Positions 1-64,000 of a DNA stretch of 64,000 nucleotides are shown piece after piece. The notes beneath the pieces are model-generated. The model ran no database searches. It had not been told where the DNA came from and was given only the letters and a program-made list of their open reading frames with translations. The stretch lies in contig CACZNH010000009.1 of the NCBI GenBank assembly GCA_902782465.1, positions 1 to 64,000 on the forward strand, written 5' to 3'. A program made the translations under genes and the position numbers. Source of the stretch: an uncultured Bacteroidales bacterium. GTDB taxonomy: Bacteria; Bacteroidota; Bacteroidia; Bacteroidales; Muribaculaceae. How positions within the stretch are numbered: the stretch's first letter is position 1; each line of letters opens with the position of its first letter.

Positions 1-501
1 CCCATTGAGACGTGCTCGGGCTTTCTGTTCCTCCTCGACTAAGGCCTTCACTTTTTTTAGCAAAGCATTCTCTGCCCTCAGGCGGAGGTTCTCTGCCTGG
101 AGCTTTTCAAGTTCTGTCTGCGGTTCTCTCTTCTTTGGTCTTGCCATCGGATCTTTGGGTGGACGTCCTCGTCGTTTTACATCATATAGGGAGCCTCCAG
201 AACGAACTGTCCTCAACCACGATTGAATCGTGCTCCGGGTCAGGCCATATCGAAGGCTTAACTGCAGCAAAGTTACACCATCCTGGAGATGTTCCAAAAT
301 AATTTTCTCCTTTTCTGCTGGGCTATAGTAATAACCTCTCGTCGATTTCAGTAGGCCGGATTCTCCAAAGGCCCTGTACCTGTACACCCAGCTGCGGACC
401 AAATTAATACTAATATGCCGCTCTCGACATAAAGTCTTGAGGCCTTTACCATACATGATTTCGATTACAACACTTAGCTTTTCTTCATAACTGTACTTCA
501 T
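1..501 (-). CDS. IS3-family transposase OrfA (IS150-like), truncated by window edge
   Basis: DNA-binding subunit of an IS3-family transposase. The minus-strand frame is open from ATG at 501 to base 1 (167 codons) and continues outside the window. The first 45 residues form a helix-turn-helix (YSYEEKLSVVIEIMYGKG, then LVRSWVYRYRAFG). A second helix-turn-helix follows near residues 65-105 (EKEKIILEHLQDGVTLLQLS, YGLTRSTIQSWL). After an RRGRPPKDP basic patch comes a leucine zipper (LEKLQAENLRLRAENALLKK), which in IS3/IS150 OrfA mediates dimerisation. OrfB with the DDE catalytic core should lie beyond base 1, normally expressed by a -1 frameshift. The call rests on this domain order. Whether the element is intact cannot be judged here. 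Confidence 0.88.
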   Translation of the reverse strand, partial: MKYSYEEKLSVVIEIMYGKGLKTLCRERHISINLVRSWVYRYRAFGESGLLKSTRGYYYSPAEKEKIILEHLQDGVTLLQLSLRYGLTRSTIQSWLRTVRSGGSLYDVKRRGRPPKDPMARPKKREPQTELEKLQAENLRLRAENALLKKVKALVEEEQKARARLNG

Positions 502-506
502 AAACA

Positions 507-552
507 AACTGCACTCCAAAAGTTTTGTGTCTAACTTTTGGGGTGCAGTTCA
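507..552 (-). mobile_element. Terminal inverted-repeat end of the IS3-family element
   Basis: Two near-perfect 18-base arms (507-524 and 533-550) pair as AACTGCAC(t/c)CCAAAAGTT and its complement around a GTGTCT-type loop, just upstream of the OrfA start. Read towards the transposase, the outer arm begins TGAACTGCACCCC at 552, the TG...CA end typical of IS3 elements. I take 552 as the outer boundary. The inner arm may be a regulatory hairpin over the transposase promoter. No target duplication can be scored without the far end. Confidence 0.7.
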
Positions 553-557
553 TGTTT

Positions 558-634
558 GCGGATGCCAATTCGTATAATTCGCTTAATTCGTGGACTGTAA
601 AATGGAGCGCGGATGCCAAATTAGTATAATTGGC
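558..634. repeat. Pair of diverged direct repeats starting GCGGATGCC, beside the IS end
   Basis: GCGGATGCCAATTCGTATAA at 558 and GCGGATGCCAAATTAGTATA at 609 are diverged direct copies. Both contain the GCGGATGCC core found in other intergenic elements of the window (25505-25513, 48741-48749). The IS end lies only five bases away, so the IS may have inserted into or beside this element. The rest of 635-890 is AT-rich and holds no gene I can support. Confidence 0.6.
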
Positions 635-890
635 TACGCCGAGCTAAAGGTTTAAAAAAGCACTCCGTTTCACAACGAAAGTGCCCTAGGAAAAATAGTA
701 TGAATAAAGTTTGATTTAAGGTGATGCAAATTTACCGCATTTTTTTGAATTATACAAGTTTTACCTACAAAAACCGAAAATCTATTCTTTATCTGCATCT
801 CTTTCTCTGCAGAGCTAACGCTAATTATGCGAATTGGCATAATAATAAGCAGTACCAAGAGATAAAAAATGAAAAAAAAATGTTTTTCAT

Positions 891-921
891 TTTGTTCTGT
901 GCTTGACTTTCATTATCTTTG
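891..921 (+). promoter_or_regulatory. Bacteroidetes-type promoter (TTTG-N19-TATCTTTG)
   Basis: TTTG at 891-894 and TATCTTTG at 914-921 are separated by exactly 19 bases, a full match to the -33/-7 consensus of the Bacteroidetes primary sigma factor. Transcription should start near 925-930. This excludes the upstream ATG at 869 and supports the start at 962 for the next gene. Confidence 0.8.
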
Positions 922-961
922 CCTTTTGATATGCATAAACCATTTCCCGTCGCGCTTTTTC

Positions 962-1228
962 ATGGTGCTGTTCTATCTGACTGTGGCAGTACTCATGGCC
1001 ATCAACTTTTTTAATTTTTTAAATACACCCTTATGGACGGGCGTGAGATGGTTCTTTGCAGTGATACTTGGCCTGTATGGCATTTATCGCGGTTACCGTG
1101 AGTTCACGGGTGAGCACACCTACGGTATGCGCGTTGATGACGACGCTGACGAGGAAGAATACACCACATACTCCGAGCGCATGAAGCACCTCGGTCAAAA
1201 TCCCGAAAAAGATGAGAACAATCAATAA
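962..1228 (+). CDS. Small membrane protein preceding PstS-like lipoprotein
   Basis: 88-residue protein with two hydrophobic segments (about residues 2-20 and 29-45) and an acidic, charged C-terminal tail (DDDADEEEY) that is probably cytoplasmic. No named family recognised. A longer frame begins at ATG 869, but the promoter at 891-921 lies inside that extension, so 962 is preferred. Its last 17 bases overlap the start of the PstS-like gene, indicating translational coupling. In many Bacteroidales, PstS-like and TPR genes follow exbB/exbD/tonB; this small protein sits in the corresponding position. A role in the same envelope complex is inference only. Confidence 0.7.
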   Translation: MVLFYLTVAVLMAINFFNFLNTPLWTGVRWFFAVILGLYGIYRGYREFTGEHTYGMRVDDDADEEEYTTYSERMKHLGQNPEKDENNQ

Positions 1229-2192
1229 TATCCTGATGGCACTGGCGCTGATGGCGCTGTTGCTCGCCGCTTGCGGTGAGAATCCCAAGAGCACCCAGAC
1301 CCGCGGCTTGGCACGCCTCATGTGCGAGGAGTCGTTCCAGAGTGTGCTGGAACAGGAAATCGCGGTGTTTGAGTACCTGTATCCCGAGGCGAGCATCATG
1401 CCCGAGTACACCAACGAGCATGACGCCCTCGACTCACTGTTCAACAACAAGACTGACCTCATTATCATCTCGCATGACCTGACTGACCAGCAGAAGAAGA
1501 GCCTGAAGAAAATCGGGCGCGGCAGCCGCACCAAGATGATTGCCGTGGATGCCGTCGCCATCATCGTCAACAAGCAGAACGATATCGACGAGCTGTCGAT
1601 GGATGATTTGCGCGACATCTTCTCGGGCAAGGTGAAACGCTGGGGCGAGGTGTTCCCCACCAAATTGAAGAACGACACGATCAAGGTGATGTTTGACGGT
1701 TCGGGAACAGGCGTAGTACATTATATGAAGGAGAAATTCCTCAATGGCGGCAAATTCGGGCCTAATGTCTATGCCCGCCAGTCGAGCCAGGACGTGTTTG
1801 AAGCCGTCGAACAGTATAAAAACGTGATTGGATTCATCGGGGTGAGTTGGATTACCAGCGACCTGAAGAGCGCCGAAATTCCCATTGCAGAGAAATATGA
1901 GGAACTCAAGAACAAAAACGAGGTGAGCGTCATCGACTTTACCGACCGCATCAAGGTGATGCCCGTGCGCGGCGAAGACCAGATTCAGGGTGTGAAGCCC
2001 TACCAGGCACATATCAACAGCGGCGAATATCCGCTGGTACGCACCATTTGGGCCGTCGATGCTTCCTATAACGGTATGCTGGAACATGGCTTCTACACGT
2101 TCCTGACAGGCGTGATCGGCCAGAAAATCATCCTGCAAACCGGCATCCTGCCCGCCGCAGAACCTGTCAGAACCGTTGAAGTCGTCCAGTGA
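1212..2192 (+). CDS. PstS-family substrate-binding lipoprotein
   Basis: 326-residue periplasmic-binding-protein-like lipoprotein. The signal peptide ends in a lipobox LLAAC with Cys21. The remainder matches the PBP-like domain of PstS-type proteins: an early segment with LIIISHDLT, the DDLRDIFSGKVKRWGEV motif that follows the first lobe, and FDGSGTGVVHYMKEKFL in the ligand region. In Bacteroidetes such proteins often lie next to ExbBD/TonB and TPR genes and are not always phosphate transporters; no PstABC genes are here. It overlaps the upstream small membrane gene and is followed by a repeat array and the TPR gene. Confidence 0.8.
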   Translation: MRTINNILMALALMALLLAACGENPKSTQTRGLARLMCEESFQSVLEQEIAVFEYLYPEASIMPEYTNEHDALDSLFNNKTDLIIISHDLTDQQKKSLKKIGRGSRTKMIAVDAVAIIVNKQNDIDELSMDDLRDIFSGKVKRWGEVFPTKLKNDTIKVMFDGSGTGVVHYMKEKFLNGGKFGPNVYARQSSQDVFEAVEQYKNVIGFIGVSWITSDLKSAEIPIAEKYEELKNKNEVSVIDFTDRIKVMPVRGEDQIQGVKPYQAHINSGEYPLVRTIWAVDASYNGMLEHGFYTFLTGVIGQKIILQTGILPAAEPVRTVEVVQ

Positions 2193-2288
2193 GTTAGTAG
2201 TCACAAGTTAGCGGTTTGTAGTCAAAAGTGAGGCATTAGGCGATAGTAATCTTACTTAAAACTTAAAACTAAAAACTTACAACTTAAT
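2193..2288 (+). repeat. Stop-adjacent AGTTAG/AACTTAA repeat array
   Basis: Begins directly after the TGA stop of the PstS-like gene. A degenerate GTTAG/CAAGTTAG stretch is followed by GGCGATAGTAATCTTACTTA and units of AAACTTA/AAACTAA about 7 bases long. The second half closely matches 56332-56385 upstream of nadC, which also begins with GGCGATAG. The spacer to the next start (2289-2361) is AT-rich with no clear TAnnTTTG box. Confidence 0.6.
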
Positions 2289-2361
2289 TTGGCACAGAAA
2301 TTGTAATACGAATAATCAAACAAAACGAACTCATAAATATTAACATTAAATTGTTACTACA

Positions 2362-3987
2362 ATGAAAAGGAAATTCTTTTTTGCATCACTCATGTTGATG
2401 GGTGCATCCCTGGTAGCCAACGCACAGGGCTACAAGGACGGTATTGAGTACTACAAGGTTGACAAGCTGGACAACGCCAAGGAGCTGCTGGAGCGCAACC
2501 TGAACGCTGCCAGCACCAACAAGGCTGAAGCTTTCTACTATCTGGGTCAGATTGCCCTGCATCAGGGCAAGATTGCCGAGGCTGCCGAAAACTTCGACAA
2601 GGGCGTTGGTGTAGATCCCATGTACCCCTACAACTACGTGGGTAAGGCTGCACTGTCCATCAAGAACGGCGGCGACGTGAAGGGTCTGCTCGAGAAGGCA
2701 CGCAAGCTCGTCAAGAAGGACCCCAAGCTGGAAGTCGAAATCGCACGTGTGCTGTATGATGCTGATCCTGTCACCTATGCCAAGGACATCGACAAGTGCA
2801 TCAAGAATGCCCGCAAGTGGGCTCCCGATGATCCCAACAGCTACATCTTTGAGGCCGACACCAAGGCCGACAAACAGGATTGGGGCAATGCAGCCGGTAT
2901 CTATGAGCTGGCCTTTGACAAGGATCCCAACAACATCGAGGCCTATGTGAAGTATGCCAACACTTACTTCAATGTGGTTCCCGAGATGGCTATCGGACGT
3001 CTTGAAGAGCTCCAAGCCAAGGTGCCCAACTCAGCCCTGGTACAGCGTGAGCTTGCTGAGAAGTACTATGCCGACAACCTGGGTGCCAAGGCAGCCGAGC
3101 AGTACGGTAAGTACATCAAGAACCCCAACCACTTTGCACAGGACGAGGTGCGCTACGTGCAGCTGCTGTTCTTCGGTGAGAGGTACAAGGAGTCTCTGGA
3201 TTTGGCTACCAACCTGATTGGTAAGCTCAATCCCGCCGACGACAAGGTGTTCTACATGAAGCGTATGCAGCTCTACAATATGATTCAGCTCAAGGATTGG
3301 GCAGGTGCCGTCGAGGCTGGCAAGTCGTTCTTCGCTAACGCATTGCCCAAGGGTTCCAACTACGAGGTTCGTGACTACACCGACTACGGTCAGGCTCTGC
3401 AGGAGGCTGGTTTCCCCGAACAGGCTGTTGTAGCCTACGAGAAGGCTCTCGAACTGAATCCCAACAACGCCGACCTGATGCGCTTTATGGGTGACAGCTA
3501 TGCCGATACCGACAACTTTGTGAAGGCTGCCGAGTACTACCAGCGTCTGGTGGACAGCGGTCTCAACAAGTCCAACGACCTCTTTACCCTGTCGAACTAC
3601 TACCTGGGCATTGCCAGCAGCGAAGTTCTTGACGAAATGACCAAGGCTGACGCGCTTGCCAAGTCACAGAAGTACATCGACGAGGTTGACAAGCTGGTTC
3701 CCGGAAACGTACAGATTGTTAACCAGAAGGCCAAAATCGCCAAGTTCCGTGAGGGTGACACCAACAACGGCGCCGCTCTGGCAGCCTACAACGAATTGCT
3801 CAGCATCCTCGACCAGAAGGAGAACAAGGCCGATTACACCCGCTACTACAAGTATGCTTACAACTACCTGGCCACCTACTACTTCACCAAGGGTGACAAG
3901 GCAACCGCTAAGACCTACTACCAGAAGTGGCTGGAGAATGACCCCGATAACGAGTCGCTGCGCAACTACGTGAACAGCCTGAAGTAA
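2362..3987 (+). CDS. Secreted tetratricopeptide-repeat protein
   Basis: 541 residues: a signal peptide (MKRKFFFASLMLMGASLVANAQ) followed by TPR helices along the whole length, for example YYLGQIALHQGKIAEAAENF near residue 60, VVAYEKALELNPNNADLMRF near 355 and YLATYYFTKGDKATAKTYY near 510. TPRs form a protein-binding superhelix, so it is probably a periplasmic scaffold. The order PstS-like lipoprotein then TPR protein is common in Bacteroidales beside TonB/ExbBD energising genes, which suggests a shared envelope function (inference). Codon use is strongly biased (AAG, CTG, AAC), consistent with good expression. A strong terminator follows. Confidence 0.85.
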   Translation: MKRKFFFASLMLMGASLVANAQGYKDGIEYYKVDKLDNAKELLERNLNAASTNKAEAFYYLGQIALHQGKIAEAAENFDKGVGVDPMYPYNYVGKAALSIKNGGDVKGLLEKARKLVKKDPKLEVEIARVLYDADPVTYAKDIDKCIKNARKWAPDDPNSYIFEADTKADKQDWGNAAGIYELAFDKDPNNIEAYVKYANTYFNVVPEMAIGRLEELQAKVPNSALVQRELAEKYYADNLGAKAAEQYGKYIKNPNHFAQDEVRYVQLLFFGERYKESLDLATNLIGKLNPADDKVFYMKRMQLYNMIQLKDWAGAVEAGKSFFANALPKGSNYEVRDYTDYGQALQEAGFPEQAVVAYEKALELNPNNADLMRFMGDSYADTDNFVKAAEYYQRLVDSGLNKSNDLFTLSNYYLGIASSEVLDEMTKADALAKSQKYIDEVDKLVPGNVQIVNQKAKIAKFREGDTNNGAALAAYNELLSILDQKENKADYTRYYKYAYNYLATYYFTKGDKATAKTYYQKWLENDPDNESLRNYVNSLK

Positions 3988-4014
3988 GCGCTGACAGATT
4001 ATTCCGAAAATAAA

Positions 4015-4053
4015 TACTGGCGGATGTGTTGAAGCATCTGCCAGTACTTTTTT
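4015..4053 (+). terminator. Rho-independent terminator after TPR gene
   Basis: TACTGGCGGATG (4015-4026) pairs with CATCTGCCAGTA (4035-4046) over 12 positions with one G-U wobble, an 8-base loop and a CTTTTTT tail. It ends the plus-strand unit and faces the end of the minus-strand S41 protease gene. Confidence 0.85.
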
Positions 4054-4088
4054 ATCAATAAATGAATCTTAGCGCCTTAGCATGAGAA

Positions 4089-7000
4089 TCATTTGAAGCC
4101 CAGGTCCTTCATCGTGCGGGGAGCGGGAGTCTTGGGCATGGGCTGACGGTCCTTGAGCTGTTCAAGGATGACCTCGATGGCCTTGTCAAGCTGCTGGTCG
4201 ATGCCTGCCGCCTCCATCACGGGGTCGTTGTCGATGATGATGTCGGGGTCAACGCCGTGATTCTCGACAATCCAGTTGCCGCGCGTGTCATAGTTGGTGA
4301 AGAAGGGGACACGGATGTCGGTGCCGTCCATATAGGGCAGCGAACCGCTGATGCCCACGATACCGCCCCACGAGCGGGTACCGATAACGGGACCGATCTT
4401 GTTCTCCTTGAAGCTCCAGGGGAACAGGTCACCGTCGCTGGCGCTGTACTTGTTCACCAGCAGCACCTTGGGACCATAGAGTGTGCGCTCGGGAATGGTG
4501 CCGTTGTAGTTGCTGCCTCGGAACATCGTCATGCGGTAGGGCTGACGCAGCAGTCGCTCGATGACCATCGGCGAGATGTTGCCACCGCCGTTGCCACGGT
4601 CATCAACGATGAGCGCCTCCTTGTCGGTCTGGGCAAAGAAGTAACGTGAGAACTCACGCAGGCCCTCGGGACCCATATCGGGGATATAGACGTAGCCCAC
4701 ACGGCCACCGGTCTTCTCGCTCACATAGTCGATGTTGTGCTGTACCCATTCGTAGTGATAAAGGGGATATTCGTCCTGGATGGGCTTGACAACGACCTTG
4801 CGGTTGCCGTTGATGGTCAGCTCGGTCATTACATCGGCCTTGTCGCGCAGCAGGGTATAGATATTTGCAACACCCTGGGTCGTTACACCGTCAATAGCGG
4901 TAATCACATCACCTTCCTTGACATTCATGCCAGGTTCAAGCAGGGGCGAACGCAGTGACTCACGGTCAGGAGCGCCACGCAGGATTTTGGCGATTTTGTA
5001 ACCGTTGGCGACTTGCTCCAGCTCAGCGCCCAGCATACCGATATTGTGCTGGTCGGCCTGGATGTGGTCACCGCCGTCAACATAGGCATGTCCCACAGCC
5101 AACTCACCAATCATGCCGCCGATGACGTAAGTCAAATCAAGACGGTTCTTGACGTAGGGCAGCAGGGCTGCATATTTGTCATGCATGGCCTGCCAGTCCA
5201 CGCCGTGCATGTTCTCCAGATAGAAACCGTCGCGATAAGCACGCCAAGCCTCATTGAAAATCTGGTTCCATTCCTGGTCATAGTTGACAGTTGCAATCAT
5301 GTCGTCGAGGTTTACTGCCTCGCTGAGGTCCGTCTTGCGCGGAGCCAGCGGTGCGATATAGAGTTCCTCACCCTTGATGAAAGCGGCGTTTTTCATATCG
5401 GCCGAAGGAATCATGCGGGCGCGGTCAGCAACAAGCTCATCCTTCTGCTCGGCAAAGTCATACACGCGCACACCGCTGCGACCGCTGTACCACAGGTGGC
5501 TGCCATCGCACACGAAACCGCCGTAACTGCCGGTTCCTATGGGCACCTTAACGATGCGGTCGGCAATGCCGTCAATGTCAATGCGCATGGCGCCGGCATT
5601 GTCTTTTGCCTTGGCGTTATCCTTGCCTTTCTTTCCCTTGGGGGCATCGGCAGGAGCATCCTTGGGTTGGTCGGCATTCATATTGACCTGGTCGTCCTTG
5701 GGGAGGAAAGGCGAGGGGGTGTCCTTGGAAAGCATTACAAGGTAGATACCTTCCATTTCTCGGTAGGCAAAGTTCCACTCGATGCTGCTGTAGATGGGGT
5801 TGAAATCGCGTGCCGAAGCAAAAATCAGGTATTTGCCGTCGCTGCTGAAGACAGGCGAGTTGCTGTCATACCAGCGGTCGGTAACGGGGTATTCCTTACG
5901 CTCAGCGATGTTGTAGAGATAGACCACACTGTACTCGTTGGCACCCTGGCGATAATAGGTCAGCCATTTGCCGTCGGGCGAGAAACTGGGAGTGGGGATT
6001 TCGCCCATCTCATCCTGGACGAGCGTTTGCTTGGCAAGCGTCTTGACGTTAAGCAGAATCATACGGTTCTTGCGGTCGGTATAGACAATCTGACTGCCGT
6101 CGGGACTCCATTCCAGGTCACGGATATAAGTGTCGTTGTCCTTGGTCAGTTGGATGGCCTTGTCGCTGTCCACGGGACGCATCCAGATCTCGGTCTCACC
6201 AGTCTGGTCGCTGATGTAGGCGATGTTCTTGCCGTCAGGGCTCCACGAGGCGTTGCGCTCATGCACACCGGGTGTGTGGGTGATGTTGCGGGTCACACCA
6301 TGCTTGGCAGGCACGTCAAACACTTCACCGCGGGCACTGATGACGACACGGTTGCCATCGGGTGCCAAGCTGGCAGCGGTCAGGTTCTCCTTGACCTTGC
6401 GCTGCTCTTCGCGGGCAAAATTGTTCTCACTGTTGAGATAAACGGTAATCTTCTCACTGCGCTTGGTAGAGGGGTCGAGCACATAGAGGTAGCCGCCGTT
6501 CTCAAAAACAATCTTGCCGCCACCACAGTTGGCAAACTTCACGTCATACTCGGTGAAGTCAGTTACCTTCTGCGTTGTAGCCGTGCGAGTATTGTAGACA
6601 AAGATGTTCATGCGGTTGTCACGGTCGCTCATGAAGTAGATTTCGTCACCAATCCACATCGGGTCAATGTCCTGAGCAATGTTGTTGGTGATATTGGTAA
6701 CCGTCTTGGCATTGGTGTCATAAATCCAGATGTCATCGGCCATACCGCCCTTGTAGTATTTCCAAGTACGGAACTCGCGGAAGACGCGGTTATAGGCCAT
6801 CTTGCTGCCGTCGGCGTTATAAGAGCAGAAACCACCCTCAGGCAGGGGCAACTGCTGTGCCATGCTTCCATCGATGGGAGCGCGCCACAGTTTGCCGTCA
6901 AAGCTGTCGCTGATGCGGTTGCGGAAAATCACGCCCTTGCCGTCAGGAGTCCACGTCATCGTGATGTTGTTGGGACCCATACGGTCACCCCAGTCGTCAC

Positions 7001-7325
7001 GGGGATTGCTCGCCGTGAAAGTGATGCGTTTGGGCTCACCGCCCTGGGCAGGCATGATATACACCTCGGTGTTGCCGTCATATTGTCCCGTGAAGGCGAT
7101 AGTCTGTCCATCGGGGGAGTATCGGGCAAAAGCCTCATAGCCGTTGTGCGAAGTCAATTTACGCGCTGTGCCGCCAGTGATGGGCACGGTGTAGATGTCA
7201 CCGGCATAACTGAAAGCCACTTCACTGCCGTTGGTGCCGGGGAATCGCAGCAATCGACCCTCGTCGGCTTGGGCTGTCATGGTCATGGCAGCGAGTGCCG
7301 CCATCAATAAAAACTTTTTCTTCAT
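4089..7325 (-). CDS. Tricorn-like S41 family peptidase, secreted
   Basis: 1078-residue tricorn-type protease. A signal peptide (about 20 residues) precedes WD40-like PD40 propeller blades carrying repeated SPDGK/WSPDG motifs (about 30-560), a charged low-complexity linker (DAPKGKKGKDNAKAKDNAG, near 560-580), a PDZ-like segment (about 765-850) and the S41 core. Candidate catalytic residues are His746 (VGHAYV), Ser963 (KYSASDGD) and Glu1021 (WIVENHG), matching in order and spacing the His746/Ser965/Glu1023 triad of archaeal tricorn. It probably degrades peptides in the periplasm or at the surface. It lies 51 bases after the glycosidase-like lipoprotein on the same strand, separated by a repeat array. 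The large opposite-strand frame is a codon-bias shadow. Confidence 0.92.
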   Translation of the reverse strand: MKKKFLLMAALAAMTMTAQADEGRLLRFPGTNGSEVAFSYAGDIYTVPITGGTARKLTSHNGYEAFARYSPDGQTIAFTGQYDGNTEVYIMPAQGGEPKRITFTASNPRDDWGDRMGPNNITMTWTPDGKGVIFRNRISDSFDGKLWRAPIDGSMAQQLPLPEGGFCSYNADGSKMAYNRVFREFRTWKYYKGGMADDIWIYDTNAKTVTNITNNIAQDIDPMWIGDEIYFMSDRDNRMNIFVYNTRTATTQKVTDFTEYDVKFANCGGGKIVFENGGYLYVLDPSTKRSEKITVYLNSENNFAREEQRKVKENLTAASLAPDGNRVVISARGEVFDVPAKHGVTRNITHTPGVHERNASWSPDGKNIAYISDQTGETEIWMRPVDSDKAIQLTKDNDTYIRDLEWSPDGSQIVYTDRKNRMILLNVKTLAKQTLVQDEMGEIPTPSFSPDGKWLTYYRQGANEYSVVYLYNIAERKEYPVTDRWYDSNSPVFSSDGKYLIFASARDFNPIYSSIEWNFAYREMEGIYLVMLSKDTPSPFLPKDDQVNMNADQPKDAPADAPKGKKGKDNAKAKDNAGAMRIDIDGIADRIVKVPIGTGSYGGFVCDGSHLWYSGRSGVRVYDFAEQKDELVADRARMIPSADMKNAAFIKGEELYIAPLAPRKTDLSEAVNLDDMIATVNYDQEWNQIFNEAWRAYRDGFYLENMHGVDWQAMHDKYAALLPYVKNRLDLTYVIGGMIGELAVGHAYVDGGDHIQADQHNIGMLGAELEQVANGYKIAKILRGAPDRESLRSPLLEPGMNVKEGDVITAIDGVTTQGVANIYTLLRDKADVMTELTINGNRKVVVKPIQDEYPLYHYEWVQHNIDYVSEKTGGRVGYVYIPDMGPEGLREFSRYFFAQTDKEALIVDDRGNGGGNISPMVIERLLRQPYRMTMFRGSNYNGTIPERTLYGPKVLLVNKYSASDGDLFPWSFKENKIGPVIGTRSWGGIVGISGSLPYMDGTDIRVPFFTNYDTRGNWIVENHGVDPDIIIDNDPVMEAAGIDQQLDKAIEVILEQLKDRQPMPKTPAPRTMKDLGFK

Positions 7326-7341
7326 ATTCTCCTTATACTTT

Positions 7342-7379
7342 AATGATATGTATTTATCTAATATCTATTATATTATCTA
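7342..7379 (-). repeat. Stop-adjacent TAGATAA repeat array
   Basis: On the minus strand the TAG stop of the upstream lipoprotein gene is itself the first unit of TAGATAATATAATAGATATT followed by AGATAA, a degenerate array with spacing of about seven. The same unit follows the clpC stop at 21338. It occupies most of the gap before the tricorn-like gene. Confidence 0.55.
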
Positions 7380-9521
7380 AAAACTGATCACCCTCAAGTG
7401 TACCGGCTCACAGGGCGTGAACGACTTGGGTAGTTTCTGCTGGCTCACGGTGATGACATTTTCACCCTTAAGGAGTTTAACTTTCAACATATTGCTGTAA
7501 GCCAAACCATTGATGTCTGGCTGGTTGCCGCTGGCCATAACCAGTGTTCCCATCGGGTGATTGTTGGCCGACACATTTCGAACGTCGAGTGTTCCTGTCG
7601 GGCGATAGCCAATATCAATCAGATAGTCGCCACCCCGTGCCACGCTCACGTTGATGACGGCGGTATCGTTCTCAGCATTCGGGAAAAACGCAATTTGAGG
7701 TGTCAGGTGATAATGGAGTAGGGGTTTAGACATGAAACCATTCATGTATTTCCCCGACACTTCGACCGAGAATTCCGTATAGCCTTCGGTCTCGGGTAGA
7801 ACAAACACCGAGTCTTTCAAATCGGTTAACTCACCATTCACCGACAGACGATAAGGCGTGCCGTAAACATAGTCCACGATACGTCCAGTGTCATTATTCC
7901 ATACAACAGTCGGGGTTAGTGGTAGATATACCTCATTGCGGTGAATAGTGACCTTCTGTGTTGAATGAGTTCCCTCTTTCAGAGTGATGGCTATCTGGTG
8001 ATGCCCTTCGATATCACAAGGCAGAAATGCACTCTCGAGCGGTTTCCCGTCTATGGTTATTGTAGCGATGTCGTTGCCCGTGCCCTCAAGGGTGAAATCG
8101 AGCACAGACTTGCGGTAGCTGAAGCCCTTGAATGTCTTCTTGCCGGGCATACCGACAGGCACCATCGGCTCAAATTCGATACCCTCGGGCTTGAATTTCA
8201 TGCCAAACAACACGTGCATAATCATTGCTACATTGCTGGCACTGGTTCCCAATTCATCGATATCGACATCTTTCATGCGGATGCCTCGTGACTGATATAG
8301 CGCCTGGGCACGATAGAGAGCGCCCAAGCCACGACGCAGGGCATTCTCGTTGCCTGTGTAGGCAGCTGCCATGTTCCATAGTGCTTGGGTAGTCGCCCAT
8401 GAGGAATTAGCAAAATACGGTTCCAGCGGGTTGTTGGAAGGATAGGTGACATTAACGCCCTTATCTGATACGGGAGTATTGGCAATAAGGTTCTCTGCAC
8501 GCTCATCATCGGCTATGTCCCATAGCACACACATTGCCTGCGATGTGTTGTCGGTGGTAGGCGATTGGTGCGGGAAGGCCATACCGTAGAGAAAAGAGCT
8601 ATAAAAGCCTTTATCTTCATTCCACAGGTATTGGTTGACGGCATCCTTGAGACGTTGGGCATCCTTTTCAGCGCTGCTTTCGATACCCAGTTCCTCACAC
8701 ATGTCATTGAGAATGGCATAGGCGTGTGCCGTCAGGATGTTGTTGCCAAGCGACATGCAAGCAAACAGGTCATTATAACCCATCCATGTCATGCGTCTCA
8801 CTCCCAGCGGCCTTGATGTTGTATAGCCCGCTCCGTGAATCAAACCGGTATTATGGTCCACCAGCACTTTACTGTTGATATCCAGGGTTTTCTCGATGAC
8901 GTGTTTGCAATAAGCCAGCCATTGGCGGTCGCCGGTCGTTTTATAGACTTCCCAAGCAGCGGTAGCCCATCCGATGTGGTCACTCACTACGGGCCATTGG
9001 CCCTCGCGCTGCATGATGATGCTGTCCTTATCCACCAGGGTGCGCAGTGTCGCCATCGACTGGTGGGGCTTGAGTGCCGCCAGCGACAGATAGATGGAAC
9101 AGTACAAGCGGCTGATGTTGTGCGTCACATGAAAACGCCCGTTGTTGTCGATAGCATCGGCAATGCGTTCAATCGACATATTATATAAGGCGTCAACCAG
9201 TGGCTGTTCGCTCTCGTATTCAGGCATCATTGAGGGACGGTCTTTACGCATGCGCCAGGGTCGGCCATGAGTGAATTGCACGCGTGACGAGTCCACATGG
9301 CCATACAGGCTGTCCAAGCGGTTCATCGTAATGTTCGTCTCGATACGGTCGGGTTTTATTGCTACGGCAAACACTGTGTCCTCAATCACGCTGTCACCTG
9401 TCAAGGTGAACGTGTCATTCTGAACAATCACTTGGTTGCTCATCTGGCTGCGCCCGCCGCAACCGCACAATAAACCAAGGCTCACGGCCATTACCGTAAG
9501 CGTCATTGCAATGCTTTGCAT
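7377..9521 (-). CDS. Lipoprotein with six-hairpin glycosidase-like domain
   Basis: About 714 residues. A lipoprotein signal (LGLLCGC, Cys21 from the chosen start) precedes an alpha/alpha toroid typical of six-hairpin glycosidases (trehalase/GH63/rhamnosidase-like folds): helical pairs such as HIGWATAAWEVYKTTGDRQW, MTWMGYNDLFACMSLGNN and ANSSWATTQALWNMAAAYTG span about 100-450. Beta-rich domains follow, ending near VHLRVISF. No family-specific catalytic pair can be assigned. The longest frame begins at 9536, but the promoter box ends at 9543, giving essentially no leader; ATG 9521, after ATAGG, is more plausible. It is probably anchored in the outer membrane or periplasm and acts on glycans. 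Confidence 0.7.
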   Translation of the reverse strand: MQSIAMTLTVMAVSLGLLCGCGGRSQMSNQVIVQNDTFTLTGDSVIEDTVFAVAIKPDRIETNITMNRLDSLYGHVDSSRVQFTHGRPWRMRKDRPSMMPEYESEQPLVDALYNMSIERIADAIDNNGRFHVTHNISRLYCSIYLSLAALKPHQSMATLRTLVDKDSIIMQREGQWPVVSDHIGWATAAWEVYKTTGDRQWLAYCKHVIEKTLDINSKVLVDHNTGLIHGAGYTTSRPLGVRRMTWMGYNDLFACMSLGNNILTAHAYAILNDMCEELGIESSAEKDAQRLKDAVNQYLWNEDKGFYSSFLYGMAFPHQSPTTDNTSQAMCVLWDIADDERAENLIANTPVSDKGVNVTYPSNNPLEPYFANSSWATTQALWNMAAAYTGNENALRRGLGALYRAQALYQSRGIRMKDVDIDELGTSASNVAMIMHVLFGMKFKPEGIEFEPMVPVGMPGKKTFKGFSYRKSVLDFTLEGTGNDIATITIDGKPLESAFLPCDIEGHHQIAITLKEGTHSTQKVTIHRNEVYLPLTPTVVWNNDTGRIVDYVYGTPYRLSVNGELTDLKDSVFVLPETEGYTEFSVEVSGKYMNGFMSKPLLHYHLTPQIAFFPNAENDTAVINVSVARGGDYLIDIGYRPTGTLDVRNVSANNHPMGTLVMASGNQPDINGLAYSNMLKVKLLKGENVITVSQQKLPKSFTPCEPVHLRVISF

Positions 9522-9541
9522 CCTATTTGCCTTCATTCACC

Positions 9542-9616
9542 GCAAAGATAGTGCAAGCCGAGCGGAAAACAAAAGAATTCATTCTTTTTTTTTCCCGAGG
9601 CGTCGCCTATCTTGCC
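9542..9616 (-). repeat. Promoter-bearing repeat, copy 1
   Basis: Shared with 54457-54530: GCAAAG(a/g)TAGT(g/a)CAAGCCGA, then AACAAAA, a GAAT(t/c)CATTC palindrome with a T-run, and finally GGCG(tc/ca)GCCTATCTT. The outer ends are imperfect inverted repeats of each other (GGCTTGCACTATCTT against GGCGTCGCCTATCTT). The promoter of the lipoprotein gene is built into one end. Confidence 0.65.
9543..9573 (-). promoter_or_regulatory. Bacteroidetes-type promoter (TTTG-N19-TATCTTTG)
   Basis: On the minus strand TTTG (9573-9570) and TATCTTTG (9550-9543) are 19 bases apart. It lies inside a longer repeat shared with the promoter at 54458-54488. The short distance to the coding region favours ATG 9521 over 9536. 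Confidence 0.8.
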
Positions 9617-9860
9617 CGAGCAAAGCGAGGGAACGATAATGTAAATCGTGAGCAAAACAATCAACTTGACATGTTTTATGACAGATGACTACTAATTTTA
9701 GCAATATTTTACAAATCATTTCGACTTGGCGCATTTCTTGTTTATATTGAAGGCAGAAGTGTTTTTGCCGCTGTTTTTGTGACGAAAATATCAAATGGTT
9801 TGTTATTAACCGCTTGATAAAGAGTTAAGTTATATAGTTTTATTTGATTAAAGAGTGCTT

Positions 9861-9980
9861 ATGGAAAAGACAGTACACAACAACCCGAATGTGACAGTTC
9901 GTCAGCTGCCTCCACACGCCTATCATCCAAATCCCTCGCTCGACCTGCATCGTCGAGCCTATATCGCCTTGCCCAAGTGA
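9861..9980 (+). CDS. Possible 39-residue small protein (uncertain)
   Basis: ATG at 9861 opens a 39-codon frame (MEKTVHNNPNVTVRQLPPHA, ending in LHRRAYIALPK and TGA) in the 516-base gap between divergent genes. Composition is basic with no membrane segment. I do not recognise the family and see no TAnnTTTG box or strong ribosome site. It could be chance. The rest of 9617-9860 is AT-rich without visible structure. Confidence 0.25.
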   Translation: MEKTVHNNPNVTVRQLPPHAYHPNPSLDLHRRAYIALPK

Positions 9981-9981
9981 C

Positions 9982-10027
9982 GAAAAAAGACTGTGGGCAA
10001 CAGTCAGTGTTGACATGTCACCCACAG
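9982..10027 (-). terminator. Terminator downstream of nfnB
   Basis: On the minus strand CTGTGGG (10027-10021) and CCCACAG (9997-9991) pair at the base of a stem-loop with further partial pairing inside (TGTCA/TGAC-type), followed by TCTTTTTTC. It lies about 27 bases after the nfnB stop. Confidence 0.6.
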
Positions 10028-10053
10028 AGATTCTTTAAAAATGCTTTGTCGAA

Positions 10054-11511
10054 TTATCCGAGCAGTGCCTCAGCCATATTGAGGGCGGCACGGCGGCCGT
10101 CACCCATGGCGAGGATTACAGTAGCACCGCCACGCACGATGTCACCACCGGCATAGAGGTCGCTAACCGACGACTGCATGGTCTCCTCGTTGACAACGAT
10201 GGTGTTGCGCTTGCTGATATCCAGGCCGGAAATCGAGCGGGGCACGAGCTGGTTGGGCGATACGCCGACAGCTACAATCACCAGGTCAACGGGAATCTCC
10301 TCGATGGCACCCTCGATGGGCACAGGGCTGCGACGGCCTGAGGCATCGGGCTCGCCCAGTTCCATCTTCTGGACGCGCATGGCTACCACGCGGCCCTTGT
10401 CGTCACCAATGTACTCGATTGGGTTGTGCAGGGTCTTGAACTCTACACCCTCTTCCTTGGCATGGCCAACCTCCTCGCGACGGGCTGGCATCTCCTCCTC
10501 GCTGCGGCGATAGATGAGGATGACGCGCTCGGTGCCCATGCGCAATGCGGTACGGGTCGAGTCCATAGCGGTGTTACCGCCACCGATCACGGCGATGGTC
10601 TTGCCACGCAGCACGGGGGTATCGCCACCGCGGCCGGCTTCCATCAGGTTAATACGGGTCAGGTATTCATTACTCGACATGATACCGTTGAGGTTCTCGC
10701 CGGGGATGTTCATGAAGCGCGGGAAACCGGCGCCAGAACCCACAAATATACCCTTGAAGCCCATCTCGTGCAGGTCATCGTAGGTGATGGTCTTGCCAAC
10801 CAGGCAGTCCTTGACGAACTCAACGCCCATCTTCCTCAAGCCCTCGATTTCATAGTCCACGATGTGGTTGGGCAGACGGAACTCGGGGATACCATACTTC
10901 AGCACACCACCAATTTCGTGCAATGCCTCGAATACGGTAACGCTGAAGCCCTTCTTGGCCATGTCACCGGCAAACGACAGTCCCGAGGGACCGCTACCGA
11001 TAACGGCAACCTTGATGCCGTTGGCGGGAGCCATGGGAGGCACTTCCTGAGGCAGATTGTCACGCTGCCAGTCGGCGGCAAAGCGCTCCAGATAGCCGAT
11101 TGCCACTGCGGGGTGACCCATCTTGGTGTGGATGCAGCGCGACTCGCACTGCTTCTCCTGCGGGCACACGCGGCCGCACACTGCGGGCAGTGAGCTGGTC
11201 TCTTTGAGGGTAGCGGCGGCCTCGCCAAATTCGCCACGCTCGATGTTCTTGATGAACTTGGGGATATTGATGTTCACGGGGCAACCGGTCACACACTGCG
11301 GATTTGCGCAGTCCAGGCAGCGGCTGGCCTCAACAACGGCCTGCTCGGCGCTGATGCCCTGGTTAACCTCTTCGTTGCAGGTGATGCGGTATTTGGGGTC
11401 GAGTTGCGGCATCTCCACGCGGGGGATTGCGGTGCGCTCCTTGGGAGTCTTAGAGTTGCGCAAGTCGATGCGCCACTGTTCGTTACGGGATTCCATATTA
11501 TTCTGTTCCAT
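10054..11511 (-). CDS. nfnB: NfnB: large subunit of NADH-dependent ferredoxin:NADP+ oxidoreductase
   Basis: 485 residues, homologous to the small subunit of glutamate synthase (GltD). Two 4Fe-4S sites are visible: Cys65, 68, 73 and 77 (CLDCANPQCVTGCPVN) and Cys112, 116, 122 and 126 (CGRVCPQEKQCESRC). An FAD-binding VIGSGPSGLSFAG follows near 171 and an NADP-binding VIGGGNTAMDS near 310. Paired with the NfnA-type gene upstream it should form the flavin-bifurcating Nfn complex, which links NADH and reduced ferredoxin to NADPH supply. Such genes are often labelled gltD/gltA; no glutamate synthase large subunit is here and the partner is NfnA, so Nfn is preferred. SudAB-type sulfide dehydrogenase activity is the main alternative. 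Confidence 0.88.
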   Translation of the reverse strand: MEQNNMESRNEQWRIDLRNSKTPKERTAIPRVEMPQLDPKYRITCNEEVNQGISAEQAVVEASRCLDCANPQCVTGCPVNINIPKFIKNIERGEFGEAAATLKETSSLPAVCGRVCPQEKQCESRCIHTKMGHPAVAIGYLERFAADWQRDNLPQEVPPMAPANGIKVAVIGSGPSGLSFAGDMAKKGFSVTVFEALHEIGGVLKYGIPEFRLPNHIVDYEIEGLRKMGVEFVKDCLVGKTITYDDLHEMGFKGIFVGSGAGFPRFMNIPGENLNGIMSSNEYLTRINLMEAGRGGDTPVLRGKTIAVIGGGNTAMDSTRTALRMGTERVILIYRRSEEEMPARREEVGHAKEEGVEFKTLHNPIEYIGDDKGRVVAMRVQKMELGEPDASGRRSPVPIEGAIEEIPVDLVIVAVGVSPNQLVPRSISGLDISKRNTIVVNEETMQSSVSDLYAGGDIVRGGATVILAMGDGRRAALNMAEALLG

Positions 11512-11518
11512 TTTATTT

Positions 11519-11602
11519 CTTAGTTTTAAGTTGTTAGTTTTTAAAGTAAGGTTTCACTCCTAACTTCTAACTTCTAACATCTAACTCCTAACTATAAATT
11601 AA
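11519..11602 (-). repeat. GTTAGGA/GTTAGAA repeat array between nfnA and nfnB
   Basis: Reading on the minus strand from the nfnA TAA stop, after 8 bases comes TAGTTAGGAGTTAGATGTTA followed by GAAGTTAGAAGTTAGGAG, with units of about seven, then a second stretch TTAAAAACTAACAACTTAAA. It separates two genes that should be co-transcribed, so it would lie inside the operon mRNA. Confidence 0.6.
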
Positions 11603-12385
11603 TTATTGTGCTCCTTTGAGGCGCATCATCAACTCGTCAAAATCAATCTCATGGGCATTGAACTCGGGACCCTCGACGCAAACGAAACGCGTCTTGCCGC
11701 CCACGGTCACACGGCAAGCGCCGCACATACCCGTACCGTCAACCATGATAGCGTTGAGCGAAGCCTCGGTGGGCACCTCATACTTCTTGGTCAACAGGGC
11801 GCAGAACTTCATCATGATGGCGGGACCGATGGTCACGCAGTAGTCAACATGCTCACGCTTGAGCACCTCTTCCATACCCACGGTGACAACACCCTGGTTG
11901 CCATAGCTGCCGTCGTCGGTCATGATGATGACCTCGTCGCTCGAAGCACGTACCTCGTCCTCAAGGATGATGAGGTCCTTGGTGCGGCCTGCCAGCACAC
12001 TGATGACACGGTTGCCGGCCTCCTTCATCGCACGGATGATGGGAAGCAGGGGAGCGGTACCTACACCGCCACCGGCGCACAGCACGGTGCCATACTTCTC
12101 GATGTGAGTAGCCTGGCCCAAGGGACCTACCACGTCATGCAGGAATTCACCCGGCTCCAGGGCGCAAATCTTGCGCGTGCTGTCGCCCACACTCTGGATA
12201 ACCAGCGTAATGGTGCCAGCCTTGGGGTCGCTGTCGGCGATAGTCAAGGGAATACGTTCGCCTTTTTCGCCAGCGCGTACAATCACAAAGTGACCGGCGC
12301 GGCGTGCCTTGGCGATGAGGGGAGCCTCAACGACAAGCTTCGTCACGTTAGCAGAAAACTGCTCTTTACTAACGACTTTGTTCAT
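11603..12385 (-). CDS. nfnA: NfnA: FAD/2Fe-2S subunit of NADH-dependent ferredoxin:NADP+ oxidoreductase
   Basis: 260 residues of the ferredoxin-NADP reductase superfamily: FAD-binding RIPLTIAD near 44-51, NAD-binding LCAGGGVGTAPLLPI near 102-116, and a C-terminal 2Fe-2S site DGTGMCGACR...FVC with Asp216, Cys221, Cys224 and Cys236. A 2Fe-2S cluster held by one aspartate and three cysteines is a known NfnA feature. Length matches NfnA (about 260-290). It lies 67 bases downstream of fprA on the same strand and 91 bases upstream of nfnB, both gaps holding repeats. The family label 'sulfide/dihydroorotate dehydrogenase-like' covers the same fold. Confidence 0.88.
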   Translation of the reverse strand: MNKVVSKEQFSANVTKLVVEAPLIAKARRAGHFVIVRAGEKGERIPLTIADSDPKAGTITLVIQSVGDSTRKICALEPGEFLHDVVGPLGQATHIEKYGTVLCAGGGVGTAPLLPIIRAMKEAGNRVISVLAGRTKDLIILEDEVRASSDEVIIMTDDGSYGNQGVVTVGMEEVLKREHVDYCVTIGPAIMMKFCALLTKKYEVPTEASLNAIMVDGTGMCGACRVTVGGKTRFVCVEGPEFNAHEIDFDELMMRLKGAQ

Positions 12386-12402
12386 TTGTAGAAAAATAGA
12401 TT

Positions 12403-12452
12403 AGTTATTAGTTGTATATGTTGTTTATTGTTGTTCAAGTTGTTTGACCAAA
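12403..12452 (-). repeat. CAAACAACTTGAACAAC-type repeat after fprA
   Basis: On the minus strand, directly after the fprA TGA, come TTTGG, TCAAACAACTTGAACAACAA and TAAACAACATATACAACTAA. The same words occur after nadC at 57244-57356, where they also form inverted arms. This is a third flavour of post-stop repeat. Confidence 0.5.
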
Positions 12453-13640
12453 TCACAGTTGTTTGGCAAAGTCGCGGCCGAACTGGCGGCTCTGCTCTAG
12501 GGCGTCCTGGTCTGGTACCCACTGGGCACGGATTCCGTCATTCACTGGCTCGATGCCGGCGGCCTTCAGGTGCTCGGTGATGAGCTTGGCGGCCTCACCG
12601 CTCCAGCCGAAGCTGCCGAAGGCGGCACCTTTCTTTTTCTTCAGCTTCATGCCCTTGAGCATCTCCAGGATGCCGGCGATGGCATAGCTGTAACCGTTGT
12701 TGATGGTGGGGGAGCCCACGAGCACGGCACGCGAGCGGAACACCTCGGTGAGGATGTCGTTCTTGTCGTTGAGTGCGGCATTGTAAATCTTGACGGTCGT
12801 CGTGGGAGACTGCTCGCGGATGCCGTCGGCAATAGCCTGGGCCATCAGGCGTGTGCTCTGCCACATCGTGTCATAGACGATGGTCACCTGATCCTCCTGA
12901 TAGGCGTCGCTCCATTGCAGGTACTTCTCGATAATCAGACCGGGGTTGTTGCGCCAGATGATGCCATGGCTCGGGCAAATCATCTTCAGCGGCAGGTTCA
13001 TGCCGATGACCTCCTTCACCTTGCGGTTGCATAGCGGGCTGAAGGGAGCAATGATGTTGGCATAGTATTTCTCGGCCTCCTGCAGCACCTCGGCGATGCA
13101 CACCTGGTCGTCATAGAGCGACTCGGTGGCATAGTGCTGACCGAAACCGTCGTTGCTGAACAGGATTTCCTCACCGCTCAGGTAGCAGAACATCGTGTCG
13201 GGCCAGTGCAGCATCGTGGCCTCGATAAAGGTCAGCGTGGTGTCACCCAGTTCTAACTTGTCGCCCGTCTTGACGTTGACAAAGTTCCAGTCCATGTGGT
13301 AGTGGCCGCGGATGATGGCCTCACCCTTGGCGGTGCAATAGATGGGCGTGTCGGGGATTTCGCGCATCAGGTCAACGAGGGCGCCACTGTGGTCAATCTC
13401 GTTGTGGCACATCACGATGTAGTCAATCTTGTTGAGGTCAATCTCCTTCTTGAGGTTCGCCACAAACTCGCGGCTGTAGGGCAGCCACGACGTGTCGATG
13501 AGCACATTCTTTTTGTCACGGATCAAGTAGGAGTTGTAACTCGAGCCACGATGTGTGGACAGCTCGTCGCCATGGAACGTCTTCAGTTCCCAGTCCACTT
13601 TACCTACCCAAGTCACTCTCTCGGTCAGTTTCTTTCCCAT
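12453..13640 (-). CDS. FprA-family flavodiiron protein
   Basis: 395 residues from the chosen start. The N-terminal metallo-beta-lactamase-like domain carries the di-iron ligands: HNEIDH (His79, Glu81, Asp83, His84), His145 in LHWPDTM, Asp164 in SNDGFG and the His of PSHGIIW. The C-terminal flavodoxin domain has VYDTMWQSTRLMAQ and the FMN loop SFGWSGEA. These enzymes reduce O2 (or NO) to water (or N2O) and protect anaerobes. A longer frame starts at 13685, but the promoter ends at 13690, so ATG 13640 is used. First gene of an apparent fprA-nfnA-nfnB unit, which would pair O2 reduction with reduced-cofactor supply (inference). Confidence 0.93.
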   Translation of the reverse strand: MGKKLTERVTWVGKVDWELKTFHGDELSTHRGSSYNSYLIRDKKNVLIDTSWLPYSREFVANLKKEIDLNKIDYIVMCHNEIDHSGALVDLMREIPDTPIYCTAKGEAIIRGHYHMDWNFVNVKTGDKLELGDTTLTFIEATMLHWPDTMFCYLSGEEILFSNDGFGQHYATESLYDDQVCIAEVLQEAEKYYANIIAPFSPLCNRKVKEVIGMNLPLKMICPSHGIIWRNNPGLIIEKYLQWSDAYQEDQVTIVYDTMWQSTRLMAQAIADGIREQSPTTTVKIYNAALNDKNDILTEVFRSRAVLVGSPTINNGYSYAIAGILEMLKGMKLKKKKGAAFGSFGWSGEAAKLITEHLKAAGIEPVNDGIRAQWVPDQDALEQSRQFGRDFAKQL

Positions 13641-13689
13641 TTGTCGTCTATTTCTTAGTCGGTTAATAGTTAAATTCGATTTCAACCTG

Positions 13690-13720
13690 CAAAATTACTG
13701 CAAGTCAAGGACAGGACAAA
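13690..13720 (-). promoter_or_regulatory. Bacteroidetes-type promoter for fprA (TTTG-N19-TAATTTTG)
   Basis: TTTG (13720-13717) and TAATTTTG (13697-13690) on the minus strand are 19 bases apart. Predicted transcription start about 13683-13686, leaving a leader of about 45 bases to ATG 13640. Confidence 0.8.
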
Positions 13721-13945
13721 AAGAAAAACCACTTTTTTCATTATTTTTAGTTACCCTCAGTAAAAGGATGTCTGTAGAATGGTCATAATTTGCAGATATG
13801 GAAAAATAAAGTGTTGCGAGAGCCAATCCCATCAATCCCATTAATCCTCCGACAAAAAGCAGTTTGATGCAGCCTAAATATTCGCCTAATTTGTGAAATT
13901 AGCCGTAAAAAAGTGCTTTTGCAGTTAGGTTTGCTTATTTTTTTA

Positions 13946-13953
13946 TATATTTG
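13946..13953 (+). promoter_or_regulatory. Candidate -7 box for tamB
   Basis: TATATTTG matches the -7 consensus 36 bases upstream of the tamB ATG. The nearest TTTG on the 5' side (13918-13921) is 24 bases away, longer than the usual 19-21, so the call is tentative. The remainder of the 13721-13945 gap shows no gene. Confidence 0.45.
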
Positions 13954-13988
13954 CCGTTTGATAACCGTTATTAGTAGCTAACAGACGG

Positions 13989-16900
13989 ATGTTTGGCAAA
14001 GCGGGAAATATCTTCAAGAAGATGGCTGCCTGGGTGGGTGGCGGTCTGCTTGGTATGGTGGCGGCACTGCCGTTTGCCATGTATATCCCGTGGGTGCAGA
14101 ATGCCGTTGCCGATGCTGCTGCCGACTATGCCAGCAAAAAGACGGGCATGGATATCAGCGTGGGTGACGTTAGGGTAGGGTTCCCGCTTGACGTCAAGGC
14201 CACTGATTTGCAGGTGATTGACCAGAACGGCGACACCCTGTTCAAGGCCGACGAGGTGAAAGCCAACGTAAAGCCAAAACCTCTGCTGGACAAGAAGGTG
14301 GAGGTCGAGGATGCCTCGCTCAAGGGCGCCAAGAGCCAAATCAAGACCGAAGACGGCTCGATGGACCTGGACGTTGATGTCGATGATGCCAAAATCGACA
14401 AGGCCAAGGTTGACCTGAATAACAACCAGGTCGATGTGGGCAATGCCGCGCTCAAGGGCGGTAAGGCCAAGATGAGCTATAAGCCCGAAAAGAAAAAGGA
14501 AGAAGAGAAAGAGCCCAGCAAGCCTTGGAAGGTCAATGCCGACAAGGTTACCGCCGACGATGTCGATTTCAAGATGGACATGAAGCCCACAGTCGATAAG
14601 CTGGATGCTAAGGTGGGCCATGCCGAGGCAAAGAATGTCAAGGTCGATACTGGTGAGCAGACCGTCGATGTCGATGAACTCAACGTCGATAAGGCCGACG
14701 TCGATTACAAGCATCCCAGCGAGAAGGATGCCAAGCAATACCGCAAAGACCATCCCATGCCCAAGCAGACACCGAAGGCCAATGAGGACGACAAGCCCTG
14801 GAAAGTCAAGGCGGGCAAGGTGCGCCTCAAGGACAGCAAGGGCAAGTACGGCCAGACCGGCAAAAAGCCCAACAAGCCCGGAACTTCGCTGGACCCCGAC
14901 AACATCGAGGTGGAGGATGTCAATGCCGAAATCGACAACTTTGAGATGGACGGTGACAACCTGAAGGTGCCCGTCAAGCACCTGTCGGGCAAGGAACGCA
15001 GCGGCTTGCAGGTCAAGGATGCCAGCGGCACCGTCAACAAGAACAAGAACGGCCTGGACATCAATAACGGCCGCGTCAAGACCAAGGGCAGCGACATCAA
15101 GATGGATGCCCACGTGGATCAGGATATGCTTGACGGCAAGCCCAACGGAAAAGCCACCATCGACACCGACAGCAAGATTGACCTCAACGAGGTGGAAAAA
15201 CTCGTTCCCGAGGCCAAAAAGGCCCTCAAGGACATCCCGCACAATAAACCTGTGCGCATCAAGGCCAAGGCCCGTGGCAACGACAAGCGCGTCGATGTGC
15301 AGTCGCTGGATGCCGACGTGCCCGGCATTGGCCGCATCAAGGGCAAGGGTACCATCTATAATCCCACCGATTTTGACCGCATGAAGGCTGACATGGACAC
15401 CGAGGTCGATTTGCGCGACCCGAGTGCCCTGAACAGGATGCTGGGACTCAAAGACGTGAAACTCCCGCCCATGAAGATGAGCGGCAAACTCAATAAGGAA
15501 GGCTGCAAGTGGGTTGCCCGCAACCTTCGAATCTCGACCGGTGGCGGCTCGATGCGCGGCGACGGCTACTATGACATCTGCAACGAGAACTACGACGTGG
15601 ATGCCACCTTCAACAACTTCCCCGTCAAATCGTTCCTGCCTGATTACGATGTCAAGGACCTGACGGCAAGCGTCAAGGCACGTGGTCACGGCTTTGATTT
15701 CACCGACTGCGGCTCGACCTGGACCGATGCCACCGTCAACCTGGGCAATGTGCGCTATAACGGCACCCGCTACGGCAACATCAGGGCCCATGGCAAGCTG
15801 TATGGCGGATATGCCGACGTGTATGCGTCGGGCCGTGGCAAGGGCAATGACTTTGACGCTGATGCCCACAGCACCATCTGTAACGACCATTACGTCTTCA
15901 CTGCCGATGGTGACTTGCGCGATGTGGACCTGAAACGCCTGGGATTGTATGACGGCATCTGCAAAGGTTCGACGAAACTCCATGCCGAGGGCGACCTTAA
16001 CCTGCGCACCCGCTATTGGGATGCCGACCTCACGTTGAACGACATCGACTGGCAGCTGGACAGCAGTCTGCTCGTTGCCGATGACGCCCATGCACAGCTG
16101 CACAGTACGCCATACATTACCTGCATCACTGTCGAAAATGAGTCCAATTACGCCCACTTGAATGCTCCCAGTCACATCACCGAACTGATGGATGACTTCC
16201 AGAATACCGCCAAGGAAATCAACCGCCAACTTGATGAGCACTGGCTTGACATCGAGCGCCTGAAGGAGCCGATGCCCTGGTTCGACTTTGATATGCACAT
16301 GGGCACCGACGGTATCGTGCAGCGTTACTTGCAACAGCACGAAATCGACTTCCGTGACATCAGCTGCGAGATGAGCCGTGACACCAGCCTCTTCATTGAC
16401 GGTAGGGCACACGGCATCAGCTACGGCGAGACCAATATCGATACCATTACCATCCATGCCAACGAACTTAACAATAAGTATCTGGCCTTCAATGCCCACA
16501 TGGGCAACCGACCTGGTACCTGGGACGAGTTTGCTAAGGTGGACATTGAGGGAGGTATCAGGGGGCAGGCCGTTGACTTCATGCTCCACCAGCATAACAT
16601 CAAGGGCGAGACCGGCTACCGCCTGGGCTGCAATGCCCATTATGCCAACAACGAAATCAATACGCGTCTATTCGGTAAAGACCCCGTCATCGGCTACCGT
16701 AGATGGGAATTCAATGACGACAATTTTGTGAATGTCGATTTGAACACTCGCATGATTGACGCCAACCTGATGCTCTACAGCGACAGCAGTAGCATTGAAT
16801 TGGTAACGATGCGATTGCCGGGAGACAGCACCGAGAATGTACAACTCAACATCAACAACCTGCAGCTCGAGGAGTGGACGCGCATCGTGCCCATGCTCGA

Positions 16901-18929
16901 CAAGACCAGCGGAACGCTCAACGCCATTGTAGATATCAACTGGGACGGTGCCAATGCTGACGGTGACGGCGTGATTGACATCAAGGACTTTGTATATAAC
17001 GGTAAGGAAGAGGGCGACGTGACGTTGAATGCCGACTTTGATTTTGATCCGGCAACGGCAACGACGCGCATGACCGCCGACCTGATTATGGATGGAGAAA
17101 ATGCTGTTAAGGTGCAAGGCTCTCTCAACGATGCCACGGCAGCGACACCGCTCAACATGGAAGCCAGCTTCAAGCGCTTCCCCTTGGCTCGTGCTAACGC
17201 CTTTATTCCCGGCAACTATATCTCACTCGATGGCTATGCCATGGGTACAATGACAATCAGTGGCTCGGCCGACAATCCCCTTGTCAACGGTTATCTCACT
17301 GCCGACTCGGCAACGGTCAACCTGCCGCGTTATGGCAGCTCATTGAAGCTTTCCAGCGAGCCCATACCTGTTGAGGACAATGTCATCAGCTTCAATGATT
17401 ACAAGTTGATGGGAGCGAACAAGAGTCCCGTAACAATCAACGGAACTGTTGATTTGCGCGACCTCGACAACATGATTATCGACCTGTCGGCCACCGGCCG
17501 ATATGTGCAGTTCATGAACAGTAAGCAGGACGATGAAACGCAAATCTTCGGTAGGGGTGTCGCTGACATTGATGCCACTGTTAAAAGCTCTGGTAACATG
17601 ATGGTCGTGCGTGCCGATGCAACGCTGTTGTCCGGATCCAATATCACCTATGTCATGAAAAATGACATTTCCCAGCTGAACAAGACGGTGGACGAGAATA
17701 TGGTGACCTTCATCGACTTCAACCAGCCGAGTAACGGAAATACCATCCTTGTCACCGGCAAGGGAAGCAGCGCTACAAACATCCTTGTCAATATTGATGT
17801 AGAAAAGGGTGCAAAAATCAACGCCTATCTCTCGGATGATGGTCAGAACCGTGCGGTTGTTGATGGAGTGGGACGTCTCAAATACACCCTTGACTTCGCT
17901 GGACGTGATAACCTCACTGGAACCTATACTATCGAGAACGGTAACGTGCGTTACACGCCACCCCTCATTTCTCAGAAGAATTTCGATATCGACAACGGCA
18001 GTACTATCACCTGGACGGGCGACATGCTCAATCCAATGCTCGACATCTCGGGTACTGAGCGTGTCAAGACCAGTGTGAGCGATGATAAGGAGGGTGCTCG
18101 ACCTGTAGAATTTGTCATCGATGCCCATGTGGGTGGTACGCTCAACTCCATTGACCTGGATTTCGATTTGAGCTGTGAGAGCGACATGGATGTACACAGC
18201 GAGCTGCAGTCCATGAGCGACAACCAGCGTTCGCAGGCGGCCATCAACCTGCTGCTTTACAACACCTATTCCGGTACCCGAAGTGAAGGTAACATCAACA
18301 ACCTGACGGCATCGACGGCATTGTTCTCCTTCCTGCAGTCACAACTCAATGCATGGGCTGCACAAACCTTGCCAGGCATCGACCTCTCTTTTGGCATCAA
18401 TCAGTATCAGGGCAAACAAAGCGGTGGCACCGAGACAAGCTACAGCTACCGCCTTGCCAAGACGCTGTTCAATGACCGATTCAAGATTGTTGTTGGTGGT
18501 GAGTACAGCACCGATTTGGGCGATGATGAGAATATTGCCAACAGCTTGTTCAATGACATCTCACTGGAATACTATCTGAACAATGCAGGTAACAGGTACT
18601 TGAAGCTGTTCAGGCACTCAAGCTATGAGAACGTGCTTGAGGGAGAAGTGACCGAGACCGGCGTGGCATACGTGCTTAAGCGCAAATTGACCGACTTGAG
18701 AAACCTGTTCAAGTTCAGGCATTCCAAGGAGTATCTGTTGCGTGACTCACTAGAGAAAGCCCGCAAGGCAGAATTGAAGCTTCAGGATGCCGTCCGCAAG
18801 GAGGAACTGTTAATCCAAGAGCATGCCATCGATGCCATGAGTCGGGAATACAACGAATTTGTTGTGCCTGAAGACGAGATCGACAAACCGACCGTAAACC
18901 GCAAGAAAGAAGATGAGAGTGAACCATAA
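13989..18929 (+). CDS. tamB: TamB-like (AsmA/DUF490) translocation and assembly module protein
   Basis: 1646 residues. An N-terminal membrane anchor (WVGGGLLGMVAALPFAMYIP, about 15-34) is followed by a long beta-strand-rich body and a C-terminal DUF490/TamB domain (about 1250-1600), including IDLDFDLSCESDMDVHSELQ and the LLLYNTYSG segment typical of the family. TamB spans the periplasm as a hydrophobic groove and works with a BamA-like partner in outer-membrane biogenesis. The next gene is that partner and overlaps by 17 bases. Residues about 95-330 are unusually Lys/Asp-rich with repeated KADxVDxK/KVDxDDAKID patterns and two copies of a KPWKV motif, so this part may be repetitive or species-specific. 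Confidence 0.9.
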   Translation: MFGKAGNIFKKMAAWVGGGLLGMVAALPFAMYIPWVQNAVADAAADYASKKTGMDISVGDVRVGFPLDVKATDLQVIDQNGDTLFKADEVKANVKPKPLLDKKVEVEDASLKGAKSQIKTEDGSMDLDVDVDDAKIDKAKVDLNNNQVDVGNAALKGGKAKMSYKPEKKKEEEKEPSKPWKVNADKVTADDVDFKMDMKPTVDKLDAKVGHAEAKNVKVDTGEQTVDVDELNVDKADVDYKHPSEKDAKQYRKDHPMPKQTPKANEDDKPWKVKAGKVRLKDSKGKYGQTGKKPNKPGTSLDPDNIEVEDVNAEIDNFEMDGDNLKVPVKHLSGKERSGLQVKDASGTVNKNKNGLDINNGRVKTKGSDIKMDAHVDQDMLDGKPNGKATIDTDSKIDLNEVEKLVPEAKKALKDIPHNKPVRIKAKARGNDKRVDVQSLDADVPGIGRIKGKGTIYNPTDFDRMKADMDTEVDLRDPSALNRMLGLKDVKLPPMKMSGKLNKEGCKWVARNLRISTGGGSMRGDGYYDICNENYDVDATFNNFPVKSFLPDYDVKDLTASVKARGHGFDFTDCGSTWTDATVNLGNVRYNGTRYGNIRAHGKLYGGYADVYASGRGKGNDFDADAHSTICNDHYVFTADGDLRDVDLKRLGLYDGICKGSTKLHAEGDLNLRTRYWDADLTLNDIDWQLDSSLLVADDAHAQLHSTPYITCITVENESNYAHLNAPSHITELMDDFQNTAKEINRQLDEHWLDIERLKEPMPWFDFDMHMGTDGIVQRYLQQHEIDFRDISCEMSRDTSLFIDGRAHGISYGETNIDTITIHANELNNKYLAFNAHMGNRPGTWDEFAKVDIEGGIRGQAVDFMLHQHNIKGETGYRLGCNAHYANNEINTRLFGKDPVIGYRRWEFNDDNFVNVDLNTRMIDANLMLYSDSSSIELVTMRLPGDSTENVQLNINNLQLEEWTRIVPMLDKTSGTLNAIVDINWDGANADGDGVIDIKDFVYNGKEEGDVTLNADFDFDPATATTRMTADLIMDGENAVKVQGSLNDATAATPLNMEASFKRFPLARANAFIPGNYISLDGYAMGTMTISGSADNPLVNGYLTADSATVNLPRYGSSLKLSSEPIPVEDNVISFNDYKLMGANKSPVTINGTVDLRDLDNMIIDLSATGRYVQFMNSKQDDETQIFGRGVADIDATVKSSGNMMVVRADATLLSGSNITYVMKNDISQLNKTVDENMVTFIDFNQPSNGNTILVTGKGSSATNILVNIDVEKGAKINAYLSDDGQNRAVVDGVGRLKYTLDFAGRDNLTGTYTIENGNVRYTPPLISQKNFDIDNGSTITWTGDMLNPMLDISGTERVKTSVSDDKEGARPVEFVIDAHVGGTLNSIDLDFDLSCESDMDVHSELQSMSDNQRSQAAINLLLYNTYSGTRSEGNINNLTASTALFSFLQSQLNAWAAQTLPGIDLSFGINQYQGKQSGGTETSYSYRLAKTLFNDRFKIVVGGEYSTDLGDDENIANSLFNDISLEYYLNNAGNRYLKLFRHSSYENVLEGEVTETGVAYVLKRKLTDLRNLFKFRHSKEYLLRDSLEKARKAELKLQDAVRKEELLIQEHAIDAMSREYNEFVVPEDEIDKPTVNRKKEDESEP

Positions 18930-21255
18930 AATATATTGTCTAATCGTCTTGGGAGCGCTGGTTGCCTTGTTGGCATCCTCATGCTCGACAACCAAGAAGT
19001 TGGGGCCAAACGATGTGCTTTACACTGGTGTGAAGCGCCTCAAGTACCATGAGGACAGTGTCAAGGTGGATGATGCGGTCAAGACCGACATTTTCACTGC
19101 CATCAACGTGAAGCCCAACAATCCGCTTTACTCTCCTTATTACCGCACACCATTCCCCATCGGCCTGTTGCTGTATAACTACATTGATGAGGATGCGACT
19201 GGCTTCAAGGGATGGCTTTACAAGCATTTTGCTGCCAAGCCTGTGCTTATTAAGCGTGTCAATCCACAGGCGCGTGTCGATATGATTAACACGATCCTGC
19301 GCAACAATGGCTATTTCACTTCATCGGCAAGTTACAAACTGCACCCTTCCAAGAATCCCAAGAAGGCAAAGATATCCTATTATGTTGACGTCAACCCGCC
19401 TTATACCATCGGTAATGTGGAGTATATCGGTGGGGGAGAGCCGCTATTGGAACTTGTGGATTCGTTGGCAAGAGAGAACCGATACCTGAAGACCGGTAAC
19501 CGCTATTGTCTGGATTCACTCAATGCTGTTCGCGTCGATATCACAAATGCCGTGCGCAACCGTGGCTACTATTTCTTCAGACCCGAGTACATCCAATATC
19601 TGGCTGACAGCATCCAGGAAAAGGGCATTATCCACATCAAACTGATAGAGTCGGCCGACATCCCCAACAATGCCAATCGCCGTTATCTGACCAATAACAT
19701 TACGGCAACGGTAGTCAACGACGATGGCGTCGGCGAGCCTGATACCATTATCAGCCGTAATTGTACACTCATCAAGTATGAGCCTGTTCACATCAAGGAT
19801 AACGTCATTCCCAGTTGCATACGGGCACGTAAGGGTCGCCAATTCCGTGTCAACAGCATTGACCGTACCCAGGCAGCCTTGTCGCGATTGGGCATCTTCA
19901 GCACGGTAGATATTCAGGTTGTGCCGCTCGACAGCATCACTCCTGATGGTGATGGCCTCTTGGACCTGCTCATTAATTGCCAGCTCGACAAACCTTGGGA
20001 GGTAACGTTTGAGATGCATGGGACGTCTAAGAGCAACAGCTTTATCGGTCCGGGTCTTCAGGTGGGTGCCACACACAAGAACGCTTTCGGGGCAGGAGAG
20101 AAATTCTCGGTAGACCTATATGGCGACTATGAGTGGAAAACCGGTGGCGGATATAAAGGCGCAGATTTTGATTCCTATGAGTTCGGTATTGAGGGCAAAT
20201 TGGATTTCCCCCGACTGTTGGCTCCCAAATTCCTGTATCCCTCTCGTCGATACACCAACTGGACGCGCTTCTCGTTAAGTGCCAATCTGATGAACCGTCC
20301 GGACTTCTTCAAGATGGCTCAAGTAGGAGCTGCCGTAACGTGGGAATGGCACACCAACCGCTATTCCAGCCATGTGCTGTCACCTTTCAAACTCACTTAT
20401 AACCGTCTTATCAGCTCTACTGATAACTTTGAAAAGGTGTTGACCGACACGATTGTCAAGGAGAATAATGACACCGTAATCTATCGAAACACTGCACTTG
20501 AAGAGAGTTTTAAGAACCAATTCATTCCCAAAATAGAATATTCCTACACCTATGACCGCGACCTCACACCTCGTGACCATATCACGTTGACAGCCAACTT
20601 CAGCGAGGCCGGCAATATCGCTTCAGGCATTTGGGCGCTGTGTGGCGCTGATAGCACTAAGGGATTGTTCGGAACACCGTTCTCACAGTTTGTGAAGGCG
20701 CAAGCACAAGTCGTGTGGACACGTAAGTTGGGAGAAGGGGAATTGGCAACAAGGGTGTTCTTGGGTGCCGCTCATGCCTATGGTAACAGCAGCGAAGTGC
20801 CGTACAGGGAGCAGTTCTATGTTGGCGGCTCTAACTCTGTCCGCGCCTTTGGTGTCCGCACCATCGGTCCAGGTGGCTACAGTCCCGAAAACCGTAACCG
20901 CTACACCTATTATAACCAGACGGGCACCTTCAAGTTTGAGGCCAATGCCGAATACCGTTTCCCCATTTTGGGATATTTCAAGGGTGCCGTATTCCTGGAT
21001 GCGGGCAACGTCTGGCTGCTGCAGGATGACCCTGCACGCCCCGACGGATTATTGAAAATGAAGAATTTCTTTGACCAGCTGGCACTGGGAACTGGTGTCG
21101 GTCTGCGCTTCGACATGTCGATGCTTGTTGTGCGTGCCGACCTGGGTATAGCAATCCACGCCCCCTATAAATCAGAGAAGCGTGGATACTATAACATCGA
21201 AGATTTCAAGAAAGACGGCTGGGCATTCCACCTCGCCATCGGTTATCCCTTCTGA
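18913..21255 (+). CDS. tamL: TamL: BamA/TamA-like outer-membrane lipoprotein
   Basis: 780 residues. A lipoprotein signal ends at LLASSC (Cys24). POTRA-like domains follow (about 35-360), e.g. IGNVEYIGGGEPLLELVDSL near 160, then a 16-strand-type Omp85 barrel (about 370-780) with the family motif VGGSNSVRAFGVRTIGPGGY (lid-lock region, near 635) and a C-terminal aromatic residue (GYPF). Bacteroidetes carry this lipidated TamA variant with TamB for outer-membrane assembly. The start lies within the tamB 3' end, indicating coupled translation. Without lipidation it would be called BamA/TamA; the lipobox argues for TamL. Confidence 0.9.
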   Translation: MRVNHKIYCLIVLGALVALLASSCSTTKKLGPNDVLYTGVKRLKYHEDSVKVDDAVKTDIFTAINVKPNNPLYSPYYRTPFPIGLLLYNYIDEDATGFKGWLYKHFAAKPVLIKRVNPQARVDMINTILRNNGYFTSSASYKLHPSKNPKKAKISYYVDVNPPYTIGNVEYIGGGEPLLELVDSLARENRYLKTGNRYCLDSLNAVRVDITNAVRNRGYYFFRPEYIQYLADSIQEKGIIHIKLIESADIPNNANRRYLTNNITATVVNDDGVGEPDTIISRNCTLIKYEPVHIKDNVIPSCIRARKGRQFRVNSIDRTQAALSRLGIFSTVDIQVVPLDSITPDGDGLLDLLINCQLDKPWEVTFEMHGTSKSNSFIGPGLQVGATHKNAFGAGEKFSVDLYGDYEWKTGGGYKGADFDSYEFGIEGKLDFPRLLAPKFLYPSRRYTNWTRFSLSANLMNRPDFFKMAQVGAAVTWEWHTNRYSSHVLSPFKLTYNRLISSTDNFEKVLTDTIVKENNDTVIYRNTALEESFKNQFIPKIEYSYTYDRDLTPRDHITLTANFSEAGNIASGIWALCGADSTKGLFGTPFSQFVKAQAQVVWTRKLGEGELATRVFLGAAHAYGNSSEVPYREQFYVGGSNSVRAFGVRTIGPGGYSPENRNRYTYYNQTGTFKFEANAEYRFPILGYFKGAVFLDAGNVWLLQDDPARPDGLLKMKNFFDQLALGTGVGLRFDMSMLVVRADLGIAIHAPYKSEKRGYYNIEDFKKDGWAFHLAIGYPF

Positions 21256-21270
21256 TTCAGATACAAGATA

Positions 21271-21343
21271 TTGGTTAATAGATAATGGATAGCCATTCGC
21301 ATGCATATGGCGAACACCTATCTACTATCTATTATCTAATCAA
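21271..21343. repeat. Inverted TAGATAA array between convergent tamL and clpC
   Basis: TTGGTTAATAGATAATGGAT (from 21271) faces CTATCTACTATCTATTATCT (from 21318), whose complement is TAGATAATAGATAGTAGATA. The arms can fold back around a centre containing CATTCGCATGCATATGGCG. The TAG stop of clpC lies inside the right arm, so the array begins exactly at the stop. It may terminate transcription from both sides. Confidence 0.6.
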
Positions 21344-23477
21344 TTCTCGTGACTATTTTGCCGTCTTTGGCATCGATGACGATGGTGTCACCGGCTTTGG
21401 CTTCGTCACGCAGGAGCATTTCGCTCAGCGGGTCTTCAATCTCGCTCTGGATGGCACGTTTCAGCGGACGGGCGCCATACTGGATGTCAAAGCCGTGGTC
21501 TGCGACCAGTTCCTTGGCGGCATCGGTGATTTCCAACTTCAAGCCGTTCTCTTCAACACGTTTGTAGAACGAGGCCAACTCGATATCAACAATCTTGAGG
21601 ATGCAATCATGGTTCAAGCTGCCAAAGGTGACAATGTCATCGACACGATTCAGGAACTCGGGCGAGAACTGGCGGTTCAACGCCTTGCGGATGACGGCGT
21701 CGCTGCGCTCCTTGGTCAGTTCGTTGGTGTTGAAACCAACGCCAGCACCAAAGTCCTTCAGTTCCCTTGTGCCGATGTTTGAGGTCATGATGATGATGGT
21801 GTTCTTGAAGTCCACCTTGCGGCCCAGACCGTCGGTCAGGCTACCTTCGTCAAGCACCTGAAGCATCATGTTGAACACGTCGGGGTGGGCTTTCTCAATC
21901 TCATCGAGCAGCACCACACTGTAGGGGTGACGGCGGACTTTTTCGGTCAGCTGGCCGCCTTCTTCATAGCCCACATAGCCCGGAGGCGCACCCACAAGCC
22001 TGGAGACGTTGAATTTCTCCATATATTCGCTCATGTCGACGCGAATCAGCGCCTCATCGCTGTTGAACAGGAACTCGGCCAGTTTCTTGGCCAGCAGGGT
22101 CTTGCCCACGCCTGTCGGTCCCAGGAACATGAACGAGCCGATGGGGCGCTTGGGGTCACGCAGGCCCGCACGGTTGCGGCGGATGCTGCGGGCAATCTTT
22201 TCAATGGCTTCGTCCTGACCAATGACCTGCTTCTTCAGTTCGTCGGTCATGCCCAGCAGACGGATGCCCTCACTCTGGGCAATGCGCTGGGTGGGCACAC
22301 CGGTCATCATGGCAACAACCTCGGCGATATGCCCCTCGTCAACGGTGACGCGGCGGTTGTCCAGTTCTTGCTCCCAGCGCTCTTTGGCTTCTTGCAGCTC
22401 CTGCTTGAGCTTTTCTTGCTGGTCGCGGTAGCCTGCAGCGCTCTCAAAATTCTGTGCCTGGACGGCCTTAAATTTGTTCTCCTGGGCCTCGGCAATTCGG
22501 GCTTCCAGTTCTTCAATCTCCTTGGGGGTGTCCACTTCGGTGATGTGTACGCGCGAACCGGCCTCGTCCATGGCATCGATGGCCTTGTCAGGGAAGAAAC
22601 GGTCACTGATGTATCGGTCAGTCATGGTGACGCAGGCACGCAGGGCCTCGTCGGTATAGTTCACACCGTGGTGCTTCTCGTACATCTCCTTGATGTTGTT
22701 CAGGATTTCCAGCGTCTGCTCGGGGGTGGTGGGCTCGACAAGCACTTTCTGGAAACGGCGTTCCAGGGCGCCGTCCTTCTCGATGCTCTTGCGGTATTCG
22801 TCCAGGGTAGTAGCACCGATGCACTGGAACTCACCTCGGGCAAGGGCTGGTTTCAGCAGGTTGGCGGCATCCATCGAGCCGCTGGCGTTGCCGGCACCCA
22901 CGATGTTGTGGATCTCGTCAATGAACATGATGATGTTCTTGTTCTGGCTCACCTCGTCGATGACGGCCTTGAGGCGCTCCTCAAACTGGCCACGGTACTT
23001 GGTGCCTGCCACGATGGCGGCCATGTCGAGCGAGACGATGCGCTTGTCGAGCAGGGTGCGTGCCACCTTGCGCTCGACGATGCGCTTGGCCAGGCCCTCG
23101 ATGATGGCGCTCTTGCCAACGCCAGGCTCACCAATCATCACGGGGTTGTTCTTCTTGCGACGGCTCAGAATTTGCGCCAGGCGCTCAATCTCCTTCTCAC
23201 GGCCCACAACGGGGTCCAGACGGCCCTCGGCGGCCTCACGGGTGATGTCCTTGCCATACTTGTCGATGACGGGAGTGGCCGAATTGTCACCCCGACTGAC
23301 ATTTCGTCGCTGTCGTGTCTCACGGTAGGAGGGGTCGCCCGTGTCACCCGTGCCACCGCTGCCTGGCAGCTCCTCGTCCTCCTCATCCTCCTCGTCAGGG
23401 AAGTCGGCACCTGCCTTGGGCAACGTAATATCCTGTCTCCAACGACTTTGCTGGAGCCTATGCTGGTTATCTGTCAT
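21336..23477 (-). CDS. ClpC-like AAA+ unfoldase lacking the N-terminal Clp_N domain
   Basis: 713 residues. After an acidic linker ([15 protein letters not shown]) come AAA-1 (Walker A GEPGVGKS at 116-123; Walker B FIDEIH), a UVR-like middle domain ([20 protein letters not shown]) and AAA-2 ([18 protein letters not shown]). The GAGVGF loop in AAA-2 matches the VGF/IGF tripeptide used to dock ClpP. Bacteroidetes ClpC is normally about 840 residues with a 140-residue N domain before this acidic linker; here the frame starts at the linker and only 148 bases separate it from the next gene, too short for the missing domain. It is probably a paralog or a domain-loss form with altered adaptor use. 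Confidence 0.9.
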
Positions 23478-23562
23478 ATTGTCAAAATTCTTTTTGTTTT
23501 AATTTCTTGCATTGTCTTTATGAGAATCAGCAAACACCGTGCCATCTATTGATATGATAAGA

Positions 23563-23592
23563 AGAGGAGTGTGTTTCTCTGCACACTCCTCT
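23563..23592 (-). terminator. Stem-loop terminator after endonuclease I gene
   Basis: AGAGGAGTGTG (23563-23573) pairs perfectly with CACACTCCTCT (23582-23592) over 11 bases with an 8-base loop. On the minus strand it is followed by TCTTATC, a weak U-tract, about 33 bases after the endonuclease stop. Confidence 0.65.
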
Positions 23593-23625
23593 CTACTCAT
23601 TACTCAGCAGCGATAGCCGCTAACG

Positions 23626-25425
23626 TCAATTTCCGTTTAATATCAGGTCGATGAGAGCCGTGATGTCGCCGACGATGATGAAACCGTCACCATCGACGTC
23701 GGCAGCGGCAGGGTCAAATTCTGCTGCAGTTCCATTGAGGATATAGTCGATGAGCATCGTGATGTCGCCAATGTTCACGAAGCCGTCCCCGTCGACATCG
23801 CCTTTCAGGACATCGCTGATGCCGGTGAGCGTCACGTGTTGGATATTGGACCAGGGGCTCTCGGTGCCATCGACATAGACAGCCTTGACCAGATACTCGT
23901 AGAGGCCCTCGGTCAGTGCCTGGACGGTGTAGCAGGTGTCGGTGATGCCGCTAACGCTGCGCCAGGTGGAATCTCCCTCCTCGACGACAATGCGATGCGG
24001 TGCATTCAGCGTATTCAAGTCACCGTTATAAATCTCCACGTTGGAGATATAGAAACGGTCCTTGGCACCGGTGCCCGATAGCTTGATGTTGCTCTCGCTG
24101 CATCCCGTGAGCACGACAACGTAGTCGGCAGCATTCTCGGTCACAGTGACCGTCTTGCTGATGTCGCCACAAGACACGACAACCTTGCTATTGTCGGTCT
24201 TCCATTGGCGAGCATTGAACTTCACCGATACCGTGTGGATGAGTTCCAGCTCAGGACTGATGAGGTAGCCCGCCTCGTTGGCAGTGCCGAATTTCAAGCT
24301 GTGACCAGCGGCAGTGTAGAGTTTATGGCCAGTCCATCCAGGGTTGTCGGTATAGTCATCCAGCAATTCTCCAACATCGTTATAACCGTCGCTATAGGCA
24401 ACGACATTGCCAAATTCCTCGGACAGCAGCAGGATTGGGCTGTCGGCACCCTCGGCAAGACGGTTGACCTGAAGCGTATAGCTTGACACATCGCCACCGT
24501 TGGTCCAGTCGGCGCGGAAGGCGGTGCCCTTCACTGCCGTGGTGTCAACAGGCTGCATCACGGGTTGCAGCTTGGTGATGACCTGGGGCAGGTTATCGCC
24601 GGTCCAATTGGTGTTCTGCTTCGTGCCCCAGATGTGTTCAGCCAGTTCGGGGCAATCAACAAAGGGGTTGCGGTTACCTTGAATCTCGTAAACTGCCTCG
24701 TTGCGGGCAATCTCCTTCTGGCTCACAGGGTCGGCACGATGCCACTCCATGAGCATCTGCATCGACCAGGAGGAAAAGGCCTTGTAGCCGTTCCTCTTGT
24801 CCAGCTGGCCGCTGCCGGGCCAATGGCTGACCGAATCCTTATAACAGGTTACCATATAGAAATAGATGCGTGCGAAATCACCCTTGTACTCGTCATCGGG
24901 TTCAAACACGGTGGCTGTGTAGCCATTATAGGTGCTGGTACCCAGTTTGCCCAGCATGGAAACGCCCAATTCTTCGTTGGTGTAGGTCACGCCACCGGCA
25001 CACACGCCGTAGGGGTAATTGCTGCGGCGCTGGTTCACGTAAGCGTCGGCGGGAATGATCATCGTCAAGTCGGTGAACATGGGCTCCACTTCTCCGCCAA
25101 ACCAGCTCTTGGGGAAGGAGTGCTCGCGATTCAGTCCCTGACCCACATAGGAGGCCGTGCCGGGATGGTAGGTGTCATGATTGTACTTGCAGGTGCTGTA
25201 CATGTCAATGTAATAGCCATCGCTGCCAGCATCAGTGCTGGGATAGCAATCCCACAGGTAATTGTAGCCGAGCAGGGTGTGCGTGAAGATGATTCCCTCG
25301 AGGGCGGTCATCAAGTCTTCGTCCTGCTTGCCAACGGCGTTATTGTAATAGCCGTCGGGAATGCCGGCTATTGCCGTAGAGCCCAATAGCAGGGCCAACA
25401 GTAGAGTCGAATAGATTTTCTTCAT
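23626..25425 (-). CDS. Secreted endonuclease I family nuclease with C-terminal dockerin
   Basis: 599 residues. Signal peptide (residues 1-20), EndA/NucM-type nuclease domain (about 21-270) with the beta-beta-alpha-metal motif GLNREHSFPKSW (His102) and DLTMIIPADAYVNQRRSNYP, a fibronectin-like/jelly-roll middle (about 285-540), and a type I dockerin (about 541-599) with two calcium-loop repeats, GDVDGDGFVNIGDITMLIDY and DVDGDGFIIVGDITALIDLI. It should degrade extracellular DNA or RNA. The dockerin suggests anchoring to, or assembly with, a cohesin-like partner; a candidate is the cohesin-like N-terminus of the 34049-41581 protein (inference). Confidence 0.92.
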   Translation of the reverse strand: MKKIYSTLLLALLLGSTAIAGIPDGYYNNAVGKQDEDLMTALEGIIFTHTLLGYNYLWDCYPSTDAGSDGYYIDMYSTCKYNHDTYHPGTASYVGQGLNREHSFPKSWFGGEVEPMFTDLTMIIPADAYVNQRRSNYPYGVCAGGVTYTNEELGVSMLGKLGTSTYNGYTATVFEPDDEYKGDFARIYFYMVTCYKDSVSHWPGSGQLDKRNGYKAFSSWSMQMLMEWHRADPVSQKEIARNEAVYEIQGNRNPFVDCPELAEHIWGTKQNTNWTGDNLPQVITKLQPVMQPVDTTAVKGTAFRADWTNGGDVSSYTLQVNRLAEGADSPILLLSEEFGNVVAYSDGYNDVGELLDDYTDNPGWTGHKLYTAAGHSLKFGTANEAGYLISPELELIHTVSVKFNARQWKTDNSKVVVSCGDISKTVTVTENAADYVVVLTGCSESNIKLSGTGAKDRFYISNVEIYNGDLNTLNAPHRIVVEEGDSTWRSVSGITDTCYTVQALTEGLYEYLVKAVYVDGTESPWSNIQHVTLTGISDVLKGDVDGDGFVNIGDITMLIDYILNGTAAEFDPAAADVDGDGFIIVGDITALIDLILNGN

Positions 25426-25426
25426 A

Positions 25427-25545
25427 CAGTTTTCAGTTTTCAGTTGTCAGTTCTCAGTTATAAGTTTTCAGTTGTCAGTTCTCAGTTTTCAGTTGTCAGA
25501 GTATGCGGATGCCGCTGAAAACTGACAACTGAAGACTGAAAACTA
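25427..25545 (-). repeat. Long inverted CAGTTTT/CAGTTGT array with GCGGATGCC core
   Basis: The arm 25427-25500 holds about ten CAGTTTT/CAGTTGT/CAGTTCT units. The core TATGCGGATGCCG lies at 25502-25514. The opposite arm, CTGAAAACTGACAACTGAAG continuing to 25545, is complementary to the first. The TAG stop of the HD gene (25543-25545) is the end of that arm. The transcript could form a long hairpin between the HD and endonuclease genes. Confidence 0.7.
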
Positions 25546-26178
25546 GTTTAGTGATTCGTAGATTCGGTCAAACATTTTTCGGAATGCCGTTTCATCGGCC
25601 AGTGTCTGACGAAAAGCATACAGTCGGACGGCGTTATCGCTCTCGGGAATCCACAGCTTGAGGTAACCGCCATAGTCATATTTTTCGCGCATGTGTTCCA
25701 TCAAACGTCGATATTGTCCCTCGCGGTCCAGGCCCGGCTCATGTTTCATGCCATATTGCAGGGCGCGACGCACAATGGTCTCGCCGTCAATGATGCGGTC
25801 GGCCTCGGCAACGATGCGGCCATAGATGGTGCGCGGTTCATGGCTGCTCGAGGCTCGATGGTCCTCGGCAGCATCGGCGATGGTATTGATTTCCTCATTG
25901 GTGAACCACTGACGCAGCCGTGCGTCCTCGCGCACGATGCGGGCACTGTGGGTGTGGTGCTCCTCACGGCCAAAAGCCAATCCCAGGTCATGGTAGGCCG
26001 CAGCCACGAGCAACACACATGGATCCACCTCAGGATAGTATTGTGCCAACTCCAACGCCTGGGAAATCACAGTCTGAACATGGTCCCTGCCATGCCCGGC
26101 GTCAAAATTGTCGTATTGCGGAATAATATCCCGCACAATAAACTCCCGTATTTCTTCAAATTCTCTCATCTCTTCCAT
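25543..26178 (-). CDS. HD-domain phosphohydrolase
   Basis: 211 residues from the chosen start. It has the HD metal-binding arrangement: GHGRDHVQTV near residue 28, AAYHDLG near 60, HTHSARIVRE near 75 and AEADRIIDGE near 125. The family hydrolyses phosphate esters (often nucleotides); the substrate cannot be told. The frame extends upstream to 26217, but that part encodes only the 3'-UTR repeat of ribBA (MYDGFAPVARVWC), so ATG 26178 (MEEMREFEE), at the end of the element, is used; ATG 26169 is also possible. Probably co-transcribed with ribBA. Confidence 0.8.
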   Translation of the reverse strand: MEEMREFEEIREFIVRDIIPQYDNFDAGHGRDHVQTVISQALELAQYYPEVDPCVLLVAAAYHDLGLAFGREEHHTHSARIVREDARLRQWFTNEEINTIADAAEDHRASSSHEPRTIYGRIVAEADRIIDGETIVRRALQYGMKHEPGLDREGQYRRLMEHMREKYDYGGYLKLWIPESDNAVRLYAFRQTLADETAFRKMFDRIYESLN

Positions 26179-26237
26179 ACACCATACACGCGCCACAGGC
26201 GCAAATCCATCATACACAGCGGGCTCCAGCCCGCTTC
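26175..26237 (-). repeat. Two-hairpin post-stop element, copy 1 (after ribBA)
   Basis: In the sense of ribBA, from 3 bases after TAA: hairpin A GCGGGCTGGAGCCCGC, linker TGTGTATGATGGATTT, hairpin B GCGCCTGTGGCGC, tail GTGTATGGTGTATGG. The last ATG of the tail is the likely start of the HD gene. Same layout as 44313-44388, 47817-47875 and 50356-50412. Confidence 0.85.
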
Positions 26238-27452
26238 TTAATCCACCTTGTGCAGGTCATGGCCCATGCGAGTCTTCTTGGTGTGCATGTAGAACTCGTT
26301 GTAGCGGTTGGGCTTCACCTCGATAGGCACGTTCTCGACAACTTCCAGGCCGTAGCTTTCCAGTCCCACGCGCTTGACGGGATTATTGGTCATGAGCCGC
26401 ATCTTGGTGATGCCCAGGATGCGCAGGATGTTGGCGCCCACGCCGTAGTCTCGTTCGTCGGGCTTGAATCCCAGGTGCACGTTGGCTTCGACGGTATCCA
26501 TACCGCCCTCTTGCAGCTTGTAAGCCTTGATTTTGTTCATCAGTCCGATGCCGCGTCCCTCCTGATTCATGTACACGAGTACGCCCTTGCCTTCTTTTTC
26601 TATCATCTGCATTGCCATGTGCAACTGTTCGCCGCATTCACAACGCATCGAACCAAAGATATCGCCCGTAGCGCACGACGAATGTACGCGCACCAGAACG
26701 GGTTCATCGGCCTTCCATTCGCCCTTGATGAGAGCGATATGCTCCAGGCCGTTGTTGATTTGGCGGAAGGGGATGAGTTTGAAATGGCCATACTGCGTCG
26801 GCAGGTCCACTTCGTCGCCCACCTCAACGACCTTTTCGGTGCGCAGGCGATAGGCAATCAGATCCTTGATGGTGATGATGGGCATGTCGAATTTCTTGGC
26901 CACCTCGACGAGCTGTGGCAAGCGGGCCATTGTGCCGTCGGGATTAATAATCTCGATAAGGGCGGCGGCAGGGTAGAGGCCCGCAATGCGCATCAGGTCT
27001 ATCGAGGCCTCGGTGTGGCCAGCGCGTTTGAGTACGCCCTTGTCCACGGCACGCAGCGGGTTGATGTGTCCCGGGCGGCCAAAGTCCTGCGGCTTGCTGT
27101 GCGGATTGGCCAGGGCACGGATGGTCATCGCACGGTCATGCATCGACACACCCGTGGTGCAGCCGTCCAGCAGGTCCACCGTCACAGTGAACGGTGTTCC
27201 CAGCATCGACGTGTTGTCATCGACCTGCATATTCAGTTCAAGCTCATGGCAACGCTCGGTGGTGACGGGTGCACACAGCACGCCACGTCCCTCACGCAGC
27301 ATGAAATTGACTTTCTCCTCGGTGATTTTTTCGGCAGCGATGATAAAATCGCCCTCGTTCTCACGGTCTTCGTCATCGACCACGATGACAAATTCGCCGC
27401 GTCGCAGCTGCTCCACGGCCTCGTCAATGGTATTCAGTTTGATTTCGTCCAT
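26238..27452 (-). CDS. ribBA: Bifunctional DHBP synthase / GTP cyclohydrolase II
   Basis: 404 residues. The N-terminal half (about 1-200) is 3,4-dihydroxy-2-butanone-4-phosphate synthase, with the acidic [11 protein letters not shown] motif near residue 26 and GHINPLRA near 127. The C-terminal half (about 205-404) is GTP cyclohydrolase II with the zinc site [15 protein letters not shown] (about 257-271) and [10 protein letters not shown]. The protein supplies both precursors of riboflavin. No FMN riboswitch is apparent upstream; the gap to the LptF/G gene holds a palindromic repeat instead. Directly followed by the two-hairpin element and the HD gene. Confidence 0.96.
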
Positions 27453-27473
27453 TATTATTTCAGTTTTTTTATG

Positions 27474-27565
27474 AACTACGAATTTCGCTAATTACACTGA
27501 AAAATTACAATTCGCTAAATTTGTGTAATTCGTAGTTTGTTTATTGTCTGTTGGCTGAAGCCAAC
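27474..27565 (-). repeat. Palindromic AATTCG repeat and post-stop hairpin after LptF/G gene
   Basis: AACTACGAATT (27474-27484) and AATTCGTAGTT (27527-27537) are perfect inverted repeats enclosing AATTCGC/AATTACAC words, like those near 570-600. Closer to the LptF/G stop, GTTGGCTTCAGCCAAC (27565-27550, minus sense) forms a hairpin with the same TTCA loop as hairpin A of the post-stop element, but without its linker and tail. It could be a diverged relative. Confidence 0.55.
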
Positions 27566-27571
27566 GGCGCT

Positions 27572-29509
27572 TTATTTATACTCCATGTCGCGACTGTATT
27601 CACCGTTGAAGATAGCCACGAGTTGGTCGCTGGTCTTGATGGTCTGGGCGATGTCGCGTTTCAGGTTTTTCTGATGCCGCAGGCCGATGAGCCACAATGG
27701 CAGGCTGATGGGCAGCAGTGCCGCCAGTGCAGTACCCACATTCTTGTTGCTGGTGGGCTGGTAGGTGAGCAGTTGGCGGATAACGGGATAGTCCATCGCC
27801 TTGTTGAGCACCATCTGCTCGCGGGAGTTGGAGAGGTAGTCCACCACAGCGTCAACCTCTTCGGCCAGGGCCTTGATGGCTGCCTTGTCATAGCCTTGTT
27901 GCCAATAGGCAAGAAAACCTTGGCGAACGGGATAACGGTCAAGGAACTGCTGGCAAGATGTCTTCAAGTTCTCAATACGTTCGATGGCCACGTCAGGCAC
28001 CACCTCATTGATAATGACCTCCTTGGCGCTGAGCTTGCGCGTCTGGTGCAGGCCGGTGAACCGTCGCAGGAAGTTGAGCCATACGTCGGGGTTGAATACT
28101 GCCGAGTCGTTGACGGCCTTGTGAGTGAGGAATATGCCTAACGGCAACAGTACCACTGAACTTAGCCACATGCCGTGCCACACCTCCCAACGGCCATCAC
28201 GCGCCAGCTTATAGCCCATATTGTCGATAATATAATAGACAATGAACAGCAGCACCGAGATGACGATGGGCATACCGAATCCGCCCTTGCGGATAATGGC
28301 TCCCAAAGGGGCACCGATGAAGAAGAAGATGAGGCATGCCAGCGACAGGGTGAATTTCTTCATCAGCTCAATCTGGTGGCGGCGGATGACGAAGTTGTCG
28401 TCACTGATGGTGTATCCCTGGAATTGCAGGTCTTGCATTGCCGACGTGGTGTGGGCAATAGCCTGGTTCAGGATTTGCTCTTGCTCATTTTGCGGCATCT
28501 CCTTGATGATTTTCTTCAGGTCAACCGGTTTGTCTATAGCGACCTCCTTGACCTGTTCAATGACCTGCTGGCCGTCTTTATAGGCATAGCGTTGAGCAGG
28601 TACGCCACACACTGGTTGAGTACGTAACCTTGCCAAGACGAAATTGGCAGCCGAGTCCACCTTGAGGCGCACCGAGTCGATGGTTTGCCGCAACTCGGTG
28701 ATATTCTTGCCCACATATTGCGAGCGCATCGTCTCGTCATCCATGCGGGTGAAATTGGCGTCATAGGGGATAAGGATTTCCTTGTCATGGAATGTCTCGC
28801 GGCGATAAAGGTCTCCACTCATGCCATTCACGCCGTCACTGTTTTTCATCTCCTCATACCAGGAACCCTTGTACATGGTCAACACCAGGTGCTGTTTGTC
28901 CTCGGTCATGCTCAGGCGGCCCGAGTCGGCAGCCACGATGCGCGGGTATGAATTGCCGTTCGACACGTCATAGATAAGCAGCCCGTAGAGCATGTCGTGC
29001 TCTTTGTCATTACGCTTGACAAAAATGTTGTATCCTGGAATCTGGCTATAGACGGCTCCTTCGGGGATGTCGAGTGTTGGCGAGGTCTGCCGCATCGAGA
29101 ACAGCAGGGTCCACATCTTGACCTGTGACTGCGGCAGTACATTGTTCTGGAAGAAGAATGCTCCCACGGCAACCACTGCCATGAGGATGGCCAGCGGCTT
29201 CATGATGGTCGTCAATGAGATGCCCGACGACTTGAGCGCCGTCAGCTCGATGTGCTCGCCCAGGTCGCCAAAGGTCATCAACGCTGCCAGCAGGATGCTC
29301 AACGGCAGCGCCAGCGGCACCATTGACAGCGCGGCATAGAAAAAGAGCTCGGCAATCACGTCCACGCTCAATCCCTTGCCCACCAGCTCGTCGATGTAAC
29401 GCCACAGGAACTGCATAATCACGATGAAGAGGCAGATGCAGAAGGTCATCAAGAACCTCGGCAAAAACCTCGACAGCATAAACGTATGTAGCCTTTTTAT
29501 CTTCAACAT
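27572..29509 (-). CDS. LptF/LptG-family (YjgP/YjgQ) permease with C-terminal extension
   Basis: 645 residues. The first 100 residues hold three hydrophobic segments (e.g. FLMTFCICLFIVIMQFLW and MVPLALPLSILLAALMTFG) with the family motif near GDLGEHIELTALKSSGIS. A periplasmic beta-jellyroll follows (about 115-370), then further membrane segments around 380-475 (SLACLIFFFIGAPLGAIIRK, GFGMPIVISVLLFIVYYII). Residues about 485-645 form a mostly soluble extension with one further hydrophobic stretch. LptF/G pull lipopolysaccharide from the inner membrane using LptB. Usual length is about 360, so the extension is notable. Likely first gene of the lptFG-ribBA-HD unit. Confidence 0.87.
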   Translation of the reverse strand: MLKIKRLHTFMLSRFLPRFLMTFCICLFIVIMQFLWRYIDELVGKGLSVDVIAELFFYAALSMVPLALPLSILLAALMTFGDLGEHIELTALKSSGISLTTIMKPLAILMAVVAVGAFFFQNNVLPQSQVKMWTLLFSMRQTSPTLDIPEGAVYSQIPGYNIFVKRNDKEHDMLYGLLIYDVSNGNSYPRIVAADSGRLSMTEDKQHLVLTMYKGSWYEEMKNSDGVNGMSGDLYRRETFHDKEILIPYDANFTRMDDETMRSQYVGKNITELRQTIDSVRLKVDSAANFVLARLRTQPVCGVPAQRYAYKDGQQVIEQVKEVAIDKPVDLKKIIKEMPQNEQEQILNQAIAHTTSAMQDLQFQGYTISDDNFVIRRHQIELMKKFTLSLACLIFFFIGAPLGAIIRKGGFGMPIVISVLLFIVYYIIDNMGYKLARDGRWEVWHGMWLSSVVLLPLGIFLTHKAVNDSAVFNPDVWLNFLRRFTGLHQTRKLSAKEVIINEVVPDVAIERIENLKTSCQQFLDRYPVRQGFLAYWQQGYDKAAIKALAEEVDAVVDYLSNSREQMVLNKAMDYPVIRQLLTYQPTSNKNVGTALAALLPISLPLWLIGLRHQKNLKRDIAQTIKTSDQLVAIFNGEYSRDMEYK

Positions 29510-29535
29510 GGGCCTAAAACGGCAATTAACGGCTG

Positions 29536-29543
29536 CAAAGTTA
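29536..29543 (-). promoter_or_regulatory. Candidate -7 box for LptF/G gene
   Basis: TAACTTTG on the minus strand, followed by CAGCC, 26 bases before the ATG at 29509. No TTTG occurs at the standard 19-21 base spacing, so only half the consensus is present. Confidence 0.5.
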
Positions 29544-29684
29544 GTGTTTTTTAGTTAATGACGCACGTTTTTTACTTTTCAGTTAGTGCGACCGTATCAA
29601 TTTTTCATCTCCTTTTATGTATTTCAATTTGCGGCAGCAATTCGATTTTTTTGAATTCTACCAGAAAAAATAAAATCTTTTTTG

Positions 29685-29692
29685 TAGATTTG
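29685..29692 (+). promoter_or_regulatory. Candidate -7 box for the surface-protein operon
   Basis: TAGATTTG followed by CAGCATC resembles Bacteroidetes -7 boxes. It would give an AT-rich leader of about 140 bases before ATG 29838. No well-spaced TTTG is present. Nothing else is seen in the 29544-29837 gap. Confidence 0.4.
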
Positions 29693-29837
29693 CAGCATCA
29701 AACTTATATTAACCTTTTATTTGCTTTTTTTATTGTACGACATCACAGAATGACGTGTATGAGGTGTTTAAACTTCGTATATTATTCTTTTGTTATATAA
29801 ATAATTATCATATTACAAACTACTAAAACCAACAATT

Positions 29838-30932
29838 ATGAAAAAGATTTTATTGATTTGCATCTTAGCGATGATCGCTGTGTTTAACCTCAATGCCGAG
29901 CCACTGGTGTCGGTACCTGTAGCAACCCTGACCCATGACGGTGTCGCCACCCAGTTCTACGGCGCCAACGCCCTGGCGAATGCCCATGCTGCCGCCGTCA
30001 GCGGTGACATCATCACCCTGAACGGGGGCACTTTCACCGCTTGTGACATTACCAAGGGCATCACCCTGCGCGGTGCCTGCATGTTAACCAATACAGAGAT
30101 GTCAGAGCAGGGCATGAAATCTTCGATAATCAGGGGTAATTCTGAATTTCACATTAAAGTCCCCAAAACCGAGACCCATGCGTTGACCATTGAGGATTGC
30201 GCATTATATGCACAGGTATATATTGACAGTGTGCCGGAAATCACAATGAGACGTGTGTACCATCGATACTATTATCTAAACTCATCAACTAATAGTGTTA
30301 CTACAATCTATATGGGGATAAGGCCTAATGTTGATAAATTTGAAGCCATTCAGTGTTCTTTTTACCAGATAGCTACATATTCAAGTGCATCTGGAGCGAG
30401 TACTTCTACCAATACATCAACCACTTTCAATTTTACGAATTCTGCAATCAGTTTTACCGGTTATTTGCCTGCCCATGTGACGATGGACCATTGTGTCGTG
30501 GGCTATTGGAGAACACCTTCTGGTATTGAATATGATGGCGTTTTCTCAAATTGTGTTTTCACATATTATTCTACTTCTTATCCTTCATATTCACAGCTGC
30601 CCATGGGATGCACGGCACTGAACTGTGTTGCTGTCAACTCTTATGCTTTTGCTTTGTGCACTAGCCAAAATTGCCAAAGCAATGTTTCGTTGTCAACGTT
30701 ATATAATACGACATCATCTGTTTATGAATATGGCTGTTATACCAGTCATCTTACTGAGGAGGCTGCTGCTACCTATCTGGGTACAGACGGTACCGAGGTG
30801 GGCATCTATGGCGGCTTGTTCCCGTACACCCTCATGCCCGACAACCCCCTCGTGACCAAGTGCGATGTCGCCAACAAGACGACTGAGGACGGCAAGCTGA
30901 AAGTCGAAATTGAGGTCAAGAGCGTACAGTAA
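29838..30932 (+). CDS. Secreted protein, probable right-handed beta-helix
   Basis: 364 residues: signal peptide (MKKILLICILAMIAVFNLNA), then GDIITLNGGTFTACDITKGI and TLRGACMLTN, a pattern typical of pectin-lyase-like parallel beta-helices where short strands alternate with turns. The middle (about 140-310) is rich in Ser, Thr, Tyr and Asn, and its DNA is visibly more AT-rich than both ends, hinting at a replaced or horizontally acquired segment. No catalytic motif recognised. First of three co-directional surface-protein genes; 21 bases separate it from the next. Function unknown; an adhesive or glycan-binding role is a guess. Confidence 0.65.
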   Translation: MKKILLICILAMIAVFNLNAEPLVSVPVATLTHDGVATQFYGANALANAHAAAVSGDIITLNGGTFTACDITKGITLRGACMLTNTEMSEQGMKSSIIRGNSEFHIKVPKTETHALTIEDCALYAQVYIDSVPEITMRRVYHRYYYLNSSTNSVTTIYMGIRPNVDKFEAIQCSFYQIATYSSASGASTSTNTSTTFNFTNSAISFTGYLPAHVTMDHCVVGYWRTPSGIEYDGVFSNCVFTYYSTSYPSYSQLPMGCTALNCVAVNSYAFALCTSQNCQSNVSLSTLYNTTSSVYEYGCYTSHLTEEAAATYLGTDGTEVGIYGGLFPYTLMPDNPLVTKCDVANKTTEDGKLKVEIEVKSVQ

Positions 30933-30953
30933 CTTTTCTTATCCCATGACATC

Positions 30954-33900
30954 ATGAGAAAACAATGGTTACTATTTCTGTTCCTGACGATGCAATGCAT
31001 CGCCCGGGGACAGACGGCTGGCCAAGTGACAGGCTATGACTGCCGCTTGCTCGTTGATGGTGAGCTGCTGGAACAGACGGCACTCACTGCCAGCGGCGGC
31101 AGAATCACTTGGGATGCCGACGCATCGGCCTTCTCGCCAGGCCTGCACCATGTCACGGCACAAGTGGTGCGGCACGAGACGGGGAGCGCGACCACGATGC
31201 AGTATGAATCGCTCTTCTATCGTGTGGCAGGCAATGCCCCGATGACCCATCAAGTCGAGGGTTACTGCTACATTGATGGTAACTTATATAAGAAAGAAAC
31301 TCTAACAGTTGACGGCGGCCTTGCCCGCTGGGATATGGATGTGACAGCACTGCCCGTTGGCCTGCACCGTGTCAACGTCAAAACGGTTGACCGATATGGC
31401 GCAAATACCCGTACTGACAGCTATGAGTCTTTCTTCTACCGTGTTGCTGACGGCACAGGGCAAATTGCCCATGAATTAGATGCTGAGGTCTATGTTGACG
31501 GCAATCTGTTCAAGCATGAACAACTCACCGTGGACGCAGGCGTGACGCGATTGATGCTTGACATGGACGGATTGCCCTATGGGCTTCACACTGTCAAGGT
31601 TATTGTGACCGATAAGACATCACAGGGTACAACAACCTCATGCTATTGTTCGTTCTTCTATCACCAGGCTGCGAGCCAGCAGATTGGCCACAACCTGCAG
31701 GGCTATTGCTATGTGGATGATGAGTTGGTAAAGCAGGAAGCACTGACCGTGGATGGCGGCAACGTGCAGTGGATGCTCGATATGTCCGCTCTGCCTGTCG
31801 GCCTGCACCGCATCAATGTCAAGATGATTGACGAAAACGAGGCAGCTGTGACCTGGAGTTACAACTCATTCTTCTACCGTCTTCCCACAACAAGTGACGT
31901 TAAGGGCATTACAGGATATGATTACTGGGTTAACCAGGATCATCAGGGCCATAGCGATGTGAGACCCTATCAGGAGGTTTATATGCTTGATACGGTTTTG
32001 ACCGTTTCAAAGCAGGAAATCCGCAGCATCAGCTTCCACTTTGCAGTAGAGGATGATGTGCCTGTTGTATATGCCCAAAATGACCTCTGGGTAATGTTCC
32101 ATGACGTTTCAGGCAAGGAGGCAAATGCATTTGCTTCTTATACCGACATCCGAACCCGTCGCGAGGTGACTGATGCCATCCTGCTGCAACCCGGTGAGAC
32201 GGCATCGATGACACGTCCTGCCGAGAATGAAATCAAGTGGTATAAGGTTGAAGCCCTCGCGGGCGACAGCTTGCTGTTCAAGACCGACAAGGCTTGCACA
32301 TGGCAGTTGTTCTCACCCACGGGAGTGGAACTGTACCGTGCCGACGGCGAGACGGCAACAGAGTGGGGCGGCACATTTACCGTCGAGGACGGCACTCACT
32401 ATATAGCCGTTCATGACATGAGCGTTACGGGTAATACGCTCTCCATCAGTTACCATCATGTTGACGGCCAGTTTGTGCTTGACGAGAATGATTGGGAAAT
32501 CCTCAAGTCATTCTACGCCCAGTATGGCAATGACAGCTTTAGCTGGGATTTGGCTGACCGAATCAATGTCCGTGATTTGGATGGCGTGTCAATTGCCATA
32601 GGTCGTGTCGTATCCATTGAGCTCCCCAATAAGAACCTGAATGGAACCTTCCCGACAATGTTGCTTGGTTTGGAACAGTTGCGATTGCTTGATTTGAGCC
32701 ACAACAACCTAAGTGGCAATGCGGCAGATGAGATAACGCAGTATGCCGACGGACAAGACTCATTCATATCCAATTTGCAGGAATTGAATGTCTCTTACAA
32801 CGACTTTGAAGGTAATCTGGGTGAATTGGCAGCATTATTGCCGTCATTGACAGCTCTTGACGCCGCCAGCAATCAATTCAATGAGGTATCTCCTGTCATC
32901 AGGCAGACAGTGACTGTGAACCTCAATGACCAACGTCTGACGTTAGATGCCGATCTTACCCGAGGCATGCATGACGTTATCGCTTCGATTCCGTCAATTT
33001 GCTATTATGACCACCGCAATCAGGTGCAGTCCACCAATCTGACGGTTGAACTGGTTGATGAAACACAAGAGCCCCAATGGACGCTTGACTTGTCATTGAC
33101 AGGAGACCAGTACTGGATGAATGCGCCTTATCCCTACAGGGGTGAAAACGGTCAGGCCATTACGGGACATACCTCATTCTCAAGCGGCGCCTGGAACAAC
33201 CGTCAAATGCTGAGCGGAATGTTCTCGTTTGCAGCTGGTGATGCCAACCTGACCGGTGATGTCGATGTTACTGACCTCCAGGCGATGGTGAATTACATCT
33301 TCAGCGAATACAGCCGACCGTTTAACTTCACGGCTGCCAACCATCATTTTGATGCCATCCTTAACGTGCAGGATGTTGTAGGTGAGGTGGGAATTCTGCT
33401 GGCACTGAATCCCGCTGAGATAACTAATGCGCCCTTACGCGCCTCATTGCGAGAAGACAATGCTGCTTTAGCCTCACTTTATTGGCGCAACGACACACTC
33501 TATCTGGAAAACTCAGTTCCTGTCGCATCAATTGACGTTGTCAATGTGGCATCGGGCAACATACGCTGGCTGGTCGATGCTTTAGGTATGATTGTCAGCA
33601 CCACCAGGGTAGAAGGTGGCGAACATGCAATTATCTACTCACTGGGTGACGCTGTCATCCAACCTGGTATAACTGCGATTGCCAAGACCTCTTCCTCTAA
33701 TTCGATCATTTCGGCAGCTAAGTTGAGTGATGAAGAAGCGATGCTTGTTCCTGTAGTTCTCAACAATGCTACCGATGGCATTACGCCACTTGTTGTTGAG
33801 CCTTTGCGTCTGCATTTAGAGGGAGATGCGCTAAATATATCTTGTGGTACAGAATTACAAGATGTTGATGTCGCTATATACTCCATTGACGGACGTGTAG

Positions 33901-34046
33901 TTCTTAAACAACATCTGAACGGACTGCAAAATGGCACCACATCCATCAACCTGATTGACAGGATTGATAAAGACGGTTATTATATTGTTACCGTGCGTGC
34001 TGCAGGTCAAATGATTGCTACTCAGAAATTAACTCAAACACGTTAA
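30954..34046 (+). CDS. T9SS-exported surface protein: four Ig-like repeats, LRR, dockerin-like, sorting domain
   Basis: 1030 residues. After a short signal peptide (cleavage near ARGQ) come four repeats of about 75 residues (about 22-318), each with the signature YCYIDGNLYKKETLTVDGG, GLHRVNVK and FFYRV. A beta-rich segment follows, then leucine-rich repeats (about 540-650; LRLLDLSHNNLSGN, LQELNVSYNDFEGN), a dockerin-like calcium-loop pair (about 760-822; GDANLTGDVDVTDLQAMVNY) and a C-terminal type IX sorting domain (about 950-1030; VAIYSIDGRVVLKQHLNG). Likely exported and attached to the cell surface. It ends two bases before the next gene's ATG. Confidence 0.8.
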   Translation: MRKQWLLFLFLTMQCIARGQTAGQVTGYDCRLLVDGELLEQTALTASGGRITWDADASAFSPGLHHVTAQVVRHETGSATTMQYESLFYRVAGNAPMTHQVEGYCYIDGNLYKKETLTVDGGLARWDMDVTALPVGLHRVNVKTVDRYGANTRTDSYESFFYRVADGTGQIAHELDAEVYVDGNLFKHEQLTVDAGVTRLMLDMDGLPYGLHTVKVIVTDKTSQGTTTSCYCSFFYHQAASQQIGHNLQGYCYVDDELVKQEALTVDGGNVQWMLDMSALPVGLHRINVKMIDENEAAVTWSYNSFFYRLPTTSDVKGITGYDYWVNQDHQGHSDVRPYQEVYMLDTVLTVSKQEIRSISFHFAVEDDVPVVYAQNDLWVMFHDVSGKEANAFASYTDIRTRREVTDAILLQPGETASMTRPAENEIKWYKVEALAGDSLLFKTDKACTWQLFSPTGVELYRADGETATEWGGTFTVEDGTHYIAVHDMSVTGNTLSISYHHVDGQFVLDENDWEILKSFYAQYGNDSFSWDLADRINVRDLDGVSIAIGRVVSIELPNKNLNGTFPTMLLGLEQLRLLDLSHNNLSGNAADEITQYADGQDSFISNLQELNVSYNDFEGNLGELAALLPSLTALDAASNQFNEVSPVIRQTVTVNLNDQRLTLDADLTRGMHDVIASIPSICYYDHRNQVQSTNLTVELVDETQEPQWTLDLSLTGDQYWMNAPYPYRGENGQAITGHTSFSSGAWNNRQMLSGMFSFAAGDANLTGDVDVTDLQAMVNYIFSEYSRPFNFTAANHHFDAILNVQDVVGEVGILLALNPAEITNAPLRASLREDNAALASLYWRNDTLYLENSVPVASIDVVNVASGNIRWLVDALGMIVSTTRVEGGEHAIIYSLGDAVIQPGITAIAKTSSSNSIISAAKLSDEEAMLVPVVLNNATDGITPLVVEPLRLHLEGDALNISCGTELQDVDVAIYSIDGRVVLKQHLNGLQNGTTSINLIDRIDKDGYYIVTVRAAGQMIATQKLTQTR

Positions 34047-34048
34047 TC

Positions 34049-37000
34049 ATGAAGAAGATAAAAAATAGAACGTGGCTTTTCCTGCTGACTCTGTTGTGTG
34101 CCTTGTTAACAAGTTTGCAGGTTGAAGCCTACAATAAATTAAGCATACCTGATGTGGTTGTCGGGCAGTGTGGCACTATCGCCCTGCCAGTCAATCTGGA
34201 AAATGATGACCCTGTGGTGGCGGTACAGTTCACACTCACCGTCCCTGACGGGTTCTCGGTCAATGCATCCACATCACGATTGACTGAGCGCAAGGTTGAT
34301 CATGCACTACGCATGAAGCGGATGCAAGGCAATGAATACCTGTGCATGATTTATTCACCTGCCAACACAGCGTTGAACGGTAATCATGGCACTGTACTGA
34401 ATATCATGTTGACCGCTCCTTCCCAGGCACCCGTCGGCAATGTATATCCTTTACATTTGAAGGATGCTGTGGCAAGTAATGCGGCAATGGATGATGTGCT
34501 CAACAGTTACACGTCAGGCAATATTACTATTGCCGAGGGTGTTGACTTGGTTCCCGCATCTGTTGTTGCCAATGCGACAAATTATCGTCCGGGAGACCAT
34601 CTGACACTTTCTTGGAGTGTGGACAATGTGGGGCAAATGCCCACAACTGGCGGATGGAGTGAACGAGTGTCACTGATTGACGGCGAGGGAAACGTTTGTA
34701 TGCTGGGAACAGTCACCTACGACGGTTCCTTGTCTGGAAATGGCAGCGTCTCACGGCAGGCCGAATTTGCCATTCCATTGCTCCACGGTTTGGGAGATGA
34801 CATTGAACCACAGGTAACCATTGTGCCTGATGCTGATTGCGGAGAACGTGTCGAGGCTCGTTCCAATAACACGGCACAGGGTCCTGCCATCTTAATGAGT
34901 GATGAACTCTATTTGGAGGTTCCACAGGCCAATGTGCCTGAAAACTCGCCTCAAGCAATCAAATGCCGCTTGTCTCGAAGTGGTCATTGGCAAACGGCTT
35001 TGCCAGTGGATGTCGCTTGCGGTGACAGTCGTGTAAGCATTCCTTCATCGGTGACAATCCCTGTTGGTCAGTCAGGTGTATATTTCTATATCACACTTGA
35101 AGACAATCAGGTGATGGATGACGATTCGCAAGTCGTTATTACCGCCGACGCAGCAGGCTATGATATGGTGACAGCAACGCTCAACATCGAGGATAATGAG
35201 TTGCCGATGCTCATGGCTAGCGCATCAGCACGTGAAATTGGAGAGGGGCAATCCTTTACTGTCAGGGTGTCTGCCGACAAGGCTCCCCGTACCGACTTGG
35301 CGGTACATGTGACGTGCTCTTTACCTGCTCGTTTTGAGTACCCCAGCGCGATTACCATTCTGGCCGGGGAGTCATCAACAGAGTTCCAAGTATTCACGGT
35401 AGATGACAACACACCCGATGTGGAACAAGAAGTGACATTTGCCTTTGCCGCCGAGGGGCATCAACCCGATGAGGTGTGGATTACTCTGCATGACAATGAT
35501 GTTCCCGACATAGAACTCACCTTGACTCCCGCAACAGTCAGTGAAATTGCCGGCACCAATGCCATTCTTGCCACCTTGCGACGTTTGAATCACATCGACA
35601 ATGCCATTACCTTTATCCTGAGTGATGACAGTAGCGGATTGCTGAAATATAGTTCGTCACAGGTAACTATGGATGCTGGAGTAAGTGAGGTATCGTTTGC
35701 GATTGGTGTGAATGACAATGATGTGGTGGATGGTGACCGCACAGTCAATGTGACCGCTGCCATCTACATCAAATCATGTTCTTGCCAGGCCCAAGGTGGA
35801 CAGGCTGGCAGTGTGACCCGACAAGTCATTGTCACTGACAACGACGGGCCAGCCATCACAATCACATCGTCACGGTCAACAGTGGCCGAGGGCACTGAAG
35901 TGATATTGACGGTCTCACGAAATGCTAATCTTGACCAGTTCGTGACTGTATACTTGAGCAGCAATGATGACACTGGCTTGACTTACAGCCATCAGGTAAT
36001 GATTCCCCAAGGCGAAAAGTCAGTCATGGTACGCTTGTCGGTCGATAACAATGACCAGACCGACGATGGCCGCGTTATTGCTTTGCAAGCAACAGCCGAA
36101 GGATTCTCTACAGGTTCCTGCTGGATTATGATCAGCAACCAGACTTTGCCCGACGCGCAAATCGCTGAATTCTCATTGTCGAGTGGTGAAGCCGTGATTG
36201 GCACTCAACTGACTGCCACGGTCAATGTGACCAATTCAGGGTCGGCCCCGCTGCCGTCACAGCTCAGAACAGTCGTTTATCTGAACGATGGCAGCGAGTT
36301 ATGTCGCATGTACACCCAGACCGTTCTCGAACCTGGTCAAACCGAAGCCATGGCCAAGACCTTTACGGTGCCCGAGTCTATCGGCACCCATGAGGTGTAT
36401 GCAATGGTTAACGATGGCTTGAAGGTTATAGAACTGATAACAAGTAATAATACCAGCGAAAGAATGCCGCTGGTCATTACTTCTCCGTTCTCCACTTCGC
36501 TCACGACCGACAAGGCCGTTTATCAGACAGGCGAGTCAATTCTGTTTACAGGCAATGTGGCTGGAACAGATGCTGACAGTGCTGAGGTTGAGATTTATAT
36601 CATCAATGACGGATACAGGCAGACACTGACCGTCACAACCGATGCAAATGGTCATTTCATGACACAGTACACACCATTTGCAGCACAAATGGGGCACTTT
36701 ATTGCCGGTGCCTGCTATCCGGGCGAGAATGCCAAGGATGAAATGACGTCGTTTGACATCGTGGGATTGAGGCGCACAACCAGCGGATACCTTACAGGTG
36801 ACGTGTTGCTGAATGAGCCCTTTGAACTGGAAATCGGCATTGAGAATCCCTCACACATCGATTTGCACAACGTCCATGTCAATATCCTGTCACAACCTGA
36901 CAATTATGAATTGACATTTGATGACATCAGGGTTTTGACAAGCGGTGGAAAAGACAAGGTAACGGGCCATATCTTAGGCAAGGCTCTCACTGCAAAGAAT

Positions 37001-40000
37001 GAGTGGGAACAGGTACGAATTGAGGTTGTCAGCGATGAGGGTGCGAGGACCGAAACCACGCTTTATCTTTACTGTCGTAATCCGCAGGCCCAACTCAAGG
37101 CCGACATCGTGACCATCAACACTACTATGACCAAAGGACAAACCCGCGACTATCCTTTCTATATCAGCAATATCGGCAAGGGTAGCACTGGCAAGATCAC
37201 CTTGAGTCTCCCCAGTTGGATGACGACGGCAACTCCTGCCACTATGGCCTCACTGGACAAGAATGAGTCTGCACAGGTCGTTTTGCGGCTCATGGCCACC
37301 GATGATATGCAGCTCAATGTTCCAAGGACCGGTACGATTGCCATCAACTGTGAGAACGGTAACGGAATTACCATCCCTTATCGCATTGAGCCGGTATCAG
37401 AGACCACAGGAACGCTCATTGTTGACGTATGTGATGAATACACATGGAACACTGCCGCTGCTCCACATGTTTCAGGCGCCAATGTTACTGTCAAGCATCC
37501 CACAACCGGTGCTGTGGTAGCCGAAGGGACAACCAGTACTGACGGCATCTTCCAAGTGACGATTCCCGAAGGCTACTATGCCCTCTATGTCAAAGCCGAC
37601 AAGCACGAGTCCTACAGTAACTATATCCTCGTTGACCCGGGCCGTGAGACCCGCAAAGTCGTGAACCTCTCCATCAATGCCATCGACTTCTCTTTCACCG
37701 TTGAGCCGACTGAAATTGAGGACGTTTATGACATTGTGATTAACGCCGATTATGAAACCAATGTGCCGAGACCTGTGGTGACTATCAATGGTCCCACACG
37801 TGTCGATGGAGGCTCATTGGCCGTGGGCGAGTCCTTGTTATTCTACCTTACGTTGACCAATCATGGCTTGATGGATGCGTTGAATACACAATTGCTCTTA
37901 CCCGAGAATAATCCTTACTGGAGTTTCAAGGCACTGGCTTATACCGAGCCGTTCACCCTTGGCGCAAACCAGAGTGTGGTAGTACCCGTTCAATTAACGA
38001 GAATTTCTTATCCATCCAACACACAATTAAGGTGGTATGATGGTCAATTTGTCTATGACGCTTGTATGGCTGGCATAAAGGCCCGTTATGAAGAGTTTTG
38101 TGGGACCGCACTTATAAGCAATGATGCTGCTTATGCCATGGCAATGGACCTTTGCTCTTATGCTGCAGCGATGAACGACATCCTTAGCGCATTGAGCGCC
38201 TTGTTCGAAGGTGTTGGCGGGAATGGTGAAATCATACCGCCTCCTGGCCCCCCAACCCCGACACGACCAGTAGAACCTGAGCCAGACCCGGATCCCGATC
38301 CGATTGAGATTGATAAGGATCAGACGATTTGCAATCCTGTTCTGGCACGTTGTTATAAAGGTTTATTAGATGAGCTTAGAGCCCTAATTCCGCGAGCAAA
38401 TGCCCTCTGGGGAGCGGCTATGAACATAATTGATGAACTGAGAAGCCGGTATACCACACAATTAAGGGCACCGGAAGATTGGTTCGATTGGTACCGCGAA
38501 ATTTTGCAGCGTTACAATCAGATTGTGAATGCCTATAATGCCATCAGAAGTGCCTTGGAGCATTACAGGAATTTCAGGTCGTGTTTGATATATCTCTTCC
38601 CGGAACTGCCTGCATTACCCGACCCCGATACCCTGTTGCAATACTTGCCTGAAATGCATGAAATTCCTAATCTGAATGCTTCAAATGCGATAAAGCAGAG
38701 AGCTGAAAACTACGGCACCAACACTGGCATTGATTGGGCTGATGAGTTCAGCAAACAACTGATTGACTTCATAGCCTATTCTCAATATATCGAAAAGGCG
38801 TTTGATGAATTGTTTGGGGACAGCATCTGGTTAACTGAGGATGATGAGACCATTGCCCGATTCATGGAATATGTCTCGACGATTTCTGATGACGAATTCA
38901 GCTTCGAGAATCTGTTGCCTCTTAAACCTCAAAGCATCAGTGAGGAGCAGTTGAGAGAATTCGTTCAACGAATCAGCAACACTGAGCAAGGCACTGATGA
39001 CCTCCAACCGCAGATGGATGCTGCATATTTGAAAGAATTGATAGACAATTGTAGTCAATTTGACGAGTATGCTCAGTATAATAGCTTCAACTCGATGGAA
39101 GAGATGTTTGAAGCAGCCTTCAATGATTTCAAGGCGAACATGGAGGAGGAGTCCAACTCGGTTTGCTCGACGGTGTCGCTACAGTTCTCGAGCCGCATGG
39201 TGATGACCCGTCAGGCCTTCCGTGCCACCCTCAAGGTCTATAATGGTAGTGACAGTGTCGCCATGCGTGACGTGAAACTCTTCCTCACTGTGACCGACGA
39301 GGATGGCAAACTCGCTACAAGCCATGAGTTCCAAGTCAATCCCGAGTCACTAGAGGGCTTTGAGGGTGAATTGGCACTCGATGCCGGATGGTCACTGGCA
39401 GCCCAAGAGACCGGTATCGCCACTGTCCTGTTCATTCCGACAAAATATGCTGCTCCCACAGTGGATAGGGCATACACATTCGCTGGCACCTTGAGTTATA
39501 TTGACCCGTTTGTGAATGAACTGGTGACGCGCTCGTTGACTCCTCAGACGCTCACGGTGAAACCGTCGCCCGACCTGGAACTGGACTATTTCCTGCAGCG
39601 TGATGTCTTTGGCGACGCCCCGCTTACCGATGAGGTTGAGCCGATGATTCCGTCAGAGTTCGCCTTGTTAATCAACAATAAGGGCTATGGTGATGCCTCC
39701 AATGTGCAGATTACTACAGCTCAGCCCGAAATCACCGAAAATAACAAGGGCTTGTTGATTGACTTCTCTTTGCTGAATGGTGATAAAGGCGATTTGGGTT
39801 TGGATGTCATCAACAATTTTGGCACCATCGAAGCCATGTCACAAACCTATGCACAATGGTGGTTGCTCAGTTCCCTTACTGGACACTTCACAAAGTATGA
39901 TGCCTCATTCACTCATGTGACAAGCTACGATAACCCTGATCTGTCGCTTATTGACACTGTGCGTGTGCATGAGCTGATTCACGGTTTCACGGCTGGCATG

Positions 40001-41581
40001 AAGGGTGAGAAACCCTTGCGCGGCTTCCTCGTCAATGACCTTCCTGACGCCGATGACTTGCCCGACATCATCCATTTCACCAATGCCACACAGGCCTCGG
40101 TTGCCGTCTCAACGGCCATTGTCACTCAGGTGAGTGATACTGAGTATCTGCTCACAGTGACATCAGGCGCTCCGGGTTGGAATTACGGAAATGTCCCTGA
40201 CCCGACTGCCGGAAAGCAGAGATTGATGACTGTCATCCGACAAAGCGATGACACGGTAATCTATTCCGACAATGTATGGACTACCGACCGCACACTGCGT
40301 GATGGACATGAACCGTTGTATGAGAACCTGTTGCACTATGTGGTCGATATGACTGGCGTTACCGAGAATTATCTGATTACTTTTGAGCCGAAACCCGACA
40401 CAGAACTCAAGGTAGAGTCCTTTGGCGGTTTGCCCGCCGAGGGTGCGATATTGAGCGAGCCGCTCACTCGACTCACGGTAGTGTTCAATAAACCTGTTCA
40501 AGTCTCGACATTTACTGTCGATGACATCAAGTTGTCATGCGATGGCAAACCGGTTGACTTGTCTTCCGTTACCATTCATTCGTTGAGTGACGAAACTTTT
40601 GAACTGGATTTGACAACAGCCACCATCGGCAATGGCTTCTATGTGCTCACGGTTCAGACTGCCAACATACTTGATCAGGAGGGCTATAATGGCTCAAACG
40701 GATATGAGGCGACATGGACCCAGATTGCTGGAGGCCAAATACTGTTTACTATCAGCATTGAGCCAGAAGGTTGTGGTAGTGTACAACCCGAGGAGGGCTT
40801 GTACGACTATGGCACAACCTTACACTTGATTGCTATCCCCATGTCGGGTTATGCGTTCCAGTATTGGTTGCAGGGCGATGAGGAAATCAGTCGTGATGCG
40901 GAATTTGATTATCCGTTGCTAGTCAATACCCATCTGACGGCAGTATTCCACCCCGTCCAGTGCAGTGTTGAGATTTTCTATAACCCGGAACAGGGTTGTG
41001 TGAACGGTGGAGTTAGCCAGGTTTATCCCATGGGTACAGAGCTCGTGCTGGAAGGAGTCCCTGCCGAAGGCTTTGAGTTTGACTATTGGCTGCTCAACAA
41101 CAGTATGTTTGGCACCAATCCAACTTTGAGTGTGACCGTCGATGATGACATGATTATCGAGGCCGTATTCAAACCAGTTGAGGTCATAATAGAAGTAACT
41201 GAGGCACCGACGATTCAAACCACTGTCAGTCTTGGTGAGGTCATCATCACTGCCATTGGTAATGGAGAGGTACTGCTGTATATTGATGGTGTGAAAGTCG
41301 ATAATCCTGTCTCGGTAGCACGAGAAGGCGAAGATGTGACGATTACCATTACAGCAACAGCTCAAGAGGACGGTAAACTGATCAGTGAAACGACGACACT
41401 GGTGTTTGTCATTCCCAAATTAGTAGATGTGGCGGTTGAATCCATCTTCGAGGATAAAAGCGTTACCAATATCCGTTATTTCAACATGATGGGACAGGAA
41501 ATGACTCAAGTCAATGGCGCGACTATTGTTCTCATTACCTACAATGATGGCACCATACGTGTCATCAAGGCAATGAAGTAA
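34049..41581 (+). CDS. Giant multidomain surface protein with cohesin-like N-terminus and T9SS sorting domain
   Basis: 2510 residues. After a signal peptide: a cohesin/CBM-like beta-sandwich (about 28-170; KLSIPDVVVGQCGTIALPVN), CARDB-like domain (about 175-285), three to four Calx-beta domains (about 285-705), a second CARDB (about 705-815), a macroglobulin-like MG domain (about 815-905), a carboxypeptidase-regulatory-like domain (about 1125-1215), a Pro/Asp-rich linker (about 1397-1421), a helical region (about 1425-1710), a beta-rich domain containing HELIH (1974-1978), InlB-type repeats (about 2231-2380) and a C-terminal sorting domain (about 2464-2510; IRYFNMMGQEM). Probably a long adhesin or scaffold, third gene of the operon. 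Confidence 0.8.
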   Translation: MKKIKNRTWLFLLTLLCALLTSLQVEAYNKLSIPDVVVGQCGTIALPVNLENDDPVVAVQFTLTVPDGFSVNASTSRLTERKVDHALRMKRMQGNEYLCMIYSPANTALNGNHGTVLNIMLTAPSQAPVGNVYPLHLKDAVASNAAMDDVLNSYTSGNITIAEGVDLVPASVVANATNYRPGDHLTLSWSVDNVGQMPTTGGWSERVSLIDGEGNVCMLGTVTYDGSLSGNGSVSRQAEFAIPLLHGLGDDIEPQVTIVPDADCGERVEARSNNTAQGPAILMSDELYLEVPQANVPENSPQAIKCRLSRSGHWQTALPVDVACGDSRVSIPSSVTIPVGQSGVYFYITLEDNQVMDDDSQVVITADAAGYDMVTATLNIEDNELPMLMASASAREIGEGQSFTVRVSADKAPRTDLAVHVTCSLPARFEYPSAITILAGESSTEFQVFTVDDNTPDVEQEVTFAFAAEGHQPDEVWITLHDNDVPDIELTLTPATVSEIAGTNAILATLRRLNHIDNAITFILSDDSSGLLKYSSSQVTMDAGVSEVSFAIGVNDNDVVDGDRTVNVTAAIYIKSCSCQAQGGQAGSVTRQVIVTDNDGPAITITSSRSTVAEGTEVILTVSRNANLDQFVTVYLSSNDDTGLTYSHQVMIPQGEKSVMVRLSVDNNDQTDDGRVIALQATAEGFSTGSCWIMISNQTLPDAQIAEFSLSSGEAVIGTQLTATVNVTNSGSAPLPSQLRTVVYLNDGSELCRMYTQTVLEPGQTEAMAKTFTVPESIGTHEVYAMVNDGLKVIELITSNNTSERMPLVITSPFSTSLTTDKAVYQTGESILFTGNVAGTDADSAEVEIYIINDGYRQTLTVTTDANGHFMTQYTPFAAQMGHFIAGACYPGENAKDEMTSFDIVGLRRTTSGYLTGDVLLNEPFELEIGIENPSHIDLHNVHVNILSQPDNYELTFDDIRVLTSGGKDKVTGHILGKALTAKNEWEQVRIEVVSDEGARTETTLYLYCRNPQAQLKADIVTINTTMTKGQTRDYPFYISNIGKGSTGKITLSLPSWMTTATPATMASLDKNESAQVVLRLMATDDMQLNVPRTGTIAINCENGNGITIPYRIEPVSETTGTLIVDVCDEYTWNTAAAPHVSGANVTVKHPTTGAVVAEGTTSTDGIFQVTIPEGYYALYVKADKHESYSNYILVDPGRETRKVVNLSINAIDFSFTVEPTEIEDVYDIVINADYETNVPRPVVTINGPTRVDGGSLAVGESLLFYLTLTNHGLMDALNTQLLLPENNPYWSFKALAYTEPFTLGANQSVVVPVQLTRISYPSNTQLRWYDGQFVYDACMAGIKARYEEFCGTALISNDAAYAMAMDLCSYAAAMNDILSALSALFEGVGGNGEIIPPPGPPTPTRPVEPEPDPDPDPIEIDKDQTICNPVLARCYKGLLDELRALIPRANALWGAAMNIIDELRSRYTTQLRAPEDWFDWYREILQRYNQIVNAYNAIRSALEHYRNFRSCLIYLFPELPALPDPDTLLQYLPEMHEIPNLNASNAIKQRAENYGTNTGIDWADEFSKQLIDFIAYSQYIEKAFDELFGDSIWLTEDDETIARFMEYVSTISDDEFSFENLLPLKPQSISEEQLREFVQRISNTEQGTDDLQPQMDAAYLKELIDNCSQFDEYAQYNSFNSMEEMFEAAFNDFKANMEEESNSVCSTVSLQFSSRMVMTRQAFRATLKVYNGSDSVAMRDVKLFLTVTDEDGKLATSHEFQVNPESLEGFEGELALDAGWSLAAQETGIATVLFIPTKYAAPTVDRAYTFAGTLSYIDPFVNELVTRSLTPQTLTVKPSPDLELDYFLQRDVFGDAPLTDEVEPMIPSEFALLINNKGYGDASNVQITTAQPEITENNKGLLIDFSLLNGDKGDLGLDVINNFGTIEAMSQTYAQWWLLSSLTGHFTKYDASFTHVTSYDNPDLSLIDTVRVHELIHGFTAGMKGEKPLRGFLVNDLPDADDLPDIIHFTNATQASVAVSTAIVTQVSDTEYLLTVTSGAPGWNYGNVPDPTAGKQRLMTVIRQSDDTVIYSDNVWTTDRTLRDGHEPLYENLLHYVVDMTGVTENYLITFEPKPDTELKVESFGGLPAEGAILSEPLTRLTVVFNKPVQVSTFTVDDIKLSCDGKPVDLSSVTIHSLSDETFELDLTTATIGNGFYVLTVQTANILDQEGYNGSNGYEATWTQIAGGQILFTISIEPEGCGSVQPEEGLYDYGTTLHLIAIPMSGYAFQYWLQGDEEISRDAEFDYPLLVNTHLTAVFHPVQCSVEIFYNPEQGCVNGGVSQVYPMGTELVLEGVPAEGFEFDYWLLNNSMFGTNPTLSVTVDDDMIIEAVFKPVEVIIEVTEAPTIQTTVSLGEVIITAIGNGEVLLYIDGVKVDNPVSVAREGEDVTITITATAQEDGKLISETTTLVFVIPKLVDVAVESIFEDKSVTNIRYFNMMGQEMTQVNGATIVLITYNDGTIRVIKAMK

Positions 41582-41602
41582 ATGATTCGTCTTTAATCTT
41601 TT

Positions 41603-41634
41603 AAGGCGGTTCTCCTAACAGGGGGAATCGCCTT
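41603..41634 (+). terminator. Stem-loop terminator after the surface-protein operon
   Basis: AAGGCGGTTCTCC (41603-41615) pairs with GGGGGAATCGCCTT (41621-41634) with one wobble and a short loop; the tail AATTAT is a weak U-tract. It ends the three-gene unit 22 bases after the stop. Confidence 0.65.
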
Positions 41635-41684
41635 AATTATCAAAAATATAGCCTTTTAATGGCAATGGCAATAAGAAAATGCAC

Positions 41685-41692
41685 TACCTTTG
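41685..41692 (+). promoter_or_regulatory. -7 box for DUF5686 gene, inside the longest open frame
   Basis: TACCTTTG followed by CAGTC is a strong match to the Bacteroidetes -7 box. No TTTG sits at the usual -33 distance. Because it lies inside the longest open frame (from ATG 41659), the translation start should be downstream: GGAGG at 41702-41706 precedes TTG 41713. Confidence 0.55.
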
Positions 41693-41712
41693 CAGTCATT
41701 GTGGAGGCTTCT

Positions 41713-44244
41713 TTGCGACATATCGTGTGCTTGGTGGTCGTGCTTTTGGCTGCTTTGACAGCAGCGGGACAGCAGGCGGTGACGCAGATTACCGGCTTGG
41801 TGCGTGACTCGGTGAGCCGCGAGGGCATTCCGTATGCGTCGGTGACTCTGGTGGGCACCGATGAGGGCACTATGGCGAACGACATGGGCGGTTTTACCAT
41901 TAACTCACGTGCTCGTTTCGACAAGTTGCGCGTCTCGGCGATGGGCTATCGTTCCAAGGAGGTGCCCATCAAGTCGGGGCAGGGGAATGTTGTACTCATC
42001 GACTTGGTTGCCACTGGTGTCGAATTGGACGAACTGGTGGTGCGCAAGGGCAAGGAGAAGTACAGCAAGAAGAACAACCCTGCAGTGGACCTTATCAAGG
42101 ACCTGCGCCGTCGGCGCGACGATAACGACCCACGACAGCACCCGCATTACGGTTACTACCAGTATGAGCGCATGATGATGGGCTTTGGCGACCTGGACGG
42201 ACTGCTCAAGAAACCTGAGGAACAACGATGGGTTGATGAGTATGCCGACACATCACTGCTCACGGGAAAGCGCGTCCTGCCCGTTTCCATCAAGGAGACT
42301 GTGGCCCGCGACTACTATAGCCGTGACCCCAGTGCCCACCGTCAGGTGATTCTAGGCGTGAAGAGCGCAGGCATCGACGAGGGCATTAATCAAGAAAATG
42401 TCAAGAAGATTCTCGATGACTTCATGGGTGAGGTGGACATTTTCCAGAACGATGTTACACTGATGAGCAACCGTTTTGTCAGTCCGCTCTCGCGCATTGC
42501 TGTGGATTTCTACAAGTTCTATCTCAATGACACTGTAACGATTGATGGAGAGCGGTGTGCGGTATTGAGTTTTGTACCATTTACGCCGCAGACCTTCGGC
42601 TTTATTGGCCGCCTGTATGTATCACTTGAAGACACCACGCATTTTATCAAGAGGATATCGATGGGCGTGCCACACGACATTAATCTCAATTATGTGGAGC
42701 GCATGAGCATTGAGCAGAATTTTGAACGTGCCCCCAACGGCTCGCGGCTCAAGACGCTTGACAACGTGGAAATCAGCATGAAACTCATGCAAGGCTTGCC
42801 CGAGGTGTTTGCCCGCCGCGAGACGACTTACCGTAACCACAATTTTCAACGGCCTGAAGGAGGCATCTTTTCTGACAAGCAGGAGCAGAAGGTCGATGGC
42901 AGTGCGGCATTCATGCCCGATGAATTCTGGCAGGAATACCGCCCGTCCCAGGTGCGCACCACCACAGCGACGATGCGGGGGCTGATGAAGCGCTTGCGTG
43001 GCTCCAAACTTTTCTATTGGGCCGAGCAGGTCATCCTGGTCATGGTCAATGGCTATATCCCCACGGCCAAGGTCAGCAAATTTGACATCGGCCCCGTCAA
43101 CTCCATCATCAGCGGCAACTCGCTTGAAGGCTTTCGCCTGAGGCTGGGAGGCTTGACCACCGTCAACCTTAGTCGCCAGTGGTTTGCCCGCGGCTATGCT
43201 GCCTACGGCTTCAAGGACCGCAAGTTCAAATATATGGGCTCATTGGAATATTCCTTCACGCCCAAGAAAGCCCTCGACCAGGAGTTTCCTATCCATAGCC
43301 TGCGCCTGACTCACCGTTATGACGTGAGTCGTTTGGGAGAACACAACCTGTATACCAATGCCGACAACGTCTTTCTCACCCTGCGTCGACACAAAGAGGT
43401 GGGGTTGCACTACCTGCGCACGACACGCCTGGAGTACCGTCGTGAATGGTACAACCACTTCTCTATCGCCCTGGGCATCGAACACAATGCCCATGACTTG
43501 GGAACTTGGAGTGATGAATTAGGGGTTGGCCGCTACACTACTGCGGGATTCACCGCCCAGCTGCGTTTTGCCCCGGGTGAAACATTTTACCAGGCGCGGT
43601 CGGTGCGCATTCCCATCAATATGGATGCTCCCATCATCACCCTGACACAGACCTATATGCCCAAGGGCTTCATGGGTGGCGACTGTGAGGTCAACAAGAC
43701 TGAGCTGAGTTTGCAGAAGCGGTTTTGGTTCTCGGCCTTCGGCTATGCCGACGTCATCGTCAAGGGTGCCAAGGTATGGAGCCGTGTACCTCTTCCCGAA
43801 CTGCTGTTGCCCAACGTGAACCTTTCTTATACCATCCAGCCCGAAAGCTATGCCCTGATGAAACCCTTGGAATTCATCCATGACAAGGCCCTGTCCTGGG
43901 ACCTTACCTATTGGGGCAACGGCGTGCTGATGAACCGCCTGCCGCTTATCAAAAAGCTGCGCCTGCGAGAAGTCTTCACCCTGCGCGGCCTCTGGGGATC
44001 CCGCAGGGACTATAATGAGGAGTTAGGAGTTAGGAGTGAGGAATTCTCTTCACTTACACTTCTGACTCCTAACTCCTCATTCCTAACTGGCCAAGCCAAG
44101 GCGAGGCCTTATATGGAGGCTGCCGTGGGCATCGACAACATTTTCACTGTCTTGAGGGTGGACTACGTGTGGCGCCTCAACTACCGCGATAACGCCGGCA
44201 GCGACCGCCACGGCGTCCGCATCCAGCTCCACTTCAATTTCTAG
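41713..44244 (+). CDS. DUF5686 outer-membrane protein with carboxypeptidase-regulatory-like domain
   Basis: 843 residues from a TTG start (861 if ATG 41659 is used). The TTG is preferred because GGAGG lies six bases upstream, the putative -7 box is inside the longer frame, and the product then begins with a compact signal peptide (LRHIVCLVVVLLAALTAAGQ). Next comes a CarboxypepD_reg-like domain (about 25-110; ITGLVRDSVSREGIPYASVT), then the DUF5686 region and a beta-barrel of long strands to the C-terminus. Function unproven; related proteins are outer-membrane proteins with a plug-like N-terminal domain. Near residues 768-792 it carries an in-frame repeat (44014-44088). Confidence 0.8.
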   Translation: MRHIVCLVVVLLAALTAAGQQAVTQITGLVRDSVSREGIPYASVTLVGTDEGTMANDMGGFTINSRARFDKLRVSAMGYRSKEVPIKSGQGNVVLIDLVATGVELDELVVRKGKEKYSKKNNPAVDLIKDLRRRRDDNDPRQHPHYGYYQYERMMMGFGDLDGLLKKPEEQRWVDEYADTSLLTGKRVLPVSIKETVARDYYSRDPSAHRQVILGVKSAGIDEGINQENVKKILDDFMGEVDIFQNDVTLMSNRFVSPLSRIAVDFYKFYLNDTVTIDGERCAVLSFVPFTPQTFGFIGRLYVSLEDTTHFIKRISMGVPHDINLNYVERMSIEQNFERAPNGSRLKTLDNVEISMKLMQGLPEVFARRETTYRNHNFQRPEGGIFSDKQEQKVDGSAAFMPDEFWQEYRPSQVRTTTATMRGLMKRLRGSKLFYWAEQVILVMVNGYIPTAKVSKFDIGPVNSIISGNSLEGFRLRLGGLTTVNLSRQWFARGYAAYGFKDRKFKYMGSLEYSFTPKKALDQEFPIHSLRLTHRYDVSRLGEHNLYTNADNVFLTLRRHKEVGLHYLRTTRLEYRREWYNHFSIALGIEHNAHDLGTWSDELGVGRYTTAGFTAQLRFAPGETFYQARSVRIPINMDAPIITLTQTYMPKGFMGGDCEVNKTELSLQKRFWFSAFGYADVIVKGAKVWSRVPLPELLLPNVNLSYTIQPESYALMKPLEFIHDKALSWDLTYWGNGVLMNRLPLIKKLRLREVFTLRGLWGSRRDYNEELGVRSEEFSSLTLLTPNSSFLTGQAKARPYMEAAVGIDNIFTVLRVDYVWRLNYRDNAGSDRHGVRIQLHFNF
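44014..44088 (+). repeat. GGAGTTA repeat array embedded in frame in the DUF5686 gene
   Basis: AATGAGGAGTTAGGAGT (44014-44030) is perfectly inverted as ACTCCTAACTCCTCATT (44065-44081), with further GGAGTTA-type units around it. It is the same sequence class as the array after nfnA, but lies within the reading frame and is translated as NEELGVRSEEFSSLTLLTPN and a few more residues without a stop. Confidence 0.75.
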
Positions 44245-44310
44245 GCTTTAGGCTCTAGTTTTTAGGCTTTAGGAGCATCCGCCCCCTAATGCCTACCGCC
44301 TCAGTTATCA
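44242..44310 (+). repeat. Stop-adjacent TAGGCTT array with GCATCCGC core
   Basis: Starts at the TAG stop of the DUF5686 gene: TAGGCTTTAGGCTCTAGTTT, then TTAGGCTTTAGGA, the core GCATCCGC and a partly complementary arm CCTAATGCCTACCGCCTCAG. It has the same design as 25427-25545. Confidence 0.6.
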
Positions 44311-44312
44311 TT

Positions 44313-44388
44313 CCATACACCATACACGGCGGCAATAGCCGCCAAATCCATCATACACAGCCCCGTAAATCAATGATTTGCGGGGTTT
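44313..44388 (-). repeat. Two-hairpin post-stop element, copy 2 (after M16 peptidase)
   Basis: In the sense of the peptidase gene, 3 bases after TAG: hairpin A with CCCCG(c/t)AAATCA arms (25 bases), linker TGTGTATGATGGATTT, hairpin B GGCGGCTATTGCCGCC, tail GTGTATGGTGTATGG. Both stems differ from the other copies yet remain fully paired. Confidence 0.85.
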
Positions 44389-47190
44389 CTAGTTCATGAC
44401 GATGCGGAGGCGGGTGTGGGGTTGCAGGGATTGGATGTAGTGGTTGAACTGGTCGTAGGTGAGGGTGGGGAAAAGGTGGTCAAAGCCGCCGATGATGTCA
44501 ATTCCCAAGGCGCGCTGCTGCAGGGCGCGCATCCAGTAAGCATTGGTCTGCAGTGCGCTCTCGTGTTCGCGGGTGACCCGTTCCTTGATTTTGCCGAACA
44601 AATCCTCACTGATACCACTGTAAAAAACTGCTGTGGTAGCCTCTTCGGCATACTCAAGCATGCTGTCGCGGTCGGCAGTACTGGTCTCGAACTCATAATT
44701 GATCATCCAGCGATTGTGGTAAATCGACAATGAGCCGTCGGCAGCGACATCATAGATACCGTGCTTCTCGTGGCGCAGATAGGTCAGCAGCGCCGTTCCC
44801 ACCGATTCGCCGACAAGGTCCATCATGAATTCATCATCATAACTATAGGGCTTATCACCCATGATAGACACATAGACCGAAGACTTGGGGTTACGCATCG
44901 GCACCTCAAAGAAATTGTCCACCATGCCCGTTGCCATCACGGGACGGTAGCCGCCAAAACTTTCGCGCACGCCCTCGTCAGGCAGGGAAGCCAAGTATTT
45001 GCGAATCAGCGGCCGCACCTCGTCGACGGTAAAGGCTCCCACCAGCGAGAAGGTATAATCGCCCGCATTGGCGACACGCTGGCGGTAGAGTTCCAGCACA
45101 CGTTCGCCATCCAAGGCATCGACCTCTTCGGGGCGAATATTGCGATACATGGGATTGCCGCAATAGATGGTGCTGCCGATGGAATCGCTATAGGTCATTT
45201 TGGGATTATAGCTGGCTTGTGACAACTGTGAACGGATACGGGTCTTGATGCTCTGAAAGGCTTCCTGGTCAAGGCTCACATCAGTGAAATAAAGATAACA
45301 CAGCTGCAGCAGCGTCTCCAGGTCGGCACTCTGGCAGCCGCCACTCAACTGCTCGTTGGGGTCATTGAGGATAAAGGAGATGCCCAGCTGGCGACCGCTC
45401 ATCATGCGGTTGAGCTGGTTGATGGTGTGGCCACCAAGAGCACAGTTTTCAATGACCTGGTCCATCAGGCGCACGTTGATGTCGGCTGTGTCCCCATAGG
45501 CCCATTCGCCACCCAGGCTGAAGGCGTTGAACAGCACCTCGTTGTTCTTGAACGTCGTGGGCTTGAGCCTTACCGTAGCGCCATTGCGCAGGGTCATCGT
45601 AGTAATGCCCGTTTCGGGCTCAAACGTTTCGTTGACGATGGCACCGGCAATGGGCTCTATTTCTATCAGTTTGTCGTCGGCCGTCGAGTCGATGTATGGC
45701 GACTGCGGGGTGCTGTAGATGCGGCTGAAGTGGGAAATGACATCCCTTGAAGTGGGATAGTTGTTGTTCTTACCTATCGACTGGGGCCCTGAAATCAACA
45801 CACTCACATTGTCCTTGCCGATGACTTGCTGCAGATAGGCATTCACCTCGTCGAGCGTGATGCGTTCGAGCTCATCCAGCAGCATTTTTGACTCGGCAAC
45901 GACTCCCGGAATATAGCCACCATTGGCATAATGGTCCATATATTCGTCGGCATATTCTCGGCTTGTGCGGGTATTGGCTTCGCTCTGCAGGTCGGCATAG
46001 ACGGAATGAACGTTCTGCTTGGCACGTTTGAATTCTGTGTCAGTAAAGCCGTGTTGTCGGGCACGGACGGCATAGGTCACAAGGGTATCCAACGCCTCCA
46101 GCGAGCAACCATGCTTGGCGAGGGCCGCCAGCGTGAGGGCGCCACGGGAGCGTGCAACGAGAAACTGGCGGTCATAGACCATGCCATAGTCCACTGGCGA
46201 GTCAGCCGTGCGTACCAGTTCGTCGAGCCTGCGGTTGAGCATCTCCTGAATGAGGGTGGAGATGACGTTGTGTTTCAGATAGGTCGCCGTGTTGCGCTGT
46301 TCCATCGGGAACTGTGCGTGCTCAAACATCAGATAAACCATCGTGTTGGAGGCTTCGGGGTCATTGTGCAGGGCATAGGAAACGCCGTTATGGTCAGGAA
46401 TGGTGCCCAAATCGGGACTAGGGGCGCTGTTGAATCGTTTTGGAATCAGGCCAAACGTCTTCTTGACAGCCATTTCCATCCTCTCGGCATCAAAATCCCC
46501 CACAATTACCACAGCCTGCTGTTCGGGGCAATACCAGCGGTGGTAGAACGAAAGCAATTCTCCGCGAGTCACATTTCTCACAACGGTCATGTCGCCGATG
46601 GGGATACGGAAAGCATAACGGCTCCCTGACAGCAGAATGGGCAGCGTGTTTTCATACATGCGCATCGTCTGGTCAGCGTGCATGCGCCATTCCTCCTGAA
46701 TCACACCGCGTTCTTCCTCAATGGCTCGGTCGTCAAAATTGAGCTCATAAGAGAGGTCCTTGAGCATGAGCAGTACGGTGTCCAGCAGTTCTACACGCGC
46801 TGTGGGAACATTTGAAATCTGGAATCGTGTATCGTCAAATCCTGTCGAAGCGTTGATGTCCTTACCGTAGGAAACACCGTTGTTTTGCAGGATATTGACC
46901 ATATCGATTTTTGGGAAATTGCGCGTTCCCTGAAAGGCGATATGTTCAATGAAATGAGCCAAACCGCGTTCGTTGTCTTCCTCGACAAGGGAACCGGTAT
47001 TCTGAATCAGCCAGAACTCGGCACGCCCGGCCGGTTGCCCATTGTGACGGATATAATAGGTCAAGCCGTTGTCCAAACGCCCCACGCGCAACTCGGGGTC
47101 CACAGGCAACTGCTGCACCTTTGTGCCGGCAAGCATCGAGGGCATTGCCAAAGCAAATGCAGTAATTAATAAAACGATGATTCTCTTCAT
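44389..47190 (-). CDS. M16 family zinc metallopeptidase
   Basis: 933 residues with signal peptide (MKRIIVLLITAFALAMPSML). The first domain has the inverted zinc motif HFIEH (His79, Glu82, His83) and the downstream acidic helix IEEERGVIQEEWR, which carries the third ligand. Further M16 domains continue to the C-terminus, giving the two-lobed clam-shell of pitrilysin/PqqL-type peptidases. It should cleave peptides in the periplasm. It lies eight bases downstream of the 5-formyl-THF cyclo-ligase gene on the same strand. The stop is followed at once by the two-hairpin element. Confidence 0.93.
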   Translation of the reverse strand: MKRIIVLLITAFALAMPSMLAGTKVQQLPVDPELRVGRLDNGLTYYIRHNGQPAGRAEFWLIQNTGSLVEEDNERGLAHFIEHIAFQGTRNFPKIDMVNILQNNGVSYGKDINASTGFDDTRFQISNVPTARVELLDTVLLMLKDLSYELNFDDRAIEEERGVIQEEWRMHADQTMRMYENTLPILLSGSRYAFRIPIGDMTVVRNVTRGELLSFYHRWYCPEQQAVVIVGDFDAERMEMAVKKTFGLIPKRFNSAPSPDLGTIPDHNGVSYALHNDPEASNTMVYLMFEHAQFPMEQRNTATYLKHNVISTLIQEMLNRRLDELVRTADSPVDYGMVYDRQFLVARSRGALTLAALAKHGCSLEALDTLVTYAVRARQHGFTDTEFKRAKQNVHSVYADLQSEANTRTSREYADEYMDHYANGGYIPGVVAESKMLLDELERITLDEVNAYLQQVIGKDNVSVLISGPQSIGKNNNYPTSRDVISHFSRIYSTPQSPYIDSTADDKLIEIEPIAGAIVNETFEPETGITTMTLRNGATVRLKPTTFKNNEVLFNAFSLGGEWAYGDTADINVRLMDQVIENCALGGHTINQLNRMMSGRQLGISFILNDPNEQLSGGCQSADLETLLQLCYLYFTDVSLDQEAFQSIKTRIRSQLSQASYNPKMTYSDSIGSTIYCGNPMYRNIRPEEVDALDGERVLELYRQRVANAGDYTFSLVGAFTVDEVRPLIRKYLASLPDEGVRESFGGYRPVMATGMVDNFFEVPMRNPKSSVYVSIMGDKPYSYDDEFMMDLVGESVGTALLTYLRHEKHGIYDVAADGSLSIYHNRWMINYEFETSTADRDSMLEYAEEATTAVFYSGISEDLFGKIKERVTREHESALQTNAYWMRALQQRALGIDIIGGFDHLFPTLTYDQFNHYIQSLQPHTRLRIVMN

Positions 47191-47197
47191 CTAGGCT

Positions 47198-47773
47198 TCA
47201 GCAGAAAAGTGATTTCTTTGCCTCATCGCAAATCACGGTGTCGCTGGTGACGATGCAGTCCAGCGGACGGTCATGCGACTCGACGGGAACTACTTCCACC
47301 AGTTGGAAATCACAAGCCACTCCAATCGTGGGGCAGTCGGTAGTACTGAGAAGTCTGTCATAGAAACCCTTGCCGCGTCCCAGCCGGTTACGATGGCCGT
47401 CAAGGGCCACAGCGGGCACAATGATGAGTTCCAGACACGATGCACTCACAGCGTCACCCACAGGCTCGCCGATATGGAATTTATTGTTATCGTCAAGGCT
47501 TTCCGGTCCAATGTAGGGCACTATCTCCAAGTCATCCCCGTTAACGCGGGGCAGGTAGATGTTTTTGCCGTCGGCAAGCCAGCGGTTCACGCTCTCATGC
47601 GTGGGCAACTCATCGGGCAGCGACCAGTAGCACAGGATGTGCTGGGCCTGCTGCCAAACGGGCATCGCCTTGATGGCATTAAACACCATGGAAGCCTCCA
47701 CCTCACGCACGGCAACAGGCGTGATGGCCTTGAGTTGCTTGATTTGCTGCCGCAATTCCTTTTTGCTTATCAT
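47198..47773 (-). CDS. 5-formyltetrahydrofolate cyclo-ligase
   Basis: 191 residues of the 5-FTHF cyclo-ligase family: N-terminal SKKELRQQIKQLKAITPVAV, a substrate-site segment GDDLEIVPYIG, and the ATP-binding signature NRLGRGKGFYDRLL near residues 128-141. It converts 5-formyl-THF and ATP to methenyl-THF, returning folate to the one-carbon pool. Length is normal. Probably co-transcribed with the M16 peptidase gene just downstream. The gap upstream (47774-47875) holds a CAGTTTT array and a two-hairpin element. Confidence 0.93.
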   Translation of the reverse strand: MISKKELRQQIKQLKAITPVAVREVEASMVFNAIKAMPVWQQAQHILCYWSLPDELPTHESVNRWLADGKNIYLPRVNGDDLEIVPYIGPESLDDNNKFHIGEPVGDAVSASCLELIIVPAVALDGHRNRLGRGKGFYDRLLSTTDCPTIGVACDFQLVEVVPVESHDRPLDCIVTSDTVICDEAKKSLFC

Positions 47774-47776
47774 TAT

Positions 47777-47816
47777 TCAGTTTTCAGTTTTCAGTTTTCA
47801 GTTTTCAGTTGTTAGT
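47777..47816 (-). repeat. CAGTTTT heptamer array
   Basis: Four nearly perfect CAGTTTT units, then CAGTTGTTAGT, between the two-hairpin element of the S1 gene and the cyclo-ligase start. On the minus strand the array follows the element tail directly (ACTAACAACTGAAAACTG). Confidence 0.7.
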
Positions 47817-47875
47817 CCATACACCATACACGCGCCGCAGGCGCTAATACACCTTATACAGCGCTGAAGCGCTTA
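47817..47875 (-). repeat. Two-hairpin post-stop element, copy 3 (after S1-domain gene)
   Basis: In the sense of the upstream gene, after TGA and a second in-phase TAA: hairpin A GCGCTTCAGCGC, linker TGTATAAGGTGTATTA, hairpin B GCGCCTGCGGCGC, tail GTGTATGGTGTATGG. The linker is the most diverged of the four copies; hairpin B and tail equal those of copy 4. Confidence 0.85.
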
Positions 47876-48703
47876 TCAGACCAGTTTCACGGTATCGCCA
47901 AGAGTGACCTTCTGCTGCTTGTACAACAGTCCCAGCGCCTTCTTGAAATCCTTCTTACTGCACTCGAACACTTTGCTGATTTCCTCGGGAGAACTCTTGT
48001 CGGTGAGTGTCATTTCCCCGCCATGTTCCTTGAGATACAGCTCAATGCGGTCTCCCAAATCGTCGACGCGCATTTTCTCGATTTTGGCAAGCGTGACATC
48101 CACCTTGCCGTCAGGGCGAACCTGCTTGACAAAGGCCGTCAGCCTGTCGCCGACGTTCACATCCTGGTAAATCTCGTTTTGGTAAATCTGTCCCCAATGG
48201 GCATTACCCACGATGACGCGATAGCCCAGGTCGCTGCGCTGCACGACCAGCACCTCGACACGCTCACGATGGTAATAGTCGGGCTCGGTTCGGTTGAGGA
48301 ATTTGGCGAGTTTGGCGCTGGCGACGATGCGATGGCTAGCCTCGTCCAGATAAACGCGCACGATATAACTGCGTCCTGCCTGCATGTCCACCCGCTGCTC
48401 GCTGAAGGGCACCAGCAGGTCTTTAGCCGTCAGTCCCCAATCAAGGAATGCACCCACCTTGTTCACCGCCTTGACGCGCATCAGAGCAAAATCCCCGACC
48501 ACGGCCTTGGGAATCTCGGTGGTAGCCACAGGTCGGTTCTCGCTGTCGTTATAGACAAACACGCGAATGGTGTCTCCCACCTTCATCTCGGGCGTGAGGT
48601 AGCGCTTGGGCAACAACACCTCGTGGGTGTCATCGTCAATCAGGTAGGCACCGAAATCCACGGTACGGTTTATCCTCAGTTCATTATATTCACCTATCTT
48701 CAT
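47876..48703 (-). CDS. S1-domain RNA-binding protein (CvfB/YitL family)
   Basis: 275 residues with tandem S1-type OB folds: residues 1-60 (GEYNELRINRTVDFGAYLID, LLPKRYL), 65-130 (GDFALMRVKAVNKVGAFLDW), a third near 140-215 (VLVVQRSDLGYRVIVGNAHW), and a C-terminal winged-helix-like part (about 220-275; SSPEEISKVFECSKKDFKKA). This is the CvfB architecture. Related proteins bind RNA and affect virulence-gene expression in Gram-positive bacteria; the target here is unknown. An inverted CAGTTTT array lies just upstream. Confidence 0.88.
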   Translation of the reverse strand: MKIGEYNELRINRTVDFGAYLIDDDTHEVLLPKRYLTPEMKVGDTIRVFVYNDSENRPVATTEIPKAVVGDFALMRVKAVNKVGAFLDWGLTAKDLLVPFSEQRVDMQAGRSYIVRVYLDEASHRIVASAKLAKFLNRTEPDYYHRERVEVLVVQRSDLGYRVIVGNAHWGQIYQNEIYQDVNVGDRLTAFVKQVRPDGKVDVTLAKIEKMRVDDLGDRIELYLKEHGGEMTLTDKSSPEEISKVFECSKKDFKKALGLLYKQQKVTLGDTVKLV

Positions 48704-48710
48704 TCTCTTG

Positions 48711-48774
48711 GTTTTCAGTTTTCAGTCTTCAGTTGTCAGTGGCATCCGCGAACTAGAATTGACAACTGAGAGCT
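48711..48774. repeat. Inverted CAGTTTT array with GGCATCCGC core
   Basis: The arm 48711-48740 (TTTTCAGTCTTCAGTTGTCA and flanking units) is partly complementary to ATTGACAACTGAGAGCT on the other side of GGCATCCGC (48741-48749). It lies between divergent gene starts, an exception to the post-stop rule. Confidence 0.6.
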
Positions 48775-48879
48775 ATTTTTTTTGCAAAGTACGGGAAAAA
48801 AATCCATTTCACAAGTCGATTTTCGGCAAATTTGTCGTACCTTAGCGAGATAAATCATTACATACTAGTTCAAAAACGA

Positions 48880-49731
48880 ATGAAAACGAAGGTTACAACA
48901 CTGCTTATATTACTGTCGGTCACCGCATTACTCCTATCGTGCGGAAAGTCACGGTCAAGCAAAAACGGTGACGGCAAGCCCGCTATTACCGTCAAGACAA
49001 AACACCTGAGCGATACTTCGGGCTTCACGATGAGCAACGGTGAGCGTTGCACTATCGTTGCCGATGCCACTATCGATTATCCCGTGACAACGGCAACTGG
49101 CGCATCGCTCGATAGCCTGCAGCGACTCTTCGCCGCCTATGTGCTGGAATCGGGCGACTCGCTGTCGCTGCAGGATGCGATGCAGCAGGTGGTAGCCAAC
49201 AGCATGCATCAGTATGATTTCATGAGCGGCCCGTTAAGCGATGCTGAAGCTGCCGAGGCCGCCGAAGCTGAAAACCAGACCACCCTCAAGTATGTAACCA
49301 GTACGCGCATCACACCTCTCTATAACCAAAACGGAGTGGTGACTTTTGAGCGCGTCGATGTGGTGAAGAAAAACGATAAGGTGACTTCGGTCACCCATCG
49401 CTACTACAGTTTTGATGTCGAGACACAGACCTATATCGACGTGAACCGCCTGTTCCGTGACGATGCAATGGCCGATGTGTGCCAGTTGCTCAAGCAACAG
49501 CTGCTGGCCCAGAACAATGCCACCGGCAATGAGCAGTTGAATGACCTGGGCTATTTCAATGTTGAGAATATCACGGTGACCCGCAACTTCTATTTCGACG
49601 AGAATGGCGTGACGTGGAGCTTCTTGCCCAACGAACTGGCAGTAGAAGCTGTCGGTGAGCCCAAAATCACCATCCCTTATGCCGACCTGGAACCTTTTCT
49701 GTGTGACGAGAGCATCATTGAGCGGTTTTAG
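48880..49731 (+). CDS. RsiV/DUF3298-like lipoprotein
   Basis: 283 residues from ATG 48880. The lipoprotein signal ends LLLSC (Cys21). The C-terminal half matches the DUF3298 fold of RsiV/PdaC-type proteins: FDVETQTYIDVNRLF and FYFDENGVTWSFLPNELA, then TIPYADLEPFL. No transmembrane anti-sigma region is present, so it is a lipid-anchored envelope protein and not an RsiV ortholog. The longer frame (48832) adds 16 residues without a signal and is not used. The gene lies three bases upstream of rsmG. Function unknown. Confidence 0.78.
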   Translation: MKTKVTTLLILLSVTALLLSCGKSRSSKNGDGKPAITVKTKHLSDTSGFTMSNGERCTIVADATIDYPVTTATGASLDSLQRLFAAYVLESGDSLSLQDAMQQVVANSMHQYDFMSGPLSDAEAAEAAEAENQTTLKYVTSTRITPLYNQNGVVTFERVDVVKKNDKVTSVTHRYYSFDVETQTYIDVNRLFRDDAMADVCQLLKQQLLAQNNATGNEQLNDLGYFNVENITVTRNFYFDENGVTWSFLPNELAVEAVGEPKITIPYADLEPFLCDESIIERF

Positions 49732-49734
49732 ACA

Positions 49735-50355
49735 ATGGAACATATCCTGAAATACTTTCCAGAACTGACCGAGGGGCAACGTAAACAATTCGAGCAGCTC
49801 TTGGCACTTTATCCCGAGTGGAACGACAAAATCAACGTCATCTCCCGCAAGGACATCGATAATCTTGAAGTTCACCACATCCTGCACTCGCTGGGAATCA
49901 TCAAGTTTGTCAAGTTCACGCCCGGCACCCGGGTAATGGACTTAGGGACGGGTGGGGGATTCCCTGGAATCCCTCTCGCCATCTATTACCCCGAGGTGAC
50001 TTTCCATCTCGTTGACCGAATCGGCAAAAAGCTACGCGTGGCACAGGATATCGCTGAGCGCATCGGGCTGAAGAATGTCACCTTCCAGCATGGCGACGTC
50101 AAGGAGGTGAAAGGCAAATTTGACTTCGTTGTGAGCCGTGCGGTGATGGACCTGGGTGACATGGTGCCACTGGTCAAGAAATTCATCGCTGGCGATGACC
50201 GCAATGCCGTACCCAATGGACTCATCTGCCTCAAGGGCGGTGACCTGAGCGGCGAGGTTGCCGGCTACAGAAGCAAGGTACTGATTGACGAACTTTCCAG
50301 CTACTTCAAGGAAGAATTTTTCAAAACCAAAAAAGTCCTCTATTTACCGTTGTAA
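49735..50355 (+). CDS. rsmG: 16S rRNA (guanine-527-N7)-methyltransferase
   Basis: 206 residues, normal for RsmG. N-terminal helical segment LYPEWNDKINVISRKDIDNL, which includes the conserved WN...N(V/L)(I/T)SR pattern, SAM-binding MDLGTGGGFPGIPLA (about 68-82), and DFVVSRAVMDL near 135. It methylates G527 in the 530 loop of 16S rRNA. Probably translated from the same mRNA as the lipoprotein gene before it. The two-hairpin element starts immediately after TAA. Confidence 0.96.
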   Translation: MEHILKYFPELTEGQRKQFEQLLALYPEWNDKINVISRKDIDNLEVHHILHSLGIIKFVKFTPGTRVMDLGTGGGFPGIPLAIYYPEVTFHLVDRIGKKLRVAQDIAERIGLKNVTFQHGDVKEVKGKFDFVVSRAVMDLGDMVPLVKKFIAGDDRNAVPNGLICLKGGDLSGEVAGYRSKVLIDELSSYFKEEFFKTKKVLYLPL

Positions 50356-50412
50356 GCGCTTTCAGCGCTGTGTAGGGTGGATTTGCGCCTGCGGCGCGTG
50401 TATGGTGTATGG
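50356..50412 (+). repeat. Two-hairpin post-stop element, copy 4 (after rsmG)
   Basis: Abuts the TAA stop: hairpin A GCGCTTTCAGCGC, linker TGTGTAGGGTGGATTT, hairpin B GCGCCTGCGGCGC, tail GTGTATGGTGTATGG. The only copy on the plus strand, again in the orientation of its gene. Confidence 0.88.
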
Positions 50413-50499
50413 ACTGACAACTAAGGACTAAGGACTAAGGACTAAGGACTAAAAACTAAAAACTAAGGACTAAGGACTAAGGACTAAAAACTAAGGACT
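50413..50499 (+). repeat. ACTAAGG/ACTAAAA heptamer array
   Basis: After ACTGACA come about twelve 7-base units (ACTAAGG and ACTAAAA) running directly up to the ATG at 50500, so the array forms the translation-initiation region of the MBL hydrolase gene. This is the clearest 7-bp periodicity in the window. Confidence 0.85.
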
Positions 50500-51138
50500 A
50501 TGAATGCAAATATAATGACCGTCAACCCGTTTGGCGAGAATATGTATATCCTGTGGGACGAGGCTTCGCTTGAGGCCGCCGTCGTTGATCCGGGCATGAT
50601 GCGCGATGGCGAGCGCGAAATGGTGACCAAAATCATCACCGACAATCACTTGAAGGTGAAACACGTGCTCTTGACTCACCTGCACATCGACCATATCACG
50701 GGGGCGCGCTGGCTAGCCGACCAGACTGGTGCTGACGTATGCGGCAGCATGCTGGATGCCCAATTGGGTCGTGACCTGCCCGAGCAAATAGCGCTGTTTG
50801 GCATCAACATCGAGTGCGAGGCATTGACCATCGACCGCAATTTGGCCGAGGGTGATGTCCTCACGCTGGGTGACGAACCCATCCAGGTGCTCCACGTCCC
50901 CGGCCATAGTCCTGGCGGACTGGCATTCTACTTGCCGCAGAGCGGACTGCTCATCAGCGGCGACACCATCTTCAACGGCAGTGTGGGGCGCACCGACCTG
51001 TGGGGCGGCGACATGGCGCAGCTCATCAACAGCATCCGTGAGAAAATCCTCCCGCTCCCCGACGAGACCGTCATCGCCTCGGGCCACGGTCCCACAACCA
51101 CCGTCGCCGACGAGAAACGCCACAACCCCTTCCTGTAA
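50500..51138 (+). CDS. MBL-fold metallo-hydrolase (glyoxalase II-like)
   Basis: 212 residues with the binuclear zinc motif THLHIDH (His60, His62, Asp64, His65), HVPGHSPGG near 132, SGDTIFNGSVGRTDL near 155 and SGHGPTT near 192, the arrangement of glyoxalase II-like hydrolases. Glutathione use is unlikely to be assignable from sequence; family members cleave thioesters or related substrates. Its ATG is set immediately after the ACTAAGG array without a purine-rich ribosome site of usual type. Followed by a strong terminator. Confidence 0.9.
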   Translation: MNANIMTVNPFGENMYILWDEASLEAAVVDPGMMRDGEREMVTKIITDNHLKVKHVLLTHLHIDHITGARWLADQTGADVCGSMLDAQLGRDLPEQIALFGINIECEALTIDRNLAEGDVLTLGDEPIQVLHVPGHSPGGLAFYLPQSGLLISGDTIFNGSVGRTDLWGGDMAQLINSIREKILPLPDETVIASGHGPTTTVADEKRHNPFL

Positions 51139-51141
51139 AAT

Positions 51142-51175
51142 AACGGGAGAGTCGTTTGCGGCTCTCCCGTTTTTT
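51142..51175 (+). terminator. Rho-independent terminator after MBL gene
   Basis: AACGGGAGAG (51142-51151) and CTCTCCCGTT (51162-51171) form a 10-bp stem followed by TTTT. On the other strand the stem is followed by ATTTTAC, so it may also stop the minus-strand gene ending at 51199. Confidence 0.88.
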
Positions 51176-51198
51176 AAATAAACGATATTTCATTATTT

Positions 51199-52056
51199 TT
51201 ACAAGGCAATGGCAGCGCCCAGCATCCAGGTGTTCTTGATTTCCGGGCCGAAGCCTTGTTTGAACATATTACAGGGGCTATAGCGGCAGTAAATGCCAAT
51301 GCGATTATAGGACAAAGCGCCATAGACATCAAATGTCAGCTTATTCTGCTTGATGCCGCGATAAGATACGTCATAGTGGGTCTTGTTGACCTTATAATGG
51401 GTGTTGCACTTGGCATAAACGTTCCAGTTCATGGTACCACCCAGTGTGATGTGAAAATTCTTTCCGAAGAACTGCTGGAATTGGAGCGGAAATTGTATGG
51501 CTCTGACCGAGAGGACCGAAGAAAGGTCAACGGTGCCCTCTGGATATGAGTCGATACCCACAATGTTAGTCGTTTCGTCCATGGCAAAACAGTTGGGGCG
51601 CTTAAGCGAGAAACGCTTGTTGTCATAGCCAATACCAAAAGAGATCTCTTGGCCATGCAAAGTGCTGTAATTGATGCCGACGATATGCAGTAAGCCCCAG
51701 TTAAAACTGTTGTTCACAAGGTCATAGGAAGTACTAAGACCTGCTCCTATGTATAATCCCGAACAAACGATGCTCCAGTGGTACTCCTTGTTGCTGCTCT
51801 TCTTGAAAGGCAGGTTCAGTTCCCAGTCGGTGGACTGCGAAGTGTGTACTGTGTCATTTCCCGAGTGCTGCATCGTATAGGTGTAACTGTAATCGTCTTC
51901 TTCCTTTGAGCCAATCACCTTTACTTGTGAACCAGTTGGTGTCTCGGTGATAATGACCTGGTTGGGTTGTTCGATGACGGTCACCGTATCGGGGGCAGTG
52001 GCCTGTGCTTGTGCCATGACAAGCATTGTTGCGAATAAAAGTACAATCTTTTTCAT
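51199..52056 (-). CDS. Predicted outer-membrane beta-barrel protein, paralog A
   Basis: 285 residues: signal peptide (MKKIVLLFATMLVMAQAQA), a Thr/Val-rich N-terminal stretch, then alternating-pattern beta-strands ending in RYSPCNMFKQGFGPEIKNTW and LGAAIAL. It is clearly paralogous to the product of 53658-54416 (shared WSI...SG.Y.G.G, NNSF..GLL, STLHGQ, MNWN.YA and the C-terminus). I do not recognise a named family. It is the last gene of the ECF sigma operon, suggesting it is a target or sensor of that regulator. Confidence 0.7.
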   Translation of the reverse strand: MKKIVLLFATMLVMAQAQATAPDTVTVIEQPNQVIITETPTGSQVKVIGSKEEDDYSYTYTMQHSGNDTVHTSQSTDWELNLPFKKSSNKEYHWSIVCSGLYIGAGLSTSYDLVNNSFNWGLLHIVGINYSTLHGQEISFGIGYDNKRFSLKRPNCFAMDETTNIVGIDSYPEGTVDLSSVLSVRAIQFPLQFQQFFGKNFHITLGGTMNWNVYAKCNTHYKVNKTHYDVSYRGIKQNKLTFDVYGALSYNRIGIYCRYSPCNMFKQGFGPEIKNTWMLGAAIAL

Positions 52057-52079
52057 TTCCTTATGATTTTGTTGAGTGA

Positions 52080-52526
52080 TTATTTACGAATGAGTTTCTT
52101 GATTTCGTCTTGATTGGCAAGCCCTTCCATATAGATGAGCGTGACGATGTTTTGGGGAGATTTGCGAGCCAGGTTCTGATTCAAGTAGAAGATGTAACGG
52201 TTGTCGTGTTTACTCTTTTTCATCGTGTAAAAGCCGTAATAGAGTTGTCCGTTGCGGTATTCCACTTCTTTGTCGACAGCCTGTGCACCGTCTTTTACAA
52301 CCAGTGCCTCGACAAGATTGGCCTGACTCTTGTCTGTTACGCTCAGGCTGTGATAGACGGTCAATCCGATTTCGCGGGCCTGAGCTCCAGTCACGATGAT
52401 CTCGGTGGCGCCAGCCGCTTTTTTGTATCGTCCGTCAAACAGGCGATTGATGTTCAAGCCGTTCTGTGCCATTGCTGCTATCGATGTCAGTAGGCAGGTC
52501 AGGATAATGATAGTAATTCGCTTCAT
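52080..52526 (-). CDS. Small secreted protein, DUF6108-like
   Basis: 148 residues: signal peptide (MKRITIIILTCLLTSIAAMA), then a compact domain with LFDGRYKKAAGATEIIVTG near residue 27 and LYYGFYTMKKSKHDNRYIFY near 95. From memory this resembles DUF6108 of Bacteroidales. The longest frame starts at 52559 and would overlap the previous gene by 20 bases; ATG 52526 gives a clean signal peptide and a 13-base gap. It lies between the putative anti-sigma gene and outer-membrane paralog A. Function unknown. Confidence 0.65.
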   Translation of the reverse strand: MKRITIIILTCLLTSIAAMAQNGLNINRLFDGRYKKAAGATEIIVTGAQAREIGLTVYHSLSVTDKSQANLVEALVVKDGAQAVDKEVEYRNGQLYYGFYTMKKSKHDNRYIFYLNQNLARKSPQNIVTLIYMEGLANQDEIKKLIRK

Positions 52527-52539
52527 ATCGGTTATCATT

Positions 52540-53001
52540 TTATTCGTTGTCAAGTTCAAGGGCTTCGCCCAGGCTAGAGAGTTGATGGGTCATGGCATTG
52601 GCGGCATTGTCCATCTTGCTCATGTCATTAGCAATCAGTGCCATGACCTTGTCGTTGTCGTCCACAACATTGCCGTTAACATAGGCAATGCAAACATCGT
52701 TTGACTGTTGCTGATGCCACAGGGCATAACCTCCTATAGCAAGAATGATGGCTATCGAGGCTGCGATGCCGATGATCTGGCGGTGGTTGGTCTTCTTGGC
52801 CACACGTTGCTGCTCGTTGCGATGTGCGGCAAAGTAGCCCATCGTGAAGCGTGCCTCGTCAATCACGTCGCTGCTCCAGGGGCAGTCAGCGAGGGTTTCG
52901 CGCAATGCCTGTTCATCCTGAACGGTGGTTTCGCCGTCAAAGTAGCGGTTGATGAGCTGCTCCAGTTCGGCTTGGCTGCTTATGTTAAGTCTCTTGTTCA
53001 T
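52540..53001 (-). CDS. Putative anti-sigma factor, single-pass membrane protein
   Basis: 153 residues with a cytoplasmic N-terminus (LEQLINRYFDGETTVQDEQA, about 13-32, a pattern common in Bacteroidetes anti-sigma-type proteins), one membrane segment (IIGIAASIAIILAIGGYALW, about 76-95) and a small periplasmic tail. The start overlaps the sigma gene stop by four bases (ATGA), implying coupled translation and near-equal amounts. Position and topology support an anti-sigma role; no zinc-binding HxxxCxxC motif is seen. Confidence 0.7.
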   Translation of the reverse strand: MNKRLNISSQAELEQLINRYFDGETTVQDEQALRETLADCPWSSDVIDEARFTMGYFAAHRNEQQRVAKKTNHRQIIGIAASIAIILAIGGYALWHQQQSNDVCIAYVNGNVVDDNDKVMALIANDMSKMDNAANAMTHQLSSLGEALELDNE

Positions 53002-53507
53002 GATTTCTTCTCCATGATTCTTGATTGGTAAATTTCACGCACGCGTTTACGTGCCCGGCTCAGTTCCACCCGCACGTTGGCTGGTGTCATGTTCATGCGC
53101 TTGGCGATGTCGTCAAACTCCATCCCCTCCATTTCCCTCAGGTCGATAATCAACCGCTGGTTGTGCGAGAGGTCATTGTCGATGATGCGGCGCACCTGAT
53201 TGTAAGCAAGACTGCGGTCATTGTCGTTTACTTCCTCGACGGTGTCGGTGACTTGGTCAAGGGAAACGTCGGTTTGATGGCTGTTGTGACGTGCCATGTC
53301 AATACTTGTGGTGCGTACTGTCATCACTGCTGCCCCCTTGGCATGGCGGACACTTTCATACCGTCCACGTTGCTGCCACAGTTTTACGAATGCGTCCTGT
53401 ACCGCATCGGCAGCATCGTCATGGTTGCCTGTGATGCGTTCGGCCAGCGAGAGCATCTGCTCCCTCAAAGCTGTGAATGCGGTGGTTATGCGGTCAGGTT
53501 GTCCCAT
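52998..53507 (-). CDS. ECF-type RNA polymerase sigma factor
   Basis: 169 residues. Sigma region 2 covers about 15-80 (ERITGNHDDAADAVQDAFVK and LWQQRGRYE), region 4 about 115-162, with the helix-turn-helix EMEGMEFDDIAKRMNMTPAN followed by VRVELSRARKRVRE. No region 1 or 3, as expected for the ECF group. It heads a four-gene minus-strand operon with a putative anti-sigma factor, a DUF6108-like protein and an outer-membrane protein. A possible self-recognised promoter is at 53549-53578. Confidence 0.9.
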   Translation of the reverse strand: MGQPDRITTAFTALREQMLSLAERITGNHDDAADAVQDAFVKLWQQRGRYESVRHAKGAAVMTVRTTSIDMARHNSHQTDVSLDQVTDTVEEVNDNDRSLAYNQVRRIIDNDLSHNQRLIIDLREMEGMEFDDIAKRMNMTPANVRVELSRARKRVREIYQSRIMEKKS

Positions 53508-53548
53508 TCTTTCTCTACTCTGTGTTCCTCTTGTGGAGGACCTTCACC

Positions 53549-53578
53549 TATAAAACGCAAGACAAGCGGTTTTGTAAC
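53549..53578 (-). promoter_or_regulatory. Possible ECF-type autoregulated promoter
   Basis: The minus strand reads GTTACAAAACC, 10 bases, CGTTTTATA, about 40 bases before the sigma gene. It lacks TAnnTTTG but has a -35/-10-like spacing common upstream of Bacteroidetes ECF genes. Inference only. Confidence 0.35.
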
Positions 53579-53596
53579 AAAAAAAACGAAAAAAAA

Positions 53597-53627
53597 GACG
53601 GAAATTCCAGAAAATGGGATTTCCGTC
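53597..53627 (-). terminator. Rho-independent terminator after outer-membrane paralog B
   Basis: GACGGAAATTCC (53597-53608) pairs with GGGATTTCCGTC (53616-53627) with one mismatch. On the minus strand TTTTTTTTCG follows. It separates paralog B from the sigma operon 30 bases after the stop. Confidence 0.88.
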
Positions 53628-53657
53628 TTTTCCATTATAACGTTCTATTGTCTGCAA

Positions 53658-54416
53658 TTACAAGGCCAGCACGAGACCCAGGGTCCAAGTGTTCTTGATT
53701 TCGGGACCATAGCCTTCCTTGAAGTACTTACCAGGGCTGTAGCGGCAGTAGAGGCCGCAGCCATCAACGGTAAGTGCACCCATGATGTCAAAGTTGAGCT
53801 TGTTCTGCTTCAGACCCTTGTACTTGATATCGTGCACCACGTTGTCCAGCTCATAATGGTTATCTACGCGGGCATAAGTGTTCCAGTTCATAATGCCGGC
53901 AATGCTGATGCCCAGTTTCTTATAGATGCGCTGGGTGAAAATCAGCGGGAACTGCACCGTCCACTGGTTCAGGTTGGAGCTGCGGTTCTTGATGGCATCA
54001 ACATTTTCCGATGGATAAGTACCATTAACGACAACACCATTCTCACGCACCAGCATGATGGGGCGCTTGATACTGTAGGAGCGATGGTGGATACCGGCAC
54101 CCAGCGAGAAGCACTGGCCATGCAGTGTATTATACTTAACGGCAATGACATTCAATAAACCAACTTCGAAGCTGTTGTTGATGGCGTCCCAGTTGTGCTT
54201 CACGCCCATACCCAAGTAAAAACCGCTGGTAGTGATGCTCCAATGCTCTTTGGGCTCCGTTTCAAAGGGATGGGAATAGCCCCAATCGTTGTCGGTGTCC
54301 TCATCGGCAGCGGCAACAGCGGTGGCGGCTTCGTTATTTGCGGCGTAATTAGCAGCGCTCACATTCATCTGTGCCATAGCAAACATGGCTGCAATAATTA
54401 ATAAAACTTTCTTCAT
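53658..54416 (-). CDS. Predicted outer-membrane beta-barrel protein, paralog B
   Basis: 252 residues: signal peptide (MKKVLLIIAAMFAMAQMNVSA) and a barrel-like remainder ending RYSPGKYFKEGYGPEIKNTW and LGLVLAL, the same C-terminal signature as paralog A. Unlike A it is a single-gene unit: a consensus housekeeping promoter (54458-54488) and a strong terminator frame it. No named family recognised. One paralog from the primary sigma factor and one in an ECF operon suggests constitutive and stress-responsive versions (inference). Confidence 0.72.
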   Translation of the reverse strand: MKKVLLIIAAMFAMAQMNVSAANYAANNEAATAVAAADEDTDNDWGYSHPFETEPKEHWSITTSGFYLGMGVKHNWDAINNSFEVGLLNVIAVKYNTLHGQCFSLGAGIHHRSYSIKRPIMLVRENGVVVNGTYPSENVDAIKNRSSNLNQWTVQFPLIFTQRIYKKLGISIAGIMNWNTYARVDNHYELDNVVHDIKYKGLKQNKLNFDIMGALTVDGCGLYCRYSPGKYFKEGYGPEIKNTWTLGLVLAL

Positions 54417-54456
54417 TGTTTTGTATAATTAATGAAACTTGTTTAAAAAATCGGGC

Positions 54457-54530
54457 GCAAAGGTAGTACAAGCCGAACACATAACAAAAAGAATCCATTC
54501 TTTTTTTATGTCAAGGCGCAGCCTATCTTA
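54457..54530 (-). repeat. Promoter-bearing repeat, copy 2
   Basis: Matches 9542-9616: GCAAAGGTAGTACAAGCCGA, AACAAAAAGAATCCATTC, a T-run, then AGGCGCAGCCTATCTT. Differences are concentrated in the spacer between -33 and -7 and in the middle. It may also serve the 3' side of the gene ending at 54564. Confidence 0.65.
54458..54488 (-). promoter_or_regulatory. Bacteroidetes-type promoter (TTTG-N19-TACCTTTG)
   Basis: On the minus strand TTTG (54488-54485) and TACCTTTG (54465-54458) are 19 bases apart, about 42 bases before the ATG of paralog B. Confidence 0.82.
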
Positions 54531-54563
54531 GGCGTAAGTAGTGCTTTCTTTTTAACTGACAAA

Positions 54564-55703
54564 TTAAATGCCTAAATCTTCAAGATTCATCACCTTGGCA
54601 AACCGCACCTGACTCTTGAAAATTGGGAAGTTTAGCGTCAGGATAACACCATTCTCAACACTGGCGTAGCAGTCATCGTCAATAGGCTCCATCGTGGCGT
54701 CAATCCATCGCAGGTCATAGTTGCCGATAAACTGCGTCTTTACCATGTGGCCCTTCAGCATGCCAGGCTGCCATAGGGACTTCTTGACTTGAGCTCCCGC
54801 GATGTAAATCAGGTCATAGCCGTCATCGGCACGCACCACGGCCAGCGTGTAACGTCCGCCCAGCCGCAACCACTTGTCCTCCATGTCTCGGTCCAGATAA
54901 CGCCAGTAGCCCTCGACAGGGTCTGTGCTGTTTGCCAAGTACTCATCCAGGGCTTGTAACGTCCACAACGTGGAAGCGGTCACCTGCCTCTCGTTGTCGA
55001 TAGTGAGCACGGCTCGCTCGACAGACACACGTGAACCTGGTCCCACAAGATAGCCCACACGCACCATCCCGGTGGGGCGGGAGAGAGCGGCTTCCAGCAC
55101 CTGTGTCAACTCGTCTTTTCCAATGGATACCTGCACACTGCGCTCATTGACGTCAACGCAAACGGTATTCAGGTCGTCCTCAAGTGAAACGCCACGCTGC
55201 AATGTTTCACTTGCCAACTCGATTTCGTTACCATTCCCGTCACACTTGATTAAGGATACTTGCATCGAACGTTGGTCCGTGATATCGTCATAGGGGACGC
55301 TGTTATCGCAGTTGAGAACCACAGCACAATAGTTGCCGTTATCATCCATATTGAAAACCAAACCCCAGCGCGGACTGGTAATGAGGGTTGTACCGCCCGT
55401 CATCGGGTTTTTGATGGATTTGGTCTTGCCCTGACGGTTGTTGAGGTTGGCAAGGCGCAACTGGTAGCGGTAGGTGCTGCTGGCAATTTCCATCGTATCG
55501 ATGGTCAGGGCTGTGGCAAGCGTGGCGTTCTCCTCGACAAGACGGTCATCAACAACTGCCTTGTAACGCCCTGCCATACGCATGCCTGGGTGAGGGTACA
55601 AGCCGCCAAAACCATTGGCTGCCGTGTTGTAATAGGACTTGCCTTCAACATCCATTGCCGTCACTAGCAAAAGCGCAATTAATAGACAAATAATATTTTT
55701 CAT
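54564..55703 (-). CDS. Secreted protein of unknown function
   Basis: 379 residues from ATG 55703 (a longer frame starts at 55736 but delays the signal peptide). Signal peptide MKNIICLLIALLLVTAMDVEG. The body is beta-rich with WGLVFNMDDNGNYCAVVLNC near residue 120 and VGYLVGPGSRVSVERAVLTI near 215, resembling a laminin-G/concanavalin-type sandwich, followed by WRYLDRDMEDKWLRLGGRYT near 265 and a C-terminal segment. No catalytic motif recognised. It lies downstream of rlmH on the same strand, separated by about 50 bases. Confidence 0.6.
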   Translation of the reverse strand: MKNIICLLIALLLVTAMDVEGKSYYNTAANGFGGLYPHPGMRMAGRYKAVVDDRLVEENATLATALTIDTMEIASSTYRYQLRLANLNNRQGKTKSIKNPMTGGTTLITSPRWGLVFNMDDNGNYCAVVLNCDNSVPYDDITDQRSMQVSLIKCDGNGNEIELASETLQRGVSLEDDLNTVCVDVNERSVQVSIGKDELTQVLEAALSRPTGMVRVGYLVGPGSRVSVERAVLTIDNERQVTASTLWTLQALDEYLANSTDPVEGYWRYLDRDMEDKWLRLGGRYTLAVVRADDGYDLIYIAGAQVKKSLWQPGMLKGHMVKTQFIGNYDLRWIDATMEPIDDDCYASVENGVILTLNFPIFKSQVRFAKVMNLEDLGI

Positions 55704-55754
55704 ATATTTAGTTCCTTTGTTTTTAGATTTCCACACACGGACGATGACCCGCTA

Positions 55755-56228
55755 TTACTCATGATGATAAGGCTCGTGCCTGAGGATGGTGAAAGCCCGA
55801 TAGAGTTGCTCCACAAAGATGAGGCGCACCAGCTCATGAGGGAAGGTCATCTTGCTCAGCGAAATCTTTTCGTTGGCTCGTTCATATACTTCGGGCGAAA
55901 AACCGTAAGGTCCTCCCACGACAAACACCAACCGCTTGCAACCGCTCGCCATACGACGTTGGAGCCACTGGCTGTAGTCCACCGACGTGCGCTCGATGCC
56001 ATGCTCGTCGAGCAGTACCACATGGTCGCTCGTGTCAAGGGCAGCAAGCAATGCCTTGCCCTCGGCAACCTTTTGCTGTGCCTCGCTCATGTTGCGGGTG
56101 GCTTTCACGTCGCCGATGTACTGGATGTTGAACTGCACATAATGCTGCAAGCGCTTGACATATTCCTCGATGCCTTGACGGACAAATCCAACTTCGGTTT
56201 TACCGACGACGGCAAGTGTAATCTTCAT
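55755..56228 (-). CDS. rlmH: 23S rRNA (pseudouridine-1915-N3)-methyltransferase
   Basis: 157 residues, the normal RlmH length. SPOUT-class fold with LLDEHG near residue 72 and the SAM-binding FVVGGPYGF (about 102-110), then the C-terminal LVRLIFVEQLYRAFTILRHE and PYHHE, which are family hallmarks. It methylates Psi1915 in helix 69 of 23S rRNA. Divergent from nadC, with -7 boxes in both directions between them. Confidence 0.96.
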   Translation of the reverse strand: MKITLAVVGKTEVGFVRQGIEEYVKRLQHYVQFNIQYIGDVKATRNMSEAQQKVAEGKALLAALDTSDHVVLLDEHGIERTSVDYSQWLQRRMASGCKRLVFVVGGPYGFSPEVYERANEKISLSKMTFPHELVRLIFVEQLYRAFTILRHEPYHHE

Positions 56229-56256
56229 AAATGCTGTTTTTTTATATTTTTGGGTG

Positions 56257-56264
56257 CAAAAATA
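56257..56264 (-). promoter_or_regulatory. Candidate -7 box for rlmH
   Basis: TATTTTTG followed by CACCC on the minus strand, 28 bases before the rlmH ATG. No TTTG at standard spacing. Confidence 0.45.
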
Positions 56265-56285
56265 GCAAATCCACAGAATTATCCG

Positions 56286-56293
56286 TAATTTTG
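56286..56293 (+). promoter_or_regulatory. Candidate -7 box for nadC
   Basis: TAATTTTG followed by TAGTC on the plus strand. It would give a leader of about 90 bases that includes the AACTTAA repeat. No TTTG at standard spacing. Confidence 0.45.
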
Positions 56294-56327
56294 TAGTCGA
56301 GATTTAGCACCTTGCTATTAGCTCATT

Positions 56328-56385
56328 ATTTCAGGCGATAGAAATCGTACTTACAACTTAAAACTAAAAACTTAAAACTGAGATA
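56328..56385 (+). repeat. GGCGATAG plus AAACTTA repeat upstream of nadC
   Basis: CAGGCGATAGAAATCGTACT is followed by TACAACTTAAAACTAAAAAC and more units of about 7 bases. Close to 2236-2288. It forms the end of the nadC leader. Confidence 0.6.
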
Positions 56386-56388
56386 TAT

Positions 56389-57237
56389 ATGAAAACAAGA
56401 GAAGAACTGATTGATGAACTGATTGACTTGGCTTTTGCCGAGGATATCGGTGACGGTGACGCTACGACCCTGTGCTGCATCCCTGCCGACGCGATGGGGC
56501 GCCAACGTCTGATTGTTAAGGAAGAAGGCATTCTGGCCGGTGTGGAGATAGCTCGCCGAGTGTTTGAGAAGTTTGACCCCGAACTGCAGATGGAAGTCTT
56601 TATCGGAGATGGTGCCCATGTGAAACCTGGCGACATCGCTTTTGTCGTTACCGGCAAGGTGCGTTCCCTGTTGCAGACCGAGCGACTGATGCTCAACATC
56701 ATGCAGCGCATGAGCGGCGTGGCAACGACCACCGCCCGCTATGCCAAGTGCCTGGAGGGCCTCAAGACCCGCGTCCTGGACACCCGCAAGACCACGCCTG
56801 GCATGCGCATGCTCGAGAAAGAGGCTGTCAAGATCGGCGGCGGCTGCAACCACCGCATCGGCCTGTTTGACATGATTCTGCTCAAGGACAACCATGTGGA
56901 CTTTGCCGGCGGCATTGTTCCAGCTATCGAAAAAGCCCAGCAGTGGTGCAAGGACAACGGCAAAAACCTGAAAATTGAAATTGAGGTTCGCAACTTCGAC
57001 GAGTTGCAACAGGTGCTCGACCATGGCGGCGTGGACCGTGTGATGCTCGATAACTTCAGCGTAGAGAATACCCGCAAGGCTGTTGAGATCATCAATGGCA
57101 GGGTAGAAACCGAGTCCAGCGGCGGTATCACCATCGACACGCTGCGTGCCTATGGCGAATGTGGTGTGGACTACATCTCGGTGGGAGCCCTCACACACTC
57201 CATCAAGTCCCTCGACATGAGTTTCAAAGCCTGCTGA
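56389..57237 (+). CDS. nadC: Nicotinate-nucleotide pyrophosphorylase (carboxylating)
   Basis: 282 residues, typical for NadC (quinolinate phosphoribosyltransferase). Motifs include EDIGDGDATT near residue 21, SLLQTERLMLNIMQRMSGVA near 95, DTRKTTPGMRMLEKEAVKIG near 131 and HRIGLFDMILLKDNH near 155, which build the quinolinate and PRPP sites, with ESSGGITIDTL near 244. It makes nicotinate mononucleotide in de novo NAD synthesis. nadA and nadB are not nearby. The stop is followed within six bases by a repeat with inverted arms. Confidence 0.96.
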   Translation: MKTREELIDELIDLAFAEDIGDGDATTLCCIPADAMGRQRLIVKEEGILAGVEIARRVFEKFDPELQMEVFIGDGAHVKPGDIAFVVTGKVRSLLQTERLMLNIMQRMSGVATTTARYAKCLEGLKTRVLDTRKTTPGMRMLEKEAVKIGGGCNHRIGLFDMILLKDNHVDFAGGIVPAIEKAQQWCKDNGKNLKIEIEVRNFDELQQVLDHGGVDRVMLDNFSVENTRKAVEIINGRVETESSGGITIDTLRAYGECGVDYISVGALTHSIKSLDMSFKAC

Positions 57238-57243
57238 TCTCTA

Positions 57244-57356
57244 TCAAACAACAGGCTAATGTCAAACACTTGAACAACAAAAAACAACTTAAACTACTTT
57301 CTTTAATTTTATTGTTGTTTATATAGTCTCTAGTTGTTCATGTTGTTTGATAAAAC
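57244..57356. repeat. Inverted CAAACAACA/GTTGTTTG repeat after nadC
   Basis: ATCAAACAACA (57244-57254) and TGTTGTTTGAT (57343-57353) are perfect inverted repeats, with inner TTGAACAACAAAAAACAAC and GTTGTTCA words also complementary. The words match those after fprA (12403-12452). The AT-rich middle has no gene. Confidence 0.6.
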
Positions 57357-57365
57357 CAACATCAA

Positions 57366-58430
57366 ATGGATTTACAGGATATTGAAGCGTTGAAGTTTCC
57401 TGACGTTGATGGCGGGTCTCCCCTCATCATCGCGGGGCCTTGCAGTGCCGAGAGTGAGCAACAAACCCTCGACACGGCAAGGGCGTTGCATCGTGCTGGC
57501 GTGAAGGTTTTCAGGGCTGGCATCTGGAAACCGCGCACGACTCCAGGCTGCTTTGAAGGTGTGGGCAACCGCGGACTGGCATGGCTTCAGCAGGTAAAAC
57601 GGGAAACTGGAATGCTTGTAGCCACCGAGGTGGCGACCATTGAGCATGTGCATGACGCCTTGGCTGCCGGAATCGATATCCTGTGGGTAGGTGCCAGGAC
57701 AACCGCCAATCCATTTGCCATGCAGGCAATAGCCGACACACTACAAGGGCACGATGATGTGACCGTGCTGGTCAAGAATCCGCTAAATCCCGACCTTGAC
57801 CTGTGGATGGGGGCTCTGCAACGCCTGTTTAATGCGGGAATCACACGGCTGGGTGCCGTACATCGCGGATTCAGTTCGGCAGGTGCCCACATCTACCGCA
57901 ACGACCCGCAATGGCACATCCCCTTTGAACTGCGACGCCATGCCCCAGCGATGACCATCCTGTGCGATCCGTCACACATCGGAGGCAAGCGGGAGTTTGT
58001 CGAGCCGTTAACACAGCAGGCATTGGACATGGGCTTTGACGGACTGATGATAGAGAGTCATTGCGACCCTGACCACGCCTTGAGCGACAGCGTCCAACAG
58101 ATTAAGCCCGAAATACTCAAAAACATCCTTGACCATCTGGTTATCCGTTCCGGAGCCCCAATTGAGGATGAGCTGGCACTGCTCAGGCAGCAGATTGACG
58201 ATTGCGACCACGAACTGCTGGCAGTGTTGGCGCGACGTATGAATGTCTCCCGGCAAATAGGCCAATACAAGCGGCAGCAGGGACTCCAGATTGTGCAACC
58301 CAAGCGTTATCAAGAAGTCATCAATGCTCGTATCAGCGAAGGACAATCATTGGGTCTTACCAATGAGTTTGTGCAAGAAATCATGCAGACCATCCACGAG
58401 GAAAGCGTCCGTCAACAGTTGAATGATTAG
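57366..58430 (+). CDS. Bifunctional DAHP synthase / chorismate mutase
   Basis: 354 residues. The first about 255 form a DAHP synthase of the AroF/KDSA superfamily: GPCSAESEQQ near residue 21, FRAGIWKPRT near 50, HRGFSSAG near 165 and CDPSHIGG near 200. The last about 90 are a type II chorismate mutase helix bundle (DDCDHELLAVLARRMN pattern, RQIGQYKRQQGLQI). This fusion is common in Bacteroidetes; the mutase can provide feedback control of the first shikimate step. A repeat starts at the TAG stop and the SDR gene follows. Confidence 0.94.
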   Translation: MDLQDIEALKFPDVDGGSPLIIAGPCSAESEQQTLDTARALHRAGVKVFRAGIWKPRTTPGCFEGVGNRGLAWLQQVKRETGMLVATEVATIEHVHDALAAGIDILWVGARTTANPFAMQAIADTLQGHDDVTVLVKNPLNPDLDLWMGALQRLFNAGITRLGAVHRGFSSAGAHIYRNDPQWHIPFELRRHAPAMTILCDPSHIGGKREFVEPLTQQALDMGFDGLMIESHCDPDHALSDSVQQIKPEILKNILDHLVIRSGAPIEDELALLRQQIDDCDHELLAVLARRMNVSRQIGQYKRQQGLQIVQPKRYQEVINARISEGQSLGLTNEFVQEIMQTIHEESVRQQLND

Positions 58431-58475
58431 CTTTTAGCTTTTTGCGAATGCCAACTAAGGACTAAAAACTAAGGT
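58428..58475 (+). repeat. Stop-adjacent TAGCTTT array with GCGAATGCC core
   Basis: Begins at the TAG stop of the DAHP synthase gene: TAGCTTTTAGCTTTTT, core GCGAATGCC, then AACTAAGGACTAAAAACTAA as the opposing, partly complementary arm. It ends five bases before the SDR ATG. Confidence 0.65.
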
Positions 58476-58479
58476 TATA

Positions 58480-59202
58480 ATGAAAAGAGTAGTTATCATC
58501 GGCGCATCATCGGGCATGGGGCTGGAAGTGGCAAAGCTGCTGCTGGCTGAGGGACATCTTTTGGGTGTGGCAGCACGTCGCGAAGACCGTCTGCAAGCGC
58601 TGAAACTGCTGGCATCGGATAGGGTAGAGGTGCAGGCCATCGACGTAACTGCCGACGATGCGACGGCACGACTGCGTGAACTGATTGACCGCTTGGGTGG
58701 CATGGATCTTTTCTTTTATGCATCGGGCATAGGCAAGCAGAACCGCACACTCACGCCCGAAATCGAACTCAACACCGTTAATACCAACGGCATGGGATTT
58801 ACCCGCATGATAGGGGAGGCTTACCGCTACTTCGCCGAGCGAGGCGAGGGGCACATTGCCGCTATCACCAGCATAGCAGGCACCAAGGGATTGGGACCCG
58901 CACCGTCCTATTCTGCCACAAAAGCATTCCAGAATGTCTATCTCCAATCCCTGGAACAACAGGCCAACGCGCGAGGACTCAACATCCGCTTCACGGACAT
59001 CCGCCCGGGCTTTGTCAACACCGACTTGCTCAATGACAATTTCCATTACCCGATGATGCTCAAGCCCGAGAAAGTCGCCCGCCAAATCGTCCGCGCCATC
59101 AAGAACAAACGCCACATCCAGGTCATCGACTGGCGCTACGCCATCCTGACCGCCCTCTGGCGCCGCATCCCCCGCCCCCTCTGGCGCCACTTCAAATTAT
59201 AA
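58480..59202 (+). CDS. Short-chain dehydrogenase/reductase
   Basis: 240 residues of the classical SDR family: cofactor loop IGASSGMG (7-14), basic residues AARRE (31-35) that favour NADPH, and the catalytic Ser131, Tyr144 and Lys148 (SYSATKA). The C-terminal part (VARQIVRAIKNKRHIQVIDW) resembles SDRs acting on lipophilic substrates. The substrate cannot be told. It is separated from the DAHP synthase gene only by a 45-base repeat and may be in its transcript. Confidence 0.9.
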   Translation: MKRVVIIGASSGMGLEVAKLLLAEGHLLGVAARREDRLQALKLLASDRVEVQAIDVTADDATARLRELIDRLGGMDLFFYASGIGKQNRTLTPEIELNTVNTNGMGFTRMIGEAYRYFAERGEGHIAAITSIAGTKGLGPAPSYSATKAFQNVYLQSLEQQANARGLNIRFTDIRPGFVNTDLLNDNFHYPMMLKPEKVARQIVRAIKNKRHIQVIDWRYAILTALWRRIPRPLWRHFKL

Positions 59203-59234
59203 AACGCAAAAACCGCAAAGTCAAATCTTTTTAC

Positions 59235-59242
59235 TAACTTTG
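59235..59242 (+). promoter_or_regulatory. Candidate -7 box for gpmI
   Basis: TAACTTTG followed by CAGCCC, giving a leader of about 45 bases to ATG 59291. No TTTG at standard spacing. Confidence 0.5.
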
Positions 59243-59290
59243 CAGCCCAAAATCAGGTTTATACTTAAAAACAGGTAAAATTCTATACTT

Positions 59291-60814
59291 ATGGCAAAGA
59301 AAGCAATATTGATTATATTAGATGGTTGGGGCGAGGGTCCCAAGGGTCACAGCAACGCGATCTACAGCACGCCGACGCCTTATCTGGACTTCCTGCGCGC
59401 CGCTTATCCGCACAGCACGCTCAAGGCGTGTGGCGAAGACGTTGGTTTGCCCGACGGTCAGATGGGTAACAGCGAGGTGGGTCACCTGAACATTGGTGGC
59501 GGCCGCGTGGTCTATCAGGACCTGGTGAAAATCAACAAGAGCATCGCTGATGGCTCCATCCTCAAGAACCCCGAAATCGTGAACGCCTACACCTATGCCA
59601 AGGAAAATGGCAAGTCCCTGCACATCATGGGTCTGACGAGCACAGGCGGCGTTCACAGCTCGCAGGAACACCTGATGGCATTATGTGACATCGCCAAGCA
59701 GTACGGTCTGGAGAAGGTGTACGTTCATTGCTTTATGGACGGCCGTGACACCGACCCTGAGAGCGGCAAGGGCTTTGTGAACACCGTAGTGGAACACTGC
59801 AAAGAAAGTGCTGGAACCGTGGCAACGGTTATCGGACGCTACTATGCGATGGACCGCAACAACAACTGGGACCGTATCAAAGTGGCCTACGATATGCTGA
59901 CCGCCGGTGTCGGCAAGCAGAGTGACGACATGGTGAAAGCCATCCAGGAATCCTATGACGAGGGCGTGACTGACGAGTTCATCAAGCCCATCGTCAACTC
60001 GACCGTTGACGGCCGTATCCAGGAGGGTGATGTGGTCATCTTCTTCAACTTCCGTAACGACCGCGCCAAGCAGATTACCATCGCCCTGACACAGGAGGAT
60101 AAGCCCGAGGACGGCATGAAGGTCATCCCCAATCTGCAATACTACTGCATGACGCCCTACGACCCGACCTTCAAGGGTATGCACATCCTGTTCCCCAAGG
60201 AAAATGTCAACAATACCATGTCGGAGTATCTTTCCTCGCTGGGCTTGAAGCAGCTGCACATCGCCGAGACCGAGAAATATGCCCATGTGACTTTCTTCTT
60301 CAGCGGTGGCAGGGAACAGCCCTTCGAGAACGAGGACCGCATCCTGGTGCCGTCACCCGACGTGGCAACCTACGACCTGAAGCCCGAAATGAGCGCCTTT
60401 GAGGTTCGCGACAAGCTCGTTGCCGCCATCCGCGAAGACAAGTATGACTTCATTGTGGTGAATTATGCCAACGGCGACATGGTGGGTCACACGGGTGTGT
60501 ATGATGCCATCACCCAAGCTGTCAAGGCTGTTGACCGCTGTGTACATGACACGGTTGAGGCTGCCCGCGCCACGGGCTACGAGGCCATCATCATTGCTGA
60601 CCACGGCAATGCCGACCACGCCATCAACAGCGACGGCACGCCCAACACAGCCCACTCGTTGAATCCCGTGCCTGTCATCTACGTCACCGAGAATCCCGAA
60701 CTCATCATCAACACGGGACGCCTGGCTGATGTGGCTCCCTCGATACTTCAAATCATGGGTCTGCCGCAGCCTAAGGAAATGACCGGCCACGGCCTCATTG
60801 ACGTGACGAAATAA
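59291..60814 (+). CDS. gpmI: 2,3-bisphosphoglycerate-independent phosphoglycerate mutase
   Basis: 507 residues, normal length. Alkaline-phosphatase-superfamily metal site and nucleophile: Asp11 (LDGWGEG), Ser61 ([11 protein letters not shown]), with [12 protein letters not shown] near 140, [11 protein letters not shown] near 250 and the C-terminal metal residues in [12 protein letters not shown] and [10 protein letters not shown]. It interconverts 3- and 2-phosphoglycerate in glycolysis with manganese and no cofactor. Strong codon bias suits a highly expressed glycolytic enzyme. Confidence 0.97.
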
Positions 60815-60861
60815 GATTTAAGCAATTTATAAATAAGACTTGAACTCAGTTCCACAGGTTC

Positions 60862-63120
60862 TTAACTTGCGGAACTTAGCATTATATCAATCAATGCTAC
60901 CAAATCACCAACGTCAATCATGCCATTCTGGTCCAAGTCGGCAGCTAGTTTGTCAAAACCAATGGCTTCAGGATTATCACCGACGAGATAGTCAATCATG
61001 TCAACGAGGTCACCCATATTGATGGCTCCATCCATATTGACATCACCGATATAATAATTCATGCGCCTAAGAATCAGTTTCATGCCTGCCAAGGCATCGA
61101 TTTTACCATATGCACCGAAATGTGCAGCATTTGGCCCACTGGTATACATGTCCCTGATTGCTGTCTGAGCCATGATATCCTTAGCTTCGGCAATCGACAA
61201 ATCCGGCTTGGCCTGCAGCCATTGAGCCAAAATTCCGGCAACCGTGGGAGCCGCCATCGAGGTTCCGCTCATCGCGCCCCAATAATGGCCGTCGCTGGTT
61301 TTCATGACTGTCAATGTGTTGCTATTGTGCGCATAGGAAGAATAACGGCTCACAGCGGATATCACATAGCATCCAGGAGCACAAATTGTCGGCAAAGCCT
61401 TGCCTGTCGGTCCCGCCCCCTGCGCCTGATAGCTGGAAAATGGCGCAATATCTCCAATGGTTAATGAGTTATCAGTAATTGTTTTACCCTTGAACAGGGA
61501 ATAATAGCTATTACGTGAAACGTAGGCTCCAGCCGAGAAAATCGAGTCGCACACGGCATAGGAATTGATTGAACAAGAGCTATTGGCTGGTGTATAGAAA
61601 TTATACGCTATTCCACCATCCATGGTAATTATCGCGGAATTCCATTGAGAAAAGCCGGTGCCCGAATTACTTGTCCAAGCGTCAATATAAGATATTCTGT
61701 CATCACTAGGCCAGATGCTAACGCCAATTGCATAACGGCCTCGCTTGACATTGCCCGAGACGGTATATTTCTTGTTCACCAAGTTGCGCACTGTAAGAAT
61801 CAGTTCATACTTCTTGCCGTAGACCGAATATGTGACCTGCCCCCTAAGATAACCTGTGGTGTCCACACTGTTGTCAAGGGTGAAATATTCGCTGATTTCA
61901 GGTAACTCAATCCTCGATGACCCCGAGAAGACATCAGATTGCCATACTATCATACCCGTCTGCTGATCAAGGAAATGAAATCTGTAATTGAAATTCCACC
62001 CCGAGGACCTCATCCAGAGATCAGCCATACAAATGCGGTAGTAATAAGTGGAATCTACCGACGTGTTTCCGTTGTTGTATTTAAAAAGCAGATTCAAGGG
62101 ATTGGCGGAACTGGCTTCTTTGGATGAATAAATGCGCACATCACCGTTATTACCTGCAGCAAACACAAAAAAACGGCCAGGACCCATCAGCTGGGAAACG
62201 ACATTCGAGAGATAGTCCTGTCCATCATGAGCACCACTGAAGGCACTCACGCTCATACTAACCACGTAGGGCTGGGCCACACTATCGGCATAGCTGTCAA
62301 CATAGCGCAGGCAATTGGCAAGCTCGGTGGCAGAAATTGTGCCGTCGAGGACACTGAGCGCGCACAATACAATGTCCGCACCAGGGGCCATGCCACCATA
62401 TCCGCCCACATGGCCACCAGCAGCAATGCTGGCAGTGTGGGTGCCGTGTGTACTGTTACTGTCATCGGTGGTCAGGCCATAAATCTCGTCATCCATAAAG
62501 ACCGACCCCGGCAGACGGATTCTTTTGTTGTAACGGGCGGGATGGCCAGACCTGTCGGTCGTACTGTAGACCCTCTTGATGCGAGTCAGCGAGGTATTGT
62601 CACTACGCCTGAAGGCAAGATGCTGATAGTCATAGCCCACATCCATGATTGCTACAATTACGCCAGTTCCGTCGTAGGATTGAGGCAACCCGTTATGAAT
62701 GCCGTCGAGAACCTGAGCCGCATGTGTCACGCTCAATGTGGAATCGGTACACAGCATCATCCTGCCGCTGATTTCCACATCGGTGACACAAGGCATCATC
62801 GACACCGTGACAAGGTCGTCAACCGGAATCTGAGCGGTCACAAAGCCGTCAAAACAGCAGTTGACGATAACACCTGCTGCCTGCAGTTTTCCAATAGCAT
62901 CATCTCCATTAACGGCAATGAATGCATCAACCATTTCCTTGCCGTCAACCATGCGGGGAGGGAAGAACCGCATAAACCGCTCGGTTGCACCGACGTTCAA
63001 AGCCCGCTCGTCAAGAAATTGCCTGACAGTAACAGGCAGGATGCGCTGGGCTTGCGCATCCCATGTTGCCAGCATCATCAAGCAAACGCTGGCAAAAATG
63101 ATAACTTTTTTCAACTTCAT
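60862..63120 (-). CDS. Secreted S8 (subtilisin-like) serine protease with C-terminal dockerin
   Basis: 752 residues. Signal peptide (about 1-25), N-terminal propeptide (about 26-125), and a peptidase S8 domain with Asp160 (VAIMDVGYDY), His225 (STHGTHTASIAAGG), oxyanion Asn324 (AAGNNGD) and nucleophile Ser621 (SGTSMAAPTVAGI). A beta-domain of about 200 residues is inserted between Asn324 and the Ser region. The end (about 690-752) is a dockerin with GDVNMDGAINMGDLVDMIDY and DLDQNGMIDVGDLVALIDIM. Secreted proteolysis is expected; the dockerin suggests docking to a cohesin-like partner. A close paralog lies immediately upstream. Confidence 0.93.
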   Translation of the reverse strand: MKLKKVIIFASVCLMMLATWDAQAQRILPVTVRQFLDERALNVGATERFMRFFPPRMVDGKEMVDAFIAVNGDDAIGKLQAAGVIVNCCFDGFVTAQIPVDDLVTVSMMPCVTDVEISGRMMLCTDSTLSVTHAAQVLDGIHNGLPQSYDGTGVIVAIMDVGYDYQHLAFRRSDNTSLTRIKRVYSTTDRSGHPARYNKRIRLPGSVFMDDEIYGLTTDDSNSTHGTHTASIAAGGHVGGYGGMAPGADIVLCALSVLDGTISATELANCLRYVDSYADSVAQPYVVSMSVSAFSGAHDGQDYLSNVVSQLMGPGRFFVFAAGNNGDVRIYSSKEASSANPLNLLFKYNNGNTSVDSTYYYRICMADLWMRSSGWNFNYRFHFLDQQTGMIVWQSDVFSGSSRIELPEISEYFTLDNSVDTTGYLRGQVTYSVYGKKYELILTVRNLVNKKYTVSGNVKRGRYAIGVSIWPSDDRISYIDAWTSNSGTGFSQWNSAIITMDGGIAYNFYTPANSSCSINSYAVCDSIFSAGAYVSRNSYYSLFKGKTITDNSLTIGDIAPFSSYQAQGAGPTGKALPTICAPGCYVISAVSRYSSYAHNSNTLTVMKTSDGHYWGAMSGTSMAAPTVAGILAQWLQAKPDLSIAEAKDIMAQTAIRDMYTSGPNAAHFGAYGKIDALAGMKLILRRMNYYIGDVNMDGAINMGDLVDMIDYLVGDNPEAIGFDKLAADLDQNGMIDVGDLVALIDIMLSSAS

Positions 63121-63159
63121 AGCCCTAACTCATGTCGTTTATAAACAGCAATCTGTTAA

Positions 63160-64000
63160 TTAATCAATGCGTCCAAGAATGAAGTCAATCGCGTAAGAGA
63201 TATCGACGACATCAAAGGTTCCATCCATGTTGATATCCAGTGCAGGCTCATTAACATAAAAGCCATCGCCAATCACAAAGTCTATCCCGTTAAGCAAACA
63301 ATCAATCATCAGCGTCATGTCTACAACATCAATTGCTCCATCATTGTTCACATCGCCAAAATGCACACTGCGCTCCAGAATGTATAAGGCACCAGCCATG
63401 GCGTCAATCTTTCCATTGGGGCCATAGCGTGCGCCATCAATGGCCGACATGGTGAATTCATCTTTAATAGCGGTAGCGGCAATCACTTTCTTGATGTCAC
63501 CCGGTGAGAGATTCGGATTAATCTGCAACCATTCTGCGATAATACCTGCCACTGTAGGAGCGGCCATCGAAGTGCCAGTCAATACCGCATAGTTGTGGTT
63601 GCCGGGAAGGCGCAAAACAGTCGAGGGACCATTCACAGCATAGTTATTGTATCGACTCACGGCAGATACGACATCAAAGCCAGGAGCCATTACAGTAGGC
63701 AACGCTTTTCCAGTAGGACCATATCCCAAACCTTCAAAACTTGTGGTTTTGTAGAACGAACCGATTACATATGAATCATTCCAGGTTGTTGTGCCCAGAT
63801 TATAGGAATAATAATAGTTGCGTGCCACAAATCCACCAGCCGAAATAATGGAATCAGCGACAGCATAGGTACCAATCGAAGCCATATCCGAAGGCGCGCT
63901 GAAGTAATCTGACACGGCACGTGTTACGGTATCGCCATTTTCTGTAACCTCATCCACATAAACTACACCGGAATATCTGGTACGCTGTCCGTTGCCAGTG
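63160..64000 (-). CDS. Second S8 serine protease with dockerin (5' part beyond window)
   Basis: C-terminal 279 codons of a subtilisin-like protease whose frame remains open to base 64000. The Ser loop TGTSMAAPTVAGIIAEWLQI and flanks (GPTGKALPTVMAPG, SAVSRYNNYA) closely match the downstream gene, so this is a tandem duplicate. The C-terminal dockerin has GDVNNDGAIDVVDMTLMIDC and DINMDGTFDVVDISYAIDFI, with a longer spacer between its halves than in the neighbour. The Asp and His catalytic residues are outside the window. Only 39 bases separate the two genes. Confidence 0.9.
   Translation of the reverse strand, partial: TGNGQRTRYSGVVYVDEVTENGDTVTRAVSDYFSAPSDMASIGTYAVADSIISAGGFVARNYYYSYNLGTTTWNDSYVIGSFYKTTSFEGLGYGPTGKALPTVMAPGFDVVSAVSRYNNYAVNGPSTVLRLPGNHNYAVLTGTSMAAPTVAGIIAEWLQINPNLSPGDIKKVIAATAIKDEFTMSAIDGARYGPNGKIDAMAGALYILERSVHFGDVNNDGAIDVVDMTLMIDCLLNGIDFVIGDGFYVNEPALDINMDGTFDVVDISYAIDFILGRID

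Follow-up and report, generated by a model that had tools for sequence, protein, structure and literature searches.

Among described elements, the closest kind to the one reported here is the REP/BIME class of repeats. In two REP-rich genomes presented in the cited part of one study, REPs lie mostly near the 3′ ends of ORFs, at less than 20 bp where the genes are convergent, and sit between co-directional or convergent genes (PMC3733652). TAACTGA heptamer arrays, in the portion of the report drawn on here, often precede start codons (PMC4679880), and in the excerpt used of a structured-RNA survey of the human microbiome, 20 of 250 palindromic candidates are non-terminator-like and may be REPs, some of them in Bacteroidetes (PMC8040213). 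No recognised description of the present element was found in the open-access main text searched.

The window, a stretch of 64,000 nucleotides from the 3.13-Mb genome of a relative of rumen Bacteroidales, contains four copies, all of which were read and aligned and are present where an earlier note on this DNA had placed them. The upstream genes are, by Pfam, ribBA, an M16 peptidase, a CvfB-like S1 protein, and GidB/RsmG, in agreement with the names first given (ribBA, M16, S1-domain, and rsmG). Copy 1, following ribBA on the minus strand (26175–26237), is composed of hairpin A (26218–26235), a linker (26203–26217), hairpin B (26190–26202), and a heptamer tail. Copy 2, after the M16 peptidase (44313–44388, minus strand) and convergent with the gene at 41659–44244, has a longer hairpin A (44361–44385), unrelated to that of the other copies, with its linker at 44344–44358 and hairpin B at 44328–44343. 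Copy 3, which follows the gene for the CvfB-like S1 protein (47817–47875, minus strand), and copy 4, which follows rsmG (50355–50412, plus strand), have hairpin A at 47860–47873 and 50355–50369, the linker at 47845–47859 and 50370–50384, and hairpin B at 47832–47844 and 50385–50397, respectively. The tail described earlier as invariant is indeed exact in all four, GTGTATGGTGTATGG occupying 26175–26189(−), 44313–44327(−), 47817–47831(−), and 50398–50412(+) with no other mismatch-free site in the window, and nine exact occurrences in the genome against none for the reversed control. Hairpin A begins 2, 3, and 2 nt after the stop codon in the first three copies, within the 0–3 nt proposed before, and at −1 nt in copy 4, where it overlaps the rsmG TAA stop by one base, the final A of the stop being also the first A of the hairpin. 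With filters off, model R1, whose seeds include copies 47817 and 50355 but not 26175 and 44313, returns the four copies at E ≤ 1e-12, and a weak, degenerate fifth match (23577–23621, minus strand; E 0.029) directly 3′ of the stop of the gene at 23626–25425(−). Three of the four copies precede a co-directional gene, 20–144 nt from the stop, and between copies 3 and 4 and the next start codons lie heptamer arrays of AACTGAA in gene orientation (47776–47810, minus strand) and ACTAAGG (50420–50500, plus strand). No Rfam 15 family matched the window above its gathering threshold. By sequence reading no U-tract stands behind any of the four copies, and a weak scan of 44000–52000, which gave 8 sites where shuffles would yield 7.0, flagged nothing terminator-like at any of the three copies that it covered.

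The element is a modular array, in which 1–4 hairpins are joined by heptamer pairs (GTGTATG). The linker and the tail are alike, each being a pair of heptamers of a single type (GTGTATG and its variants), and the units run head to tail; the hairpins, linker, and tail of the two-hairpin element originally proposed were thus found, whereas its fixed two-hairpin unit gives way to a variable number. Each hairpin is a short extragenic palindrome with a small loop, dispersed across the genome, and the linkers are strand-specific and better conserved than the stems. Among 19 hairpin-B feet listed, 11 read GTGTATT-, 7 GTGGATTT, and 1 GTGGAGG.

A genome search with a covariance model built from nine genomic copies gave 35 matches at E ≤ 1, of which 26 also passed E ≤ 0.001. 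The best 30 matches fall in 28 arrays, and an upstream gene could be called for 29 of them; all 29 lie after its stop codon and in its orientation (27/27 when distinct arrays are counted), with the stop within 11 nt in 22 cases; at C7:190483 it is 171 nt away. The gene-relative orientation and stop adjacency claimed from the window therefore extend genome-wide, and the copies are not spread over both orientations and away from stops, the pattern that the earlier note had named as evidence against its claim. Two opposite copies between convergent genes (C8:86224–86285, plus strand, and 86324–86383, minus strand) each follow their own gene, so that orientation flips there over less than 100 bp, and in the window it flips with the gene within 2.5 kb, between 47817(−) and 50355(+); because of these flips, replication strand is ruled out as the cause of the orientation. 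None of the 29 matches falls in a divergent gap, whereas such gaps make up 29 of the 167 that measure at least 60 bp in a 464-kb sample (probability about 0.006 for 0 of 27 arrays). In the congener G091, 10 of 10 fetched copies (of 14) follow a stop codon in gene orientation, whereas outside these two genomes the orientation rule often fails, being kept at 5 of 9 fetched loci.

Pairing in the stems is kept despite changes of their letters, as first noted from the window copies. In the nine seed copies all 103 of 103 cells are paired and 7 of 12 pairs have changed on both sides, compared with a mean of 3.4 pairs in shuffles, 2 of 500 of which were as high as the observed value; in a structure-fitted alignment of 27 copies, pairing holds in 97.1% of 273 cells and 11 of 12 pairs have changed on both sides, a number reached in none of 500 shuffles. 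Covariation among the copies of one genome can also arise by palindrome correction at the DNA level. When each copy is folded by itself as RNA, both hairpins are present in the minimum-free-energy structures of copies 26175 and 44313 (z, −2.92 and −3.56), whereas hairpins A and B cross-pair in copies 47817 and 50356 (z, −1.72 and −1.64). Own-arm pairing (48/48 and 46/46) exceeds cross-arm pairing (72% and 74%), and is not independent evidence, since the arms were hand-picked as perfect stems. A chance origin is ruled out by the exact-copy counts, the reversed control, and the covariation shuffles.

We tentatively favour, at a little less than an even chance, a lineage-specific REP-like palindromic array that is kept or tolerated as a transcribed 3′-end stem-loop. 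Its unit would be a GC-rich hairpin with an oriented tag of about two GTGTATG heptamers, repeated one to four times head to tail after the stop codon; the family, its pairing, its orientation, and its dispersal across unrelated genes are observed, and the role as RNA is what we infer. Since orientation tracks the gene rather than the replication strand, the transcript may be the level at which arrays are filtered or maintained; there the stem-loops would form in the intercistronic gap or the 3′ UTR, immediately behind the ribosome as it terminates. In E. coli, REPs hinder 3′-to-5′ decay. The most likely effect here would likewise be a 3′-end barrier against such decay, by which the array might separate the upstream message from downstream sequence without acting as a U-tract terminator. 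Orientation, compensatory changes, the missing U-tracts, the absence from divergent gaps, and the 3′-end location of REPs support this reading; arrays behind T-run hairpins, the distant stop at C7:190483, the absence at orthologous sites, the cross-pairing of two of the four copies, and the frequent failure of the orientation rule outside the source genome and G091 count against it. The interpretation in the earlier note is supported in part: orientation and stop adjacency extend beyond the window, but closeness to stops lends no support to its case against REP-like repeats, published REPs being also near ORF 3′ ends in the part of the study cited (PMC3733652).

In relatives the array is rare: the GTGTATG form was found in 7 of 100 other genomes of the genus, and the motif in 0 of 28 orthologous M16 loci, 27 of which have a readable spacer, in none of the 25 relatives that could be read at ribBA, and in 0 of 6 sampled sites, one of which is ribBA of G093 again. 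What stands at the orthologous sites compared is plain spacer, an array of other heptamers, or a different hairpin, whether or not other heptamers accompany it; a hairpin combined with a heptamer of another type is seen at ribBA in G081, G035, and G036, and at the C23:8163 site in G081. Heptamer motifs elsewhere are TTAGAGA in G081, GTTTAAA in G035 and G036, and GTTTATG in another genus. Its absence from these genes in relatives indicates that the array is dispensable.

These sites also bear on neutral growth at the DNA level, in which template switching extends and perfects gene-end palindromes and slippage expands heptamers, with no RNA function. Such growth, possible though in our estimate rather unlikely, accords with hairpins bearing different heptamers at the orthologous ribBA and C23:8163 sites, and with the prominence of period 7 in the genome's own intergenic DNA (at 2000 sampled positions, 98 for period 7 against 4, 9, 8, and 25 for periods 5, 6, 8, and 9; 33 of 70 intergenic tandem arrays in the sample). 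It leaves unexplained the GTGTATG tag shared by unrelated sites and the 29/29 gene orientation, and period 7 falls below period 9 in G091 (21 against 37 at 1600 positions) and G093 (10 against 15 at 400).

Movement of a true REP family by a RAYT (Y1 HUH transposase), whether it acts in trans or has been lost in the meantime, would account for the dispersal of the hairpin units and for the GTGG or GTGT at their foot; PF01797 is found at four genes of the genome (five matches, since one gene is interrupted and matches in two pieces), one frame (L044) scores 41.4 bits with the NCBIfam REP-transposase model, below its cut-off of 80, and another (L040) exceeds the cut-off of an IS200/IS605 model. 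The linker motif is, however, absent within 1.5 kb of the four own Y1 loci examined, linker-like motifs at 4 of 24 Y1 loci in six relatives (one in G081) all lie over 1 kb away from the match to Y1 and were judged non-flanking, and other hairpins occupy the flanks that were read, at 4 own loci and at 8 of the 24. Single-strand insertion is expected to follow replication, whereas array orientation follows the gene. With no Y1 gene flanked by the repeat at the 4 own and 24 relatives' loci, an absence that is not final in a genome 94.8% complete, we reject this origin as the main reading and consider it unlikely. A putative site for an RNA-binding protein, such as an RRM protein, reading unpaired GUGUAUG linkers would suit their strand specificity and their conservation above that of the stems, but is very improbable; Bacteroides RbpB, in the portion of its report cited, prefers AU-rich sequence (PMC11697453). 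An unusual transcription terminator, suggested by the hairpin directly 3′ of the stop, is the least credible reading, given the missing U-tracts and the co-directional genes downstream of three window copies, a U-tract terminator elsewhere in the window (51142–51171), and terminator-like T-run hairpins ahead of some arrays (C21:130; C10:66482–66619; one in G091, L128), which normal transcription may then not reach. Viral carriage was also discarded: the 17-mer GTGTATGGTGTATTTGC occurs in 15 viral stretches, and the best model match there is partial and likely chance (E 0.035).

It is conceivable, though we would not expect it, that the slot between stop codon and next gene follows a grammar common to the genus, perhaps the family, with a hairpin of free sequence and then heptamers, the heptamer homogenised per genome and the orientation set by transcription. 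Of 16 own stop hairpins inspected by eye, 7 run into GTGTA/GTATA-type linkers, 1 into another heptamer array, and 8 have no tail of either sort; automatic period-7 scoring passed 1/16 of these, 1/4 in G081, 3/11 in G091, and 0/0 in G093, an undercount because two heptamers are too short before the next hairpin. Heptamer arrays might serve to supply stop codons in every reading frame; of 27 co-directional arrays sampled in the source genome, 11 do so in sense only, 3 in antisense only, and 13 in both, and GTGTATG itself contains no stop. If true, such a grammar would define a class of intergenic repeats distinct from RAYT-driven REPs, one that spreads or is retained through a coupling to the termination of transcription or translation. 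The usual view of REPs is that of scattered palindromes, and a direction that tracks the gene at every evaluable site of the source genome points to transcript-level selection or insertion. The 28 arrays among the best 30 matches and the empty orthologous sites in congeners form a natural test set for whether 3′-end stem-loops in Bacteroidales alter mRNA decay.

In comparison with known systems, the array shares with REP/BIME repeats, as characterised in the cited parts of two studies (PMC2817692, PMC3733652), short, dispersed, often clustered small-loop palindromes near ORF 3′ ends, a location matched by its closeness to stops. The REP tag GTAG/CGTC (PMC3733652, cited part) is present in 0 of 19 hairpin-B feet, the tag here being the heptamer pair GTGTATGGTGTAT, and as to the GT(A/G)G head that adjoins the palindrome of REPs (PMC2817692, cited part), 8 of 19 feet carry GTGG, though 3–4 nt away from the palindrome, and the other 11 GTGT. 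REPs usually exceed 100 copies per genome, their cognate RAYT is flanked by inverted repeat copies, and BIMEs alternate their REPs in orientation; the array has 26–35 matches depending on the threshold, shows no such gene in the 94.8%-complete genome, and is head to tail and locked to gene orientation. From intrinsic terminators, with their GC hairpin and U-tract, the window copies differ by the missing U-tract. The palindromic candidates of the survey (PMC8040213) are alike by description and may overlap with the array. Subclass 2.6 TnpA-REP genes of Bacteroidetes, whose flanking structures are atypical, likewise have hairpin repeats with further copies in the rest of the genome, as far as the cited text goes (PMC6006769), whereas the Y1 genes read here are flanked by other hairpins. 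The TAACTGA arrays of Beggiatoaceae, Cyanobacteria, and five Bacteroidetes are also intergenic heptamer tandem repeats, with a different heptamer and, in the portion of the report cited, without a described alternation with hairpins (PMC4679880). Intergenic period-7 arrays as a class are matched by the GTGTATG tail pair, the variant linkers, and the arrays adjoining copies 3 and 4.

GC-rich hairpins joined by GTGTATG-type heptamer linkers form a dispersed, paired, and orientation-locked family at gene ends. The four copies described in the earlier note were all recovered by reading and aligning the sequence and by an exact search for the tail: 26175–26237 (minus strand) behind ribBA, 44313–44388 (minus) behind an M16 peptidase gene, 47817–47875 (minus) behind the gene for a CvfB-like S1 protein, and 50355–50412 (plus) behind rsmG. 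In gene orientation, each copy runs from the stop codon through hairpin A, a two-heptamer linker, and hairpin B to a two-heptamer tail (GTGTATG GTGTATG G). Before the next start codon, the third and fourth copies continue into AACTGAA (47776–47810) and ACTAAGG (50420–50500) heptamer arrays, respectively; tandem heptamer arrays of varied motifs occupy many intergenic gaps in the window (also 2254–2287, 11556–11593, 25427–25544, 44242–44273, 48711–48740, and 56349–56379). No Rfam family matched anywhere in the 64-kb window.

The exact tail occurs nine times in the genome, four of them inside the window, and its reversed control not at all; a looser linker pattern gave 31 matches versus none for the control. 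A covariance model seeded with nine copies (two from the window) found 35 genomic matches at E ≤ 1, of which 26 at E ≤ 0.001. The matches read contain one to four hairpins per site, arranged head to tail. At some sites the first hairpin is an unrelated longer stem (contig positions C9:44313, the M16 copy; C16:30849; C4:86546), and at others GTGGAG-type linkers replace the usual type (C20:18710 and C21:130). At C1:185489–185533 (locus L104), the start of the called downstream gene falls inside the array, whose tail may supply its start codon. A second dispersed repeat, the AGTCCCGT-AGGGACG hairpin, lies near some arrays and in one relative (L003, L101, and L049).

The claim that the stems stay paired despite differing letters held for both sets of copies. 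In the nine seeds, 103 of 103 cells are paired, and both sides have changed in 7 of 12 pairs (shuffle mean, 3.4). For 27 model-aligned copies, whose alignment leans towards structure, 97.1% of 273 cells are paired, both sides have changed in 11 of 12 pairs, and the covariation score is 0.425 versus 0.122 for shuffles and ≤0.076 for slid partners. Because all rows are copies from a single genome, this covariation shows that pairing is kept, and RNA- and DNA-level maintenance fit it alike. In single-strand folding, both hairpins form in only two of the four window copies. The array is inferred to act or be filtered at the transcript level, most likely through stem-loops that would block 3′-to-5′ decay or separate cistrons; the main rival, also plausible, is that slippage and palindrome correction produced it entirely at the level of DNA.

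Stop adjacency and gene-relative orientation, as proposed from the window, extend genome-wide. Around the best 30 of the 35 matches, a codon-usage caller placed an upstream gene at 29 (the exception, C21:130, sits where its contig begins), and in 29/29 the element lies behind its stop in its orientation. None lies between divergent genes, compared with 29 of the 167 gaps at least 60 bp long in a 464-kb sample. The element starts ≤11 nt from the stop in 22 of the 29; among the remaining seven, C9:44313 and C16:30849 are model-shortened and start at the stop once the longer hairpin is included, and C20:18644 and C10:66482 each form the second unit of an array already counted. The other three are more distant: C7:190483 begins 171 nt from the stop, C2:136645 begins 43 nt from it, after other hairpins, and C10:66545 begins 33 nt from it, downstream of a terminator-like hairpin. 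Searched and scored likewise, the same-genus relative G091 follows the rule in 10/10 fetched matches (of 14), and six other relatives in only 5/9. Such non-strict orientation in relatives apart from G091, and the position of some arrays behind terminator-like hairpins, argue against action or filtering on transcripts. Replication direction is excluded as the cause of orientation in this genome, since at a convergent gene pair on C8 each gene has its own copy and the copies face each other.

Matches at E ≤ 0.001 occur in 8 of 101 genomes of the genus (this genome, 26; G091, 14; G081, 4), and at E ≤ 0.0001 in 6 of 297 of a family sample, this genome included in both. Two of the six belong to other genera and share the layout with a different linker: G212 (L133, about 1500–1620) has GTTTAT-type linkers between hairpins behind a terminator-like hairpin, and G168 (L134, about 1500–1580) a hairpin and then a (GTTTATG) array. 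The linker motif is absent from all 28 loci sampled with an M16 gene, mostly from rumen or other ruminant-gut genomes by title; after the stop, the 27 with readable sequence there have heptamer arrays or plain spacer. For ribBA (matches in 59 of 101 genus genomes; 30 loci fetched), the element follows the gene only in this genome among 26 loci read. A TTAGGTG-type heptamer array takes its place in G093 (ribBA 98% identical), a hairpin in G024, a hairpin and GTTTAAA heptamers in G035 and G036, and, in G081, a hairpin with TTAGAGA heptamers and then a second, degenerate hairpin, again with heptamers; several relatives have next to nothing. At six comparable sites in sampled relatives (one being ribBA in G093 again), the element was found at none, and the C23:8163 site in G081 has a different hairpin and then TTAGAGG heptamers. 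In some relatives the slot is likewise occupied by a hairpin with heptamers, in a small number of cases that may reflect chance; GTGTATG itself is almost exclusive to this genome. The element is dispensable, which also speaks against a transcript-level role. Between related species, the spacers after orthologous M16 and ribBA stops (L045–L072 and L179–L208) differ wholly, from a few nucleotides to long heptamer arrays, suggesting fast turnover of intergenic DNA.

Period 7 accounts for 33 of 70 intergenic tandem arrays in 464 kb of the genome, and for 98 of 2000 random intergenic positions versus 4–25 for periods 5, 6, 8, and 9. It is likewise enriched in G081 (32/800 versus 2–14), and is not the top period in G091 (21/1600 versus 37 for period 9) or a small sample of G093 (10/400 versus 15 for period 9). 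A GC-rich perfect hairpin lies at −3 to 15 nt relative to the stop in 16 of 328 genes of the own-genome sample; counted from the rows, GTGTA/GTATA-type linkers follow seven, another heptamer array one, and neither eight.

Palindromic candidate RNAs from human microbiomes (PMC8040213, accessible in part) are set beside the family by description only. Heptamer arrays are already known, and in the accessible part of PMC4679880 are not described as alternating with hairpins, unlike here. The nearest known kinds are the palindromic REPs and BIMEs. Y1 genes in this genome, and at the 8 of 24 relatives' loci with flanks read, have other hairpins on their flanks, and no RAYT (REP-associated Y1 HUH transposase) flanked by the element was found; by eye, Y1/IS200-like genes with their own flanking hairpin repeats lie at L040, L041, L042/L043 (interrupted), and L044. 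The earlier note's contrast with REPs stands for orientation and fails for gene-end location, which is no distinguishing mark because published REPs likewise lie close to ORF 3′ ends (PMC3733652, in the part accessible). The present family differs from REPs and BIMEs in its locked orientation, head-to-tail layout, heptamer tag, lack of a flanked RAYT at the loci read, and lower copy number.
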